Shown: positions 1 to 64,000 of the stretch, in pieces | Numbering within the stretch: the stretch's first letter is position 1 | Layout of the letters: the number at the start of each line of letters is the position of its first letter | Source of the DNA: Chloranthus sessilifolius | Lineage: Eukaryota > Streptophyta > Magnoliopsida > Chloranthales > Chloranthaceae | Assembly: GCA_021018995.1 (NCBI GenBank) | Contig: CM037587.1 | Coordinates: forward strand, 89,897,251-89,961,250 | Length of the DNA: 64,000 bases | Direction: 5' to 3' | Made by a program: the position numbers and the translations under genes | The notes under the pieces: generated by a model | What the model saw: the letters and a program-made list of their open reading frames with translations, nothing else | What the model was told of the DNA's origin: nothing | The model's database searches: none

Positions 1-387
1 TTGGAGTGCCCTAGTGCATTATTCATTAGCAAGCGCATGGACCGATTAGTGAAGGTATATTTTAATTTCATGTTGTATTCTCTTTTTCTTGGATTCAATT
101 CCCCTTTATCACATCCAAGGAGTATTGGAGAAAATAGTTCCTTACTAATTCAATTCTGAAGCACTTCGATTTATGTGAATTCATGATTTTGCCTCGTAAA
201 ACTCATGGCAGGGGACATGGATGCAGGAATATGCACAAAGACTATTCAAGCATAATTTGATCAACTAGTGCAAACCAACATCGTAATCAATTGGAGTATA
301 TCGGCTAGGCCAAGTCTCAAAATTCGGGAACCACCATCATGTTATATATGAATTGAGATCACAAATTTCCAGGACAGTTCACAATCC

Positions 388-606
388 GATGAGTTTATGG
401 ATTGGATTGATAGTGTTAAAAATTTCAAGTTGAAGGAGATGACCAAGGACCACAAAGTTAAATTCGTCTCATTTAAATTGAAGGGACATGTAATTATGGT
501 GGGAGCAATTGAAGGATTTGAGAGGGCAAAGAGGCAAGACTCCCAACCACACATGGGATATGATGAAGCGAAAAATTTGGAAAAGATTTTTACTGACCAA
601 TTATAA
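388..606 (+). pseudogene. Ty3/gypsy gag remnant
   Basis: A short open stretch reads DEFMDWIDSV, then HKVKFVSFKLKGH, then a WDEMK-like segment (YDEAKNLEKIF). This follows the plant gypsy gag core, in which an FLDWL block is followed by KVKLVALKLRGHA and a WDEMKK segment. The expected tryptophan pair after the GHA block is lost. Only about 70 codons survive and neither protease nor RT follows, because the CACTA element begins 47 bases later. Bases 1-387 hold nothing I can name. This is a fossil fragment that formed the CACTA insertion site, not a gene. Confidence 0.5.
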
Positions 607-669
607 TCGAGTCCTATTTCAAAGTCTCAAGTAAATAAATCTGAATTAGTAACACTACAAATTGTGTCT

Positions 670-1000
670 GATTTACCAGCGGTCAAAAACCGCCCTTGAA
701 AAATGCAAAACTGCCGCCAAAAATTTTGCCGACAGCATTGTATCCGCCGAGAAAAAAACCGTCGGCGAAACTTTCACCAGCAGTTTTTAAGCATCGGCAA
801 GAAGATACTTTTCCCGGCGGTTTCTAGCCACCAGGAAATGGCGAAAACTGTACTGAATAGCTAGGTTACAAAATGTGCATAGCGGCAGTTTAAAACCGCC
901 GGGAATGTATTTAAATTTTTTATTCCCCGGCAGTTTAAAACTGTCGGGCAAATATTATCCTTATGATAATTCCCAGCAGTTTTAAACCGCCGGTCAAAAA
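670..1000. repeat. CACTA left subterminal repeat array
   Basis: Multiple diverged copies of AAACCGCCGG and its reverse CCGGCGGTTT lie in both orientations within 350 bases of the left end (for example at 688, 740, 800, 880, 930 and 975). In En/Spm elements such motifs bind the TNPA-type protein that brings the ends together. The motif is seen; the binding role is known for the superfamily and inferred here. Confidence 0.7.
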
Positions 1001-1199
1001 AGAGTAATTTAAAAAAAAAATGAAAAAATTACCTCAAATTTCCCCATATATGGGCTGTACCTTTTTTAGCTAGTAGCTTTTTAATTTTAAACCTGTAGCA
1101 TTTATTAAATATTTCCAAACCTGATATTCTTTGTAACCTGTAACATTTATTAAATATTTCCAAACCTGATATTCTTTATGGTTACAAGAGCCTTTTAAG

Positions 1200-3127
1200 A
1201 AGCTTGCCGAAAGATAGTAACCTGCAAGTCATCTTTTCACAAAATTGACAAGCTTGTAGATGGTTTTTAGGTGCAATCACTAGTCTAAATGATCACATCA
1301 CACACCACATAGATTACAAGGGCCTGCTATAATAGCTTTATATACCAAAAGCTAACACTTCTTCATCCCCAATTCCTTTAACTTGCTTATTAGCATGCTT
1401 ATTCATTTTAATCCCCTCTTTCCGGACAAATTCCTTCTTGTCTTGGAAACAAAAACGGTATCATCATCTAAGAAATCAAAATTAAAAAATTCATGTTAGC
1501 AATTCACAAATTCAAATTCCATGAGTCTTCAAAAAAATGAGTAAACGCCACTATAAGAGATATACCTAATAAATCTTTACCATTCATTGCTCCTCTCTAC
1601 AAACCTTTATTTATCCACCACAACAAGAGCAACCTAATGGTAAGGCAAAATCGAAGCTTCCTCTCATGATTCGGCAATACCTCTACTAGACAAGTGAAGG
1701 TGTGCTTCTGAATTGGGAAATGACTCGCCGCTTGATCTAGTAAGTGAAGGTGTGCTTCTAAAGGAGCAAATCAAATAACCAAAAATTTGTCGCAATTTCT
1801 AATAGTTAGAACGTTAAGCAATTTACTTGATAAAACATCATTAAAGCAGAAAGAGTACATACGATGAGGTAATGGGGAATTGTCAACTGAAAGTGGAGAT
1901 TTGCAAATTCTGCAAAAGAAATAAGGGCAAGCATTTAGGATGGGCAATATTATGAGCATTTAGTATTCACTACTAAATTTTATAGTATATCATCTGATAC
2001 ACATCTTAATTTGAATCAACCAATACCAATCATACTTTTACCTTACAACACCACTGGGAAAAAGCAAAAGCTTAAAATATCAATAATCGAAAACCCTAAA
2101 TGCTGAAAGAGAAACTATTAGAGCTACTTTTGGCAAGTTATGACATGCAAATTGATATAGACTAAATAAGTAGAGTGGATCTCAGTCAATATCAGATCCA
2201 TTGCAATAGAAAAGGATACAACCTGGGAAAGCCAGAGTTGCCCATTGCCTGTTATACAATGTGTGTGTGTGTGTGTGTAGCCCTACCATGCCATAGAAAC
2301 TATTTCATCAATTTCGAAGACAGCTGCTTACGCCTTTAGGACAGCAAGTGAATACTGGTGTTGAAGCCAATTGAATCCCAAGAGGTTGATGAAGCATTTA
2401 AAGTGGTGTTACAGGCATTGGTATTAGTAGCTGAGATCAAATATTATTTACATAAAACTTTTGTTAATGATCCGAAAAACCTTGGTGGGAGTTTATGCTC
2501 ACTCCCCCAAATTGCTAAAGCACCATCAATTCGACTCCAACCTTACTGTTTTTGACAAGTAAAATAGAAAACTTTATTAGAAGAAAAAAACACTGTATTT
2601 TAGGAACGATTCGAGCAAGAGTTAGTCTACAACCAGTGTCCACCCATCATGGGTGGACACGACGGTCCACTCATCTGTATGAATACGTGGCGTGCACGGA
2701 GTTCCAATGCATGGAAGTCTGTGCACGTCATGTAGCCACACATTCATGTCGACTGCTTTACTGCACATCATGGGTGGACACCCATTGTAGACTAACTGAT
2801 GTGGAATTTAGATCAAGGAGCATTGGCATTGAACATCAAGCTAATACTAGATACTTAGTAAATAGAGGTTAAAATAAACAACAGAGAAGATTTAAGTTTT
2901 AATATTGTCCTGTTTATTTCTAATCTAAACAGTTCTTATTCAACCAAGCATTCGTCATTGTAAAACATGCACAAATCAATGACTATTAATTCTAAGATCT
3001 CATTTTAACTTCTTTACATGCAATAAACGTTAGCCTTAATTCTAAAAGGAAAATATTTAGAAGCATGCATCTACAATGTCAGACTCAAAGCAAAGAGAGA
3101 AACAGAAGAATGAGTTAACAAGATACC
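1200..3127. other. Unassigned CACTA interior
   Basis: AT-rich DNA without convincing ORFs. It contains two near-identical lines (AAATATTTCCAAACCTGATATTC at about 1110 and 1150), a (TG)9 run at 2260-2278 and an inverted repeat at 2636-2660. Exon fragments of unknown genes may be hidden here, but I could not name any. Confidence 0.4.
2636..2660. repeat. Perfect 11-bp inverted repeat, 3-nt loop
   Basis: GTGTCCACCCA, then TCA, then TGGGTGGACAC. The right arm recurs as CATGGGTGGACACCC at about 2768, inside the CACTA interior. No terminator or gene context supports a function. Confidence 0.5.
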
Positions 3128-3223
3128 TTAATAAGCCGATTCTTCTGATAACCATTAAATCCTTGAATGTCGATATGATCTTTTGCATCCTTTACAAACC
3201 CAAGTGTCACAACAGCAACCATC
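3128..3223 (-). pseudogene. Unknown captured exon
   Basis: A minus-strand stretch framed by a good acceptor (ATATATCAG) and donor (AAG/GTATCTTG), open for 32 codons and containing GFVKDAKDHIDIQGFNGY. I do not recognise the family. Neighbouring exons in the same orientation come from known genes, so this is probably another captured exon. Confidence 0.35.
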
Positions 3224-3341
3224 TGATATATATAATAGCAAACAAACAGGGTATCAATCTTTCTTCTAAAATTTAAAAGGCGCCCAACATGTCAAATAAG
3301 ATGATCACTCTGAGGTCAAATGTCATACATGTTGGTCCTAC

Positions 3342-3551
3342 ATCAATTGCTTTGTATTGATCACCAAATGCATGCCTTGCAATGCATATGGGCTTTGTCC
3401 ATCCTAACAAACCACACAAATAAGACAAATAGAAAATTATGGTTTTGTCATTAGCTAGTAATAAAAAAATGATAGGAAATGATAAGATCCAAAGATCAAG
3501 AACAACCCGAGGAACATTTTTGAAGATAATTGGTTGTCTGAACACCATACC
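3342..3551 (-). pseudogene. NADP-isocitrate dehydrogenase fragment (two exons)
   Basis: NADP-ICDH decarboxylates isocitrate to 2-oxoglutarate. The upstream piece (about 3508-3551) reads VFRQPIIFKNVPR, like VFREPIICKNVPR in plant NADP-ICDH. After an 80-100-nt intron ending TTTGTTAG, a second exon (3342-3403) reads [21 protein letters not shown], matching the family block [21 protein letters not shown]. That exon ends at a GT donor exactly where the family exon ends. Homology stops on both sides and no other ICDH exon is seen. It is too short to encode an enzyme. The preserved introns show it came from genomic DNA rather than an mRNA copy. Confidence 0.8.
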
Positions 3552-3999
3552 TGCAGCAAGAATAGATGGTTCATGAAAATATTGATGATGAATTATAATC
3601 TTGATTTTCAGCTACTCGAAAATTAGAGACAACAATCATAGAGGAATGAAAATTATCAAAATGCATCACACCTCATGAAACAGTGAATCGAAATATCTTA
3701 AGCACAAGGTTTTTCAATAGAACCTCAACTCTTGCTTTCAACTTCAACCAAACCTGAAAATTGATTTTAAAAAATTAGTATAATGCCCATTTAAAAATAT
3801 CAGTGATGATCAAAGGGATCTATCTAAACCTTATTTTGGCATCCTTAATTAGTATGCAACAATTACTATTAGTTACATACTTATTTAGTCATCCTATAAA
3901 AAAGGGCTAAGAATATTTTCTTACATAGAGTGGGATTCCAATGTCATCGACAATTATTGATTCTGATCAAATATCACCCAAAAAAGCATTTAACAGGAT

Positions 4000-4172
4000 C
4001 AAAGATATTAGAAGGATAAATTTAAGGATGATAGCTTGATCCAAAGTAGCTTCCACAAAAATGGCATACCATCCATGTATTGGAAGTAAGAGATCCTGTG
4101 GCCAACTGTAATCATGAGGAAGCCAAACAAAAAATTCAGTCGAAATTGCATTTTTCTCATTAGGCCTCAGCA
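4000..4172 (-). other. Possible captured exon, unknown
   Basis: An open minus-strand stretch beginning MRPNEKNAISTEFFVWLPHD lies between the ICDH and threonyl-tRNA synthetase fragments, in the same orientation. I do not recognise it, and it could be chance coding. Confidence 0.25.
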
Positions 4173-4614
4173 TCTAGGGTAAAGCAGAAGGAAGATTAGA
4201 AATCTTCCTACCTCGTAAGAGGGCTGAAATATCCAACTGGACCTCCATTAATTAGGACAGTGAACCTGATATACACCAAAAGAATCCATTTCTCCATTCA
4301 AGTCCAAAGACCATCTTGTTATAGATCCAAAGCACCATAGGCTACTCAAATCTATCATAAGTCTTCGAGAGCTCATGTTCCAAGCTATGCAAGGCAACCC
4401 TGCCTTGTTAGTCTTAGCAATACCATCTATGATTTGTTCATCGCTCACATAGCCACATTGGTTTGAGGAGACCAACCCCCTCATAAAGTTTATCAGCCTA
4501 TTAATTGAGGAATAATTTTTTGACACCACCCATTGTCTTGTGACAGTAAGACTTTTCCATTTCTTAAAAAATCTTAGAGATGAGCCCAAAAGTAAGATGG
4601 GGAGGTCCTTCAAA

Positions 4615-5032
4615 TTTTGGTATATGTGGTCCACGACAAAGATCAACTAAAGGCCCACATCTGTAAATAGTGATGGTCTTGTCTTCAGGCAACTCATTAA
4701 TTATTTCAACCTGCACAGAACAGTTGTGAAATATACAATATAATAAATTATCTATGCTGCCATTCCTTTTTTAAATATTAAAAGAGTGAAATTCTTTGAA
4801 ATCTTAGAAGGTTGTTCAAAAAAAGAACATTTAATTTGCAACCAATTATAAAGTTAAATGCCCGTGGGGGAAAGATGATGTCAAAAGGCAGTGATGACAC
4901 AAAAGGAATGCTACATATATTGGGGATTTAGAAGATGCAATATGCAGCACCATTTACCTTAAAATTATTCTCAGCAAACATCTCGAGAGCTTGTTCTCTC
5001 GATACTTCAATGCGCTCAAAGGGTTGTTTTTC
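4615..5032 (-). pseudogene. Threonyl-tRNA synthetase fragment (two exons)
   Basis: ThrRS charges tRNA-Thr. Exon 1 (4958-5032) lies between acceptor TTTTGCAG and donor AAG/GTAAATGG and reads EKQPFERIEVSREQALEMF, matching the editing/second additional domain of plant ThrRS. Exon 2 starts at 4710 after CTGTGCAG and contains [19 protein letters not shown] followed by LCRGPHIP, the most conserved ThrRS block of this region. Homology ends near 4615, where the usual NTSFVKAF should follow. Catalytic core and anticodon domains are absent. The intron (about 250 nt) is retained, so this is a genomic fragment carried inside the CACTA element. Confidence 0.85.
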
Positions 5033-5949
5033 CTGCAAAATCAAGGACACGAGCAACATATAACTATCTAGTAGCAAGAAAATACATCTAACAGGAAACA
5101 TTTACTGCAAATAAACAAAATTATTTTTATGGCATAACCGGATTGATCAATTTGACCTAGTTAAACTGGTACATCTTACAGAGAAGCCAATCCCAATACC
5201 CAGAACCATATAAACAGTTCTTAACAGACTAGCCAACTCAATGCCCTTTCTAGGACTTGGCCATTTTATAAGGTTTTCACTTAACCAGTTCAGCAGCAAT
5301 TTACTTTTCGAAAACAAAATTTAATGGTTTTTGCTAGATCAAAGTTTTGTCAAACTTTAAGTCTATCTTTTAATTAAAATAATTCTTTAGCTAAAGATAT
5401 ATTTGAAGTCTAAAATAATTCTTTAGCTAAAGTAGACACCAGTTCATATATGCCAATTTAATAAAAAGTTTCCAACATAACTTCCTCTGACAATGAACAA
5501 TTTAAAGGACAAAATAACACACTTCAACATGTTAAATCTGGTTACTCTTTTTAAGTCGCAATCATAAAAATGCAACTGGCACTTCACATTAACCCATCTA
5601 AGGAGTAAATTGAGCGTACGTCCATACCATTAATCCCCCTTACCAAGTAAGCACACACGATTAGAACCTCCAAAAGTTCAAAATGTTAGGTATAATAAAC
5701 ACAGAAGCATGAGTTGTGAGACCATTTAAATACAACAGCTAACTCGTATTAGCATTTGGAAATAGTTTACTTGGTTTCATGCCAGAGTTAATGATTGCAA
5801 TCAAGATACCCAATATAAATTCCCTTCCTTATAAGTAGAAGCCAAATTATCAAAAAGAATAAAAGATGAACTTCCTGGCATCCATTTAGAAGTCCTACTT
5901 ATAGTACTGAGTTTTCTAAAACAACAATGAACCATAAGAGTGAGTAGTG

Positions 5950-6125
5950 TAGCTTGACGTGCAGCTTGATAGTGGAATGATCTGCTGGAAGTGCTTGTAA
6001 AATTTTTGAGAGAATTGATCGATCAATATCTCTTGAACGAAATCATCACCAATCCTCATCCCAAACTTGTCAAAGCAGTCTGGGCACATAAAAGTACCAG
6101 CACTTTGAAGAAGAGCTCTTATTTG
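5950..6125 (-). pseudogene. Unknown captured exon with a CPDC motif
   Basis: After the acceptor TTTTGTAG (exon start 6125) the minus strand is open for about 55 codons, including LLQSAGTFMCPDCFDKFGMR and DDFVQEILIDQF. The CxxC pair could be a metal site, but I do not recognise the protein. It sits upstream of, and in the same orientation as, the ThrRS fragment. Confidence 0.35.
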
Positions 6126-6665
6126 CTACAAAAGTAAAAATTATTGAAATACCATAACTAGATTCATGAAACTTCTGAAATTTAGAAGCATTAAAAAAAA
6201 AATCGTTGAAGCAAAGTAGGCAATCATACCTACTTTTCATCTAATTTATTGGCAGTAACTACTTCCTGCAAGCTTGGTCCCATATCATAACCAACTGAAA
6301 TTCATAGATTATTAGGTGCACTAGCACAAGAAAAATTTTCAAACGCAAAGTTAGGGGAAAATGTTGCAAAAAATCAACTTTAAAATGAAAATGAAAAAAA
6401 AAACAAAAAAATGCTGCTAAAAATTCAATTAGTAGAATAGAAATTAAAGAAAGAAAAAATAGAAAAAATGTCACAAAAATTTAATTTTTTTCCAACAAAT
6501 ATTAGATTTTGTCTGTTGAAAGTGCTAAAACAAGAAATTTTGGCATTTGGATCGCCATCTTTCACAGAGCCATTGGTTATTTTGGGAGTTAAGCAAAATG
6601 AAAACCTTTTAAAAAAATAGTTTTATTTTCTGTATTTTTGCAAATTATGTAGTGCAAGTAGGTGG

Positions 6666-6705
<40 letters not shown>
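6666..6705. repeat. (AG)n microsatellite
   Basis: An almost pure AG run of about 36 bases in the captured-gene block of the CACTA element. Confidence 0.9.
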
Positions 6706-6707
<2 letters not shown>

Positions 6708-7054
6708 CGCATAAGTTAGAACCCATTTAGGTATTTCCTCAAACAGTTGGAATGCAGGTTGTCTAGAGTTTCAAAGCCCAAACTCTGCATTAATACTTCT
6801 TGTTGCTCACCTCCATTTATACATCACAGATGATTGAAATACGGCGAAATCGGGGCTGAGATGAAGCGAAATCGACAGAAAACCCTAAATTAAAATCATG
6901 CCCGAATTGGGAAATTAAAATTAAAAAAAAAAAAAAATCAGAGATCTACCTTTTTAATACACGATTTGACTCTGAAAATGCCTAAATCTCCTTCATTGCA
7001 CTCGATTCGGTCATTACCGAACTGATTGAGTTCAAAAATGGGTGAAGATTTCTG

Positions 7055-7165
7055 ATGGGGGCTAAGGTTTCGAAGAGGGAGATGGAGGCTAGGGTTTCGA
7101 AGAAGGAGATGGGGGCTAGGGTTTCGAAGGAGATGGAGGCTAGGGTTTCGAAGAGAGAGAGAGGG
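7055..7165 (-). repeat. Tandem repeat with plant telo-boxes
   Basis: Four imperfect 24-27-bp copies of (minus strand) TTCGAAACCCTAGCCTCCA lie in tandem. AAACCCTA is the telo-box common in promoters and 5' UTRs of plant translation genes. The block lies just upstream of the captured exons and in their orientation, so it may be the captured promoter or first exon of one of them. A minus-strand ORF starts at 7191 across it. Confidence 0.6.
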
Positions 7166-7180
7166 GAGGAGGGGAATTTT

Positions 7181-7187
7181 TGTAGTG
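7181..7187 (+). other. Orphan CACTA-type right end
   Basis: The sequence AATTTTTGTAGTG ends at 7187 followed by ACA, resembling a CACTA right terminus. No left end with the same flank was found. It abuts the captured-gene block on one side and a second subterminal array on the other. It may mark an internal junction between two related elements, or be chance. Confidence 0.3.
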
Positions 7188-7204
7188 ACATACGTTAGCA
7201 AATG

Positions 7205-7830
7205 CTGATAGCGGCAGTTTAAAACTGCCAGCAATTATTATGATTTTGATAATTCCCGGCAGTTTTAAACCGCCAGGAAATGTTCAAAACTAGCTTCTCG
7301 CCAGCCGTTAGAATGTTAATAGGGGCAGTTTACAACCGCCGGTAAAGAGTATTTGAGAAAAAAACATTTACAATATTTACCCCACATGAGTTGCAGCCTT
7401 TTAAATCGAATCTTCCAATATATGAGTTGTAGCACTTTAATTTTTAATTTTAAACCAGTAGCAATTTTCTAGAAATGGGCTGTAGTCTCTCAAAAAAAAA
7501 AATATGAGCTGTAGCACTTTTTTTTTTAATTTGAAACCTGTAGCATTTTTTTAGCCTGCAACTTTTTTTTTTAAACCTGTAGCACCATTGGGCACTTCAT
7601 TCCAAAAAAGCTCATCATAAAACCATTCCAAACCTGAATTATTTTAGCTCTTTAATTTTAAACCTGTAGCACCATGGCCACTTCATTGCAAAAAAGCTCA
7701 TTATAAAACCATTCCAAATCTAAATTTTTTTTGCCTGTGTAGCTTTATAATTTTAAACCTGTAACACCATGTACGAAACGTGGTTCATTGGGCACTTCAT
7801 TCCAAAAATGTCCATTATAAAATCATTCCA
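7205..7830. repeat. Second copy of the CACTA subterminal region
   Basis: The text from GATAGCGGCAGTTTAAAACTG onward repeats the order and wording of about 865-1200: paired GCGGCAGTTT/AAACCGCCGG motifs followed by AT-rich lines with AAACCTGTAGCA. It is in the same orientation as the left-end copy. The captured-gene block lies between the two copies, as expected if an element was duplicated or a deletion derivative inserted or recombined. Confidence 0.6.
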
Positions 7831-8319
7831 AAAAACCATATCAAATCATCATTCTAAAAAATTATATAGAAAAAAATTGAAATAAAAGAAGGCTCATAAT
7901 CAGATTTCTATACGGACTTGATATTCAGCAACACCCCTACTAGACAGGACCCGATACTATTAAACTATCCATTAGTGTTGCAAAATAGAATTATAATCAA
8001 GTGAAAATAGATTGACCAATTCGCCAATTGTCCATGGGAAGTCAAAGTTTGAAGCCAAACATCCTCTTCTCCATCCTTTTCCAAATTGAGGAGCCAAACA
8101 AACTATCAAAAGCTAACATATATTATATTTCTTACCACCAATTATTTGCTCTACTAGATTTTCCAGCACTTCAATTATTACCGAGGGCCTGCAGAATAAA
8201 AAAACAAACAATTAAATCTTTTATTAAGGCCACAAAAACTATGAATTTCTTTCAGAATGAATATTTTAATTCTTAATTTGTAATAAATTTGTTACAACTA
8301 TAGTAATAAAAAATAATTA

Positions 8320-8531
8320 TGCATGCCTGCAAAACTAGCATTGGAACAATGCTCTTTAGCTCTACCACCTCGGCATTTACCCGAGCCACTTCGACATCTC
8401 TCTGTGCCATTTCAGCCTCTTTAAGCTTCATCTGCTCCTCCATTTCTTTCACTTTCGCTTGCATTCCATCAAATACATCAGATGATACCTGGCCATGGCC
8501 AGAAGATGAGCCCCATAACCTAGTGGGGGTC
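8320..8531 (-). pseudogene. CACTA second-gene exon (coiled coil)
   Basis: The minus strand reads SSSGHGQVSSDVFDGM, then MEEQMKLKEAEMAQRD and ARVNAEVVEL. This charged coiled coil resembles the C-terminal part of the second gene (Transposase_24/TNPA-like) of plant CACTA elements, which follows TNP2 on the same strand. The chromovirus LTR begins at 8532 and cuts it off. The upstream part of this gene and the last codons of TNP2 are missing, which fits a deletion at the right chromovirus junction. Confidence 0.5.
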
Positions 8532-9120
8532 TGTAATATCCCAAAAATTTGAGCATTAAATAGTGACCTTGGGATCCGTGCCCAACTGATCGTGGGTTTG
8601 ACCAAGTGATGGTCAAACAGTGGACTCATGAAATTATGTGCTAGTGTGGGATTAATGTAACCTAAGTGTAGTGTATGATATTAAATTTGAGTCACATACA
8701 CCTATCTCTGGTGTATGCGCTTAACACAAAAATCGGAGAGAGGATATAAGAGTTTAATAACCCTAAAATCCTTTTATTTGGTTGTTGAAGAGAGAGTTAA
8801 GAAGAGAGAGAGAGAGAAGGTAATTAATACCAAGGAGTTATTGTGGTTGGATTGGAAGGAAGATTGAGCATTGATTGCTGGATTCAACGCGATTGGGATC
8901 GTTGGAACAAAGCTGGAGCCCTAGCCATTCCAACTTAGTTATTTGATCAATTTGAGATTGATTGAAGGTGAATTCCTAATTGAAGTAAATGCATAGATTG
9001 TAGATTATTAAAGTTAGTCAAATGTAGCTAAATGATAGATTAAAGACTTAGAAAAAGGAAGAAAAAGAAAAAGAATGGATTTGGGAAGAACAGCCCGAAA
9101 AGGGGCTGAGTCTGGCCGAA

Positions 9121-9544
9121 TCGATTAATCGAAATTGAGATTTGATTAATCAATTTTGGTCTTGAAGTTGAAAAATCAGGGACGCTCAATTTCAATTAAT
9201 TGATCTGGATTTCGATTAATCGATTTTGAAGGTCGATTAATCGATTTGGAAATCGACTAATCGACTGGGTACCTCCAGTGGCTGTAGAAATAAGACTTGG
9301 GGAAATCGACTAATCGACTTGGAAAATCGATTAATCGATTTTGGATTTCGATCAATCGAATTGGGATCGACTAGTCAATTTCAGATTTTCGACTGCTCGA
9401 TTTGAGAATCGATTTAACCATTTAGGGAATTCGAGTAATCAATTTGGGATCGATTAATCGATTTTGGATTTTGATTAATCGATTTTGGGAATCGATTAAT
9501 CAATTTCGGGTTCGATTAATCAATTTTGGGAATCGATTAATCAA
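9121..9544. repeat. Helically spaced TCGATTAATCGA palindrome array (LTR)
   Basis: Eighteen perfect or near copies of the 12-bp palindrome TCGATTAATCGA. Hand-read starts are 9121, 9142, 9192, 9212, 9233, 9253, 9306, 9327, 9348, 9367, 9389, 9409, 9431, 9450, 9471, 9492, 9512 and 9533. Fifteen of the 17 intervals are 19-22 bp; the other two are 50 and 53. Spacer sequence varies while spacing does not. Variants often keep symmetry (TCAATTAATTGA, TTGATTAATCAA). Confidence 0.85.
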
Positions 9545-10052
9545 TTTTGGTAGTTTCACTTGACTTACTAATTTGACCTTGAGGTTCATGGAGGGTCTAG
9601 GACCTTCTCTATTGCATATTTAGTGATGTGTTGTATGTATTATGATGTACCATAGGTGGTACTTGTGGAAGCGAGCAAAAGGAGCCGCATGGGACCTTGG
9701 TGCTTGGACCTTCGGAGACCTGAGGTAGGGAACACCTTGAACATGTACTTTAATTGCAAGAGCATGTATGTAGTGATATAGAGATCAATTTGAAAATGCT
9801 TTAACTGTGAAAATCTTGGTAAAAATGGGTATGTGTGTGTGTGACACCAAGAAAGCGATAAAGGCATCAGTGTGATGCAAATAACTGAGACCAAGTAAGT
9901 TAATGAAAATGAGGTATCCCCAGGGGATGAGAAAGTGATAAAGGCATAAAGATGATGCGAGTAATTTGGACATCCCAGGGATGTAAATAAGATTGAATAA
10001 CTACTGTTAAGGCCTAACTGATATACGATAGCACATTTACACGGTGAACAAC

Positions 10053-10064
10053 TATATATAAAGC
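10053..10064 (+). promoter_or_regulatory. Candidate LTR TATA box
   Basis: TATATATAAAGC within the 5' LTR, about 500 bp downstream of the palindrome array and 1 kb upstream of the PBS. A weaker candidate, GGATATAAGAG, lies at about 8755 before the array. The true start site cannot be decided from sequence. Confidence 0.45.
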
Positions 10065-11079
10065 ACATGTTATTTTTGCTATTTGAGGTTTGATTAGGAT
10101 ACCCCACCGACGTGGCGGGATACCCACAACAGATTCGACAGGATATCTGTGACCGGTACGGCGGCCAATCCGTACACCTGTGCGGAGGTCTATCCGTACA
10201 CAGTAAGCACATCCCAGGGATGTTGAGACAAGATTTAACCCCACCGCCTATTGAGAAAGGGGCTTGGGTCGTATTCCCAGATAATACTTTTTAACAACTG
10301 TCTATTTAGACGACAATGGAGGGTATCTCATCGGGGCTCGATGCTATATTGCTCGGGGATTACTTAAGTTGAAGATTTAAGTTTTGCTTTAGGCCTGTTC
10401 AGTGTTATTCATGATAAATCAACAGTAAAGTAAAACATGCAAACTACCAGTAAACTTGAATGCAAATTGCCATCTTTTACAACTATTTTCTAGCAAATGC
10501 ATAGACTTATCATGCTTTGAATATCATGGAATATATGTGAGATTTTGACTTATATGTTCATTGTGTTGAGCTAGAATGTAGCTCACCCTTTAGACTATAC
10601 ATCGCAGGTCCATTATTAGTAGCAGCTGAGGCTTCGGGATACGTTGATCCGGGTGATTCAGATTACGTGCCTGGGGATGAATTGGAGCCTCCTCCCTAGG
10701 ACTTCTTCTAGGAGACTCTGCTGTGTACTTTGATAGAGAGTCAGTTTAGAGAGCAAATTGTACGGCTTGGTATGTCAAGCCTTTATTTTTGTTAAACAAT
10801 GTAATTAGATAGATATAATTCTTTTGGGCGAACTATTTAGGGTGATCTGTTTATCACCGATGGTTCGGATCGGTTCTCTGTTATGCAGTGGCATGAAAGT
10901 ACAACTGTCTTTTATATGTACCAGATGGGCATATTGACTTTTTCGCTTTATGCAATTATTTGCTTTATTTATTTATTATTGCTTGTTATACCAATGTTCC
11001 GTACATATCCATGGGGCACGGTCTAGAGGATCGTGCTGATGGCACGGGTTTCGGGGTGCCAAAATCTAGGCTGTCACAG

Positions 11080-11093
11080 TTGGTATCAAAGCA
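11080..11093 (+). other. Primer-binding site (tRNA-iMet type)
   Basis: TTGGTATCAAAGCA directly after the LTR matches the plant initiator-Met PBS (TGGTATCAGAGC) with one change in the core. It is standard for Tekay-type chromoviruses. Confidence 0.8.
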
Positions 11094-11181
11094 TTTTCTT
11101 TTAGAAATTCTGACAATCATTCTTTTGTCAAAGCATAGGGACTTTTGCTAATGAAAACTTTGTTTTCACGTATAGACCGTT

Positions 11182-12465
11182 ATGTTTCCTAGAGGAAGAG
11201 GTCGACCCAGGGGCGATCATCATAGAAATTTGCGTAGTCGAGATGATCTCATCTCAGATACCAATCGAGTACCATTGGAACATGGAGGTGCTTCAGGTAG
11301 TGGCAGTCAAGAGGGCCACGATCAAGGAGAGAACCAGGATCGAGATCGTCAGGATCGAGATTAAAGGGAACAAGAAAGAGTCAGAGAAAGAAACGAGGAT
11401 AGAGAGGAGCGTCAGAGGATGATGCACACTATGGAGACCATGGCGGCTGCTATGGCCCAACAGGCAGCATCCTTGGCAGCTCATACCACTCATGAGCAGC
11501 ATCAGCCACCGACACCTCTAGTGGCTCCAACACCGCCAGTGTCTTCTATTTTTACTAAGTTTAGGAGGATGAGACCTCCTAGCTTTTCAGGGCAGGCAGA
11601 GACCATGGCAGCTGAGAACTAGCTGAGTGAAATAGAGAAGGTGTTTAGTGTGCTCACATGTACGAAGGACGAGAGCGTCCGTTGGGCAGCCTATATGTTG
11701 GATGGAGAGGCTGGGCCTTGGTGGAAGTCCGTTTCACGGACTAGGGCTCAGGAGACTCCAAATTTTCCCTAGACTTGGGATGAATTTGTGGAAGAATTCA
11801 ATAAGCAGAACTTCCCGAAAGTGGTGAGGAACTAAATGGAGATTCAATTTCTACAGCTTACTGAAGGGAAGATGACTGTTAGGGAGTATGGAGTAGAGTT
11901 CATGCGACTCGCTCGCTTCCCGCCTGACTACGTCATCACGGAGATGATGAGAGCAAAGAGGTTTCAGCAAGGATTGAGACCGGACGTGAGGGGAGGAGTA
12001 GCACCATTCCAGCTGAGGACCTATGGAGAGGTCATGAGCAAGGCCTTGGTGGTAGAGGAAGAAAATAATTACAAATACCGCCAGAGGGAGCATCAAGGAA
12101 GGTGGAATGTGGACCAAACTAGAAAGGGGAACTATGAGCCGGTGAATAAAAAGTCGAGATTCGTAGCAGGCAATCAGAAACCACCGTTCCAGGGAGGTTA
12201 TGGGAGACTGGTGCAGCAGACCAACCAACAGAAATTTCCATTGCTTGCGTCGAGGAGACCGATGAGATATGAGAGTCCTGCTATTACTATCAGAGCTACA
12301 GTTACACAGGGGTTCTCGCGAGCAGCTTCTTCCACACCTCGTGAGACTTGTGCCAAGTGTGGCAAGTCTCATAGAACAACTAATTATAGGCAGGGAACTC
12401 AAGGTTATTTTCGATGTGGCAAGGTGGGCCACCTGATCAAAGATTGCCCCGAGATGAACAAATGA
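11182..12465 (+). pseudogene. Chromovirus gag
   Basis: Capsid/nucleocapsid polyprotein. One frame runs from ATG 11182 to the stop at 12463-12465 (about 427 codons). An RG-rich start and an acidic linker lead to the gag core (FRRMRPPSFSG, then EAGPWWKS and MTVREYGVEFMRLARFPPDY) and a zinc knuckle (CAKCGKSHRT, then RCGKVGHLIKDC). Four in-frame stops (11362, 11620, 11770, 11833) each differ from CAA, CAG or TGG by one transition; no frameshift is needed. The first cysteine of the second CCHC motif is replaced by tyrosine, again a G-to-A type change. Confidence 0.85.
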
Positions 12466-12581
12466 AAGACAGCTTCAGCTCCTATTCCACGACCGATACA
12501 AGCAAGGAAGCCGATCGTCCAAGGGAGAGCCTACGCAGTCACAACTCAAGAGGCTCAGAATACAAATGATGTGATCCAAGG

Positions 12582-15055
12582 TGAGATTTCTTTTAGGATT
12601 CAGTAGGAACACTATGAATTCCTAGTGATGTCGTTTGGGTTGACAAATGTCTCGGCGTCATTCATGGATCTGATGAATAGGGTGTTTAAACCACACCTAG
12701 ACTCTTGTGTCATAGTATTTGTTGACGACATCCTGATCTATTCAAAATCAGAGGAAGAGCATGAGAAGCACTTAGAATAGCCCTACAGACTCTACGTGAA
12801 CACCAATTGTATGCCAAGCCCAGCAAGTGCTAGTTTTAGTTAGAGGAGGTTAGCATTTTAGGACACGTTGTCTCAAAGCATGGTGTCACGGTAGATCCAG
12901 TAAAGATAGAAGAAGTGGTAAATTGGGAGCAACCAAAGACCATGACCGATGTCCGTAGTATCCTTGGATTAGCGGGTTACTATCGACTTTTCATTGAGGG
13001 TTTTTCAAAGATATCAGGACCACTCACGAGACTCACACGGAAAGACGGAAGGTTCGAATGGAGTGAGGCATGCGAGAAGAGTTTTCAAGAACTCAAGAAG
13101 AGACTCACTTCAGCTCCAGTATTAGGGATTCCTTCAGGCAGTGGAGGGTTCGCAGTATACAGTGATGCTTCTTATAGTGGTTTGGGTTGCGTGCTTAATC
13201 AACACAGAAAGGTGATAGCGTATGGATCGAGACAGTTAAAAGAGCATGAGAAGAATTATCCGACACATGACCTGAAATTAGCAGCAATCATTTTTACACT
13301 GAAGATTTGGTGACATTACTTGTACGGTGAGACTTTTGAGATTTTCACCGATCATAAAAGCCTTAGATATCTATTTACACAGAAAGATCTGAACATGAGG
13401 CAGCGCAAATGGATGGAGTTTCTTAAAGACTATGACTATTCCATACAATACCATCCAGGCAAGGCTAATGTAGTGGCCAATGCCTTAAGTCGGAAGGGTT
13501 CAGCTCAGTTGGCTATTTTGATTTTGGGTATGTACCGATGGAAGCTATTTGAAGATCTGGCACTATATGATGCGAACATCGAGTCGCAAGCTACAGGAGC
13601 CTTCTTGGCTAATATATCAGTGAGACCGGTGATATTTGAGCATATCCACAAACAACAGATGAAAGACTCGACGCTAACCAAGATTCATCAAGATGTTACT
13701 GATGGCATTGGATCTAAGTTCTCGGTCGAGGAGGATGGTTCCTTATTATTCAAGGGTCGTCTCTGCATTCCAGATAATGCCGATCTATGGCGAACGATTA
13801 TTGATGAATCTCACAAGTCCAACTATGCGATTCACCCGGGTAGCACAAAGATGTACCAAGACTTGAAAACGACTTACCGGTGGAGAGGTTTGAAGCAAGA
13901 TGTGGCAGAGTACGTGTCGCGGTGTTTGACGTGCCAACAAGTGAAGATCGATCATAGACACCCCGCGAGATTATTGTAGCCTCTACCTATACCGGAATGG
14001 AAGTGGGAATCGATTTCTATGAATTTCATTGTTGGGCTACCGCGTACTGCAAAGAAGTACAATGCCATTTGGATAGTGGTCGATCAATTGACCAAGTCAG
14101 CGTATTTCTTGCCTTACAACACGATGTACATGGCGGGAAGACTGGCAGAGCTGTATATAAAAGAGATTGTCCGTTTGCATGGGATTCTGAGTAGCATTGT
14201 TTCAGATCGTGACCCATTATATACATCAAAGTTTTGGAAGAAATTTCAAGAAGGAATGGGAGCGCGACTAGATTTCAGTACGGCATTCCATCCGCAAACT
14301 GACAGGCAGACGGAGAGGGTCAATCATTGAGGACATGCTTAGGGCATGTATGTTAGAATTGCAAGGATCGTGGGATCAACACCTACAGTTGATTAAGTTT
14401 ACATACAATGAAAGTTTTCAGACGAGCATTGGGATGGCACCATATGAAGCTCTTTATGGACGACGATGTAGGTCGCCGATCAATTGAGAGGAAACCGGTG
14501 AAAATTTTGTTTTGAAAAATACTTGAAGATAATGCCACCTATGTTCATATGATAAGGGCAAAACTCAAACCGGCTCAGAGCAGACAAAAAAGCTACGTTG
14601 ATATCAAGCGAACGAGTGTAGACTTTAATGTGGGTGAACATGTGTTCATGAAAGTGTCACCTATGAAGGGCGTGATGAGATTTGGAAAGAGAGGGAAGTT
14701 GAGTCCCCGCTATCTTGGACCATTTGAGGTTCTAGGTCGAGTAGGGGAAGTTGCTTACTGCATTGGATTGCCACCGTTATTTGATCAGGTACACAATGTG
14801 TTCCACGTATCTATGCTCAGAAAGTATCTTAATGACCCTGATCACGTGTTAAGCAGCAAATCATTTGAGATGCATGAGGATATGAGCATGATCGAAGAAC
14901 CGACAGAAATTTTGGATCGAAAGGAACAAGAGTTGCGGACAAAAGTGATTCCATTAGTGCTTGTTCGATGGAAGTATCATCCGACCGAAGAAGCTACATG
15001 GGAACCAGAGGCCGACATGAAAGAACAGTATCTGAACTTGTTTGCGATAGCTTGA
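12582..15055 (+). pseudogene. Chromovirus pol (RT 3' half, RNase H, integrase, chromodomain)
   Basis: After gag the protease and the first half of RT are missing; a junction near 12582 joins gag tail to an RT segment. [12 protein letters not shown] and the catalytic FVDD ([12 protein letters not shown]) are present, then [15 protein letters not shown]. RNase H follows ([10 protein letters not shown], then [11 protein letters not shown]), then the integrase zinc finger (H-H-C-C, 13825-13950) and the DDE core (NFIVGLPRT, SDRDPLYTSKFW). The C-terminal chromodomain reads VLVRWKYHPTEEATWEPE. Stops at 13311 and 13977 are CGA- or CAG-type transitions. Small frameshifts lie near 12780 and 14325. Confidence 0.9.
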
Positions 15056-15325
15056 GAGTCAAAATCGTATCACCGTAAGCATGTTTGCGGATTAAAACCA
15101 TCTGTTGTAGCCCAATGTCGATCGTTTGATCATTTTATTCAAGAGAAGCAGTTTCAATCCGCATGGTTTTTCAAATACGATGTTGAGTACGTGGTTAGAA
15201 TTCTTCATAGCCACAAAATGGCTGTGAGAACATGTTTCACAAGACCAATGACCAACTGGCCTTGTGTTAAGAAGAAAAATCAAGGAGACATGAAAAATAA
15301 GAAAATTCTGAAAATCTGATCAAAA

Positions 15326-15812
15326 TCGATTAATCGATTTTCAAATCGATTAATCGATTTGAAAACTTGATTAATCGAATTTGGTCGATTAGTCGACTGG
15401 CATACGTCAGTGAGTGGAGATTGAATGGGGATTCAGAAAATTAACAAAGTGAAATTTCGATTAATCGATTCGGGTTTTGATTAATCGATTTTGGATTTTG
15501 ATTAATCGACATGGAAATTCGATTAATCAAGTAGCTTGAGAATTTTATAAAAATTTAAAGGACTTTACGATTTCGATTAATCGAAGTGAAATTCGATTAA
15601 TCGATTCTGGAAAATTGATTAATCGATTTGGTAAATCAATTAATCGACTGACACACGCCAGTGAGCTCGAAAAGTTGAAATTTTAAGTGACCACGATTTC
15701 GATTAATCGAAATGGCTTCGATTAATCGATTTTGAGTTTTGATTAACCGATTTTGCACAGCTTGGTTAAATTTTAAAACTCGATTAATCGATTTTAGAAA
15801 TCGATTAATCGA
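15326..15812. repeat. TCGATTAATCGA array upstream of the 3' ORF
   Basis: Seventeen copies of the same palindrome as in the LTR, in groups of two to four. Hand-read starts are 15326, 15346, 15367, 15385; 15457, 15477, 15498, 15519; 15573, 15593, 15615, 15636; 15699, 15718, 15739; 15780, 15801. Within groups the spacing is 18-22 bp. Groups are separated by related text such as CGACTGGCATACGTCAGTGAG and CGACTGACACACGCCAGTGAG. The array lies between the pol stop and a TATA box. Confidence 0.85.
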
Positions 15813-15821
15813 ATCAGGGCC

Positions 15822-15833
15822 TATATATATAAA
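15822..15833 (+). promoter_or_regulatory. Candidate internal promoter for the 3' ORF
   Basis: TATATATATAAA, ten bases after the last palindrome, is followed by a pyrimidine-rich leader (TTTCGTCTTTCTCTTCGAC) and then ATG 16041. This arrangement looks like a self-contained promoter and would let the 3' ORF be made from a subgenomic transcript. Confidence 0.5.
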
Positions 15834-16040
15834 TCGAGGGGGATTTCTCCCCATTTGAAAAATTTTGGTCTTTTCGTCTTTCTCTTCGACTGACTGTGCA
15901 CCTAGAGCTTCTTGGAGTTTTGAATCAATTTCGGATCGAAATCGTTTGTGTTCGGGTCGAATACCTAAGGTAAAACCCTAGATTTCGACTTTCTTTCCAT
16001 TTCGAGCTATAAAACTAGTTTTTGTTCTATTTTCACCAAA

Positions 16041-17550
16041 ATGTCGCCTAAAACCCGGTTATCTTCAAAGAAGGCGACATCCAAGCTCCCGGTCCGGTGT
16101 AATAACGCCGCACCGCCACCGCCTACCCCATCACCTGTGAGGACCCCATCCCCGTCGGCATCGGATACCACATTCGATTCGATGAGAGCGTCTTCGCGCG
16201 AGTCTTCACCAATTCCACCACCACCCAAAAACGTACCCCAACCAAATGAATGGTGGGCGGCTAAGACCTTCGAAGATGAATTTATCTTCGATGTGGAATT
16301 GTTTACCAACCCTGATGTTGAGGGTGAGACCCAATGGGCTCGAAATTACTTGTGAAGGCGGGCCTCAGCAATCTCTTAAAGCCACTCCACGAGTCTTACT
16401 ACCCTAGATTGGTCCACTTATTTTACCAAGGCTTGGCTGAGGGTCCTACCGACGACATTGTTATGACCACGATTGATGGTCGTGACTATACCTTCACCCG
16501 TCGCCACATCCACGAAGCCCTAGAATGTTATTTGGACTTCGTGCCTGAGACCACCCTCTTCCCACCATTTGCGGAGGAGGTGAGATTTGAAGAAATTATG
16601 ACTCTGATGACCAATGGGAAGAAGGGATCCAGATCGTCCATTCGGAGGGTCGATATGCCCCATTATATGTGGATGCTTGATTCCATAATCAAGTGTAATC
16701 TCTACCCGATGCGTCACGATACCGAGAGGGTGGAGTTAGTCCAACAGGCCTTGTACGCGGCCTTCTGTGGCCGTTGGTTTGACGCTACCAAGATAATCCT
16801 GGAGGGGATGGTCTATATAAAAGGGAAATTGATGAAGGGCAATTTGAAGCCCAAGGAGAAGATGCCATATGCTCGACTCATTTCGAACATGCTGGAGTGC
16901 TACTCAGACGCTCCAAGATATGTCGTCTCGCCCCATGAGGAGCGAGCTATGGACCACCTGAAGCACTACTCCATCGCTTCATGGGTCGTAGTTATAGGTT
17001 GCTAAAAAGGACCCTACCAGCTCAGAGCCCAACACCGGCAGCAGCACCACCACCAGTAGCGCCACCACCACCCCCACCACCACATCAGGACCCACCTGTG
17101 GGGGGAGCACGCCCCATTGATCCACCAGTTGAGGGAGCACCCTCCCATACCACTACATTGCCTACGCTGCCGTCGTAGTCAGTAGCTGCCACACCTACTT
17201 CTTCATACCGCCGGTGAGCGGCTCGCCTAGTGCCTACTATTAAGGATGTGTTGGCTCAGATGGAGGCCAACAACCAGTAGATGAATCAACGGATGGACTT
17301 CTTGATGTACCACACCCTGTGGTACATCTATCCATTGGACTTTCAGCAGTATGTCACGCAGGAGGAGGAGTGTTCTGCGGGCCGGACTATTTTTCACGTG
17401 AGTACCTCTGCTACCGATGCATCTGGCTCGACGCCCCAGCAGCCAGAGCAGCCTGCTGAGACGAGTCAGCCACCGCCTGCTGAGACGAGTCAACCACCAC
17501 CAGAGCAGCGTGTCCCAGCACCAAATCAGTCGGGAGAGGGGCCAGTGTGA
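16041..17550 (+). pseudogene. Extra 3' ORF of the chromovirus
   Basis: About 500 codons lie between the chromodomain stop and the 3' LTR. A basic, Ser/Pro-rich start (MSPKTRLSSKKATSK) precedes a globular region: KAGLSNLLKPLHESYYPRLV, then RHIHEALECY, a central LYPMR/ALYAAFCGRWFDA segment, and KMPYARLISNMLE. A proline-rich tail ends in repeats of ETSQPPPA. The globular part has the same order of blocks as the Athila B 3' ORF and resembles the plant Transposase_32 (putative plant transposon protein) type. Frameshifts fall near 16345 and 16985, and stops at 17176 and 17278. Most Tekay elements end shortly after the chromodomain, so this ORF is unusual. Function unknown. Confidence 0.65.
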
Positions 17551-17783
17551 GAGTGAGCGGAGGATATTTCTTTTTTTATTGTAATTAAAATAATGTAAAT
17601 GCTCAACTCTGTAAATTTTGGAAATTGATAATGAAATAAAAAACATTTTTGGGAATTTGCTTACATTACGTTCTATTTCTTGCATTGTCTAATGTGGAAG
17701 TCATTTTTGTGTGTGGGTACGTGACCCCCAAGGTGTGGGGTACCCAAGCAACGACACACCTTTGAGTTCATTTTCGAGGACAA

Positions 17784-17804
17784 AAATTCCCAAGGTGGGG
17801 AGAA
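17784..17804 (+). other. Polypurine tract
   Basis: AATTCCCAAGGTGGGGAGAA immediately before TGTAATATCCC, preceded by TTTTCGAGGACAAA. This is the classic chromovirus 3' end and primes plus-strand synthesis. Confidence 0.85.
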
Positions 17805-18798
17805 TGTAATATCCCGAAAATTTAAGCGTTAAACAGTGACCTCGGGATTCGTGCTCGATTGGTCATAGGTTTGACCAAGTGATGGTCAAACAATGGACTC
17901 ATGAAGTTATGTGCTAGTGTGGGATCACTGTATGCTAAGTGTAGTGTATGGTATTAAATTTGAGTCACATACGCCTATCTCTGGTGTATGCGCTTAACAC
18001 CAAAACTGGAGAGAGGATATAAGGGTTTAATAACCCTAGAATCCTTTTGTTTGGTTGTTGAAGAGGGAGTTAAGATGAGAGAGAGAGAAGGTAATTAATA
18101 CCAAGGAGTTATTGTGGTTGGATTGGAAGGAAGATTGAGCATTGATTGCTGGATTCAACGCGATTGGGATCATTGGAATAAAGCTGGAGCCCTAGCCATT
18201 CCAACCTAGATATTTGATCAATTTGAGATTGATTGAAGGTGAGTTCCTAATTGAAGTAAATGCATAGATTGTAGATGATTAAAGTTAGTCAAATGTAGCT
18301 AAATGATAGATTAAAGACTTAGAAAAAAGAAGAAAAAGAAAAAGAATGGATTTGGCAAGAACAGTCCGAAAAGGGGCTGAGTCTGGCCGAATCGATTAAT
18401 CGAAATTGAGATTAGATTAATCGATTTTGGTCTAGAAGTTGAAAAGTCAGGGATGCCCGATTTCGATTAATCGATCTGGAATTCGATTAATCGATTTTGA
18501 AGGTCGATTAATCGATTTGGAAATCGACTAATCGACTGGGTACCTCCATTGGATGTAGAATTAAGACTTGGGGAAATCGACTAATCGACTTGGCAAATTG
18601 ATTAATCGACTTGGGAAATCGATTAATCGACTTTGGATTTCGATTACTCGAATTGGGATCGACTAGTCAATTTCAGATTTTCGACTACTCGATTTGAGAA
18701 TCAATTTAACCATTCAGGGAATTCGATTAATCGATTTTGGATTTCGATTAATCGATTTTGGGAATCGATTAATTGATTTTGGCAGTTTCACTTGACTT
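17805..18798 (+). repeat. Chromovirus 3' LTR, truncated
   Basis: Matches 8532 to about 9570 of the 5' LTR, including the palindrome array (from 18392). Identity stops after CACTTGACTT, where CACTA transposase coding sequence starts at once. The missing 1.5 kb points to a deletion across the right junction. Confidence 0.9.
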
Positions 18799-21700
18799 CT
18801 TGAACAATACGTACTTGAGTTGCTCAGAATATGTCAACTCAATTATGTCTGTTAAGCGACCATAATAGGTCATCTCTCATGCCACAGGGCTTTTATCTCT
18901 TGCATTGGAATAGCTCATAGTAGTTGCAGTGACCGCAACACCACTATTTTAAGTTTTAGCACCATTTTCCTTATCAATAGTTCAAAATTTATAGCCATTA
19001 ATGGTGTAGACGGTCAATCTGTTAGCAAGGGAACGTGGTCCTTCCGCAAGGAAAGCAACTCCTTCTGCCAATGTACTATTTGAATCGCTCAACATTCGAA
19101 CCTATTTGACATTTGCAACTAGGTTAAATTACTAACCAAATTCATCAACTAAAAAGGTACCTAAAATGCAAACTCTGGTAACTTACATAATCCTTAAACC
19201 AGTCAATGAATTATTTGTGGTACATTTTCTGTCTTTCATGGGGACTTGCTTTGCGGTGCTTCAACCAAAGTATCCGGTTGTGTTGCCTACATGAATTTCA
19301 TGTCATATGAAACTCCAACACTGAATAAAATTGTTAATCACATTTAAAATTTTAGTAATTTAAAGGCTTACTCTAGATAATCTTTAACCTTCACATCGTT
19401 GAACAACACATAACGATGTGTCTGGGTCCATTCTATTTCACTAAGTTTAAATGGCACAGCACCCCTGATCTCATTTACGTCACGATTTCTTGTGAATCAG
19501 TTTAACCTTGTTTCAATGTTGTTTAAGTATCTCGAGCAGAATGTTAGACATTCTTTTGCGACATATCCTTCAGCAATAGACCCCCCAGGTTGAGCCTTAT
19601 TACGCACATATGACTTCAGCGTAAACAAGTATCTACATTGAAAAATGTTTCATTTACATGAATGAAATTATAATTAATTTCAAATCCATAAATAACTTCA
19701 GGTAAAATGGGTCATGCCTTTTGATAGGATACATCCATCGATAATGGACAGGTCCACCCAACTGTGCCTCTGATGCCAAATGTATGGGCAAGTGCACCAT
19801 AACGTAAAAAAAAGTAGGTGGAAAAATTCGCTCTAATTGACAAAGCACCACTGTAATGCGATTCTCAAGATGTCTCAAATCCTCAATCCGGCAAACTTTC
19901 GAACATAACTCACGAAAGAAGTTGCTCAATTCTATTAATGGATAAGCTATGCTCTTGGGTAATATTTTTTGAATAGCCAATGGCATGAATTGTTGGATTA
20001 AGTCATGTGAATCATGACTTTTAAGGCCATATATCTTGCGCTCTTTAATATTAATGCACCTTGCAATATTTGACGAGTAACCTTTCGGAATCTTCAAACT
20101 CTTCAACACTTTGCAGAGCATCTCTTTCTCTCCTTTGTCCATAGTGTAGCATGCAGATGGTAGATAAGCTTTACTTCCACCGTTCTGCCATTGTCGGTGT
20201 AGCTCATGTCTCACCTCCAAGTGGACCAAGTCAAGGCGCGCCTTCAAATTATCCTTTGTTTTACCTTCAATATTCAACAAAGTTCCTAACACACTATCAC
20301 ACACATTTTTCTCAATGTGCCTTACATCTAAATTGTGTCTGAGTAAATTGTATTTCTAATATGGCAATTCAAAGAATATGCTCTTCTTCTTCCAGTTATA
20401 TGGCATGCTAACCTCATCCATAATTTTTGATTTTTTCTTAGCAGATTGTTTTCCAAATACATGTGCACTATGTTGTAATTGATTCATCACATCTGATCCA
20501 GATAGAGGAGTTGGAGCTGTTTTGAACTCACACGTACCATCAAAAGAATGCTTATATCTTCGGAACCTATGATTCGATGGTAAGAATTGACGATGACCCA
20601 TATAACATTGCTTTCTCCCATGGATCAAGTATCTGCTACATGTGTCCTTATTGCATGAAGGACATGCCAACTTCCCTTTCGTGCTCCAACCCGACAACAT
20701 AGCATACCCTGGAAAGTCACTAATTGTCCAAAGCAAGGTGGCACGTAATTGAAATACCTCATTCTTTGACGCATCATATGTCTCTACTCCAAATTCTCAT
20801 AATTCTTTGAGTTCTTCAATCAGAGGCCTCAAGTAAACATCAATGTTATTTCCAGGGCCAGATGGACCCGGTATAAGCAATGACAGTATTATGTTTGGCT
20901 TCTTCATACATAGCCATGGTGGCAAGTTGTAAGGAATTAATGTCACAGGCTATGTACTGTGTGCGATGCTCATTGTGCCAAAAGGATTGAAGCCATCTCT
21001 TGCTAACCCAAGTCTAATGTTGTGAGAATCAGATGCGAAGGTTGGATTGATGATGTCAAAATGCTTTCATGCTTGAGAATCAGCAGGATGTCTTAAAAGC
21101 TCATCTCTAGTGTGACATTCGGCCTGCCATCTCATGTCAGATCCAATTTTTGACGACATATACAACCTTTGTAATCGTGGTTTCAAAGGGAAGTGACGCA
21201 AAATCTTTGCCAGTCTATTCTTTCTATCGCCTTCAAAATGATCATCATGAGCCTTCCATCGTGAAGTACCACAAACATCACATGATTGTTTGTCAGCGGA
21301 CTCTTTCCAATATAGCATGCAATCATTTAGGCATGCGTCAATTTTATTGTAATCAAGTCCTATATCAGAAATAATTTTTTTTGTTTGCCAAAAAGAACTA
21401 GGCAATGTTGAACCCTCAGGGAGTACCTCTCTTAACAAATCAAGCAACATTGTAAATGATTTGTTACTCCATCGACTAATGCATTTAATATGTCATAACC
21501 TAACAATGAACGATAACTTTGTATGTGATTTACACCCTGAGAATAAATCTTGTTCGGCATCTTGCACTAACTTGTGGTATTTAATAGCATCTGCATTAGG
21601 TAGATCATTGGTTATCTGTGTCATACCATCCGAACCTCCTTTTGGATTTTGGATCCCAAACGCATCACACAACAAAGCACTCATGTCGTCACCCATCTCC

Positions 21701-22131
21701 TGCTCATCCGATCTACTATCAACCAAATCATTCCTCATTGAGCTTGTCTGAGATATGTCTTCCCTATGAAAAAACCATTTGGTGTAATTTTGAACAAACC
21801 CGTTGTATACTATTTGATCGTATGTCGTTTCTCTATCTTGATATAGTCTGTTGTTGCATCTAACACATGGACACTTCAACTTCCCATTTACAGTTGCTCC
21901 TCGAGCTATTGCAAGCTCGATGAATCCTTTCGCACCTTGAAGATACTCTGGAGAAATTCTATTCCATCCAGATTCAAAAATAGCATTCTTATTTAAACAA
22001 CATACCAACATTCGAGTTACTCAAAACATGTGAACATAAAGGAATATAAAATACCTAGGCTTCTGAATCCAACTTTTATCCATCATGTGGGAGACTAGAT
22101 ATACAATCTCCAACTTCTTGGTTGTTAATCT
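18799..22131 (-). pseudogene. CACTA TNP2-like transposase
   Basis: Catalyses excision and insertion of CACTA elements. The coding exon begins at 22131 after acceptor ATTTCTAG; ATG is at 22086 or 22083 (MDKSWIQKP). A 96-nt intron (22054-21959) follows, then the transposase-associated domain (ISPEYLQGAKGFIELA, then CPCVRCNNR). The TNP2 core follows (EVLPEGSTLPSSF, then LGLARDGFNPFGT and GYAMLSGWSTKGKLACPSC). Next come a DUF4218-like part (LPKSIAYPLIELSNFFREL) and the end of DUF4216 (YYGRLTDIIELTYSEQ). One frame is kept from 21958 to 19718, with stops at about 21493, 21067, 20953, 20805 and 20356, all one transition from CAG, CGA or TGG. The 85-nt intron 19717-19633 has a GC donor. The C-terminus is cut by the chromovirus at 18799. 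Confidence 0.9.
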
Positions 22132-23241
22132 CTAGAAATCATGTAAAAAGGTTACAAGTAAGAGATAACAAATAAGGAATTAGCCTTTAGAGACATTCAA
22201 TAGAAGTTTACAAGTAATATTAGGAGAGATACTCTTATTAAGAGGTTGTTTACATTGTTCTCTTCTCTCATCCTTTCGGAAATTTGGACACACTTTAAAG
22301 GTTTCCTTCAGGAAAAAAGTTATAGTTCCTTTGAAAGCAAGAATTTCTTTTCTAAAGTAGGAATTACTTTGATATCGTAAATAAATAAGGGCAGAATGAT
22401 CAATGTTTTGTTAACTAATAATTGGTACACCATAAGAAATTTCAGCTTTAAAGCATAAGTTACTAACCCAGATCTCGATTTTAATAAGCTACTTCACTAC
22501 TCTTTTTTTCTTTTCTTTTTTTGGGGGATCAGCAAGCTACTGAATTTTTTCAGAAAAAATAGATGCGTAAAGAGAGATATTGGGCTATAAAAAGTGTAGT
22601 AATTGATATCAAACATGAAACTCGAGCTATAAATACCCTATTACATTATTTACTGGTTCAAATCTTAAGATCTGAAGCTTTTGCCTCACTAACTCTATTG
22701 AACATCAAGAAAACATGAAGGATCGTGATAAGAAAGACTTTGCAATGAATGAACTGCAACAGAACATGAACTATTTACCTCAAAAGCAGCATTAACATTC
22801 CAAAATAACGAAACATAACAAACTAAATACTATAATTTCGCTAAAGGAGATAACACTGACTGAAAAAAAAGGGGGCAGACGAATATAGAATTGCGCTTTA
22901 AACTAAAATTTAATCTCTGAGATCTAGTAGTTAGGAAAATTCAATGGTAATTTGGGGACATTTCTCGAAAATGATTCAAATAACAAAAGAATCGCCCAAA
23001 CAAAGTTGCTAAAAAACAAGAACACTTCGATTGGAAGAATCTGTTACTAGTACTCGTCTTGAATCAATCGAATTTTTTTTCAAATCATAAAGATCAAAAG
23101 TAGGAGAAACACAACGATGAATCGTACAGCTTGAGCTTGCGAAATTTCTACCTTCGGTTTCGGATTTCGTGTCGAGTAATTCTCTAGAAGACAAAAGAAA
23201 GATTGCAGAGAGATCTGTTGAAATTTAGATGAAAGACTTAC
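22132..23241 (-). other. 5' UTR intron of the transposase gene
   Basis: Donor GCCTG/GTAAGTC at 23241 and acceptor TTTCTAG/AGATT at 22132 bound a 1110-nt intron. The interval is AT-rich and has no convincing ORF. Long 5' UTR introns are common in plant genes. Confidence 0.6.
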
Positions 23242-23586
23242 CAGGCGAGCTCTCCAATGGCGGTTAGGGTTTCTCTATAGCGTCTTGGAATTTGTAGGCT
23301 GGAATAGGCGAGGGTTATATGATGGTTTGAGCGATTATATGATGGTTTGAGCATTGAACATTAACCTGATCGATTATATAGCAAGAGCATTCAACATTAA
23401 CTTGATTGATTATATGATGGTTTGAGCGAGAGCGAGAGGGATTTGAACACCAAATTGATGGATCATATTAGGGTTTGAACGAGAGCTTTGGTTGTGTGGA
23501 GATTTATTTAGGGTTTGAGAGAAGTTGAATGAGAGCGATGGAGAGAAGACGGGTCATCGATCAGAAAATGAGATATATATATAAAC
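23242..23586 (-). promoter_or_regulatory. Transposase promoter and 5' UTR exon
   Basis: On the minus strand a TATA box (TTTATATATATATC, 23572-23586) lies about 120 bp inside the right terminus. It is followed by a leader with GAACACCAAAT-type text and three copies of a GCTCAAACCATCATATAATC unit (about 23330-23440). The exon then contains an AGAAACCCTAACC telo-box and ends at the donor at 23242. Placing the promoter next to the terminus matches En/Spm. Confidence 0.6.
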
Positions 23587-23708
23587 GCCAGGTAGAGTGG
23601 GTCGTGGGTTAAGCGGATCTATTGGCCCAATTATATTAAGTTGCTGCTGGTAGTTTTTGAAACCGCCCTGAATATCTGCCGGCTAAAACATGCTTTTTTG
23701 TAGTGTAA

Positions 23709-24730
23709 GGTGCTATGTGCTTGCATAAGTATTGATTTTTGTTTTTGCTTAAACGAGTTTAGAGGGTACAGTAGTTATATGCTATAGTACAGATATGGAC
23801 TCTCCCTCACTGGGACCTACTGTTCTGAAGGTTTTCAAGTACCCATATACTGATATTGAATTTATTTATTATTTTGTCAGCAAGATTCAGCAGCTAGAAG
23901 GTGTTTCATACTTGATACACTACAAACATGCTCCTTTTTTTTTTCTTTACATCCAAGTATGGTTAGCTTGTAAAATTGCAAAATTCTTCCTAATGAAAAA
24001 TTAAAAACAAAAAAAAAAAAGAACTAATTATTGTAATCCTTTTGGGAATTAATAATAAATTTAATCATACAAAGGCAAAACTTTCCTGCACAATTATAAC
24101 AAATTGAGCATTGCTGTGATACCTACAGTAGCATGATCAAAAGATCTTATTGCCCTTGTGTAGATATCATAGTCTAATCCTATTAAAGTAGTTTTCATTG
24201 GTTCCTTAATTTAGAGTCTAATCCTATTAAAGTAGATATCAGAGTCTAATCCTATTAAAGTAGTTTTCCTGCACACCGAGAAGAGCCATGTGGAGGTTTG
24301 CTTCATGTAAGAGGAAACTTCTTTGGAACCAAATAGAGCCAACTTCAGGCTCTATTTGGTTCAACTGATTTAACAGAATTTCATTCATATGGCCTAAAGA
24401 GAATAAAAACTTCGTCTTTAGGTTGGAAAAAGACAATCAGAAGTCCCAAGTGGTACACACCTTAGTAGCACTAAAACACAATTAGAAGTCCCAAGTGTTA
24501 CAGAATTCAACTTTGAATGGAAGAATTAAATCCTTAAATAAATAATTTATAAAAGTATAAACAGAATTTTAAAAAATAAAACTTACAAGACATTAGATAA
24601 GAGAGTCTGATAACGCAAATGAACAAAAACACGATTCATTTCTTCCCTTCCTCGGCGAGGTCTCAAACTGTTTGCCTCCCTGGACTCATTTCCAACACTC
24701 AATCAATCGATCAATCAAAAAATCAGTTGA
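23709..24730. other. Intergenic, no gene seen
   Basis: Resumes the DNA interrupted by the CACTA insertion. It includes a triplicated AGTCTAATCCTATTAAAGTA unit (24171-24265) and poly-A/T runs. ORFs here are short, with no recognisable product. Confidence 0.5.
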
Positions 24731-24789
24731 TCAATCGATCTTCATAAGACCATGAAACTCTATTTCTGAGAAAAAAACCAATCGATTTT

Positions 24790-24850
24790 GTGACCATTTC
24801 AGGTACCTGGTCAATTTCTGTATTTGAAATGGAGTCAATTTCTGTACTCC
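24790..24850. repeat. Inverted duplicate, left copy
   Basis: The minus strand reads ACAGAAATTGACTCCATTTC, AAATACAGAAATTGAC and then GGTCACAAA. The plus strand at about 61385-61445 reads nearly the same. The two copies flank the Tat insertion in opposite orientation. Confidence 0.6.
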
Positions 24851-25325
24851 TCTTGATGCAGTTTCCACATTCAAAATCTTGTGGTTTTTTACATCAGCTA
24901 GATATAGATATGCCCAACAGAAACGTCCAATGAACGAATCCGCTGAAATAGCGCAAATCCCTAGAATCAACAACTAATTATTGATAAAGTAAAGTAGCTC
25001 AACTCAATATTAAATTTGGAAACCATGTTCATACACTTAAAGCATCAGCAAGGCCAGCTACTTCAAGCAGATCTCTTGAAATGAAATTTCGGCCAATGCC
25101 ACTTGCCGCAATCTCCTCTTTCAATGGTGGTACGGAATTAAGCGTAAATGCCTACATGGGCAACCAGTTACATTAGATTCTAAGGAGATTAATGGAATAT
25201 AACTACCAATTTATAGATTATGTTGATGAATGGTTACCCAATGCGAGTTTTTCTATTTTAACTTGCTCCCTCATTTTGATTCAGTGAAAATGGATAAGAG
25301 CAATCATCACCGTAAGGTTACAACT

Positions 25326-25383
<58 letters not shown>

Positions 25384-25548
25384 GAGGAGAAAATGTGCCC
25401 AGGCATAGAGATATCTCTGCGCCTTTTGAAGAAGAAAGATATTACCAGCCCATTGTTGTTGAAGCCAAATGTACAGCTAGGGAGCTCCCCTGCATAAGTG
25501 TAAGCTGTGAAAGAGAGTCCATTTGACAGTGTGGCTTTCACCAAATAG
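24843..25548 (-). pseudogene. Peptidase C45-like (acyltransferase-type) gene, 3' exons
   Basis: Plant proteins related to acyl-CoA:6-aminopenicillanic acid acyltransferase (peptidase C45, an N-terminal nucleophile family) share these blocks. Exon 25548-25446 lies between TTTCAG and GGTAATATC and reads YLVKATLSNGLSFTAYTYAG, then ELPSCTFGFN. Exon 25151 to about 25038 reads AFTLNSVPPLKEEIAASGIG, then RNFISRDLLE. The third exon, from 24960, contains DVKNHKILNVETAS. The 5' exon is at 61281-61390, on the other side of the Tat element. The usual C-terminal blocks (KKYPIYMTG type) are not found after VETAS, so the gene is truncated as well as interrupted. The biological substrate of the plant family is not known to me. 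Confidence 0.7.
25332..25379. repeat. (TA)n microsatellite
   Basis: About 24 TA units in an intron of the C45-like gene, a known hypervariable type. Confidence 0.95.
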
Positions 25549-26342
25549 CTGAAATCCAACAAAGAAATCATCAATCAACTTACATAACAAAGTATTTTTT
25601 GAGGTCAATGTAGATCTTGTGCCACCGTGGGATTTGTGACCATCCCGTCGCAGCGATGCGCTCGCTTGCAAAAAAATAGAGTCACCACCCAGAGCTTTCA
25701 GTGTCCTGGGAAACCTAGTTTATTTTTATGAGCACCGAAGTGCTAAAAATATGACTCTGATTTTGGTCCACACCAAAGGCTCTTGGGTAGGGCCTTCGGT
25801 TATCGATCGGGAAGGTGTTAGGCACCCGATCAACCCGCTTAAAGCGGTCTCTACTAATGGCCAAAAATAAAATGAAGTAAAAATAAAATAAAATAGCTTC
25901 CTCTTGCCCAAAAGGGCTTAGAATCCTATTTGTGCCCCTCCGTCCCTTCCGAAAAGTCCACGGCGTAACGGCACAAATGGGAGGATGGAGGGAGCTAGAA
26001 AGAGATAGGAGAAGAAAGGGGAGAGCCGGAGCCCTCTGGCCCTTGTAGCACCGTAGGAGAGTCTTGCGTGGCTTGCTTTGATGAGCTCTTGAAGGCTTGT
26101 ATGGTGGAAAGAGGGGTTCTAACCTCTAAGGCTTGCTAGCTAGGAAGTAGAGAGGGAAGGTAAATGGGTAGCATATACCTAAACTAAGAGATCTAAAGTG
26201 AAAAATATCACTCAAAGGAGGTTTTGAAATTCTGGATTTTGTATGGAAAATGTGCACCAAAGGGAGAAAGATCTTCTCACTTTAATATTCTTTCTCTCTT
26301 AGGCCAAAATTCTCAACCCTTAAAACCAAGGGGTGGGGGGCT

Positions 26343-26352
26343 CTATTTATAG
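26343..26352 (-). promoter_or_regulatory. Tat LTR TATA box
   Basis: The minus strand reads CTATAAATAG, a textbook plant TATA box, about 290 bases downstream of the palindrome array in the direction of transcription. The other LTR has the same box at 60354-60363. Confidence 0.7.
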
Positions 26353-26635
26353 GAAATGGGTGGATTAGGAGACCACTTAAGAGCTAAATGGGTTTAGCAA
26401 TTAGGTAACCTCACATCTAAGGATTCCTAGGGTTTTTAGAGCCTTGAGATGTGTGAGAAGGTCCTCCAAAGGTGGATGATTGGGGTGAGGCCTTAAGCCA
26501 CTTGAAGGGTTGCAAATAGGTAGGGAATGGGTGCAACAGAACAGTAAAACACACCCCAAAGGTCAAGGTGGTCAACAAGTCAAACCCCAATCACAATTTT
26601 TGGGGCAAAATCCAGAGATTACTGTTCATATGCCT

Positions 26636-26883
26636 GGTGCAACTAATAGTTACGCTAGGCAAATGTACAGTAACAGTTTTAAATAGTGCCTGAAAGTTGG
26701 TTCGAGAGGGTGGGGTCCACAATTAATACTGGCACAACTATTAGTTGTGCCAGGCTTAAATCCTGGGAGAAGTGGCCTGGTGCAACTAATAATTACGCCA
26801 AGCAAAATTATCAATGGCGCAACTATTAGTTGCGCCAGGCCATTTCTGGAGAGAAATAGTCTGGCGCAACTATTAGTTGCACC
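26636..26883. repeat. Palindrome array GGCGCAACTA/TAGTTGCGCC in the Tat LTR
   Basis: Five inverted repeats of two 10-bp half-sites with one base between, starting at 26636, 26731, 26779, 26816 and 26863. Copies at 60645-60847 in the other LTR differ by transitions that partly spoil symmetry. Each 21-bp unit spans two helical turns. Two related units lie in the leader at 48797 and 48844. Confidence 0.8.
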
Positions 26884-27297
26884 AAATCCCAAGGGGGCCA
26901 CTTGATTTTACTCTTATGCCCTCCGGGCTCGGTTCGCCGTATCTTTTGATGCATATACCTCCGATTGAGGCGATTCTTGGACCGTTGGAAAGCTGACAAC
27001 CTCTACATTTCAATGGTATGAGATTTGGTCATAGTAGAGGGCCGTAGCTGGTTCCGGTATACCCCTCCTCAACCATTTGCTTGATAAGGTTAAGGACGAG
27101 TTCTAAGGGTCGGGATTGATTTCTGAAGGTTCGGGTCAGGTTCCTAATGGATCTAGGGTGATTTCTAAGGGTTTCGAAAGGTTTCTAAGGGTTCTAGGGG
27201 GGGCCTAAAGGTTCCATACATGCCATCAAAAGCTCAGAAGTGCACCTCTCTCGAAATATGTTCCAATCGGGCCTTAGGCCAAATTTGGGTGTCTACA

Positions 27298-27312
27298 GAT
27301 GCCCCTCTTTGG
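27298..27312 (-). other. Tat polypurine tract
   Basis: The minus strand reads ACCAAAGAGGGGCATC directly before the LTR start TGTAGACACCC. It primes plus-strand DNA synthesis. Confidence 0.75.
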
Positions 27313-28720
27313 TATCCGATCACTAATGATTGAATGCCAAAGAAAAGAGACATCCGAAGAGGCCCAAGGCATTATTGACGGATCCGCTACATTCAGAATG
27401 AACTTCAAACATCAGATGAGTAACACGGTGAGAAAATAAAAGCCTTGGGACGTCAGGCTAAACATTCGTTTCTCGAGGTAATTAGTTCCCAAGTGCTTAG
27501 CGACATTACTCGGCATAATCGAGGTGGAATGAGTTGTGAACTCCCTATAGCCGGGAAAGATATTCACTTCTCGAGATGATTTGAAGGTATTTGATGTTTA
27601 AGATTCATTCTGAATGTAACAGCTTCGTGAGTAAGAGGGGTGATCGACCCACATTCAAAGATAGGCGCGAAGTAAACATCCGCAAGGCTCCACAGTTTGC
27701 GTCCAATCCTACGAGGCATTTGATGGCCCCATTGAACTATTCGCGGGTGCCCCTGCTAAAAGAAGGGTTCGAGGTCTTTGGGCGAACCCATCGATCCTAA
27801 ATTTTATTTAGCATGACTGTCCAAGCGAAGTGAATAGATGTCACGACGCTTTTTGGGAGTGTGTGCCATTTTCGAAAGCATGCTTTAGATTGACATGACC
27901 TAGAGCATCCAGCTTTGATTACCTTGAACAGATCCAAGCAAATATTGGGGTATCCCCATGAAGGGACATCCAATCCTGGGCTCTGATGATAATAATCATA
28001 AATATCAATTAACTATGTATAATCATGCACCCATCAGGGGCAATAAGCAACAACAAAGGCGATGGAAGCTCTGACTCGGACCTTCTCGAGTACAATTTAA
28101 GGGAACAAATGACCATCATACGGATACCCAGGCGCATGGCATACACTTTATAGGGATACTGCTGCCCACATAGGTTTTAAGCCTGTAGAAAAATAAAAGG
28201 GAAATGAACCCTTCTGAATGCATGGTTGCACATAGTTTGATTGATACGTAATCTCATTCTCAACAGGTTGGTCTCAACCAACGATTGACCTTTTCCAACG
28301 GAGAATCTGAAGCTTAAGACACTTAAGTTCATCTGAATCCTAAACAGAGTGCTTAGCTCAAAGATATAGCAGTGGAGCCAACCTAATCAAAACATTGACC
28401 ATTTGATCGGGATTGACATCGTTGCTCATACTTTAAAGTAGGATCCAGAATCCAAGGCATACTTTAGACTTAGGATGTTACTATAGCATAGTAGTGCTGC
28501 TGATAAAATATCAACATTTTATCGCATCGAAACACACATGTGCGTAGCTCTGCGGGGAAGCACAGATTTATTCTTTCTTTTTCAAAATAATTTTCTCTCT
28601 CTTTTTTTTTTTGAATAGACCTGACGTCAGTGGTGAGATGCTTCATCTGACTTGTCCATCGTTGAGAAGTTGCCCGCTTCGAGGCTTTGGACCGTGTGAT
28701 GTTCCTGCATATTCTCGAGA
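27313..28720 (-). other. Tat 3' untranslated region, distal part
   Basis: No coding sequence. This is the part of the Tat 3' UTR left of the Athila A insertion; it continues at 38258. Tat elements typically have long, variable 3' UTRs. Confidence 0.6.
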
Positions 28721-28725
28721 AAAGG

Positions 28726-30365
28726 TGATGAGTAGTGAAATATGATGATATTTCACCCCTAAAATACCTACATTTGGCTATCCGATGAAGACTATCTGAT
28801 GAGAATTATTAGATTTGAAGTGTTTCAGGTAAATACAACCGAAGTGCAGAAAACAGCCCAAGAATTCTGAAAATAATGTCAAAACACTGCAACTTTGGGT
28901 CATCGAGAACTTGGTGCAACTTGTAGCTCCATTTAGACCTTCAAGATTACCGAATTATGAAATTGTCAAAACACAAAAGTTGTAGAGCATTCTGTCAGCT
29001 TTCCAACAGCGCACGAATCGCCTCAATCCCAGTTCGAGGCAGAAAGGTATGGCTAAAATACCAAAGCAGTATTTGATGTAAAAAGTAGGCTGGAATTCAC
29101 GGATTTCTGGGAGCTCGATGCATCGACCCTTTTGGTCGATTAATCGAGGACAAAAAAGTGTCAGACACAGAACTGACACTTTAAAGCTGATTTTTAGGAA
29201 CTTTTGCAGGCTCGATGCATCGACCCTTTTTGGTTGATTAATCGAGCCACAAAAAGTGTCCGACACGGAACTGACACTTTAAAGCAGATTTTTAGGGATT
29301 TTTACAAGGTCGATGCATCGACCCTATAGGGTCGATTAATCGATCCTGAATTTTCGCGCTGGGACACTTCCGCGACGTGAGTATTATTTAAAGCCAAACC
29401 AAACACTTCAAGGGGACAGTTTTTTTTTAGAGAATTTTTGAAGATTATTATTCATTATTATTATTTTTTGTTTTAGACTCCTCTGGGCATCTTTTCAAGG
29501 GTTCTTCTTTTCTCCTTCTTCTAGGGATTGATCTGGATAGATTGATCTTTCTTTTACATTCATAGATTGTATTTAGGAAAAGGCATTGTAACCAAAGATT
29601 TTTTGGAAGAAATGAAAAGTGGAATGGCTTTGAATGAACAAGGTGATCATACACCAAAAATGAGCGGCTAAATCAGTTGAACGGGGAAGATGCGATCCCC
29701 AGATAAGTACCCATATTTATGATTAATACCATAGTCTATTATGTCATCATGGAATCGTTTTGCTCAAAGTTTGTGTTATTGAAAATATATTGAATGCTTG
29801 TTATGACCGTTGATTGCGCGTATCAACGGCTATAAGTGCCAGATCTAGACCTGCAGACTGATCCAGACTGCAGAGCGATTATGTGTTTACTGTTGTGATC
29901 TAAACATCATGAGATACGCTATGCTTCTTATATGACTCATACCGCAATGATAGGCTGAGTCATTATTTTTAGATAGGGAATGCCGTATTGATGATCATAT
30001 TTTATTACAAATCATCTCTATAGCTCAATGATGGTGTGAATGCTGCTTTAATGAAACTGTGGGTTTTAATGATTGAAAAGGGGCACAAATCTGGGGTAGC
30101 ATATTCTTTGATCATATTTAAATATTGTTCTTAGATTCATCAGTAATTAGTTGTTTAGATTAATTAATTTATTTTTCTTGCATTTAGGAAAAGTGTGATA
30201 AATTTTTCGTAAATTGAATCTGCCATTTGGTACTCCTTGGGGACGTTTTTAAATCTCTAAAAGAATTAATTAAAATTTACGTTTCCCTGTGGGTTCGACA
30301 CCCTTGTTCTTGCCATACTATAATATATCTTGTGCACTTGCAAGGGTTACATTTAAAATCGTCCA
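28726..30365 (+). repeat. Athila A 5' LTR
   Basis: Starts TGATGAGTAG and ends TCGTCCA just before the PBS. The 3' copy is almost the same but lacks about 48 bp in the third palindrome unit, explaining most of the length difference (1640 versus 1587). Confidence 0.9.
29115..29343. repeat. Paired palindromes TCGATGCATCGA + TCGATTAATCGA (LTR)
   Basis: Three units, each with TCGATGCATCGA then TCGATTAATCGA. Starts are 29115/29136, 29212/29234 and 29310/29332, so partners are 21-22 bp apart and units 97-98 bp apart. Between units lies GTGTCAGACACAGAACTGAC, itself partly symmetric. TATTTAAAG at 29385 may be the TATA box. The second palindrome equals the chromovirus 12-mer. Confidence 0.85.
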
Positions 30366-30369
30366 AGTT

Positions 30370-30388
30370 TTTGGTGCCGTTGCCGGGG
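30370..30388 (+). other. Athila primer-binding site
   Basis: TTGGTGCCGTTGCCGGGGA follows the LTR by about five bases. It matches the tRNA-Asp-type PBS (TGGCGCCGTTGCCGGGGA) of Athila with one transition. Confidence 0.85.
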
Positions 30389-30931
30389 AGATCGGCGAAA
30401 TTTTGATTAATTCGGATAGAGATTTGTGTGTTTTGCATTTAAAATAATAATAATAAAAAAATATATATAAAAAAATAAAAAAATAAAAAATAATAATAAT
30501 AATAAAATAAAATTTTGAAATTCTTTCCCTTATTTTTCTCACTCTTAGGTAAGTTTTTTTTTTAGGAGTCTTTTAGGAATTTTAAATTTTTAGGCTTCTT
30601 ATTTTAGTTTTGTTTTTTTTTTTTAGGAGTCTTTTTAGGAAGTATAGATTTTTAGGATACCTTCCTTAGGAAATTTAGGAATCTTTTAATATTTCCCTTA
30701 TTTTTCTCTTTTAGATAAGAATTTGTAGGATTGCCATTAGGTTTATAATTTGAATTTTTAATTTTAATTTTTGAAATTCAGATTTAAAAAAAAAAAAAAA
30801 TAATAATAATAATTAAAATTTAATTTAAATTCGAATTTTAATTTTAATTTTTTAAAATAATAATAATAATAATAATAATAAATTTAAATTTTTTTTTTTT
30901 TTTCTGATTTTGGCTACTATTTATCATAACC

Positions 30932-31208
30932 TCAATCGATTGAGCATTCTCTGTCAATCGATTGAGACTGGGATATATTTTTTGTTGAATTTTTGGGTTT
31001 CTTTCAATCGATTGACACTTTTCTGTCAATCGATTGACAAAAATTCTGAGCTTGCCATTTTGGCTGAAATTCCTGTGTTGACTTGCTTTGACTTTTGAAC
31101 CTCAATCAATTGAGAACAGTTCTTCAATCGATTGACTGATAAAGTCATTTGTTTGAACTTTGTGTGAGCCTGTGTCAATCGATTGAGACACTTCTTTCAA
31201 TCGATTGA
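30932..31208. repeat. Four palindrome pairs TCAATCGATTGA in the gag leader
   Basis: Eight copies, of which one is degenerate (TCAATCAATTGA). Starts are 30932/30954, 31004/31026, 31102/31124 and 31175/31197. Every pair has exactly 22 bp between starts, although the 10-bp spacers differ (GCATTCTCTG, CACTTTTCTG, GAACAGTTCT, GACACTTCTT). The array sits between AT-rich leader DNA and the gag start at 31266. Confidence 0.9.
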
Positions 31209-31265
31209 AGCTGAATTTTGTGGGTTTGTTGTGGGTTCTTCAATCCTTGTTTGTGAGAGTGGTGT

Positions 31266-34200
31266 ATGAGCTTTACTCGTTCTCATCACCCACATCTGCT
31301 ACCGTTTAATCTTGAGATCGAACGATCTTGTAGAGAGAATCGTAAAATTCAAAGGAATCAGTATCATCATACTGATATCATGGCTGATCAAAGGTAAGAA
31401 ATGAATGGGAACAACTAGAATGTCAATAATGGAAATAATGGAAATAATGGGAATAATAATTACAATGAGGGCCCTAGAACACTCGAATATTATAATGATC
31501 CTGGTTTTTACGAGGATCAGGATAGTATCATGCATGATCCCATTCCAGGGAACCACTATGAATTCAAATCAACAATGATTCAAATGCTACCAATTTTCCA
31601 TGGATTAGCAAATGAAAATCCTCACGTTCATCTAAATGAATTCACTGGGGTATGCAAAATGTTCAGAGTCCACAATGTCACTGATGAGATAGCTAAGCTA
31701 CGACTATTTCCTTTCTCTTTAAGAGATAAGGCAAAAACATGGTTCTATTCCTTAGAACCACAATCGATTCAAAGTTGGGCAGAGCTACACCGTCAGTTTC
31801 TTAAAAAATATTTTCCCATGACCAAAACCATTAAGTTGCGTCAGAAGATCCAGTTCTTTTCCCAACAACCCACAGAAACATTTCATGAATGTTGGGAATG
31901 CTTTAAGGAATTGATTAAGAGTTGTCCAAATCATCAAGTTCCAAGGTGGCAACAAGTCCAAAGTTTTTACAATGGACTGATTTCAGAAGAGAGGTGCATG
32001 GTTGATGCATCTTGCGGAGGATCGTGTGCCACGAAAGAGGCTGATGAGCTGTGGGCATTGTTTGAGAAGTTATATCAAACTTCAATCCAAAATGCGACAA
32101 TGGAGCGAACTAATTTGGATGTGGCAATAAAATCACATGTGTTGACCAGAAATGGATTATTTGATGTCAAGAATAACACTTCAGATCTGTCAAGAAAGGT
32201 TGATATGCTATCCAAGCAAATGAACATATTATTAGCTGCAACTAAGCAAGCTAAGAGTCCCATCAATCCCGCTGTGTGTTCAATTTGTGACCACCCACGT
32301 CACATGGCTAACGAGTGCCCTACCACCTTGTCATTTCTTCCTGATGAACCTACTCCTCAAGAGCAGGTGAATCTAACTCAATTCTATCAGTGACAAGGTA
32401 GGAATATGTACTCAAACACATACAATCTGAAATGGAAAATTCGCCCCAACTTAGGATGGGGAGGATCAAACCAAATTGGACAGGTGAATCAGCTGTTCAG
32501 ATCTAATCCAATGAGTGGACAACAAAATTTTCAACAAAATTTTCAGCAGAATATTCGTCCACAACAGAATCCTAATTTCCAACAGAATTCTAATTTCTAG
32601 CAGAATGCTCCATATTATCATCCAAATACTGAATACCGAAAAAATCAGAATTTCAATCAGAATCTTAATCAATCTCATACTAGCACTTTGAAAGATTCTG
32701 ATCTGGAAGAAAAGGTGATGCGAAGCATGCAATCTTTTCAGCAGATGATAATGGACCAAGTCAGTCAATTGGCCAATCAATTGAGTCAACGAGAGGAAGG
32801 TAGGCTTCCCAGCCAACCCGTCAACAATCCTCTAGGTCAAGCACCACCTGATGAAGGACCATCGAATAGTCAACAGTTGAAAGCTATTTCGGTGCTGAGA
32901 AGTGGGCGAGAAGTTGATAATCAAGTGGAAATGCCTGTGGAAGTTGATGCAGAAAGAGAAGCAGCGAAAGAGAAAGAATCAGAGATAAGAAAAGATAAAG
33001 GAAAAGGAAAAGAGAACAAAAAAGAGAAAGAGAAAGGGCAAGGAAGAGAGAAGGGAAAAGAAAAAGAAATAGAGGAAGTGTCACTTCCAACTGTCCAACA
33101 AGGACGTGAAAAAGAATCGGAACTTGAATCTGCACCTTATGTCCCAAAGGCACCATTCCCTCAATGCCTAACTCTTCCATCTAGAATGGGAAAGGGACCG
33201 GCAAAAATGGAAGAAAATTTTGAAACATTCAAGCAAGTAAAGATAAATCTTCCATTACTTGAGACAATTAAACAAGTTCCTGAGTATGTCAAGTTTTTCA
33301 AAGATTTGTGCACTCGTAAGAGAAAGGCACGTAATCATGTTTCAAAGAAAGTGTTCCTGACTAATCAAGTCAGTTCGATGTTGCAATTGGAAACCCCACA
33401 GAAACTGAAAGACCTTGGAGTCCCAACTATTCCATGTGTCATTGGTGGGCAGCCAATTGGAAAAGCGTTATTGGATTTGGGAGCAAGTGTTAATCTAATC
33501 CCATACTCAATGTACGAGAAACTCGGATTAGGTGAATTGAAACCCACGACGGTCACACTCCAACTGGTAGATAGATCAGAAAGAAGACCTAGGGGTATTA
33601 TCGAGGATGTTTTGGTTGGAATAGACAAGTTTATATTTCCAGTGGACTTTGTCATTTTAGATATGGAACCACCTGTTAAATCAATTAATCAAGTCCCCAT
33701 CATTCTTGGACGTCCGTTTCTCGCCACTGCCAACGCTTGCATTAATTGTCGAACAGGAGTCATGGACGTTTCTTTTGGAAACATGAAGGTCAGATTGAAT
33801 ATATTTCATGCGATGAACCATTTCCCTAACGAGGATGAGGTTGAATGTTTTTACATCGATCAGATGGACGAAGTGGTGGATGAAGCATTACCATCAATGC
33901 TCACCAAAGAAGAATTTGAAACTGCTTTGTTGGCCATCTATGAAGAAAAATGATCTGAAAGGAAGCAGTCAGAAGAGACGAGGTCGAGTTTATCACGTCC
34001 AGATGATAACTTATGTGAAAATGTGACTAAGGTAGAATCATTACCTATTGAGGTAAAGGATGTGCTGACTCCATCAATTGAGCAGCCACCAACTGTCGAA
34101 TTAAAACAGTTACCTGAGTCGCTCAAGTATGCTTTTCTGGGGCCACGAGAAACGTTTCTGATGATAATTTCATCTACATTGTCAAAAGAACAAGAGCATG

Positions 34201-35405
34201 ACCTGTTGAAAGTACCTAAAGAGCACAAGGAGGCCATCGGATGGACTTTAGCTGATTTAAAAGGGATTGACCCATCAGTATGTATGCATAAAATATATCT
34301 GGAAGATGAGAGTAGACCATCGAGGGAACCGCAAAGGCGACTTAATCCGAACATGCAAGAAGTCATTTTAAAGGAAGTCATTAAACTTCTCGATGCTGGA
34401 ATCATCTATCCGATCTCTGATAGTGAATGGGTAAGTCCAGTCCAAATCGTTCCGAAAAAGTTCGGAATCACTGTGAAAGAAACTACTGAAGGAGAATTGG
34501 TCCCTACTCGCAAAACTACTGGGTGGCGTGTCTGCATTGATTATAGAAAATTGAACACAGCTACCAGAAAGGATCATTTTCCCCTTCCGTTCATTGATCA
34601 AATTCTTGAGAAGTTAGCAGGAAAGGAGTTTTATTGCTTTCTTGATGGTTATTCGGGATACAATCAAGTGCCCATTTTTCCACCTGATCAAGAGAAAATG
34701 ACATTCACGTGTCCTTATGGTACTTTTGCATATCGAAGGATGCCGTTTGGCTTATGTAATGCACCTGCTACTTTCCAACAATGTATGTTGGCCATATCTT
34801 CGGATATGATTGACAAATTCATCGAGGTGTTCATGGACGATTTCTCTGTTTGTGGGAAAACATTTGGTTCATGTTTGAACCACCTTGCCAAAGTATTACA
34901 ACGTTGTGTAGATTTTAAACTTGTTCTTAGCTGGGAGAAGAGTCATTTTATGGTTCAACAAGGAATTGTGCTCGGGCATATTGTTTCCAAGAAAGGAATT
35001 GAAGTTGATAGGGCCAAAGTCGACTTAATTGCCAATTTTCCACCACCAAAGAGTGTTCGTCAAATTCGATCATTTTTGGGTCATGCTGGATTTTATAGAA
35101 GATTCATTAAGGATTTTAGCAAGGTGGCTAAACCATTGTGTACCTTGCTTGGCAAAGATGTTCCTTTTGACTTCAATGATAAATGCATGAAAGTATTTCT
35201 GAAATTGCGCGAGCTCTTATCAAATGCGCCAATAATCCAACCACCGGATTATTCTTTACCATTTGAACTCATGATTTTGCATAATCTCATACATTTTATT
35301 TTGACTTGTGACTTTGCATTATATCAAATTCATATTATTGTGTTAGAACGTACTGTATATCTACTCAAGACAAATAGGCAAGGTTACCATCTTTTAAGAA
35401 AATGA
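31266..35405 (+). pseudogene. Athila A gag-protease-RT
   Basis: One frame starts at ATG 31266 (MSFTRSHHPHLLPFNLEIER). An Asn-rich segment precedes the gag core (WFYSLEPQSIQSWAEL), the zinc knuckle CSICDHPRHMANEC and a lysine/glutamate-rich linker. The protease (LLDLGASVNLIPYSMY, LGRPFLATA) and RT (FLDGYSGYNQVP, FGLCNAPATFQQ, VFMDDFSV) follow, with catalytic residues kept. Stops at 31395, 31416, 32391, 32598 and 33951 are all one transition from CAA, CAG or CGA. After the RNase H entry (PPDYSLPFELM, about 35268) the text becomes unrelated: RNase H and integrase are deleted. Annotated ORF pieces: 31530-32393, 32688-33953, 34023-35405. Confidence 0.9.
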
Positions 35406-36665
35406 TTGAAAGCCATCTTTGGCTCATTTGTGCTTAAATGCCCCACCTCATATAAATTTATCCTTCTAGTACCCCTTTGAGCCTATTAAAATTTTTTTTA
35501 CCTTTATACATTCTTTGATAAGCCACGTTAACCTTTAACCCTTTACAATTTATGATAATTCAGCTTTACCCTTCTTATTTCTGAGAAATTAGGAACGAGG
35601 GATGAAAATGAACGAAAAGAGAGTAAGTGGAGAGATACTGAGTTGTGGTGTTTACTGAGAGTGTATGGTAAAAATATAAAAGAAAAAGGGGGGAGAAAAA
35701 GAAAAAGAAAATTGTAAAAAATAATAAAAAATATGAGGTGCTTCACGAAAAGAAAATTCAAAAGAAAAAGAAAGTTGAGAAAAATAGAAAAATATTGAGA
35801 AAAATAGTGAGAGATTAGAAAAGAAAAAGAAGAGAAATAGAAAAATCAGAAGTTTGTTTCTTTTCCGATTTCTCAGAAATTTTGAATCTCAATTCCCTTT
35901 CTTTCTTACCCTTTCCTGAGCCCCATTACAACCCTACAAATGACCTTCATGATCTGATCTTGCATTGGTAACTGCCTTGTGGAGAGTAAATATGTGATAC
36001 TTATGACACTTGATATGAGATGCTTAGGATATACAAGTATCTGTTCTTATGAGATTTGATTTTGTTCATTGATTACATCGTGTTTCATTTATCATGTGAG
36101 ACCTTTTTGCTTGTTTTGTATTGATCTCTCACATATGTGCGAAAGCTTACCCATCATCGGAGTGATTTTATTTCGAGAGTATACCTAAAGTGAGGATTGA
36201 GTCGAGACAACAGATTCGACGGTTTTCCGTTTGGACTAGTTCCGAGATGGATGAATCTTGGTTTGGGTATGCACACACTTCACGTTTAAGCATGAATGGA
36301 TGAGTTGTCTAACAATTTGAGCATTAGATTAATTTGAATGGATACTAGCATGATTGATATGACATTAATATTTAAGATTGATGATTCACATGTTGAAACA
36401 ATTAATGTTTTTGTTTTTGAATAATATATATGTTATAAAAAATCATGTTTTGAAAACTCAATTTTGTCGATGGTTTGAAATTTTTGGAAGTTTGTGGGTA
36501 ACTTCACTGTAAACCCTCAGGAGACACAACTCCTCCACTAGGGATCACCTAGGAGTTTAAAGGCTTGTTGCACATGCTAAGTGCAATCGTGTTTCCTACG
36601 AAAGTGGCATTTATTTTCTTTAGCTTGCTTTGCTCGAGGACTAGCAAAGTGTAGGTTTGGGGGTG
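35406..36665 (+). other. Athila A 3' UTR and polypurine tract
   Basis: No ORF. It contains a block conserved in all three Athila copies of the window: GTAACTTCACTGTAAACCCTC, then CTCCACTAGGGATCACCTAGG, then TTTAAAGGCTTG (36495-36565; compare 57090-57180 and 63915-64000). It ends with GTAGGTTTGGGGGTG, the polypurine tract. Confidence 0.75.
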
Positions 36666-38252
36666 TGATGAGTACTGAAATATGATGATATTTCACCCCT
36701 AAAATACCTACATTTGGCTATCCAATGAAGACTATCTGATGAGAATTATTAGATTTGAAGTGTTTCAGGTAAATACAAGCCAAGTGCAGAAAACAGCCCA
36801 AGAATTCTGAAAATAACAAAACACTGCAACTTTGGGTCATCAAGAACTTGGTGCAACTTGCAGCTCAATGTGGACCTTCAAGACAGCCGAATTATGAAAT
36901 TATCAAAACACAAAAGTTGTAGAGCTTTCCGTCAGCTTTCCAACGGCGTAAGAATTACCTCAATCTGAGTTCGGGACAGAATGTTATGACCACAATACCG
37001 AAATAGTGTCTGATGCAAAAAGTAGGCTGGAATTCACGGATTTCTGGGAGCTCGATGCATCGACCCTTTTGGTCGATTAATCGAGGACAAAAAAGTGTCA
37101 GACACAGAACTGACACTTTAAAGCTGATTTTTAGGAACTTTTACAGGCTCAATGCATCGACCCTTTTTGGTCGATTAATTGAGCCACAAAAAGTGTCAGA
37201 CACGGAACTGACAATTTAGGGTCGATTAATCGACCCTGAATTTTCGCGCTGGGACACTTTCGCGACGTGAGTATTATTTAAAGCCAAATCAAACACTTCT
37301 AGAGGACAGTTTTTTTTTAGAGAATTTTTGAGGATTATTATTCATTATTATTATTTTTGGTTTTAGACTCCTCTGGGCATCTTTTCAAGGGTTCTTCTTT
37401 TCTCCTTCTTCTAGGGATTGATCGGGGTAGATTGTACTTAGGATTTACACTGTCTTTCTTTTACATTCATAGATTGTATTTAGGAAAAGGCATTGTAATC
37501 AAAGATTTTTTGGAAGAAATGAAAAGTGGAATGACTTTGAATGAACAAGGAGATCATACACCAAAGATGAGCGGCTAAATCAGTTGATCGGGGAAGATGC
37601 GATCCCCAGATAAGTACCCATATTTATGATTAATACCATAGTCTATTATGTCATCATGGAATCGTTTTGCTCAAAGTTTGTGTTATTGAAAATATATTGA
37701 ATGCTTGTTATGACAGTTGATTGCGCGTATCAACGGCTATAATCGCTAGATCTGGACCAGACCGATCTGAAATTATGAAGCGATTATGAACATCATGAGA
37801 TACGCTATGCTTCTTATATGACTCATACCGCAATGATAGGCTGAGTCATTATTTTTAGATAGGGTATGCCGGATTGATGATCATATTTTATTACGAATCA
37901 TCTCTATAGCTGAATGATGGTGTGAATGATGCTTTAATAAAACTACGGGTTTTAATGGTAGAAAAGGGGTACAAATCTGGGGTAGCATATTCCTTGATCA
38001 TATTTAAATATTGTTCTTAGATTCATCAGTAATTAGTTGTTTAGATTAATTAATTTATTTTTCTTGCATTTAGGAAAAGTGTGATAAATTTTTGGTAAAT
38101 TGAATCTGCCCTTTGGTACTTCCTTGGGGACGTTTTTAAATCTCTAAAAGAATTAATTAAAATTCACATTTCCCTGTGGGTTCGACACCCTTGTTCTTGC
38201 CATACTGTAATAGATCTTGTGCACTTGCAAGGGTTACATTTAAAATCGACTA
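36666..38252 (+). repeat. Athila A 3' LTR
   Basis: Starts TGATGAGTAC after the polypurine tract and ends TCGACTA before the AAAGG duplication. The palindrome array (37052-37233) keeps two full units plus the last TCGATTAATCGA. Confidence 0.9.
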
Positions 38253-38257
38253 AAAGG

Positions 38258-39644
38258 TTAGTCCCTTTTTTGTTTATACATATAAAGAAAATGCATCCTA
38301 AACAACAGAAGGAAAAGTAGATTTCTACCTATATATTTTTATTTTCAATATATTTTTTTAGATTTTTGTCTTCGTAGATTTTTTTGTTATTTTTCTTCAT
38401 TTTTGTGATTGAAATATGATGTTAGAAATATGAGTAGAAATATATGCACATTTTTTCGTATTTAGATTTTTCTTGATTTTTTGTTTTTGTCTTTCTCTCT
38501 CTCTCTTTTTTTTTGATGCCTTGACAGTGAGACAGAGTAACAGGTCCCATTTTGAGCATAGTCGAACTCTTTCATGCAGTTGGACCTGAGTGAGTTTTCA
38601 GATTTTACCAAGGCTGGAACGTTGATCCCTTTGGATTGAGTCAAACCTTTCTCCTTGCCTCGGGTCATACGTTTGACGGTGCAGTTTCACAAAGATAATT
38701 CTGGTCGGGACCCGATTCGAACTAGCATGAGCGGCCCAGTGGGACAAGAGGGTATAGGAAGAGTAATAAAAGGGTTCCTCAAACATCAATCTTCTCAATC
38801 AGTCCAAACCTCTCTTTTTCAATTTTTCTCTTTTCTTTTCATTTTTTTTATTTCTCTCCTTTTTTTACCCGTGGCACCCTTTCAGGTTTTCACCACGTCC
38901 ATGGGTTTAGCCCTCTTACCCCAAGCACCCTTTTGGGTTTTCACCTGGTCCGCACAAACTCGCAGTTTTTTACCCGTCGCGCCTTTTCGAGTTTTCACCA
39001 CGTCCATCTTGCTTTGAGCTTGTATTTTTATTTTATTTACATATATATTTTTATTTATTTCTTCTTCATTTTTTTTTAACAGCCACGACATAGGCGTCGA
39101 TTCCATCATAGCCAGCTGGATGGGGTTCTGGTGTCGTCTCACAACTCGGCTTGTGTTGACTTAACATATATTATGACTGCTTGTAAACTTAAAAGAGGGC
39201 TTTCTTTAGGGTATAGCTTGGCCATGGGTAAGGTTAGGATTTAAAGGTATGCTAGGCTAAAAGAGTTTCCTTGATACGGCTTCAGTTTTCTCAACATACT
39301 TTCTCCCTTGGGGGTTTTTACTGTACATGCTTTGTGATTCTTCTACACATTTTTTTTTATTCTTTTTGCTCCATTTCAGGCGATCTCTTTTTGAGGTTTT
39401 ACTATTTTAATTTTTTTAGATTTTGATGGTAACTTTACTTCCCCTTTTTCTGTATATGTAGACACATTTTTTTTTTTAGGAAGGGGTTTATTGAAAGAAA
39501 GGCCCTGACTTAAATGGGGTAGGAAAGGATATCATCATTTTTAGGGATGTTTTTCGACTACTGTGTTTGGAATGATGGCCTCTTTTGAGTGGTTCTTAAG
39601 CAGTCACGTATCTATTTTACCAATACTTACCTTATCACGATAGA
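38258..39644 (-). other. Tat 3' UTR, proximal part, with tandem repeats
   Basis: No ORF. At about 38870-39010, three imperfect copies of TACCCGTGGCACCCTTTC followed by AGGTTTTCACC(A)CGTCC lie in tandem. Such variable repeats are usual in Tat/Ogre 3' UTRs. Confidence 0.6.
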
Positions 39645-40728
39645 CTAAGAGTAGAACTGTCGGACGTATCCAGCATTGATGGGCTCAGGAAGATGATCTC
39701 CGTCTATGGTGGCAAGGCAGATGGGGTATCCCGATAGCACTTCTCGAATGACATAAGGTCCTTCCTAGTACGGCTTGAACTTGCCTCTCGAATCGGCATG
39801 GAGGGATGGAAATATTTTCTTCAACACAGTGTCTCCTACCTTCAGATCTCGTCCGCGGACACATTTATTGTAAGCGCGTGCGATTCGCCACAAGGCTAGG
39901 AGCCTTTTCTCATCCAGTAAGTTCAACTGATCAAAGTGTGATCTCTCTCTCTGCTTCAGGTAAGCCAGATTCCATAAGGATTCGGAGTGAGGGTACCTCA
40001 ACCTCAACTGGTAGGATGGCCTCAGTTCCATACACAAGGGAGAATGGTGTCGCCCCTGTAGCGGTACGAATTGGCGTTCTGTATGCCCATAAGGCAGATG
40101 GCAGCATTTCGCTCCAATCTCGGTAAGTGACGACAATTTTCTCAAGGATGCGGATGACCGTCTTGTTGGCAGCTTCCACAGCTCCATTAGTTTAAGGCCG
40201 ATAAGGTGACGAGCGATGGTGTTTGATCTTCTATTGCTCATAGAAGGCTCGGATACGCTTATTTGAAAAATTGGTGCCATTGTCCATGATGATATCTTTG
40301 GGTACTCTAAATTGGCACATAATATTATTTTTGAGAAACTTCTCGACGTGACTGGCCGTGATGTTGGCATATGACGCCGCTTCTACCCATTTGGTGAAGT
40401 ATTTAATGGCGACGAGGATGAACCGATGTCCATTTGATGCTTTCGGATTAATCATTCTGACGACGTCAAGGCCCCAAGTAGCAAATGGCCAAGGAGTGGT
40501 CATGCAGTGTAGATTGATGGCAGGAGTGTGTATCAGACTGGAGTGTTCCTGACACTTGTAGCATTTCTGAATATGTTTGTAGCAATCTGATTCCATAGTG
40601 GTCCAAAAGTATCCCTGCTGTAGAATTTTCTTGGCGAGCATGTGACCACTGTCGTGGGCTCCGCATACTCCCTCGTGGATCTCCTTCATAATATTGATCG
40701 CTTCACCTTCAGTAAGGCATCTAAGCAA
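39645..40728 (-). pseudogene. Tat integrase
   Basis: Inserts the DNA copy into the genome. The HHCC zinc finger (H near EIHEGVCGAHDSGH, then CYKC) is followed by the DDE core: ATWGLDVV, IIMDNGTNFSN and NGAVEAANKT carry the three acidic residues. A C-terminal region with KVGDTVLKKIF ends at TAG 39645-39647 after VRQFYS. There are stops at 40231 and 39765 (both one transition from a sense codon), and the reading frame shifts near 39935. Confidence 0.85.
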
Positions 40729-40869
40729 AACATTATTATAGGATCGCTTATATAGGCATTCCCCACAAATGAAGTAGCCTACTACTAAATGTTGAATGGT
40801 TTGTCAGTCCGTCTTGGATGTTCCCTCAGGGAAAGTTAGGGTCTCGAGGAAATTCTTGATATTTGAGAA

Positions 40870-41502
40870 CTAAGGTGTCTCATCATCAGGCTTCATAGGT
40901 TCCTCAATCTGGAGGTAGAAGGCCGGCTCGATCATGATCGGCTTCATCTCAACACCGTATGGGATTTCTATCATTGACGCCAAAGTTGTTAGTCCATCAG
41001 CAAAGCGATTCCGTATTCGGGGGACATATGAGAATGTCACATCTTGGAAGCAAGCTATCAGGTCCTCGAGGTGCTCATGGTAAAGGATCAGTTTCTCATC
41101 TTTCATCTTCCAGTCACCGTTTGTCTGGCATATGATTAACTGTGAATCGCCAAACACTCGGAGGTGAGCTATATTCAAATCGAGAGTCGCCTGCAGACCA
41201 GCGACACAAACTTCATATTCAGCCATGTTGTTAGTACAAGGGAAGTTGAGCTTGATAGAGACTGATACATGGGATCCCTTTGGCGAAATCAGAATGGCGC
41301 TAACTCCTTGGCCTTTGGCATTTGCTGCCCCATCGAAGTGCATTACCCATGAATCTTCTGCTTCTTCTGTATCGTCTTCTGTCATGAACAAGATATCTTC
41401 ATTTGGGAACTCGATCCTCAAAGGCTCATAATCTGGCAAAGGATTGTCGGCAAGATGGTCGGTGAGTGCCTGCCCCTTGATCGACTTATGAGTGACGTAC
41501 AT
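40870..41502 (-). pseudogene. Tat second RNase H (archaeal-type)
   Basis: Contains WVMHFDGAANAKGQGVSAIL, then NNMAEYEVCVAGL and VFGDSQLIICQ, with the D-E-D catalytic pattern, then RNRFADGLTTLAS. A second, archaeal-like RNase H after the normal one is diagnostic of the Tat lineage and supports placing the element there. Same frame as the RT/RNase H upstream. Confidence 0.85.
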
Positions 41503-42976
41503 GATGTCAAACTCTGATAATAAGAGCTGCCAGCGTGCAGTCTACCCAGTGAGAGCGGGCTTCTGAAATAGGTATTTCAATGAGTCCATGTGGGCCAGAA
41601 GTAGAACGACCTGAGATAGCAAGTAATGGCGGAGCCTCAGAGTAGCCCATACAAGAGCTAGTCATGCTTTCTCCAAATGAGAATAGCGCGTCTCATAATC
41701 AGTGAATTTCTTGCTCATATAGTAGATGGCCTGCTCTCTTCTTCCTATCTTGTCATGCTGCCCTAAGACGCATCCCATCGAGACTTCTTTCGTGGAGAGG
41801 TACATTAAGAGTGGTCTCCCCGGATCGGGTGGTACCAAAACAGGTGGGTTGAGGAGGTAGTTTTTGATTTTATCGAATGCTGCTTGACAATCATCGTTCC
41901 ATTCAACGGGCGAGTTCTTCCTTAGTAGCTTGAAGATCGGCATGCAGATCGGAGTTAGTTGCGTAATGAACCAACAGATATATTATATTCTGCCTAAGAA
42001 CCCTCTGACCTCTTTCTCAGTAGATGGTGGTGGCATTTTTGTGATAGCTTTGACCTTGACTGGGTCAACCTTGATCCCTCTCCTGCGGACGATGAATCCT
42101 AATAACTTTTAGGACATAGCACCAAAAGTGCACTTCTGTGGGTTCAGATGTAACCTGTACTTCCTCAATCTCTCAAACAACTTTTGAAGGTTTACCAAGT
42201 GATCGCCTCGCTCCGGTGACTTGGCTATCATGTCATCGACGTATACTTCAATCTCTCGGTGCATCATGTCGTGAAATAGTATAGTCATAGTTCTCTGGTA
42301 CGTTGCACCGGCATTCTTCAGTCCAAATGGCATGACTCGATAGCAAAAGGTTCCCTAGGGGGTAATGAACGTTGTCTTCTCGTGATCAACCTCGGCCATC
42401 TTAATTTGGTTATATCCTAAAAATCCATCCATGAAAGAAAGCATCCCGTGCTTAGCAGTTTTATCGACCAAGATGTCGATGTGTGGCAATGGGAAATCAT
42501 TTTTTAGGCTGCCTTGTTTAAAATTTGAAAATCGATACACATGCAGATCTTTCCATCTTTCTTCGATAAAGGCACGATATTGACTAGTCACTGCGGGTAT
42601 TTAGATACCATGAGAAACCTTGCATCATATTGCTTGATGACCTCATCTTTGACTTTCAACATCCACTCGAGTCAGAGACGTCTCAGCTTCTGCTTAACCG
42701 GCTTCATATCAGGGTAGAGAGGCAACTCATGCTCAACCAAATCAGTGTCAAGACCAGGCATGTCCACTTTTAGGACCAGGCAAAAACGTCTTGGTATGAT
42801 CGAAGGAATTCAATCATGCTTTTTCTTTCTTCGAGAGACAGTGACGTTCCGATCTTGGTTATTCTGGGAATCTCCTCAGTCCCTAGATTGATATCCTTTG
42901 TCTCTTCGACAACAGGGTTAGGGCCATGCTCAAAGTCGACAAATCGGTGAAGGATCTCATTGGGGAGCTCCTCCAA
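41503..42976 (-). pseudogene. Tat reverse transcriptase and first RNase H
   Basis: From a conserved lead-in (EEIPRITKIGTSLSLEERKS) through RT blocks FPLPHIDILVDKTAKH, FMDGFLGYNQIKM, MPFGLKNAGATYQR and the catalytic YVDD (VYVDDMIAKS). The connection (WNDDCQAAFDKIKNYLL) and the degenerate first RNase H (MSKKFTDYETRYSHLEKA) follow. Interrupted by stops near 42594, 42355, 42110, 41944 and 41662 and by a frame change between 42770 and 42591. Confidence 0.85.
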
Positions 42977-44074
42977 AGGACCATCCTCGTCTAGACTCGT
43001 AACACCTACCTCTTCTTGTATTTCTATAGGGAAGGGGTCGATTTTACGTGGGACGGATATTTCAATTAAGGCATCCTTTTGTGGGACTTTTTCTGGAATT
43101 TTAAATGACGATATTTTTGGACTTTGAATTTTTTTAATGTTTTTGGGATTTTATATTTTTTCCATGTTTTTGAGATTTATGTTTTTTTCAAAAACGGACC
43201 CTTGGCAAGGCGGGTTGCTATATATACAAGGTATTGCCTGCCAAAGGCTTATCTCACTTTTTCTAGGTTATTTGTTTTTGGCAAACAGGTGTCAAACTTT
43301 AGGCCACTCGCTGCTTCCAGAGTTTGGGGCAAATATGCCCAGTTGCGTACCTGAGGGGCTGCTCTTTTACCTATTGGAATGGAGGGTGTTGACTGATATG
43401 GCTCATTGGAGTCAGCCTCCATCATGTTGACCCTCATTTCGTCTAAGATGATATCCTCAAACATCAATACCATTTTGTGGTGATTTACCACAGGGGGTGT
43501 TTGTTCAGGTATTGGCCGTCATTCCTCAAAGAGGGACAATGCAGCCAAATCTATTTCCAGGCTGGGAAGGGAGATCTAGGGATTGGTGGGATGTATTGAG
43601 GTTGTGGGTTTGTGTGGGGTCAAATGGGTTACCCCATTTCGATCGATCTTTACGACCCTAGCGCTGACAAAGGATTCCCTGATGTGTGGCCTAGGGCGAG
43701 GTTTCTCTTCTATGTTGATTCCTCGAGCTCTTACAGCTGCAGCGACCCTGGCTTTCTCTTTAGCCTCTCGAACCTCTTCCTTTTTGTCCCTTGGAAATAA
43801 CTGGCTCTCTTCTATCCTGTAATCTAGGCCTAAGCCTTCTGCCTCTCTGATAGCCCCATTTTTGGAGCATATCCACCGCTGCTTCCATTCTGCCACCGGT
43901 TGTCGGAGTGATGTTTCTCAGGGGTTCTGGGCCTACTGCTGACACCTCATACTCGAAACTATGGAGGTCGATGTCTTCCTCAGTATGTGGCACATCCACT
44001 ATCTTAGGATTTTCAATACTATGGGTGGCCTTGTCCTTGTCGTCATGCCCTTCACCAATGATGGTGATCACCTT

Positions 44075-44527
44075 CTACCCGGATATGAATTTTAATTTTT
44101 GATGGAGAGTAGAAGGTATCGCCCCAACCTCATGCAACCAGGGGCGTCCTATCAACAAATTAAAAGAAGATTTGATATCCATCACTTGAAAGGGTATAGG
44201 GAAGGTCGTGGGCCCAATTACTAATTCTAGATCGACCTCTCCCATTATTTCTCTTCTTGTATTATCAAATCCCCGAGCGTTAGTCCTTGTCGGCCTTATC
44301 ATACAGGGGTCCACGCCGATCTTAGTGGCAGTCCTCAATGGGCACACATTCAGAGCCGACTCGTTATCAATTAGAACTAAGGGAATTATCATGTTTCCTA
44401 ATTCGACAATAATATTGAGGGATTTAGCATGACTGTTTCCCTCTTCAAGTAGATCTGTGTCCGAAAATGAAATGACATTGGGTGCCATCACCTGTCCAAT
44501 TATTTTCCCAACCTCGTCTGAGCTCAT
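44075..44527 (-). pseudogene. Tat aspartic protease
   Basis: Reads VLIDNESALNVCPL where Tat proteases have LIDNGSALNVCPL, so the glycine of the D-x-G active-site turn is now glutamate. It is followed by ARGFDNTRREIMGEVDLEL and the C-terminal LIGRPWLHEVGA. The ORF ends at 44075, and a poorly conserved linker (43576-44071) leads to RT. Confidence 0.8.
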
Positions 44528-44976
44528 CTATTAGGATACATGGGCATTCTTTAACGCCCCCATTAGAGCTTGGAAATGGACTGGGGATGTCATCAAAAGA
44601 TCCCAAACAATGATATGGGTTGGCATCCTTCTTAATTGAGTCTCGAGAATGTGCTCCCGACTCATCTTCTCAAACGGGTGGACTGCACTATCCTTCTTCC
44701 CCTCTGGCAGTGTTAGGGCTAGTGTTGTTGTTGTTGCTGTTGCAGTTGCTGCTGTAGTTGCCTCGGGCTATTTCAAGATTTTCCCCAACCTAGTGACGAA
44801 GTCCACAGCCCCCTCCTTGCTATTGCCGCCGGCATTGACATCTGTTTGCACGTAGCTTAGCCGGACCTGATGAGGGTCATAGGTTGGTCTTGAGAGCTGG
44901 AATGGTATGGCCGTCGACACCTGAAGTGCATGTACTGATGGCTCTAGGAGGGTAGGTAAGACCTGACAAAATTGGG

Positions 44977-46582
44977 TCAAATGAGGGCGGTGAAGCTTGA
45001 GGATGGTGGTACTAGGGGGAAGGAGGCAAAAGTAGGCCACTGATAGCTGGTAGGTGCTGGCGGGGGATCAAGGGTTTGATGAGCCGTTAGGTAATTGACC
45101 GGGGTGGTGGAGTTTGCAGGTGGCTGAACTAAGGGAAATGTAGGCCATGGATAACTGACGAGTGTGGGTGTAGGATTGGGGGCCTGATGGCTTATTGGGT
45201 AATTGACGGGGGTGGTGGTGTATGACTGATATGCATTTATGTGCACATAATTGACAGGGGTGGGTGATGGAAAGTATGCCCTGAGATCCAAGGGTTCAAT
45301 TTGCAGAGCTAGGTTGGGGAAATAATCTGACAAATTTAGGGGTTCAATTACCCCAATGTTTCTTTCTTCAATATTCCTTGACAACAACACCACATAACTC
45401 TCCCGATCACTGATGTAATTGGATGGGTCAAACTCAAACTCCTCTTTATTTTCTACCATTTCGACGGTGGGTATGGGACCTGTTCCTTCGGTAGGATGTG
45501 GGGGTAGTGGCACCTGGTGAATATTCGCATGCTGAGAAGGTGCAGGTGGAATGATTTTTCCAGCATTAATCAAATCTTGGATTGCGTGCTTCAATGGGAA
45601 GCAACGATCGATCGGGTGACCAGGACCCTGATGGAAATTGCAATGAGTATTGGGGTCAAAATTATATGGAATCGGATTAGGAGAAGGTCGTGGTTGGAGA
45701 ACAATTATTAAACCCTTTTCAATTAATAATGGCAAAAGTACACTTAGGGATTGTCCCAAGGGCATGAAGACTCGATCATAACGGGCTCTCCTCTCTAGGG
45801 TCATTTGCATTCCCTGCCTATTCCTTGCTCTTTGTATTGGCCCTGTCCGGACGGGAGCTGGTTGCACTGCTTGGAATTGGAACAGGGCTATATTATTATT
45901 GCTGGGCAGGGTGTTTGTAACATTTTACACCCTTGCCCCTATCCTCCTATCGTTCTTTTGCTCAATAAACCTCTTAACCCCGCTAGGTCCCCCTGAAGCA
46001 TTCTTACTCAACTGCCCTTCCCTGATGGAATCCTCACAGCGGTTGGTGTTCCTTACCAAAATTAGAAAAACTGGACTGTTGTTGGTATACAAGAAAATCA
46101 AAAATCACTGGCAGGGTATTCTTTAAAATAATCTCTATCTGCTCATCATCTGGTATTCTATTTCTGACTTGAGCGGCCAGTGCTCTCCAACGCCCCAAAT
46201 AATCGCTGAAGGTCTCATTCTGGTTCTGTTTTAAGCGGGCCAAGTTTGACTTTCGCAGCTCAATGTTTATGTTGTAGACATATTGTTCTTAAAAGAGGTG
46301 GGTCAAGTCCCTCCAGGTTTTAATCATGGATGGTTCTAAAGATGTGAACCATCTCAAAGCCGGACCGGTCAGACTCTTTTGAAAGACTTTTATTAGTAGT
46401 CTTTTGTCCCCTCCGTATTGGCACATGTCCCCATAGTAGGACTTCAAGTGCGCAATAGGATTGCCAGTGCCATTATATTTGTCGAAGGCAGACATTTTAA
46501 ATTTGGGAGGCAGGGGGACCTCAGCGAACAGACATAAATTTGTGAAGTCCGTGGCATGAATTTTAGCACCACCCATTTTCAT
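44977..46582 (-). pseudogene. Tat gag core and nucleocapsid
   Basis: Gag begins in KFKMSAFDKYNGTGNPIAHL, then GPALRWFTSL and WRDLTHLF, then KQNQNETFSDYLGRWRALAA, the standard gypsy gag core in one frame (46582-46034). After a frame change, 45867-44977 has FMPLGQSL and a knuckle-like C/H/C motif (CNFHQGPGHPIDRC) typical of Tat, then a Pro/Ser-rich tail. Both parts are broken by stops. Confidence 0.8.
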
Positions 46583-46659
46583 CAGCTACTTTTGTATTTT
46601 GTCCAACTATTCTTTCAGCTGCTCTGACTCTTTCGATATAGGGGCCACTTTCTCAGCCG

Positions 46660-48308
46660 CTAGTTGGACTTCACTCTGGTCCACCAAGGGTGGGCAATTA
46701 GGGGAGGAGGATTAAGGTTGGTCAATGCCCCAGCGTAGGCCCTGCTATTCCTAATCTCATCCTCCTCATACTGTTGGTCGGCATAATGTGCAACGAGGGC
46801 GGGATTCTCTTGCGGGTGTTGCATGGGTTGGATGGGAATGGCATGAGTGGGGTTGGGTGTGCCCATTGAGGGTGAGGGATGATTTGTTGTGGTGATGGGA
46901 ATTTGGTTTTGAGGAGGGGCCTGATGGGGCCATTGGGTATGGGAGGAGGTTTGGAGATGGCCTTGGGGTGTGGGATCATGGGAAAATTGGGTTTGGGGTA
47001 TGGCCTGGGCTTGACCCGGCTGTGAAGGTTGGGTGAAATGTTGAGGGTATTGTGGAAGGTGTGAGTGTGGGGTTTGGGTTTGGGCCATGAAGCCTTGGTC
47101 ATTTTGGGCTATGGGCCACTGATGGGTTTGGGCCATGGGCCCTTGGTAGGTTTGGGCCAATGGCCCTTGGTGGGTATGGGCCAATGGGCCTTGGTGGGTA
47201 TGGGCCATGGGCCCTTGGTGGGTTTGGCCCAAGAGGCCTCGATAGGTCAGACCCATGGGCCCTGGGTAGGTTTGTGTGGTAGGGTATTGGTGGGTATGGG
47301 CCATGGGCCCTTGGTGGGTTTGGCCCAAGGGTCCTCCATAGGTCTGGGCCATGGGCCCTGGGTAGGTTTGGGTGGTGGGGTATTGGGTCATGGGGCCCTG
47401 GGATATGTGGGAAAAGGGGGGTTTGGGCCAATGGGCCTTGGGTTATTTGGGAGATTAGAGATTGGGCCATTTAGCCTTGGGGTGTATGAGTAGTGGGAGG
47501 TTGGGCCATGGGGCCTTGGGGCATGTGGGTAATGGGAGTTTGGATGGTGTGGATTATGGGGGGTTGATGGGGACCATTGAGTGAGGCATGGAGATTGGCT
47601 AGGGTGTGAGATGGGTTCAGGGACATAGGGTGTGAAGGAGGGGGTGTGTTTTGAGAAGCGTTCCACATGGAGTACGCTTGGAACATCTCCTCCATCATGG
47701 TCATGGAAGGAGGATTGGATGTGGGTGGTGGAGATGGGATGGAGGGGGAATGGGGCATGGCCCTGGTATGATCGGGCATGGCCATGGTAAGAGGTGGGAT
47801 ATGGGGTGGATTGAAGAGTTGAGGTGGGGTGAAGGATGGGGAGGGATTAGGGATGGTGGTTGGTGGGGTGTGGATGTTTGGAAAAAATCGGGCATGGCCC
47901 CGATAAAATGGACATGACCCAGGTAGATGGGGGGATTTGTGGAGGGTTGGATAGGACGGAGGTGGTGTATGTGAATGTGGGTGGATTGGGTCTATAGGGG
48001 AAAGATGGGAAATGGGGCATGAATGTGGATGGGGAGAAAGGGTTTGGGTTTTATACGGATGTGGATGGGAAATGGGTTGGGTTTGGCATGGGTATGATTT
48101 GGGCAAAAGATGGAGAATGGGGGGTTGGACTTTGGATATTTTGAGGGGTAGTGGTTGGGAAGATGGGGGGGCCGAACGGGCCGGTAACGGAAAAGGGGGG
48201 TTGGGTGAGGGGGATGGTGGAAAAGACTTCTCCTGAATGGGAGTGGGTTGGAGAATGTGGCGGGGATGAGTCGGGATCGGCGTAAGCCGGGTCCACTACC
48301 CACGACAT
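46660..48308 (-). pseudogene. Tat gag N-terminal Pro/His/Gln-rich region
   Basis: Low-complexity coding region upstream of the gag core, in three overlapping frames (48308-47992, 48106-47471, 47391-46660). Composition is proline-, histidine-, threonine- and glutamine-rich. Plus-strand ORFs over the same bases are shadows. Leaders of Tat gag genes often encode such disordered stretches; a role is unknown. Confidence 0.55.
47080..47400 (-). repeat. Coding minisatellite QTHQGPMA
   Basis: About ten tandem units of 24-30 bases encode variations on (Q/H)T(H/Y)QGP(M/L)A. The reading frame is kept through length changes, and units differ in small steps, as expected from slippage or unequal exchange. 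Confidence 0.75.
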
Positions 48309-48796
48309 TCTTCGAGAGCGGGTCGGGTAAGGGTGCCTTGGATAAGGCCCAAAAATCCTCCTCCTTCTTCCCCTACAGGACAGCGGAGGGCAAGATGATG
48401 CCTTTGTGCTGGCACCACAAACTATATTTTTTTGAGTTTTTTATGATTTTTTTTGAATTTTTTGAAAAAGTTTTTGAAAAATAAAGGTTCCGAGGCCTTG
48501 GAATTCCTTTTCGGGTGGCCCTCGTACCTTAATTCAGGACCTGTGGCGACGATTCCAACGCACTTCGAAAGAATCGAAGGAGAACCTTCGATCTATTAAA
48601 GGCACAAAAATCAAGGCAAACAACCCAATCCCCCGGAATGGGCCAAAAAGAGGTTGCCCTCTCTTGACCGACAGGGGAATATTGGGTGTCGGAGATGGCG
48701 GGGCCTAAACAAGGCACTAAGCACACTGATCGGGGGACTTGAGAGGTGAAGAAGGCCACAGATTTGGTCTGGTGTGCTATTAATTAAACAGACCTG

Positions 48797-48864
48797 GCGC
48801 AACTAATACATGTGCCCAGGTTGCAGGGCACTGTTTTTGCACTGGCGCAACTAATACATGCGCC
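48797..48864. repeat. Two palindrome-like units in the Tat leader
   Basis: GGCGCAACTAATACATGTGCC (broken as GGCGCAACTA plus ATACATGTGCC) at 48797 and a close copy at 48844, 47 bp apart. This matches the 47-48-bp steps between the last LTR units. Confidence 0.6.
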
Positions 48865-49352
48865 AAGCAAAACCTGATGCTCTAGAATGTATGACAGCAG
48901 CCACCAACACCTAAAATGAGTCTCATTTTAGGCTTCCGAGAACTGAGCTATTTTTTTAGTGATTGATTCTCTCCTCACCCCACCTAAAGGGTTTGAGTCT
49001 GGTATAACTCGCTAGCGCGCTCCCCAAGGGTTTTAAGCTTTAGAATGGGAACCCACCGGATATACCTCCGGCGCAAGCGCCTTTCAGATACTAGGTGGGA
49101 TGGGACTTTTCTGGATCATCGCCACTAAGGGTTGCCGCCATACTAAGACCCGGGTGGTTGTATGTGTGCCTAAACCCAACCCTATGACAATCTACCCCGT
49201 AAAAAACAAATTGATTAAGCTCCCTAACTTGGTTCAATTTTTTATTTTTTCAAAGCTTTTCTCTTTTCTTGGAAGTTTTCTTTAGTTCAAAGACCGGTGG
49301 TGATGATCCCGTGCCGCCACTATGGGCCGGTGTCCACTATTGGGATATGAGG

Positions 49353-49535
49353 GCGCAAGTAGGCCCGCCAATCGGCTGAGGCATTTTAAATGATGGAAAA
49401 TTAAATGAATTAAAAGACAATGCTCAAGTAGGCCCACCGATCGGCTAAGACACTTAAAATGACGAAAAATTAAAAAAATTTAAAGACTATGCGCAAGTAG
49501 GCCCGCCAATCGGCTAAGGCTCGTAAATGACATAA
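49353..49535. repeat. 69-bp tandem triplicate in the Tat leader
   Basis: Three units starting GCGCAAGTAGGCCCGCCAAT at 49353, 49422 and 49491, each with TCGGCTAAG. Located between PBS and gag. Confidence 0.85.
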
Positions 49536-49664
49536 AAGTAGGGGTAAGTAAATTGACTTAATCAGAGGGGTGAGTGAAAAACAAACAGCAAAAAAAAAAA
49601 ATAGCAATAAAATGTTAGGAAAATAAAAAAAAGGCCTAGTTCAAGGGGAAGCTCTATTAGCTAC

Positions 49665-49713
49665 TCCCTAGCAGAGTCGCCATCTGTGCAACAGTGGGAT
49701 TTGTGACCATAAG
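49665..49713 (-). other. Tat PBS and last 29 bases of the 5' LTR
   Basis: On the minus strand the LTR end GGTCACAAATCCCACTG, then TTGCACA (49713-49685), is followed by TGGCGACTCTGCTAGGGA, the tRNA-Arg-type PBS. Comparison with 25618-25646 shows the match. The rest of this LTR is at 59691-61271; Athila B lies between. Confidence 0.85.
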
Positions 49714-50203
49714 ACTCCCATTGGTATGTCCCCATTCAGACTGGTTTATGGCAAGGCTAGTCATCTCCCAGTGGAGTTAGAACGCATGGCCTATTGGGCC
49801 ATTAAACATTTAAATCTAGACCTAACTTCTGTTGGTCATCACAGGTTTCTACAGCTGTCAGAATTGGACGAGCTAAGGATGGATGCATATGCCAATGCTC
49901 GAATCTACAAGGAAAAGTCCAAAGCTTTCTTTGACAAAGGGCTGTTGAGAAAGAGCTTTATAGCTGGTGACAAGGTTTGGTTGTTTAACTCCAAACTTAA
50001 ATTTTTTCCTAGCAAATTGATATCCAGATGAGAAGGTCCCTACATTGTCATGCATGTTTCCCCATCTGGTGCTGTGGAAATCAAGGATCCTAAGTCTGGG
50101 AGAACCTTGAAAGTGAATGGTCAGAGGCTTGAGCCTTGTTTTGAAAAACCGGCCGAACCCATGGACACCATTCACTTTCAAGAGGATCCTTCTTTAAACT
50201 GAT
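49714..50203 (+). pseudogene. Athila B integrase C-terminus
   Basis: Reads [20 protein letters not shown], then [14 protein letters not shown] and [18 protein letters not shown], the end of Athila integrase. A stop at 50029 is one transition from TGG. The frame continues to about 50203 through a GPYIV block. Confidence 0.85.
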
Positions 50204-50544
50204 CCGTAGGTGTGTCAATTTTGTATCATATGTAGTTTGGTTTTCTGTGATTTGTCTTGTTTTCTTTTGTTCAAATTCTCTAGGAAATGTTAGTAGTCCC
50301 ATATGAATCTGGACCTATCTGGTTTGAACCTTTTATGCTTGGATTGATGCTTACTGCTCTTTAATTGATAGTTTTTATTTGAATGCATAATGTGGGAGGT
50401 TGATTTTTGTTGTCCTTGCTTGAATGGTTGATTTTTAATGTGTCTAGAGGTACCCATGGTGAGAGTCATGCCTAGGATCCAACCACAGCACATATGGAAA
50501 GGGCAGAACAAAGAGCACATGCTCTCTATCTTATACTTTACTAT

Positions 50545-50940
50545 CGTTGGGTCCAAAAGTAAGCCTGAGAGACTCTCGCGCATTACAAATAGCATACTTC
50601 ATCAGCTGCCACGAGATTCTAAGGCTGTCGCGAGGTTAAAAAGTAAGCCTCAGAATCTCTCGCGCGATCCACATAGAGCTTTTCATTAGCTATCGCGAGA
50701 TTCTAAATCTATCACGAGGTTTAGCAGGGAAGCCTGGGAGACTCTCGCACAATTCAACAGGAATACTTCTTTAGCTGTCGCGAGATTCTAAGGCTGTCAC
50801 GAGATTCTAAGTGAACCTCAGATCTTTTCGCGTAATCCAAAAGGAGACCTGGGAACCTCTTGCGCAATTCACATGAATTCTTCACATACTGTCACGTGCT
50901 CCAAGGTAAACCTAGGGGATTGTCACGCAATCCAAGTTAA
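50545..50940. repeat. Array of TCGCGAGATTCTAAG half-sites before the 3' ORF
   Basis: At least six copies of GTCGCGAGATTCTAAGG alternate with its near-reverse CCTCAGAATCTCTCGCG and variants (for example 50613, 50648, 50690, 50735 and 50775). Spacing is irregular. A weaker relative occurs in the LTR at about 57490-58050. It lies upstream of a TATA-poor leader and the 3' ORF. Confidence 0.65.
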
Positions 50941-51299
50941 ATAGCTCCATTCGCTAGGTTTCATTTCCAATCCCGCGACCAGATGTTCCAAAGCGCGCCG
51001 AGCTTCGCGATAAGCATTTTAACCCTGCGCTTGTCTCCCTTTCTAGTATTCTCTTCCTTCTTCACTCTGTGAAACCCTAGCTTCTGGCGCTCTTCTACCT
51101 CTCTCCTCCAGCATCCACTCTACAACCTATCATTCACACCAGGAATCAACAGATTTGTTCCTAGCATCACCCCCATCTATTGCCCTCTGCTCAGAGATCT
51201 CGCTGTGCCCTGCGCGTCAGATCAAACCAAACCCTAGGATTTTAGGGTAAGCACTTAGATCTCAGTCTCCATTTCTCATATTCGAAGGTAGAAGTTGCA

Positions 51300-54200
51300 A
51301 TAGCCCCCAAGAGTGCACTAAAGAAGAGGAGCAAGGATAAGGCCCCTGTTGAGACCACCCCTAAGAAGGCCATGACTTCAAAGGCACCTAAAAAAGGGAA
51401 GGAAGTGGTTGAGGAGGCGGAGGAGCCAAACCCTAAGTTTTCTACTCCTTCAGAGCTCATGGTTTCGATTTCATTGGAGCCTGAAACAGCTTTTGACCTA
51501 CCATTCTTTGAGAAGGAGCCTCTCTCTGCCCCTGCCGTTCAATTTATGAGTAAAGCGGGCCTGACACCCTTGATGAGAGGAATTCTAGCACTAGCCTACC
51601 CTAGGCTAGTGCAACTCTTTTACCAGCACATCAGGGTCAAAAAGGACAAGGATGGACAAGTATGCTTGCTGGTGCTGATTGATGATTTTGAGATGTTAGT
51701 GAGCCCCAAAGTGATTGCAGAAGTATTGGGCATCCCAGCCGCATTCAACCCTAGCTGTGGATATGGCTCGCTCCTGAGTGCCTCGATTGATACAATTGCA
51801 AGGGCTTTGACTAGAGGATTCAAGGCCTCAGGGGATTCGATCAGAAGAAGAGAATTGGAGCCTGAACTCCTCTTCATTAACCAAGTCCTACGAAAGAACA
51901 TTTACTGCTCAGGATATCAACAAGAGAGGAGATCCCCTATTGCTGATGCAGTCTACTCCTTCTACCTGGGCCATGGCTTCCATGCAGCCTGGCTAATCTT
52001 TGACGTAATGAAAGATCTGGTGGAGAAGTTAGGGATGACCAAGAAGCCTCACACACTCCCCTATGCCAGAGTCATTACCTTACTGCTAATCAAGGGGGGG
52101 TACAAGATAGCAAATACTGAGCAGACTACCACCCTTGCCCCTACTACTTTTGCCAAGAGGCAATGGGGAATCAGCAGAAGCCTGATGGAAGCACAGAAGA
52201 AAAAGAAGGCGGAGACTCAGGCACTTCCAAAGCAAGCAGAAGAGGCAGCCGTTACAAGGCCCACTCCTGTCACTACAGAGGAGATTTCAGAGCCTGTTAC
52301 CACCACTGCTGCAGCTGCCCCCATTTCTCCTCCACCTTTTACTCCAGCATCCACTACCCCTATTCTATCTCTCTCTCACCCTCCTCTGTCCTCATTATCC
52401 ATGCCCACTCCCCCTTCACCCGTGATTGGTACCTGGGAAAACACCACCCCCCATGTCAGCCCCTCACCATCCCCTACCCTACCTCAGTACACAGCCCCAA
52501 TACCCCCATCTACTTCACATAAACCTGACAGCCCTTCACTTATTTCCTACAAAAAATGGAAAACCACTGAGACAACCCCCACCATATCCTAGACACCACC
52601 CACAATCCCTTTTATCCCCATTGACACACCTCACCTTGAAGAAGACACCACCCCAGCCATACCTACTACATCCCCCCTCACAGACATTGACTTAAACCTT
52701 AATACAACCATAGGATTCCAAGCCTTTATGGCTAGTTTCCTTGACACTATGCCCACCCAATACACCCCCCTCCCGGACTCCCCAATTACTTCACAACATC
52801 ACTCACCAGAACCCTACTCTCCCCCTCCCTCCACTTTCCATCATGCCCCTTCCTCATCTTTTCAACTAGTGCCATCCTCTACACAAACTCAACCCCCCAG
52901 CCCCGACATACTAACACTCATCCTCTCCCTCATCCAAGACATCCAATCCCAATTATCCACCAGTACACACACCCAGGACCAGATGCAGACTGAACTCACA
53001 TCCATCCAATCCACCCTACAGACATTAACCAACCCACCCATCCCTCACCCATCCACTCCATCCCCCCTAGTCCTTTCCACTGACAAATAGACCCAAACTG
53101 AATCCATCTCTGACTCCCAACCCCATCCAACACCCATAATCCCTTTTATCCCCCCACTCCCATTCCCTTTCATCCCTTTCACCATTCCTCTTTTTCCTCC
53201 CCCACCACCACCTACCCCTAGGGATCCTACTTCATTTTGTTTCCCCCCTATACCTTCCATCCCACGTCTTATCCAAACCCCTCCAACATTCACTGACAAA
53301 TGCAGGACCAGAACCCGTCCCCCACAACTAGACTTACCCCCTGTTCACCCCCCTAGCCCCACCCAGGACCAATCACAGTTTGCTCCCTCCACTTCCTCTC
53401 TGCCTATTGCAACCAAACAATTTTTTTACATCCCTCCCTACCTCACCATCCTCCATGCCATGAGGGACAATCCATATATTAGGAAGGATGTCCTGAGAGG
53501 CATGGCCCAACTTAGGTAGTCAATTGAGACCCCCCTGCTGCAGCAGATTGATGAAATGAAGGAAGCCAACAGAAAGCAACTACTATCTTGGGCATCTCCT
53601 TGGGGTGGACTAATATCTTGGAAGCCTATCAGAAGGCCAAATCTATAGTTGCTTACAATCAGTTGAATTTGGAGCTGGAGAAAGCCAACACACTGCAGAG
53701 AAGATGAAGGCCAGAATGTTTGAAAAGAGGCTCAACAATGCCCAGGAGATCTTCAGACTCCAAAAGGAAATCCATGAGACTGACCTCCTCAAACACAAAA
53801 TTCAGATAGCCTCATTGGAAGCTGCTTTGGCTGCTGCCAGAAATGCAGCTCAGCAGCCCACCCCACTCTCTGTTTGCATGCCAGACCCTGAGCCTAAAGC
53901 TACTCCAGAGCCAACTGCCTAGTCTAAGGAGGCACAACCAAAGCTCCAGCCAGATAAAGGGAAGGCCCCTACTGCCCTTCCTTCCTCACTTCCTACAGAG
54001 CTGCCTCCACCTATCAAGGCCTCTGCTGCACCTCCAAAGGAGCAAACTTATCCTAAACAAAGGAAAGTCACTACTAAGAGGACTGCTTACATAGCAGCCT
54101 CTATAAAAATTGGCAAAGAGCCAGCTGCCCAGTCTGAGGAGGCAAAACCCCCTACCCAGCCTAAACCCAAAGTAAAAGGGAAGTCCCCAGTAGCCCCCAC

Positions 54201-54489
54201 TGAGGAAGACAAAGGCAAATCACCTATGGTCCCTCTTGAACCCAAAACCAGAAAGATGAGGGTGAGGGCATCAAAAGCTCCTACTGCCAAGAAACCACCA
54301 GCCCAACCAAAGACACCAAGGCAGGCTAGGAAAAGGACTCCATCTGAGAGTAAAGCTAAGAAGAAAACGAGTCCAACTGAGAAGCAAGCACGAAAAAAAG
54401 CGGACAAAGCTGCCCTTAGGAAACATGCTAAAAAGATGGGCTGGGATTGGCTTACAGATTTTGATTCAGATTCTTCTTCCTCTTCTTAG
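51300..54489 (+). pseudogene. Athila B large 3' ORF
   Basis: Over 1,000 codons between integrase and the 3' LTR. The likely start codon is now ATA at 51300 (a G-to-A change); the first ATG in frame is 51372. A basic N-terminus precedes a globular region: KAGLTPLMRGILALAYPRLV, then VIAEVLGIP, a YSFYLGHGFHAAW segment, and LPYARVITLLL. A Pro/Ser/Thr-rich middle, a coiled coil (RLNNAQEIFRLQKEIHE), a Lys/Pro-rich part and an acidic serine tail follow. Stops at 52590, 53088, 53517 and about 53920 fit C-to-T; the frame shifts near 53650. The globular blocks match the order in the chromovirus ORF (16041). I see no signal peptide or clear membrane segment, so an envelope role is unsupported. Confidence 0.7.
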
Positions 54490-55172
54490 ATTAGATTGTA
54501 CTTAGGCTTTTCTTTTCGTTCCCTTCCAATCTTCTCATTGTAATTACAGTTGTAAATATTTTTCCAAGTTAATAGAATTTCTCTTCTTTTTTTTTCCTGT
54601 GCCAAATTTGTTTTGTGTGCTTGTGTATTTTTTAAATTAATCTTCATAGTATCCATTTTTGTCAGTTATATGGGAGATGAATTTAGGGAGGCGATGCTCA
54701 TTTGAAATAGGAATCCATGTGAAGGGTAGATGTAGATGGTGGCTGGATGACCTTGTGCAAATACACACCTCAACACAAATGGTGCACAGAGGTCGAGTGT
54801 TGATCTCGATCAACGGATTAAAATGGATTCATTTTCATAATCGTGGGCCCTGTTTGCGCTCCTCGCGGAGTCCTGAACGCGCGCGAATCAGAATTCCACA
54901 CCTTCCAGTGTGCAGCTGCGCGATACACAGGATCCCCTTAAATACCAAGCCTATCTTTCGACCTTCATTTATTGTGCGCTCTCTTTTCCCATAATTGGTT
55001 GTGCGATTCTTCATTCCCCACATAATAATAATTTATTGCCAAGATTGGAAATGGACAAAACTTTATTATACCGATTCATTTTCCACCATTCAAGTATTTT
55101 AAATAGGCCATTAGTTTCTCTTCATCTCATCCTTCCTCTTCTAAACCTAGCAGTCCGGCCCTCCTCACAACC

Positions 55173-55408
55173 ATGGCGAATGACAAACCCAGCGAGTTCC
55201 ATAAGAAATTCTATCCCATGTGGTTGGAACCCCCACTGCCTAAGGAGCCGGACCCGTTACAATTTCTATGGGATGAGTATGAAGAAGTCCAGCGGATCCT
55301 GGCAAAGGAGGAGAAGAAAAAGGAGAAGAGAGAGAAAGAAGAAAAAAATAGAACCACCTGCATCTCCCCCACCATCTTCCTCAAACCCTCCCCCACCGAC
55401 TCCCCCTT
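55173..55408 (+). pseudogene. Small charged ORF after the large one
   Basis: Starts MANDKPSEFHKKFYPMWLEP, then DPLQFLWDEYEEVQRILAK, then an almost pure K/E run and, one base out of frame, a proline/serine tail. The leader has a TTTAAATA box at 55098 and a pyrimidine-rich stretch. Not recognised; a run-length slip in the K/E region broke the frame. Confidence 0.4.
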
Positions 55409-55669
55409 GATCCCTCTCTCCCCCCCCTATTTTGTCTTTTCTTTTTACATCTTTTTGTAATATTTTCTTTTTATTATAATGAATGTTTCTTTTGGTTCTA
55501 ACTGTTCAGTTTCGTATTTTCGACTATTTCTATTTCTCTATCTTCTTCTATGTTTCTTTGTTTTGTATTCAATCTATTGCACATCCAATCTAGCCTTTGA
55601 ACCAGTGAGGACACTGCTCCTCATGGTTTGGGGGCGTCGTGGCAGGATAGGTTTGCCAATAGAATAGTT

Positions 55670-57263
55670 AATTTTAGTGTAGTAATGGTGGTATAACTAG
55701 GATGAATAAAGTCAATTTTCACTTAACTTGATACAATGAGGAAACTTGTAAAAAATTAAAATATTTTTACAGATTTTTCGAAACTGAAAAAGTTAAAATC
55801 TTGACACCACCATGAAGCTAATATCAGAAATTTTTTCAGTTAATACTTAGTGAACCTAAGAGGAGAGAAACAGATGAAAATACACCCCATGGGTTAATTT
55901 GAGGACCATACCTAGTGAGATTTGGGCCCATCATTTTCTTTTGAAGAGTGTTTTTGGCATTATTTCTGCTCTGAGGACTGATTGAATCAAGACTTTTTCA
56001 CTAGAAGTTGTGCACCTCCAAATCAAAACTAATTGACAGCACTCATGATACGAAGAAAATGATCCAACGCCTTCATTTGGACATTTTGAGCTTGAAAATC
56101 CAACCTTTTAAAATCTGTCCTTTTGCATACACTAGTTGAGCCCTAAAATCGTACTTTTCTTTCACAAACACCAGAATACTTGCACCTTAACCTCATGACC
56201 TGATTCAACCCCACCCTCACTCTGAGAATTCAGAAGGTAAATGAGGAGTTAAAGATACTGAGAATGGTCCAACATTCTGTGGAAGGTGAAGAAAAGCAAC
56301 TTATGAACAGCAGTATATTAATGGTATTTGTGTGGCAGTTCATCATAAAAATAAAAATAAAAAATGATTGAATAAAAATAAAAAGAGAAAAAGAAAGAGA
56401 AGTCTAGAGAAGAACATCATTTGAAAATTGAAAAGAAGAGGAGAAGCTGACCACTTTGATTCTGGAATATATCAAGTAAGATGAAGTTTTGCTGAAATGA
56501 AGGTTGTGAAGTCATGAATCACTCCTTACCTTACTGATTTCTTAATTTGGATTCCCTTTTTACCCCTTGATTCTTTACATCTCTCCCCCATAAGCCACAT
56601 TACAACCCATTCAGAAAGGCCTTGTGGATCCAAAGTAAAATGAGCTGTCATGTGGAGATGAGGAGTATCCAATCTATGGTAAAAATTCATGAGGATGTCA
56701 GAAATTAGAAGCTTTGTCTATGCTCATGCTTGCAAGCCCATTTGGGATCTGTAACTGCTCTTGAGCTGTTTTGAATGTGAACACCCTCAGATTGTTAATG
56801 TTGAGAGATAGCCCTAGTGAGAATCGGGTATAAATTTTGACTTCATTGGGGTTGTATCCAACCTGAATTTTGAATTTAAGGCAAGCTGGGTACTGATTTG
56901 TACACATTGAATTTCTAATGTAAACTGAATGGTGGTGATGGAAACACATGTTAACTTTTAAGTTTTAAATAGCTTGCAACACTGCTGCAGTTTCCTCTAA
57001 GTGTTAAAGAATGGGTGTGGAATGAAGCTTTGAACATTGAAATCTGTGTTGTCATTAACTGCACTATACTTAACTGTTCTAATGGTGAAGTTTGTGGGTG
57101 TCTTCACTGAAAACCCTCAGGAGACTTCACTCCTCCACTAGGGATCACCTAGGGGTTTAAAAGGCTTGGTACATATGCTAAATGTACCCATGATCCCTAC
57201 GAAAGTGACATTTAATTAGTTGCAGCTTTACTAAGGGACTAGCAAAGATTAGGTTTGGGGGTG
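55670..57263 (+). other. Athila B 3' UTR and polypurine tract
   Basis: Non-coding. The conserved Athila block (GTCTTCACTGAAAACCCTCA, then CTCCACTAGGGATCACCTAG) is at 57090-57180, and TTAGGTTTGGGGGTG directly precedes the LTR. Confidence 0.75.
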
Positions 57264-59690
57264 TGTTAAGATCTGAAAAGTACCACTTTTCACCCCTTAC
57301 CTTAATCTCTGTTAGACCCTGAATCATTTAATAAATGTGTTTTAAGTCTATCCTGTAGGTAATAAGCAGAAGCTGCAAATAAGCCCCTAACCATGCCAAG
57401 AAGCCTACTGTTGCCCCAGAAGTTCCTCAGAAGAAAGAAGGTTGAACCCAGACAAAGAATTGGTTGCAGCATAGGCACAGCAAAGCAGAAACAAATCAAG
57501 AAGAATGCCTCGCGCAGATGTCACAGGGCTTAATTGAACCAGAAAGAATGCGTCGTACAGTTGTCGCGGACTTCTGAAGGGAGCACACCAACTAGTCGCA
57601 TAGTCTTCGCACCATTTGCGCGCAGATGGATGTCAGCAGGGAGTAAAAAGCTTACTTCGTGCGGTTCTCGTGAGGTTCAATCTCAAGCGCTCGCAAAGCA
57701 CTCTCGCATAGCTCAAAAGAGGAGTCGTTAATCTTTGCGCGATTCACTAAGGAGAGAGAGCTCTAGGTATTCCTGCTCGTAGCTGTAGTGCAGTGGCCGC
57801 AGGATACAAACTTTCTAGGAACTGCTTGCGCGATCCAGAAGCCCATGTACATTGTTTTCTTCGTGAGGATCGCCGTGAGATTCATCAAGGAACGAATTGC
57901 GCGTGCAATTCTTGCGCCCTTCAAATGGAAAAAGCAATCCCGCGATGACCAAAGTACCAATCCCGTGACTGCAAGAGCTTTAAGTCAAGGCAACCCCGTG
58001 ACGCCAATTCAAACTCGCGATAAGACCTGGAAAGCCTTTCTACCTAGCGAGGCTCGGGCTCTTAACTTCTCCCCACTTCTGCAGGGGCAATCTAGGAACT
58101 TTCAACAATTAGGGCACGCACTCTAATGCTCTAATCTCTATGCACGCACCTCGAGGTATCCAAGGAGCAGAAATGGGCCATGTTAGCATTGATAAATTAG
58201 GGTTTTCCTAACCCTACTTCTTAGAGAGCCGACTGCTATAAAGCCTAAGCCTAGCTTAGGTTTAAAGGACTTAACTTGACTTCTGTACTCCTTCTTCTTG
58301 AAACCGACTGTAGAATTATAGTAGGCTAAGGTTAGGATCTAGGAGTTTTCTTTTTTCCTTTTTCCTTCTCTACATAGTCCAACACTTGCTGGCTATGCCT
58401 TTGTATGATTATTTGGTATAGTTTTAATGGAGTTTTGTAATAGGATCTATTACATGTATGGGGTTAGTGTTTTGTGAGTTGTTCTGTACAAGGCTACTGC
58501 CTTGAGATCCTCCATTGCTAAGTTATATTGTAAGCAATGGAGGATTGTCTTTAAGGTTTTACTTAGATCCAAGTGACCTGTGTGTCCAGGTTAGGCAGAT
58601 TGCAGGCCTAGCCCCACCACAGGACCCACTAAATTAGAATCCCCATGGGAGCTTGAGTTGGTAGCCTTGTGAACATGGTGGCGACAGCAATGTTCTTGTT
58701 CTGTCTTAGACCTCTGTGAGGAGGATAGCCTCTGTGGTTAGTCTGTGACCATTCAAGTGGACAGATTATAGCCCTAGGGTGAGGCCAATTCATAGATCTA
58801 AGATAGATTCTTCTTCTCTGCACTTGTGCCTGTAGCCTTGTGAGAGATTGTGCAGAGACAGACTCCCTTGTATTTGTATAGACCCACCATCAGATGGCAG
58901 ATCTGATCTGGCTGTAGAGATTGTAGGCTTGTGATTGGATCACTGCTATCTTTCTAAAGCAGTGAATAACTAAGCTTAAAAGGTAGTACTCAAACTCTTG
59001 TTGGTTCTGTGTGTCTAGGCTAGTGCACGTTGTAGGCCTAGCCCCACACACAGAACTTTAGAGGTTGAGGTTCCTATGGATTCTTGAGCTGGTAGCCTGG
59101 ATGAAGTAGTGCCTACAATGATAAACTTGTTCTGACTCATCTCTGGATTGTGGTTCCCCTATTGGATAGTCTATGACCATTTAAGTGGACAGGGTATAGC
59201 CATAAGGGATTGGATCATGGCACAGGGGTGAGTTGGATCATTTCTCCTCTTTGGTGATAATGTAGTCATTGGATAGGATTTCTATAGCAACAGATCTGGG
59301 TCTGAGTTATAAGACTTATCAGATCTGTACCTAATAGCATACTTCTCACCCTTTTATATTTATTTTCTCACACTCCATCACTCTTCTAAACCCTTTATGT
59401 AGTTTAGGCATTAAGTTATCTTAGGATTTAGACTATAGTGACCATAAATCCCCTTCCATTTAGGATTGCCAGATCTAGAGGGCCTACTAAAGATAGCTCC
59501 CTTGGAGCTTTAGATCAACTTTCCCTATGGGACAAACTCTTATTAAAACTTGCTACAACAGGCCCTATATCTTGCAGGACTGTGTATTTTAAGGCTTGCT
59601 GCTCTTCAATTCACCTTTGATTCATTTTTACTAACCCCATTCTTATCACCATCTCCAATGAAGTTAGTAGCAAGCACTTAAAATACATCA
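57264..59690 (+). repeat. Athila B 3' LTR (about 2.4 kb)
   Basis: Starts TGTTAAGATC after the polypurine tract and ends AAAATACATCA, matching the style of Athila A ends (TTTAAAATCGTCCA). A TATA box (TATAAAG) is at 58237. No 5' copy exists for comparison. Confidence 0.75.
58570..59340. repeat. Diverged tandem duplication inside the Athila B LTR
   Basis: Two units about 430 bp apart share GTGTCCAGGTTAGGCAGATT-like text, GCCTAGCCCCACC, GAGTTGGTAGCC and a GTGACCATTCAAGTGGACAG segment. They are diverged by indels and transitions. Confidence 0.65.
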
Positions 59691-61271
59691 ACATCGCCAC
59701 CTAGAGCTTTCGGTGTCCCGGGAAACCTAGTTCATTTTTATGAGCACCAAAGTGCTAAAAATATGCCTCTGATTCCGGTCTACACCAAAGGCTCTTGGGT
59801 AGGGGCTTCGGTTATCGATCGAAAAGGTGTTAGGCACCCGATCAACCCTCTTAAAGCGGTCTCTACTAATGGCCAAAAACAAAATGAAGTAAAAGAAAAG
59901 AAAATAACTTCCTCTTGCCCAAAAGGGCCTAGAATCCTATTTGTGCTCCTTTGTCCCTACCGAAAAGTCGGTGCCGTAACGGCACAAATGGGAGGATGGA
60001 GGGAACTAGAAAAAGATAGGAGAAGAAAGGGGAGAGTCGGAGCCCTCAGGCCCTTGTAGCACCGTAGGAGAGCCTTGTGTGGCTTGCTTTGATGAGCTCT
60101 TGAAGGCTTGTATGGTGGAAAGAGGGGTTCTAAACTCTAAGACCTTGCTAGCTAGGAAGTAGACAGGGAAGGTAAATGGGTAGCATATACCTAAACTAAG
60201 GGATCTATGGTGAAAAATATCACTCAAAGGAGGTTTTAAAATTCTAGATTTTATATGAGAAGTGTGCACCAAAGGGAGAAAGATCTTCTCACTTTAAGCT
60301 CTTTCTCTCTTAGGCCAAAATTCTCAACCACTAAAACCAAGGGGTGGGAGGCTCTATTTATAGGAAATGGGTAGATTCGGAGACCACTTAAGAGCTAAAT
60401 GGGTTTACCAATTAGGTAACCTCACATCTAAGGATTCCTAGGGTTTTTGGAGCCTTGAGATGTGTGAGAAGGTCCTCCAATGGTAGATGATGAGGTGAGG
60501 CCTTAAGCCACTTGAAGGGTTGCAAATGGGTAGGGAATAGGTACAATAGAACATCAAAACACACCCCAAACGTCAAGGTGGTCAACAAGTCAAACCCCAA
60601 TCACATTTTCGGGGAAAAATCTAGAGGTTACTGTTCATATGCCTGACGTAACTAATAGTTGCGCCAGGCAAATGTACAGTAAAATAGTTTTAAACAGTAC
60701 CTGAAAGTTAGTTCACGAGGGTGGGGTCCACAATTAATACTGGCGCAACTATTAGTTGCGCCAGGCTTAAATCCTGGGAGAAGTGGCCTGGCATAATTAA
60801 TAGTTGTGCCAGGCAAAATTATCACTGGCGCAACTATTAGTTGCACCAAATCCCTAGGGGGGCCACTTGATTTTATTGTTATGCCCTCGGGGCTCGGTTC
60901 GCCGTATCTTCTGATGTATACCTCCGATTGGGGCAATTCTTAGACCGTTGGAAAGCTGACGACCTCTACTTTTTAATGGTATAAGATTTGATCATAGTAT
61001 AGAGCAATAGCTAGTTCTGGTGTACCCCTCCTCAACCATTTTCTTGATAAGGTCAGGTTTAGGTTCAGGACGGGTTCTAAGGGTTGAGATTGATTTCTAA
61101 AGGTTCGGGTCAGGTTCCTAATGGATCTAGGGTGATTCCTAAGGGTTTGGAAAGGTTCTTAAGGGTTATAGGGGGGGCCTAAAGTTTTCATACATACCAT
61201 CAAAAGCTTAGAAGTGCACCTCTCTCGAAATGTGTTTCGATCGGGCCTTGGGCCAAATTTGGGTGTCTACA
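59691..61271 (-). repeat. Tat 5' LTR, main part
   Basis: Same text as 25690-27297, with many transition differences. The last about 40 bases before the missing Athila junction are lost, and the final 29 are at 49685-49713. Confidence 0.9.
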
Positions 61272-61280
61272 AATCTTTAC

Positions 61281-61390
61281 GTGTGTTCGATCAAAGCAAC
61301 GTTTGCATCCTCATTGTGTGCTATGATGGCCATTGAATTGTTCGCGACAATAACATCTGAATAGTCTTCTACATTATCGGCATACCAAGA
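61281..61390 (-). pseudogene. C45-like gene, 5' exon
   Basis: The minus strand reads WYADNVEDYSDVIVANNSMA, then IIAHNEDANVALIEHT, ending at donor CAC/GTAAAG (61280). The next exon at 25548 begins mid-codon so that T-Y-L-V-K is restored across the Tat element. AHNEDANVAL is a signature of the plant C45-like family. The N-terminal exons are missing beyond 61390. Confidence 0.75.
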
Positions 61391-61445
61391 AATTGACTCC
61401 ATTTCAAATACAGAAATTGACTCCATTTCAGGTTGGTCACAAAGA
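61385..61445. repeat. Inverted duplicate, right copy
   Basis: Plus-strand AAATTGACTCCATTTCAAAT, then ACAGAAATTGACTCC and GGTCACAAA, matching the minus strand of 24790-24850. It begins exactly where C45-like coding similarity stops. Confidence 0.6.
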
Positions 61446-61563
61446 AGAGTACCTAGAAATTGAATCCATGGCCATAAGTCTCATTGTTTTACGAGTGGTC
61501 CATCCTCTAAATAATTGTACAAAAATTTACCAAAATTCACAGTGAATGATAAAAAGTACAAAC

Positions 61564-62271
61564 CTGAAAGGATCTCCATGAGTAGCCAACCAAGGCTCCA
61601 CCATCGACGCATCGAAAGTATCAGCAATATGCCGATGAACATCAGATCTCCTGAGATCTGCACCACCTGATCTCCTCACATTCCCCATCAATTTACTACA
61701 CTCTGCTAGATTCACCTTATTTTCCAACCAATTCAACACCTTCAACCCATTGTCGAAAGTTGCCGAATAGCAATTCTCAGGTGCAAGCCGATACTCAACC
61801 GCAATAACAATTACATCTAAAATCTTCACGATTCAATTATAGAAAAAGTCATTCGCTGCAGAACAATTGCTCCCGGAGACAATTGCTGCCGTGACACTGC
61901 AAGATCACTAACAGTTTTTGGCTCACCATGCGGTGAGAATCTAAATCCGCGGAGTATCCACGGTAGCTGGAATTATGGATCTGGCCGCTGTAGTAGCTGT
62001 TTCCATGGTTCTGATCAGGTTCCAGTGACAATGAGGTAGGGTTTCAATCAGGAATCTTAATTTTGAGCCTGGTTTGGGGATTAGAGGGCAGATTCGGGGA
62101 GGAAGATTCGGACGCAGAGAGAGAGAGATGGAGATCGAAGGGGTCGATATGGATGTCTTTTGTGGCGATGCCATCAGAGAAGCTAGGGTTTGCAGCAGCG
62201 ATGAATTCTTCGACCGGGCGAGAAATGATGCTGAAGGGGTTTTTTTCATCGAATGGGGTTTAGATTCGGTT
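61564..62271 (-). pseudogene. Carboxylesterase (CXE11/16-type) fragment
   Basis: Plant CXE proteins are alpha/beta hydrolases. The minus strand begins near NRI-stop-TPFDE, then PVEEFIAAANPSFSDGIATK and DIHIDP. After a frame slip in a CT run it gives LEPDQNHGNSYYSGQIHNSS, then SSYRGYS, a degraded oxyanion block (QCHGSN for QFHGGGW), and DVIVIAVEYRLAPENCYSAT. It ends at DPFR with a GT donor (61563), before the nucleophile-serine exon. The early stop is one transition from CAA. First codons and the catalytic exon are absent, so it is a fragment, not a gene. Confidence 0.8.
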
Positions 62272-62396
62272 TTAGGGAGAGAGAGAGAGAGAGAGGGGGG
62301 AGACGATTTCAGAAAAAAAATAGAGGTAGTGGTTTCAACTCATTTTATATGGGAAGAGTTTTTATAAAGTGCTAAATAGAAGTATGAAAGCCTATG

Positions 62397-62694
62397 CACT
62401 AAAATAATGACCGAAAAGGCTTGAACTCATCTCTATTGGTGTTAATGAGACTTTTAGAGACAATATTTAACGTAGTCTCCTAAAGTTCCCTCCTAACTAT
62501 ACATGAAGTGATCCTTATTGAAACGATCATGATTGTCTCTATATGTTATTTTATATAGGGAGACGGCTTTAGCCGTCCCTAATAAAAGCATCCGAGACGG
62601 CTTTTGAATAGCTGTCTTTAATAAATGGTTATTGGAGACGGCTTTGAAAAGCTGTCTGCAATAACCATCTCCAAAAGTCTTATTTTTTGTAGTG
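62397..62694. mobile_element. CACTA-like MITE or element end
   Basis: The right terminus TTATTTTTTGTAGTG is preceded by repeated GAGACGGCTTT and AAAGCTGTCT subterminal motifs. A possible left end CACTAAAATAATGAC is at 62397, giving about 298 bp. The flanking triplets (ATG and AAA) do not match, so the left end is doubtful. Confidence 0.45.
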
Positions 62695-62699
62695 AAACT

Positions 62700-64000
62700 A
62701 TACGATTGATTTGCAAAATATTTTAGATTATAGTTTCAAAATTATAAAACCAGTGAGCTATAAAGCCTATTCCTCTTTATTCTGAGAGAAAGAGACTGTT
62801 TTTATTCATGCTTAAATTTCCTTGAACTTCCCTACTATCTGAAATCTCATAATGCTGAACTTAAAGTCAATATATTCTATAATTATGATAATTTATTTAT
62901 TTAGAACTATCTAATGAATATATCAAAGCAATAAGACATCCATATTAGTAAATCATGAAAATGACTGAAGTCCATCTTTTGTTAAACTAGAGGCAAAAAG
63001 CCAAAATCCCAGAATATTTTACCATTTGAACCCATATTAGAAGCCTAAAGACTAAATTTCTTTATACTAAAATTTTATAAACCCTTAACCAAATGTACTG
63101 CCCAAAACTTTCTATCCTTAACCCTTACAATTTCTGAGAGTTTAGAATATAAAAGAAGGGAAGAAAAGGGAGTGAAAAGAGTATGAGTTAATAGGTAAGG
63201 GATCTGTTGAAAAGAGTACAACTGAAAAAGAAATACAAATGTAAGAAAAATGGGATTTATAAAAAGAAAAAGAAATGGAAAGAAGTTATCCAAAATAAGG
63301 ATACTTACTGAAGCTGAAAAATAGAAGAAGAGAAGGAAGAGCTAAACTCTTGTAAATAATTTTGAATCCTTATTACCTTTTTGAAACCTTCTCAAAACCC
63401 AAAGCCCTATTAGAAGCCGAAGGAAAGACCTTTGTGATTTATAATGTATAAAAATATGAGTCTAGTAGAGATATATGAACTATGAATAAATAAAGAAATT
63501 ATATGAAAAAAATTGATTATCCTTTCTATGAGATTTATCTTTTTAACTGATTGTCCTTTGAATTTATCACGAACATATCATATCATGAAAACCCAAAATT
63601 TTGATTATTTTTTAGAGTATGCCAGTAAGTGAAAGTGTGGATGAAAATATTTTCTAAAAATTACAAATTAGAAAAATCTATGATGAATAAACTTTTCACT
63701 TATATGCACACACTCCACGCCATACAAGAATTAAAATTGTTAGGTTTTAATCAAAGATAATTACGATGATGGGAAGCTAAGGATAAAAGATTTAAAATAT
63801 TTTGAAATAATGAACATATAATGACTAACTGAATAATTAGTAGTGTACAAAAATTAGTTTATATTTTAAATTTTTAGTTTTAAAAAATATTTTGAAAAAT
63901 CAAAAAATATTTGAAGTTTGTAGGTAACTTCACTGAAAACCTTCAAGAGACTCCAACTCCTTCACTAGGGATCACCTAGGGATTTAAAGGCTTATTGTAT
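62700..64000 (+). mobile_element. Athila-type 3' region (third copy), runs off the window
   Basis: Non-coding text parallel to 35460-36565: a TTAACCCTTACAATTTCTGAG block, an A/G-rich run, then GTAACTTCACTGAAAACC, then CACTAGGGATCACCTAGGG at the window edge. The polypurine tract and LTR would follow. The left limit is uncertain. Confidence 0.6.

Follow-up and report, generated by a model that had tools for sequence, protein, structure and literature searches.

Evenly spaced palindromes in several retrotransposon families of Chloranthus sessilifolius

Results

Two retrotransposons with palindrome arrays

The window, a stretch of 64,000 nucleotides from contig CM037587.1 of Chloranthus sessilifolius, contains a chromovirus and a second element, Athila A, both of which carry arrays of 12-bp palindromes, hereafter dyads (Table 1). 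In the chromovirus, the domain order of RNase H, integrase and chromodomain is that of Ty3, and the chromodomain following the integrase matches PF00385 with an E value of 7.7e-07 and 29.4 bits against a cut-off of 25.1 (Pfam). The name 'Athila' was given in an earlier, sequence-only reading of this DNA; Pfam recognised gag, protease and RT frames in this copy and no integrase in the three frames scanned, and Rfam matched nothing at E 0.1 between 28500 and 31500.

The palindromes lie where the sequence-only reading had placed them, with 25 exact copies of TCGATTAATCGA and four of TCGATGCATCGA in the window; the three chromovirus arrays together hold 21 exact sites. That reading had described 9121-9544 as the chromovirus LTR; the interval is indeed within the LTR, but is only the array inside a repeat running from about 8532 to about 11078. 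Its statement that Athila A partners are 21-22 bp apart was borne out (21, 22 and 22 bp in the 5' LTR; 21 and 22 bp in the 3' LTR), and to its list can be added the array in the Athila A leader (30932-31208).

Table 1. Features of the two retrotransposon copies in the window
Feature	Position	Strand	Remarks
Chromovirus 5' LTR	8532..11078	+	Start from alignment with 3' LTR; end near 11078 inferred from primer-site-like TGGTATCAAAGC at 11081
Dyad array, chromovirus 5' LTR	9121..9544	+	15 sites with at most 2 mismatches to TCGATTAATCGA; 11 of 14 intervals 19-21 bp
gag, RNase H, integrase H2C2, SH3_Tf2-1, chromodomain	11836..15052	+	Each in its own frame; Pfam; Ty3 chromovirus
Internal dyad array, between chromodomain and extra ORF	15326..15812	+	Nine exact sites
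TATA-like TATATATATAAAT	15822..15834	+	9 bp past internal array; similar layout at L031 and L047
Chromovirus extra ORF	15969..17002	+	Split into two overlapping frames in window copy; PF20167 match below cut-off
Chromovirus 3' LTR, truncated	17805..18801	+	Alignment match to 5' LTR ends near 18801
Dyad array, chromovirus 3' LTR	18392..18776	+	Seven exact sites
Athila A 5' LTR	28725..30361	+	–
Dyads, Athila A 5' LTR	29115..29343	+	Three TCGATGCATCGA/TCGATTAATCGA pairs (one copy TTGATTAATCGA), 21-22 bp apart
TATA-like TTATTTAAAG	29384..29393	+	40 bp past last 5' LTR dyad
Athila A leader array, between LTR and gag	30932..31208	+	Eight TCAATCGATTGA-class dyads as four pairs, 22 bp within each, four differing spacers
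Athila A gag, protease and RT frames	31419..35402	+	Pfam
Athila A 3' LTR	36665..38248	+	–
Dyads, Athila A 3' LTR	37052..37233	+	Two pairs (21, 22 bp) and one lone dyad

Abundance, spacing and symmetry of the dyads

Across the 2.17-Gb genome TCGATTAATCGA has 241,617 exact sites, compared with 55 for the reversed string, and the 430-bp array of the chromovirus 5' LTR contains 15 sites at up to two mismatches where 500 first-order resamplings gave a mean of 0.42 and a maximum of 3. The number of intervals in this array measuring 19-22 bp varies with the mismatch threshold, being one of four for exact sites, 8 of 11 at one mismatch, 11 of 14 at two, 15 of 17 at three (which reproduces the earlier count) and 13 of 21 at four. 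Spacing of 19-22 bp occurred in 12 of 25 sampled pieces of the genome and in neither of two shuffles, and 41 of the 83 intervals of up to 130 bp in those pieces were of this length. Three dyad classes have a spacing of roughly 19-22 bp in common; over these classes, 132 of 189 first-neighbour intervals in chromovirus arrays fall in this range, as do 37 of 71 in other arrays. The peak at 20-22 bp on which the sequence-only reading depended is seen in the material covered, namely the 25 sampled pieces and the opening 2.4 Mb of one contig.

In the chromovirus, intervals between sites cluster at multiples of about 20.8 bp, like the teeth of a comb. The proposal that sites are phased on one helix face holds within pairs and runs; from one pair to the next it fails, with intervals of, for example, 35, 59 and 76 bp. 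At a period of 10.5 bp, chromovirus arrays have a mean resultant length of 0.62 and the others one of 0.32, and strict helical phasing along whole arrays was not found in non-chromovirus arrays.

The arms of the 12-bp dyad read TCGAT, TCAAT or TCGCT, and its two central bases are looser. Classes vary between related places, as in the Athila-type LTRs of the window, L013 and L021 (L numbers denote other loci) and the leaders of the window, L021 and L043, with the arms mostly still symmetric; the first dyad of the L021 LTR, TCAATTGATCGA, is asymmetric. In the L009 and L036 arrays CA and TG centres are complementary between neighbouring sites, in the manner of a hairpin. No dyads were found in L042 and L044. 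Evenly spaced palindromes are found in several retrotransposon families of this genome, and are more widespread than in the sequence-only account of them.

Conservation between elements

When two groups of chromovirus LTRs were compared, identity was 92-94% in dyads, 61-64% in spacers and 67% in flanks, whereas the two LTRs of one chromovirus element showed hardly any gap between dyads and spacers; the conservation is between elements and not after insertion. The Athila LTR comparison agrees with that of the chromovirus, the dyads being kept while the spacers drifted. CpG was retained in 83-88% of comparisons inside dyads and 52-61% outside. None of 775 dyad comparisons showed a spacing change of 2-10 bp, whereas 114 of 2736 flank comparisons did, and among spacing increases of at least 15 bp, 74 of 106 measured 20-22 or 40-42 bp. 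Synthetic neutral arrays were passed through the same aligner and counts as a check on aligner bias in tandem arrays; they were somewhat further diverged than the genuine arrays (flank identity 0.58-0.59 versus 0.67), and their indel rate was of our choosing. Their dyad-spacer gap never exceeded 0.105 in 24 runs, against 0.26-0.31 between the chromovirus LTR groups, and 206 of 1435 comparisons among them showed spacing changes of 2-10 bp. The prediction that dyads and their spacing would be kept better than the spacers from copy to copy is upheld by these comparisons, without a like effect in the neutral control, and the equal decay of palindromes and spacers that would have contradicted it did not occur between elements.

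TATA-like boxes near the arrays

Seven of the eight Athila-type LTR copies have a TATA-like match no more than 42 bp beyond the array, 38-42 bp past the last dyad in six and 2 bp past it in L013; in the L021 LTR the nearest is no closer than 546 bp. The window, L031 and L047 each have an internal array ahead of the extra ORF, and in all three such a match stands 8-9 bp past the last dyad. No TATA-like match lies within 260 bp downstream of the 12 chromovirus LTR arrays (one of them truncated there), and in six it lies 262-533 bp downstream. L041 is a related chromovirus in which the extra ORF is present without any dyad ahead of it, apparently because the preceding stretch has been deleted together with the chromodomain. 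We infer that the TATA-like boxes are promoters, and an internal array with a TATA-like box of its own suggests a second promoter for the chromovirus extra ORF.

Discussion

Preservation of the dyads while the intervening DNA drifted suggests that they are read by a paired DNA-binding protein. In our judgement the arrays are probably cis-regulatory boxes to which a dimeric host protein would bind, working in pairs, and which selection on replicating elements would maintain. Each 12-bp dyad would be bound by a host protein in the form of a homodimer, a distance of about 21 bp between two dyads would set two such dimers on the same side of the helix, and the working unit would be the pair or run. 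The arrays would activate the adjacent promoter, which in Athila would be that of the LTR and in the chromovirus the internal promoter ahead of the extra ORF, presumably with the LTR promoter too; for leader arrays, which are probably part of the transcript, it is not evident how they would serve a promoter. The putative dimeric protein family would bind TCGATnnATCGA, element families would switch among related dyads, and unrelated lineages would share sites by depending on one host protein or on close relatives of it. From these sequence patterns we infer the protein itself, its dimeric and cooperative binding, its host origin and its activating effect; a common host factor could likewise lie behind the sharing by two lineages.

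The comb of chromovirus intervals, and the preponderance of 20-22 and 40-42 bp among the larger spacing increases, are what a neutral minisatellite would produce, in which a 20-21 bp unit was amplified by slippage and contained a palindrome by chance. However, the palindrome and spacer of one unit should then diverge alike, and between elements they do not; nor does a simulated neutral tandem array reproduce the difference, and other families combine the same spacing with unrelated spacers. Dyad conservation between elements, constancy of spacing and the synthetic control together rule against this explanation, to which we attach next to no probability. That the lineages share their dyads by exchange of LTR cassettes through recombination, and not by independent gain, is also quite improbable. 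A stretch of about 140 bp beside the array in the Athila LTR is found again, inverted, next to each of the two arrays of L010, a locus that bears a chromovirus, and so LTR modules do move; yet the window chromovirus lacks this stretch, and L046 has it within 6 kb that are free of dyads. Once the dyads are masked, comparing the array of the chromovirus LTR with that of the Athila A LTR gives scores of 16 and 18 for the two strands, below the 24 reached by the best of 100 shuffles, in a test of low power, since it also missed the Athila A LTR and L021 LTR, which are related by their flanks. Three of 66 masked pairs beat their 100 shuffles, two of them being positive or plausible controls (the internal array with L031, and the L021 leader with L036) and the third, chromovirus LTR with L021 LTR, probably a chance match. 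A single recent recombination, which the sequence-only reading had named as a result that would undo it, is unsupported to the extent that this low-power comparison finds no homology between the masked arrays.

The regulator could instead be made by the elements, with the extra ORF and its PF20167 match as the candidate: such a protein would bind family-specific motifs and activate or un-silence its element, as in VANC/VANDAL, and Athila would share or hijack the chromovirus sites. An array does precede the extra ORF in three chromovirus copies, which belong to two families, PF20167-like ORFs occur elsewhere (in Athila-type L017, in L028, and in the window at 51246), and array motifs vary by family as VANC targets do in the account of PMC5735166 used here. 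Against this, the stretches upstream of these ORFs carry other motifs in L017 and at 51246, no dyad of these classes in L028 and none in L041; the fold prediction is unusable (mean pLDDT 47), no PDB sequence matches at E 1, and PF20167 is the only Pfam domain at E 0.1 in nine frames scanned, always below cut-off. None of 112 candidates in the protein collection was a homologue of the extra ORF at E 0.001. We regard an element-encoded regulator as unlikely, and would rate a role at the RNA level similarly or a shade lower. There, a palindrome pair would act as an inverted repeat, forming a hairpin whose stem is about 12 bp and whose loop is roughly 7-10 nt, and which serves small RNAs, RNA dimerisation or packaging. 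Equal pairs have hairpin potential by their sequence alone, leader arrays are probably transcribed, some arrays have CA/TG centres and partly symmetric spacers, and in maize Sireviruses small RNAs are described as mapping to palindrome clusters (PMC5311732, PMC10760457). But pairs with GC/TA and CG/TA centres are symmetric inside a site and not from one site to the next, one would expect a hairpin to work with varied loop lengths, and some arrays stop just ahead of TATA-like boxes.

If the arrays are indeed boxes for a dimeric host protein, the dyads offer a short probe toward a protein that many retrotransposons of this genome may need. Comparing LTRs between elements and within one element is a sequence test that separates selection on regulatory sites from drift of a tandem repeat. 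A wider generalisation, which we put forward as speculative and rather doubtful, is that plant retrotransposons of different lineages, perhaps of both superfamilies, share one promoter grammar, in which pairs of CG-bearing dyads stand two helical turns apart at the LTR, leader and extra-ORF promoter, and dyad identity switches between families through co-evolution of the elements with a dimeric reader, whether of the host or element-borne. Were this so, elements would compete for, or share, one regulator.

The arrays have analogues in other systems. VANC proteins of VANDAL elements exert sequence-specific anti-silencing through the motif YAGTATTAY, as set out in the portions of PMC5735166 drawn on here; the likeness is that a short motif is repeated in the non-coding parts of the element and varies by family, while the difference is that YAGTATTAY is found on DNA transposons, and TCGATTAATCGA and its relatives on retrotransposons. 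The term 'palindrom' is absent from the main text of that paper. In maize Sireviruses, palindromes are likewise clustered in the LTR regulatory region, with a link there to small RNAs (Bousios et al. 2016, as related in parts of PMC5311732 and PMC10760457).

The sequence-only reading knew of no described element module of this kind, but the Sireviruses provide one. In the sections of PMC2829016 covered here, their LTRs are described as having many copies of palindromic repeat boxes (RM boxes) ahead of the TATA box, and more before the env-like gene, with a sequence that varies by element. Among the matches listed for the exact dyad, core and LTR-stretch strings in the literature, this was the only plant-retrotransposon paper recognised by title, and others may be in print. 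Fixed spacing, present here, is not mentioned in those sections. Sireviruses are Ty1/copia elements, whereas here two Ty3-type lineages share the box, and their boxes mostly have a CGG-CCG core where ours have the arms given above; a further mark of the Sirevirus boxes is that they form CpG islands. Placement ahead of a TATA box is seen here at up to 42 bp in Athila-type copies (7/8) and not within 260 bp in the 12 chromovirus copies, and arrays precede the extra ORF, a putative counterpart only of the env-like gene, in the window, L031 and L047 but not in L041. Sireviruses have at least eight palindromic copies per element, a number equalled by the dyads of the Athila A leader alone and exceeded by the exact sites (21) of the chromovirus arrays. 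The Tnd-1 box, ACAATCGATTGT, is without the CGG-CCG core and has a 10-bp core identical to that of TCAATCGATTGA. As described in that source, the Sirevirus palindromic boxes are a close precedent for the arrays.

Conservation and spacing of the dyads

Across elements the 12-bp palindromic dyads (TCGATTAATCGA or related) are more conserved than the spacers between them, as the sequence-only reading had anticipated. The alignment comprised twelve chromovirus LTR arrays. These represent eight elements, provided that each of four pairs, namely the window's two, L030/L031, L001/L029 and L032/L033 (paired on positions and 96-98% flank identity), is the two LTRs of a single element; dyad sites were set on one reference sequence, which was then excluded, four references being used in turn. 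In comparisons that share ancestry and are not independent, identity between the two groups of elements is 92-94% in dyads, 61-64% in spacers and 67% in flanks; within a group it is 92-94%, 77-78% and 76-77%, and within one element 95-98%, 93-95% (all spacers) and 97-98%. CpGs in these arrays were retained in 83-88% of comparisons inside dyads and 52-61% outside. Between Athila elements (six LTR copies, four elements), dyad arms are 95-96% and centres 94-95% identical, spacers 67-74%, between-pair sequence 68-71% and flanks 79-81%. From the between-element and within-element identities we infer that dyads are maintained during element replication and, after insertion, lose identity at roughly the rate of the sequence around them. 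Since the aligner may place dyad on dyad in tandem arrays, synthetic neutral arrays were run through identical steps; for arrays with random spacers the mean identities of dyad, spacer and flank were 0.60, 0.56 and 0.58, for those built on a tandem spacer 0.61, 0.57 and 0.59. Across 24 runs the dyad-spacer gap was at most 0.105.

That spacing stays constant while spacers vary was likewise borne out. When chromovirus dyad pairs 18-23 bp apart were compared between elements, both directions counted (n=775), exact spacing was kept in 628, with changes of 1 bp in 31, 2-10 bp in none, -12 bp in 10 and at least 15 bp in 106, of which 60 were of 20-22 bp and 14 of 40-42 bp. Conserved flank 12-mers 21 bp apart, by comparison, changed by 1 bp in 322/2736 cases and by 2-10 bp in 114/2736, and synthetic arrays, whose indel rate was our own choice, by 2-10 bp in 85/720 and 121/715.

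First-neighbour intervals of 19-22 bp make up 132/189 over 14 chromovirus arrays and 37/71 over 17 arrays of other kinds, hand-picked from the loci. The earlier count of 15 such intervals among 17 is recovered exactly with up to three mismatches, but becomes 11/14 at two and 1/4 for perfect sites. The suggested phasing on one helix face holds inside pairs or runs but not for the longer intervals of non-chromovirus arrays, which are out of phase (resultant 0.32 at 10.5 bp; for the chromovirus arrays 0.62, versus 0.47 at 21 bp); this argues that the phased unit is the pair or run, not the entire array.

Abundance of the sites

The window has 25 copies of TCGATTAATCGA and the genome (2.17 Gb, 32 contigs) 241,617, against 55 genomic copies of the reversed string. 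For the first 100 sites of contig 1 (span 2.4 Mb), 37 of the 86 intervals of up to 130 bp measure 19-22 bp, with additional peaks near 41, 63, 84 and 105 bp. A broader sample took in 25 pieces: 20 pieces of 10 kb, drawn within the initial 80 Mb of contigs C1-C10, and five 6-kb pieces that headed a draw of 40. With no more than one mismatch in the arms, it held 131 dyad sites, compared with 24 and 36 for its two shuffles. The preferred spacing also stood out from these shuffled controls, with 41/83 intervals of up to 130 bp at 19-22 bp, spread over 12 of the 25 pieces, against 0/1 in each shuffle. The 25 pieces contained two copies of a control motif (complemented, not reversed), and these formed no pair within 60 bp. 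When perfect 12-bp palindromes were counted irrespective of sequence in the first 20 pieces, 81 pairs fell within 12-130 bp, 14 of them at 19-22 bp; ten shuffles yielded between 0 and 4 pairs altogether.

Arrays, TATA-like boxes and neighbouring repeats

Features of the window chromovirus and recurrences of the Athila LTR stretch
Feature	Position	Remarks
Chromovirus LTRs	~8532-11078; 17805-18801	second truncated
gag, RNase H, integrase and chromodomain matches	between 11836 and 15052	chromovirus
Third chromovirus array	15326-15812	outside LTR, between chromodomain and extra ORF
Extra ORF	15969-17002	PF20167, below cut-off
Athila LTR stretch, recurrences	L010:1447-1585 and 8349-8487; L019:4216-4346; L046:3201-3355	inverted in L010 and L046

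The internal chromovirus array stops 9 bp upstream of a TATA-like TATATATATAAAT, and this arrangement of array, box and extra ORF recurs in L031, another copy of that family. L047, a distant chromovirus whose identity is 59% in the chromodomain and 43% in the extra ORF, has an array of a different dyad, TCGATCGATCGA, at the corresponding place, with a TATA-like box 8 bp after it. Array and box look like a putative second promoter carrying its own copy of the module. Counting against this reading, dyads are absent upstream of the extra ORF in the related L041 (75% identity there); because its integrase match stops 771 bases into the piece and its extra-ORF match starts at 1129, array and chromodomain look deleted. 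By eye, a CTGR-N6-YCAG inverted repeat is present in the LTR array (~9265-9278) and the internal array (~15398-15411, 15648-15661), hinting that one may have been copied from the other; with dyads masked, the two arrays score 23, no more than the shuffle maximum. Adjoining the truncated 3' LTR are minus-strand Transposase_21, DUF4218 and Transpos_assoc matches (19657-22020), which we take to be CACTA-type.

In the Athila LTR array, pairs of TCGATGCATCGA and TCGATTAATCGA lie 21-22 bp apart and the array ends 40 bp before a TATA-like TTATTTAAAG; six LTR copies from four elements have such a match 38-42 bp past the last dyad. It lies 2 bp past in L013, assigned as Athila-type via short flank matches (43-161 bp), whose dyads at the comparable place are TCAATCGATTGA; in the L021 LTR, with TCGATCGATCGA dyads next to an asymmetric TCAATTGATCGA, no TATA-like match is nearer than 546 bp. 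A second array, in the Athila A leader, consists of four pairs with a 22-bp distance in each and differing spacers; the leaders of two other Athila-type loci, L021 (its leader assigned solely by distance from the LTR) and L043, have a different kind of dyad, TCGATnnATCGA. GTGTCAG or GTGTCCG ... CTGACAC inverted repeats lie between Athila dyad pairs (window ~29156-29185 and 29257-29285).

Other repeats accompany PF20167-like frames. TCRCGAG repeats at 50573-50803, in pairs 19 bp apart with a period of ~85 bp, lie upstream of another such ORF (51246-52589), and on the reverse strand of L017 (5095-5349), CGATAGG/CCTATCG half-sites in either inverted or direct orientation, spaced at 11, 16 and 21 bp among other distances, are followed by a TATA-like box, upstream of similar frames. 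A 24-bp tandem repeat at 47075-47372 of the window has GGGCCATGGGCCC inside.

Sharing between lineages

With dyads masked, the chromovirus and Athila A LTR arrays have no homology above shuffles, in a test of little power; for the internal arrays of the window and L031 a match persists, scoring 59 where shuffles reach at most 26. Within the low power of the test, the lack of homology speaks for the two lineages having gained the site independently, and a shared reader would account for this. Such a reader would probably be a dimeric host protein, as proposed, or, less likely, be encoded by an element, a rival for which VANC targets provide the template (PMC5735166).

A conserved Athila LTR stretch of ~130-175 bp adjoining the array (window 28925-29100) recurs at three other loci. 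That LTR modules move is seen in L010, where the stretch (~140 bp), inverted, adjoins both arrays, and between these arrays lies a match to chromovirus RT and chromodomain. L046 has the stretch, and dyads were not found in its 6 kb.

Comparison with known systems

Tnd-1 is a tobacco element. Its box, ACAATCGATTGT, and our TCAATCGATTGA have ten bases in common (PMC2829016). The same source describes Sirevirus RM boxes as palindromic, varying by element, and lying upstream of both the TATA of the LTR and env. Our arrays resemble these boxes in layout but do not belong with them, since they lack the CGG-CCG core and the chromovirus belongs to the Ty3 elements.
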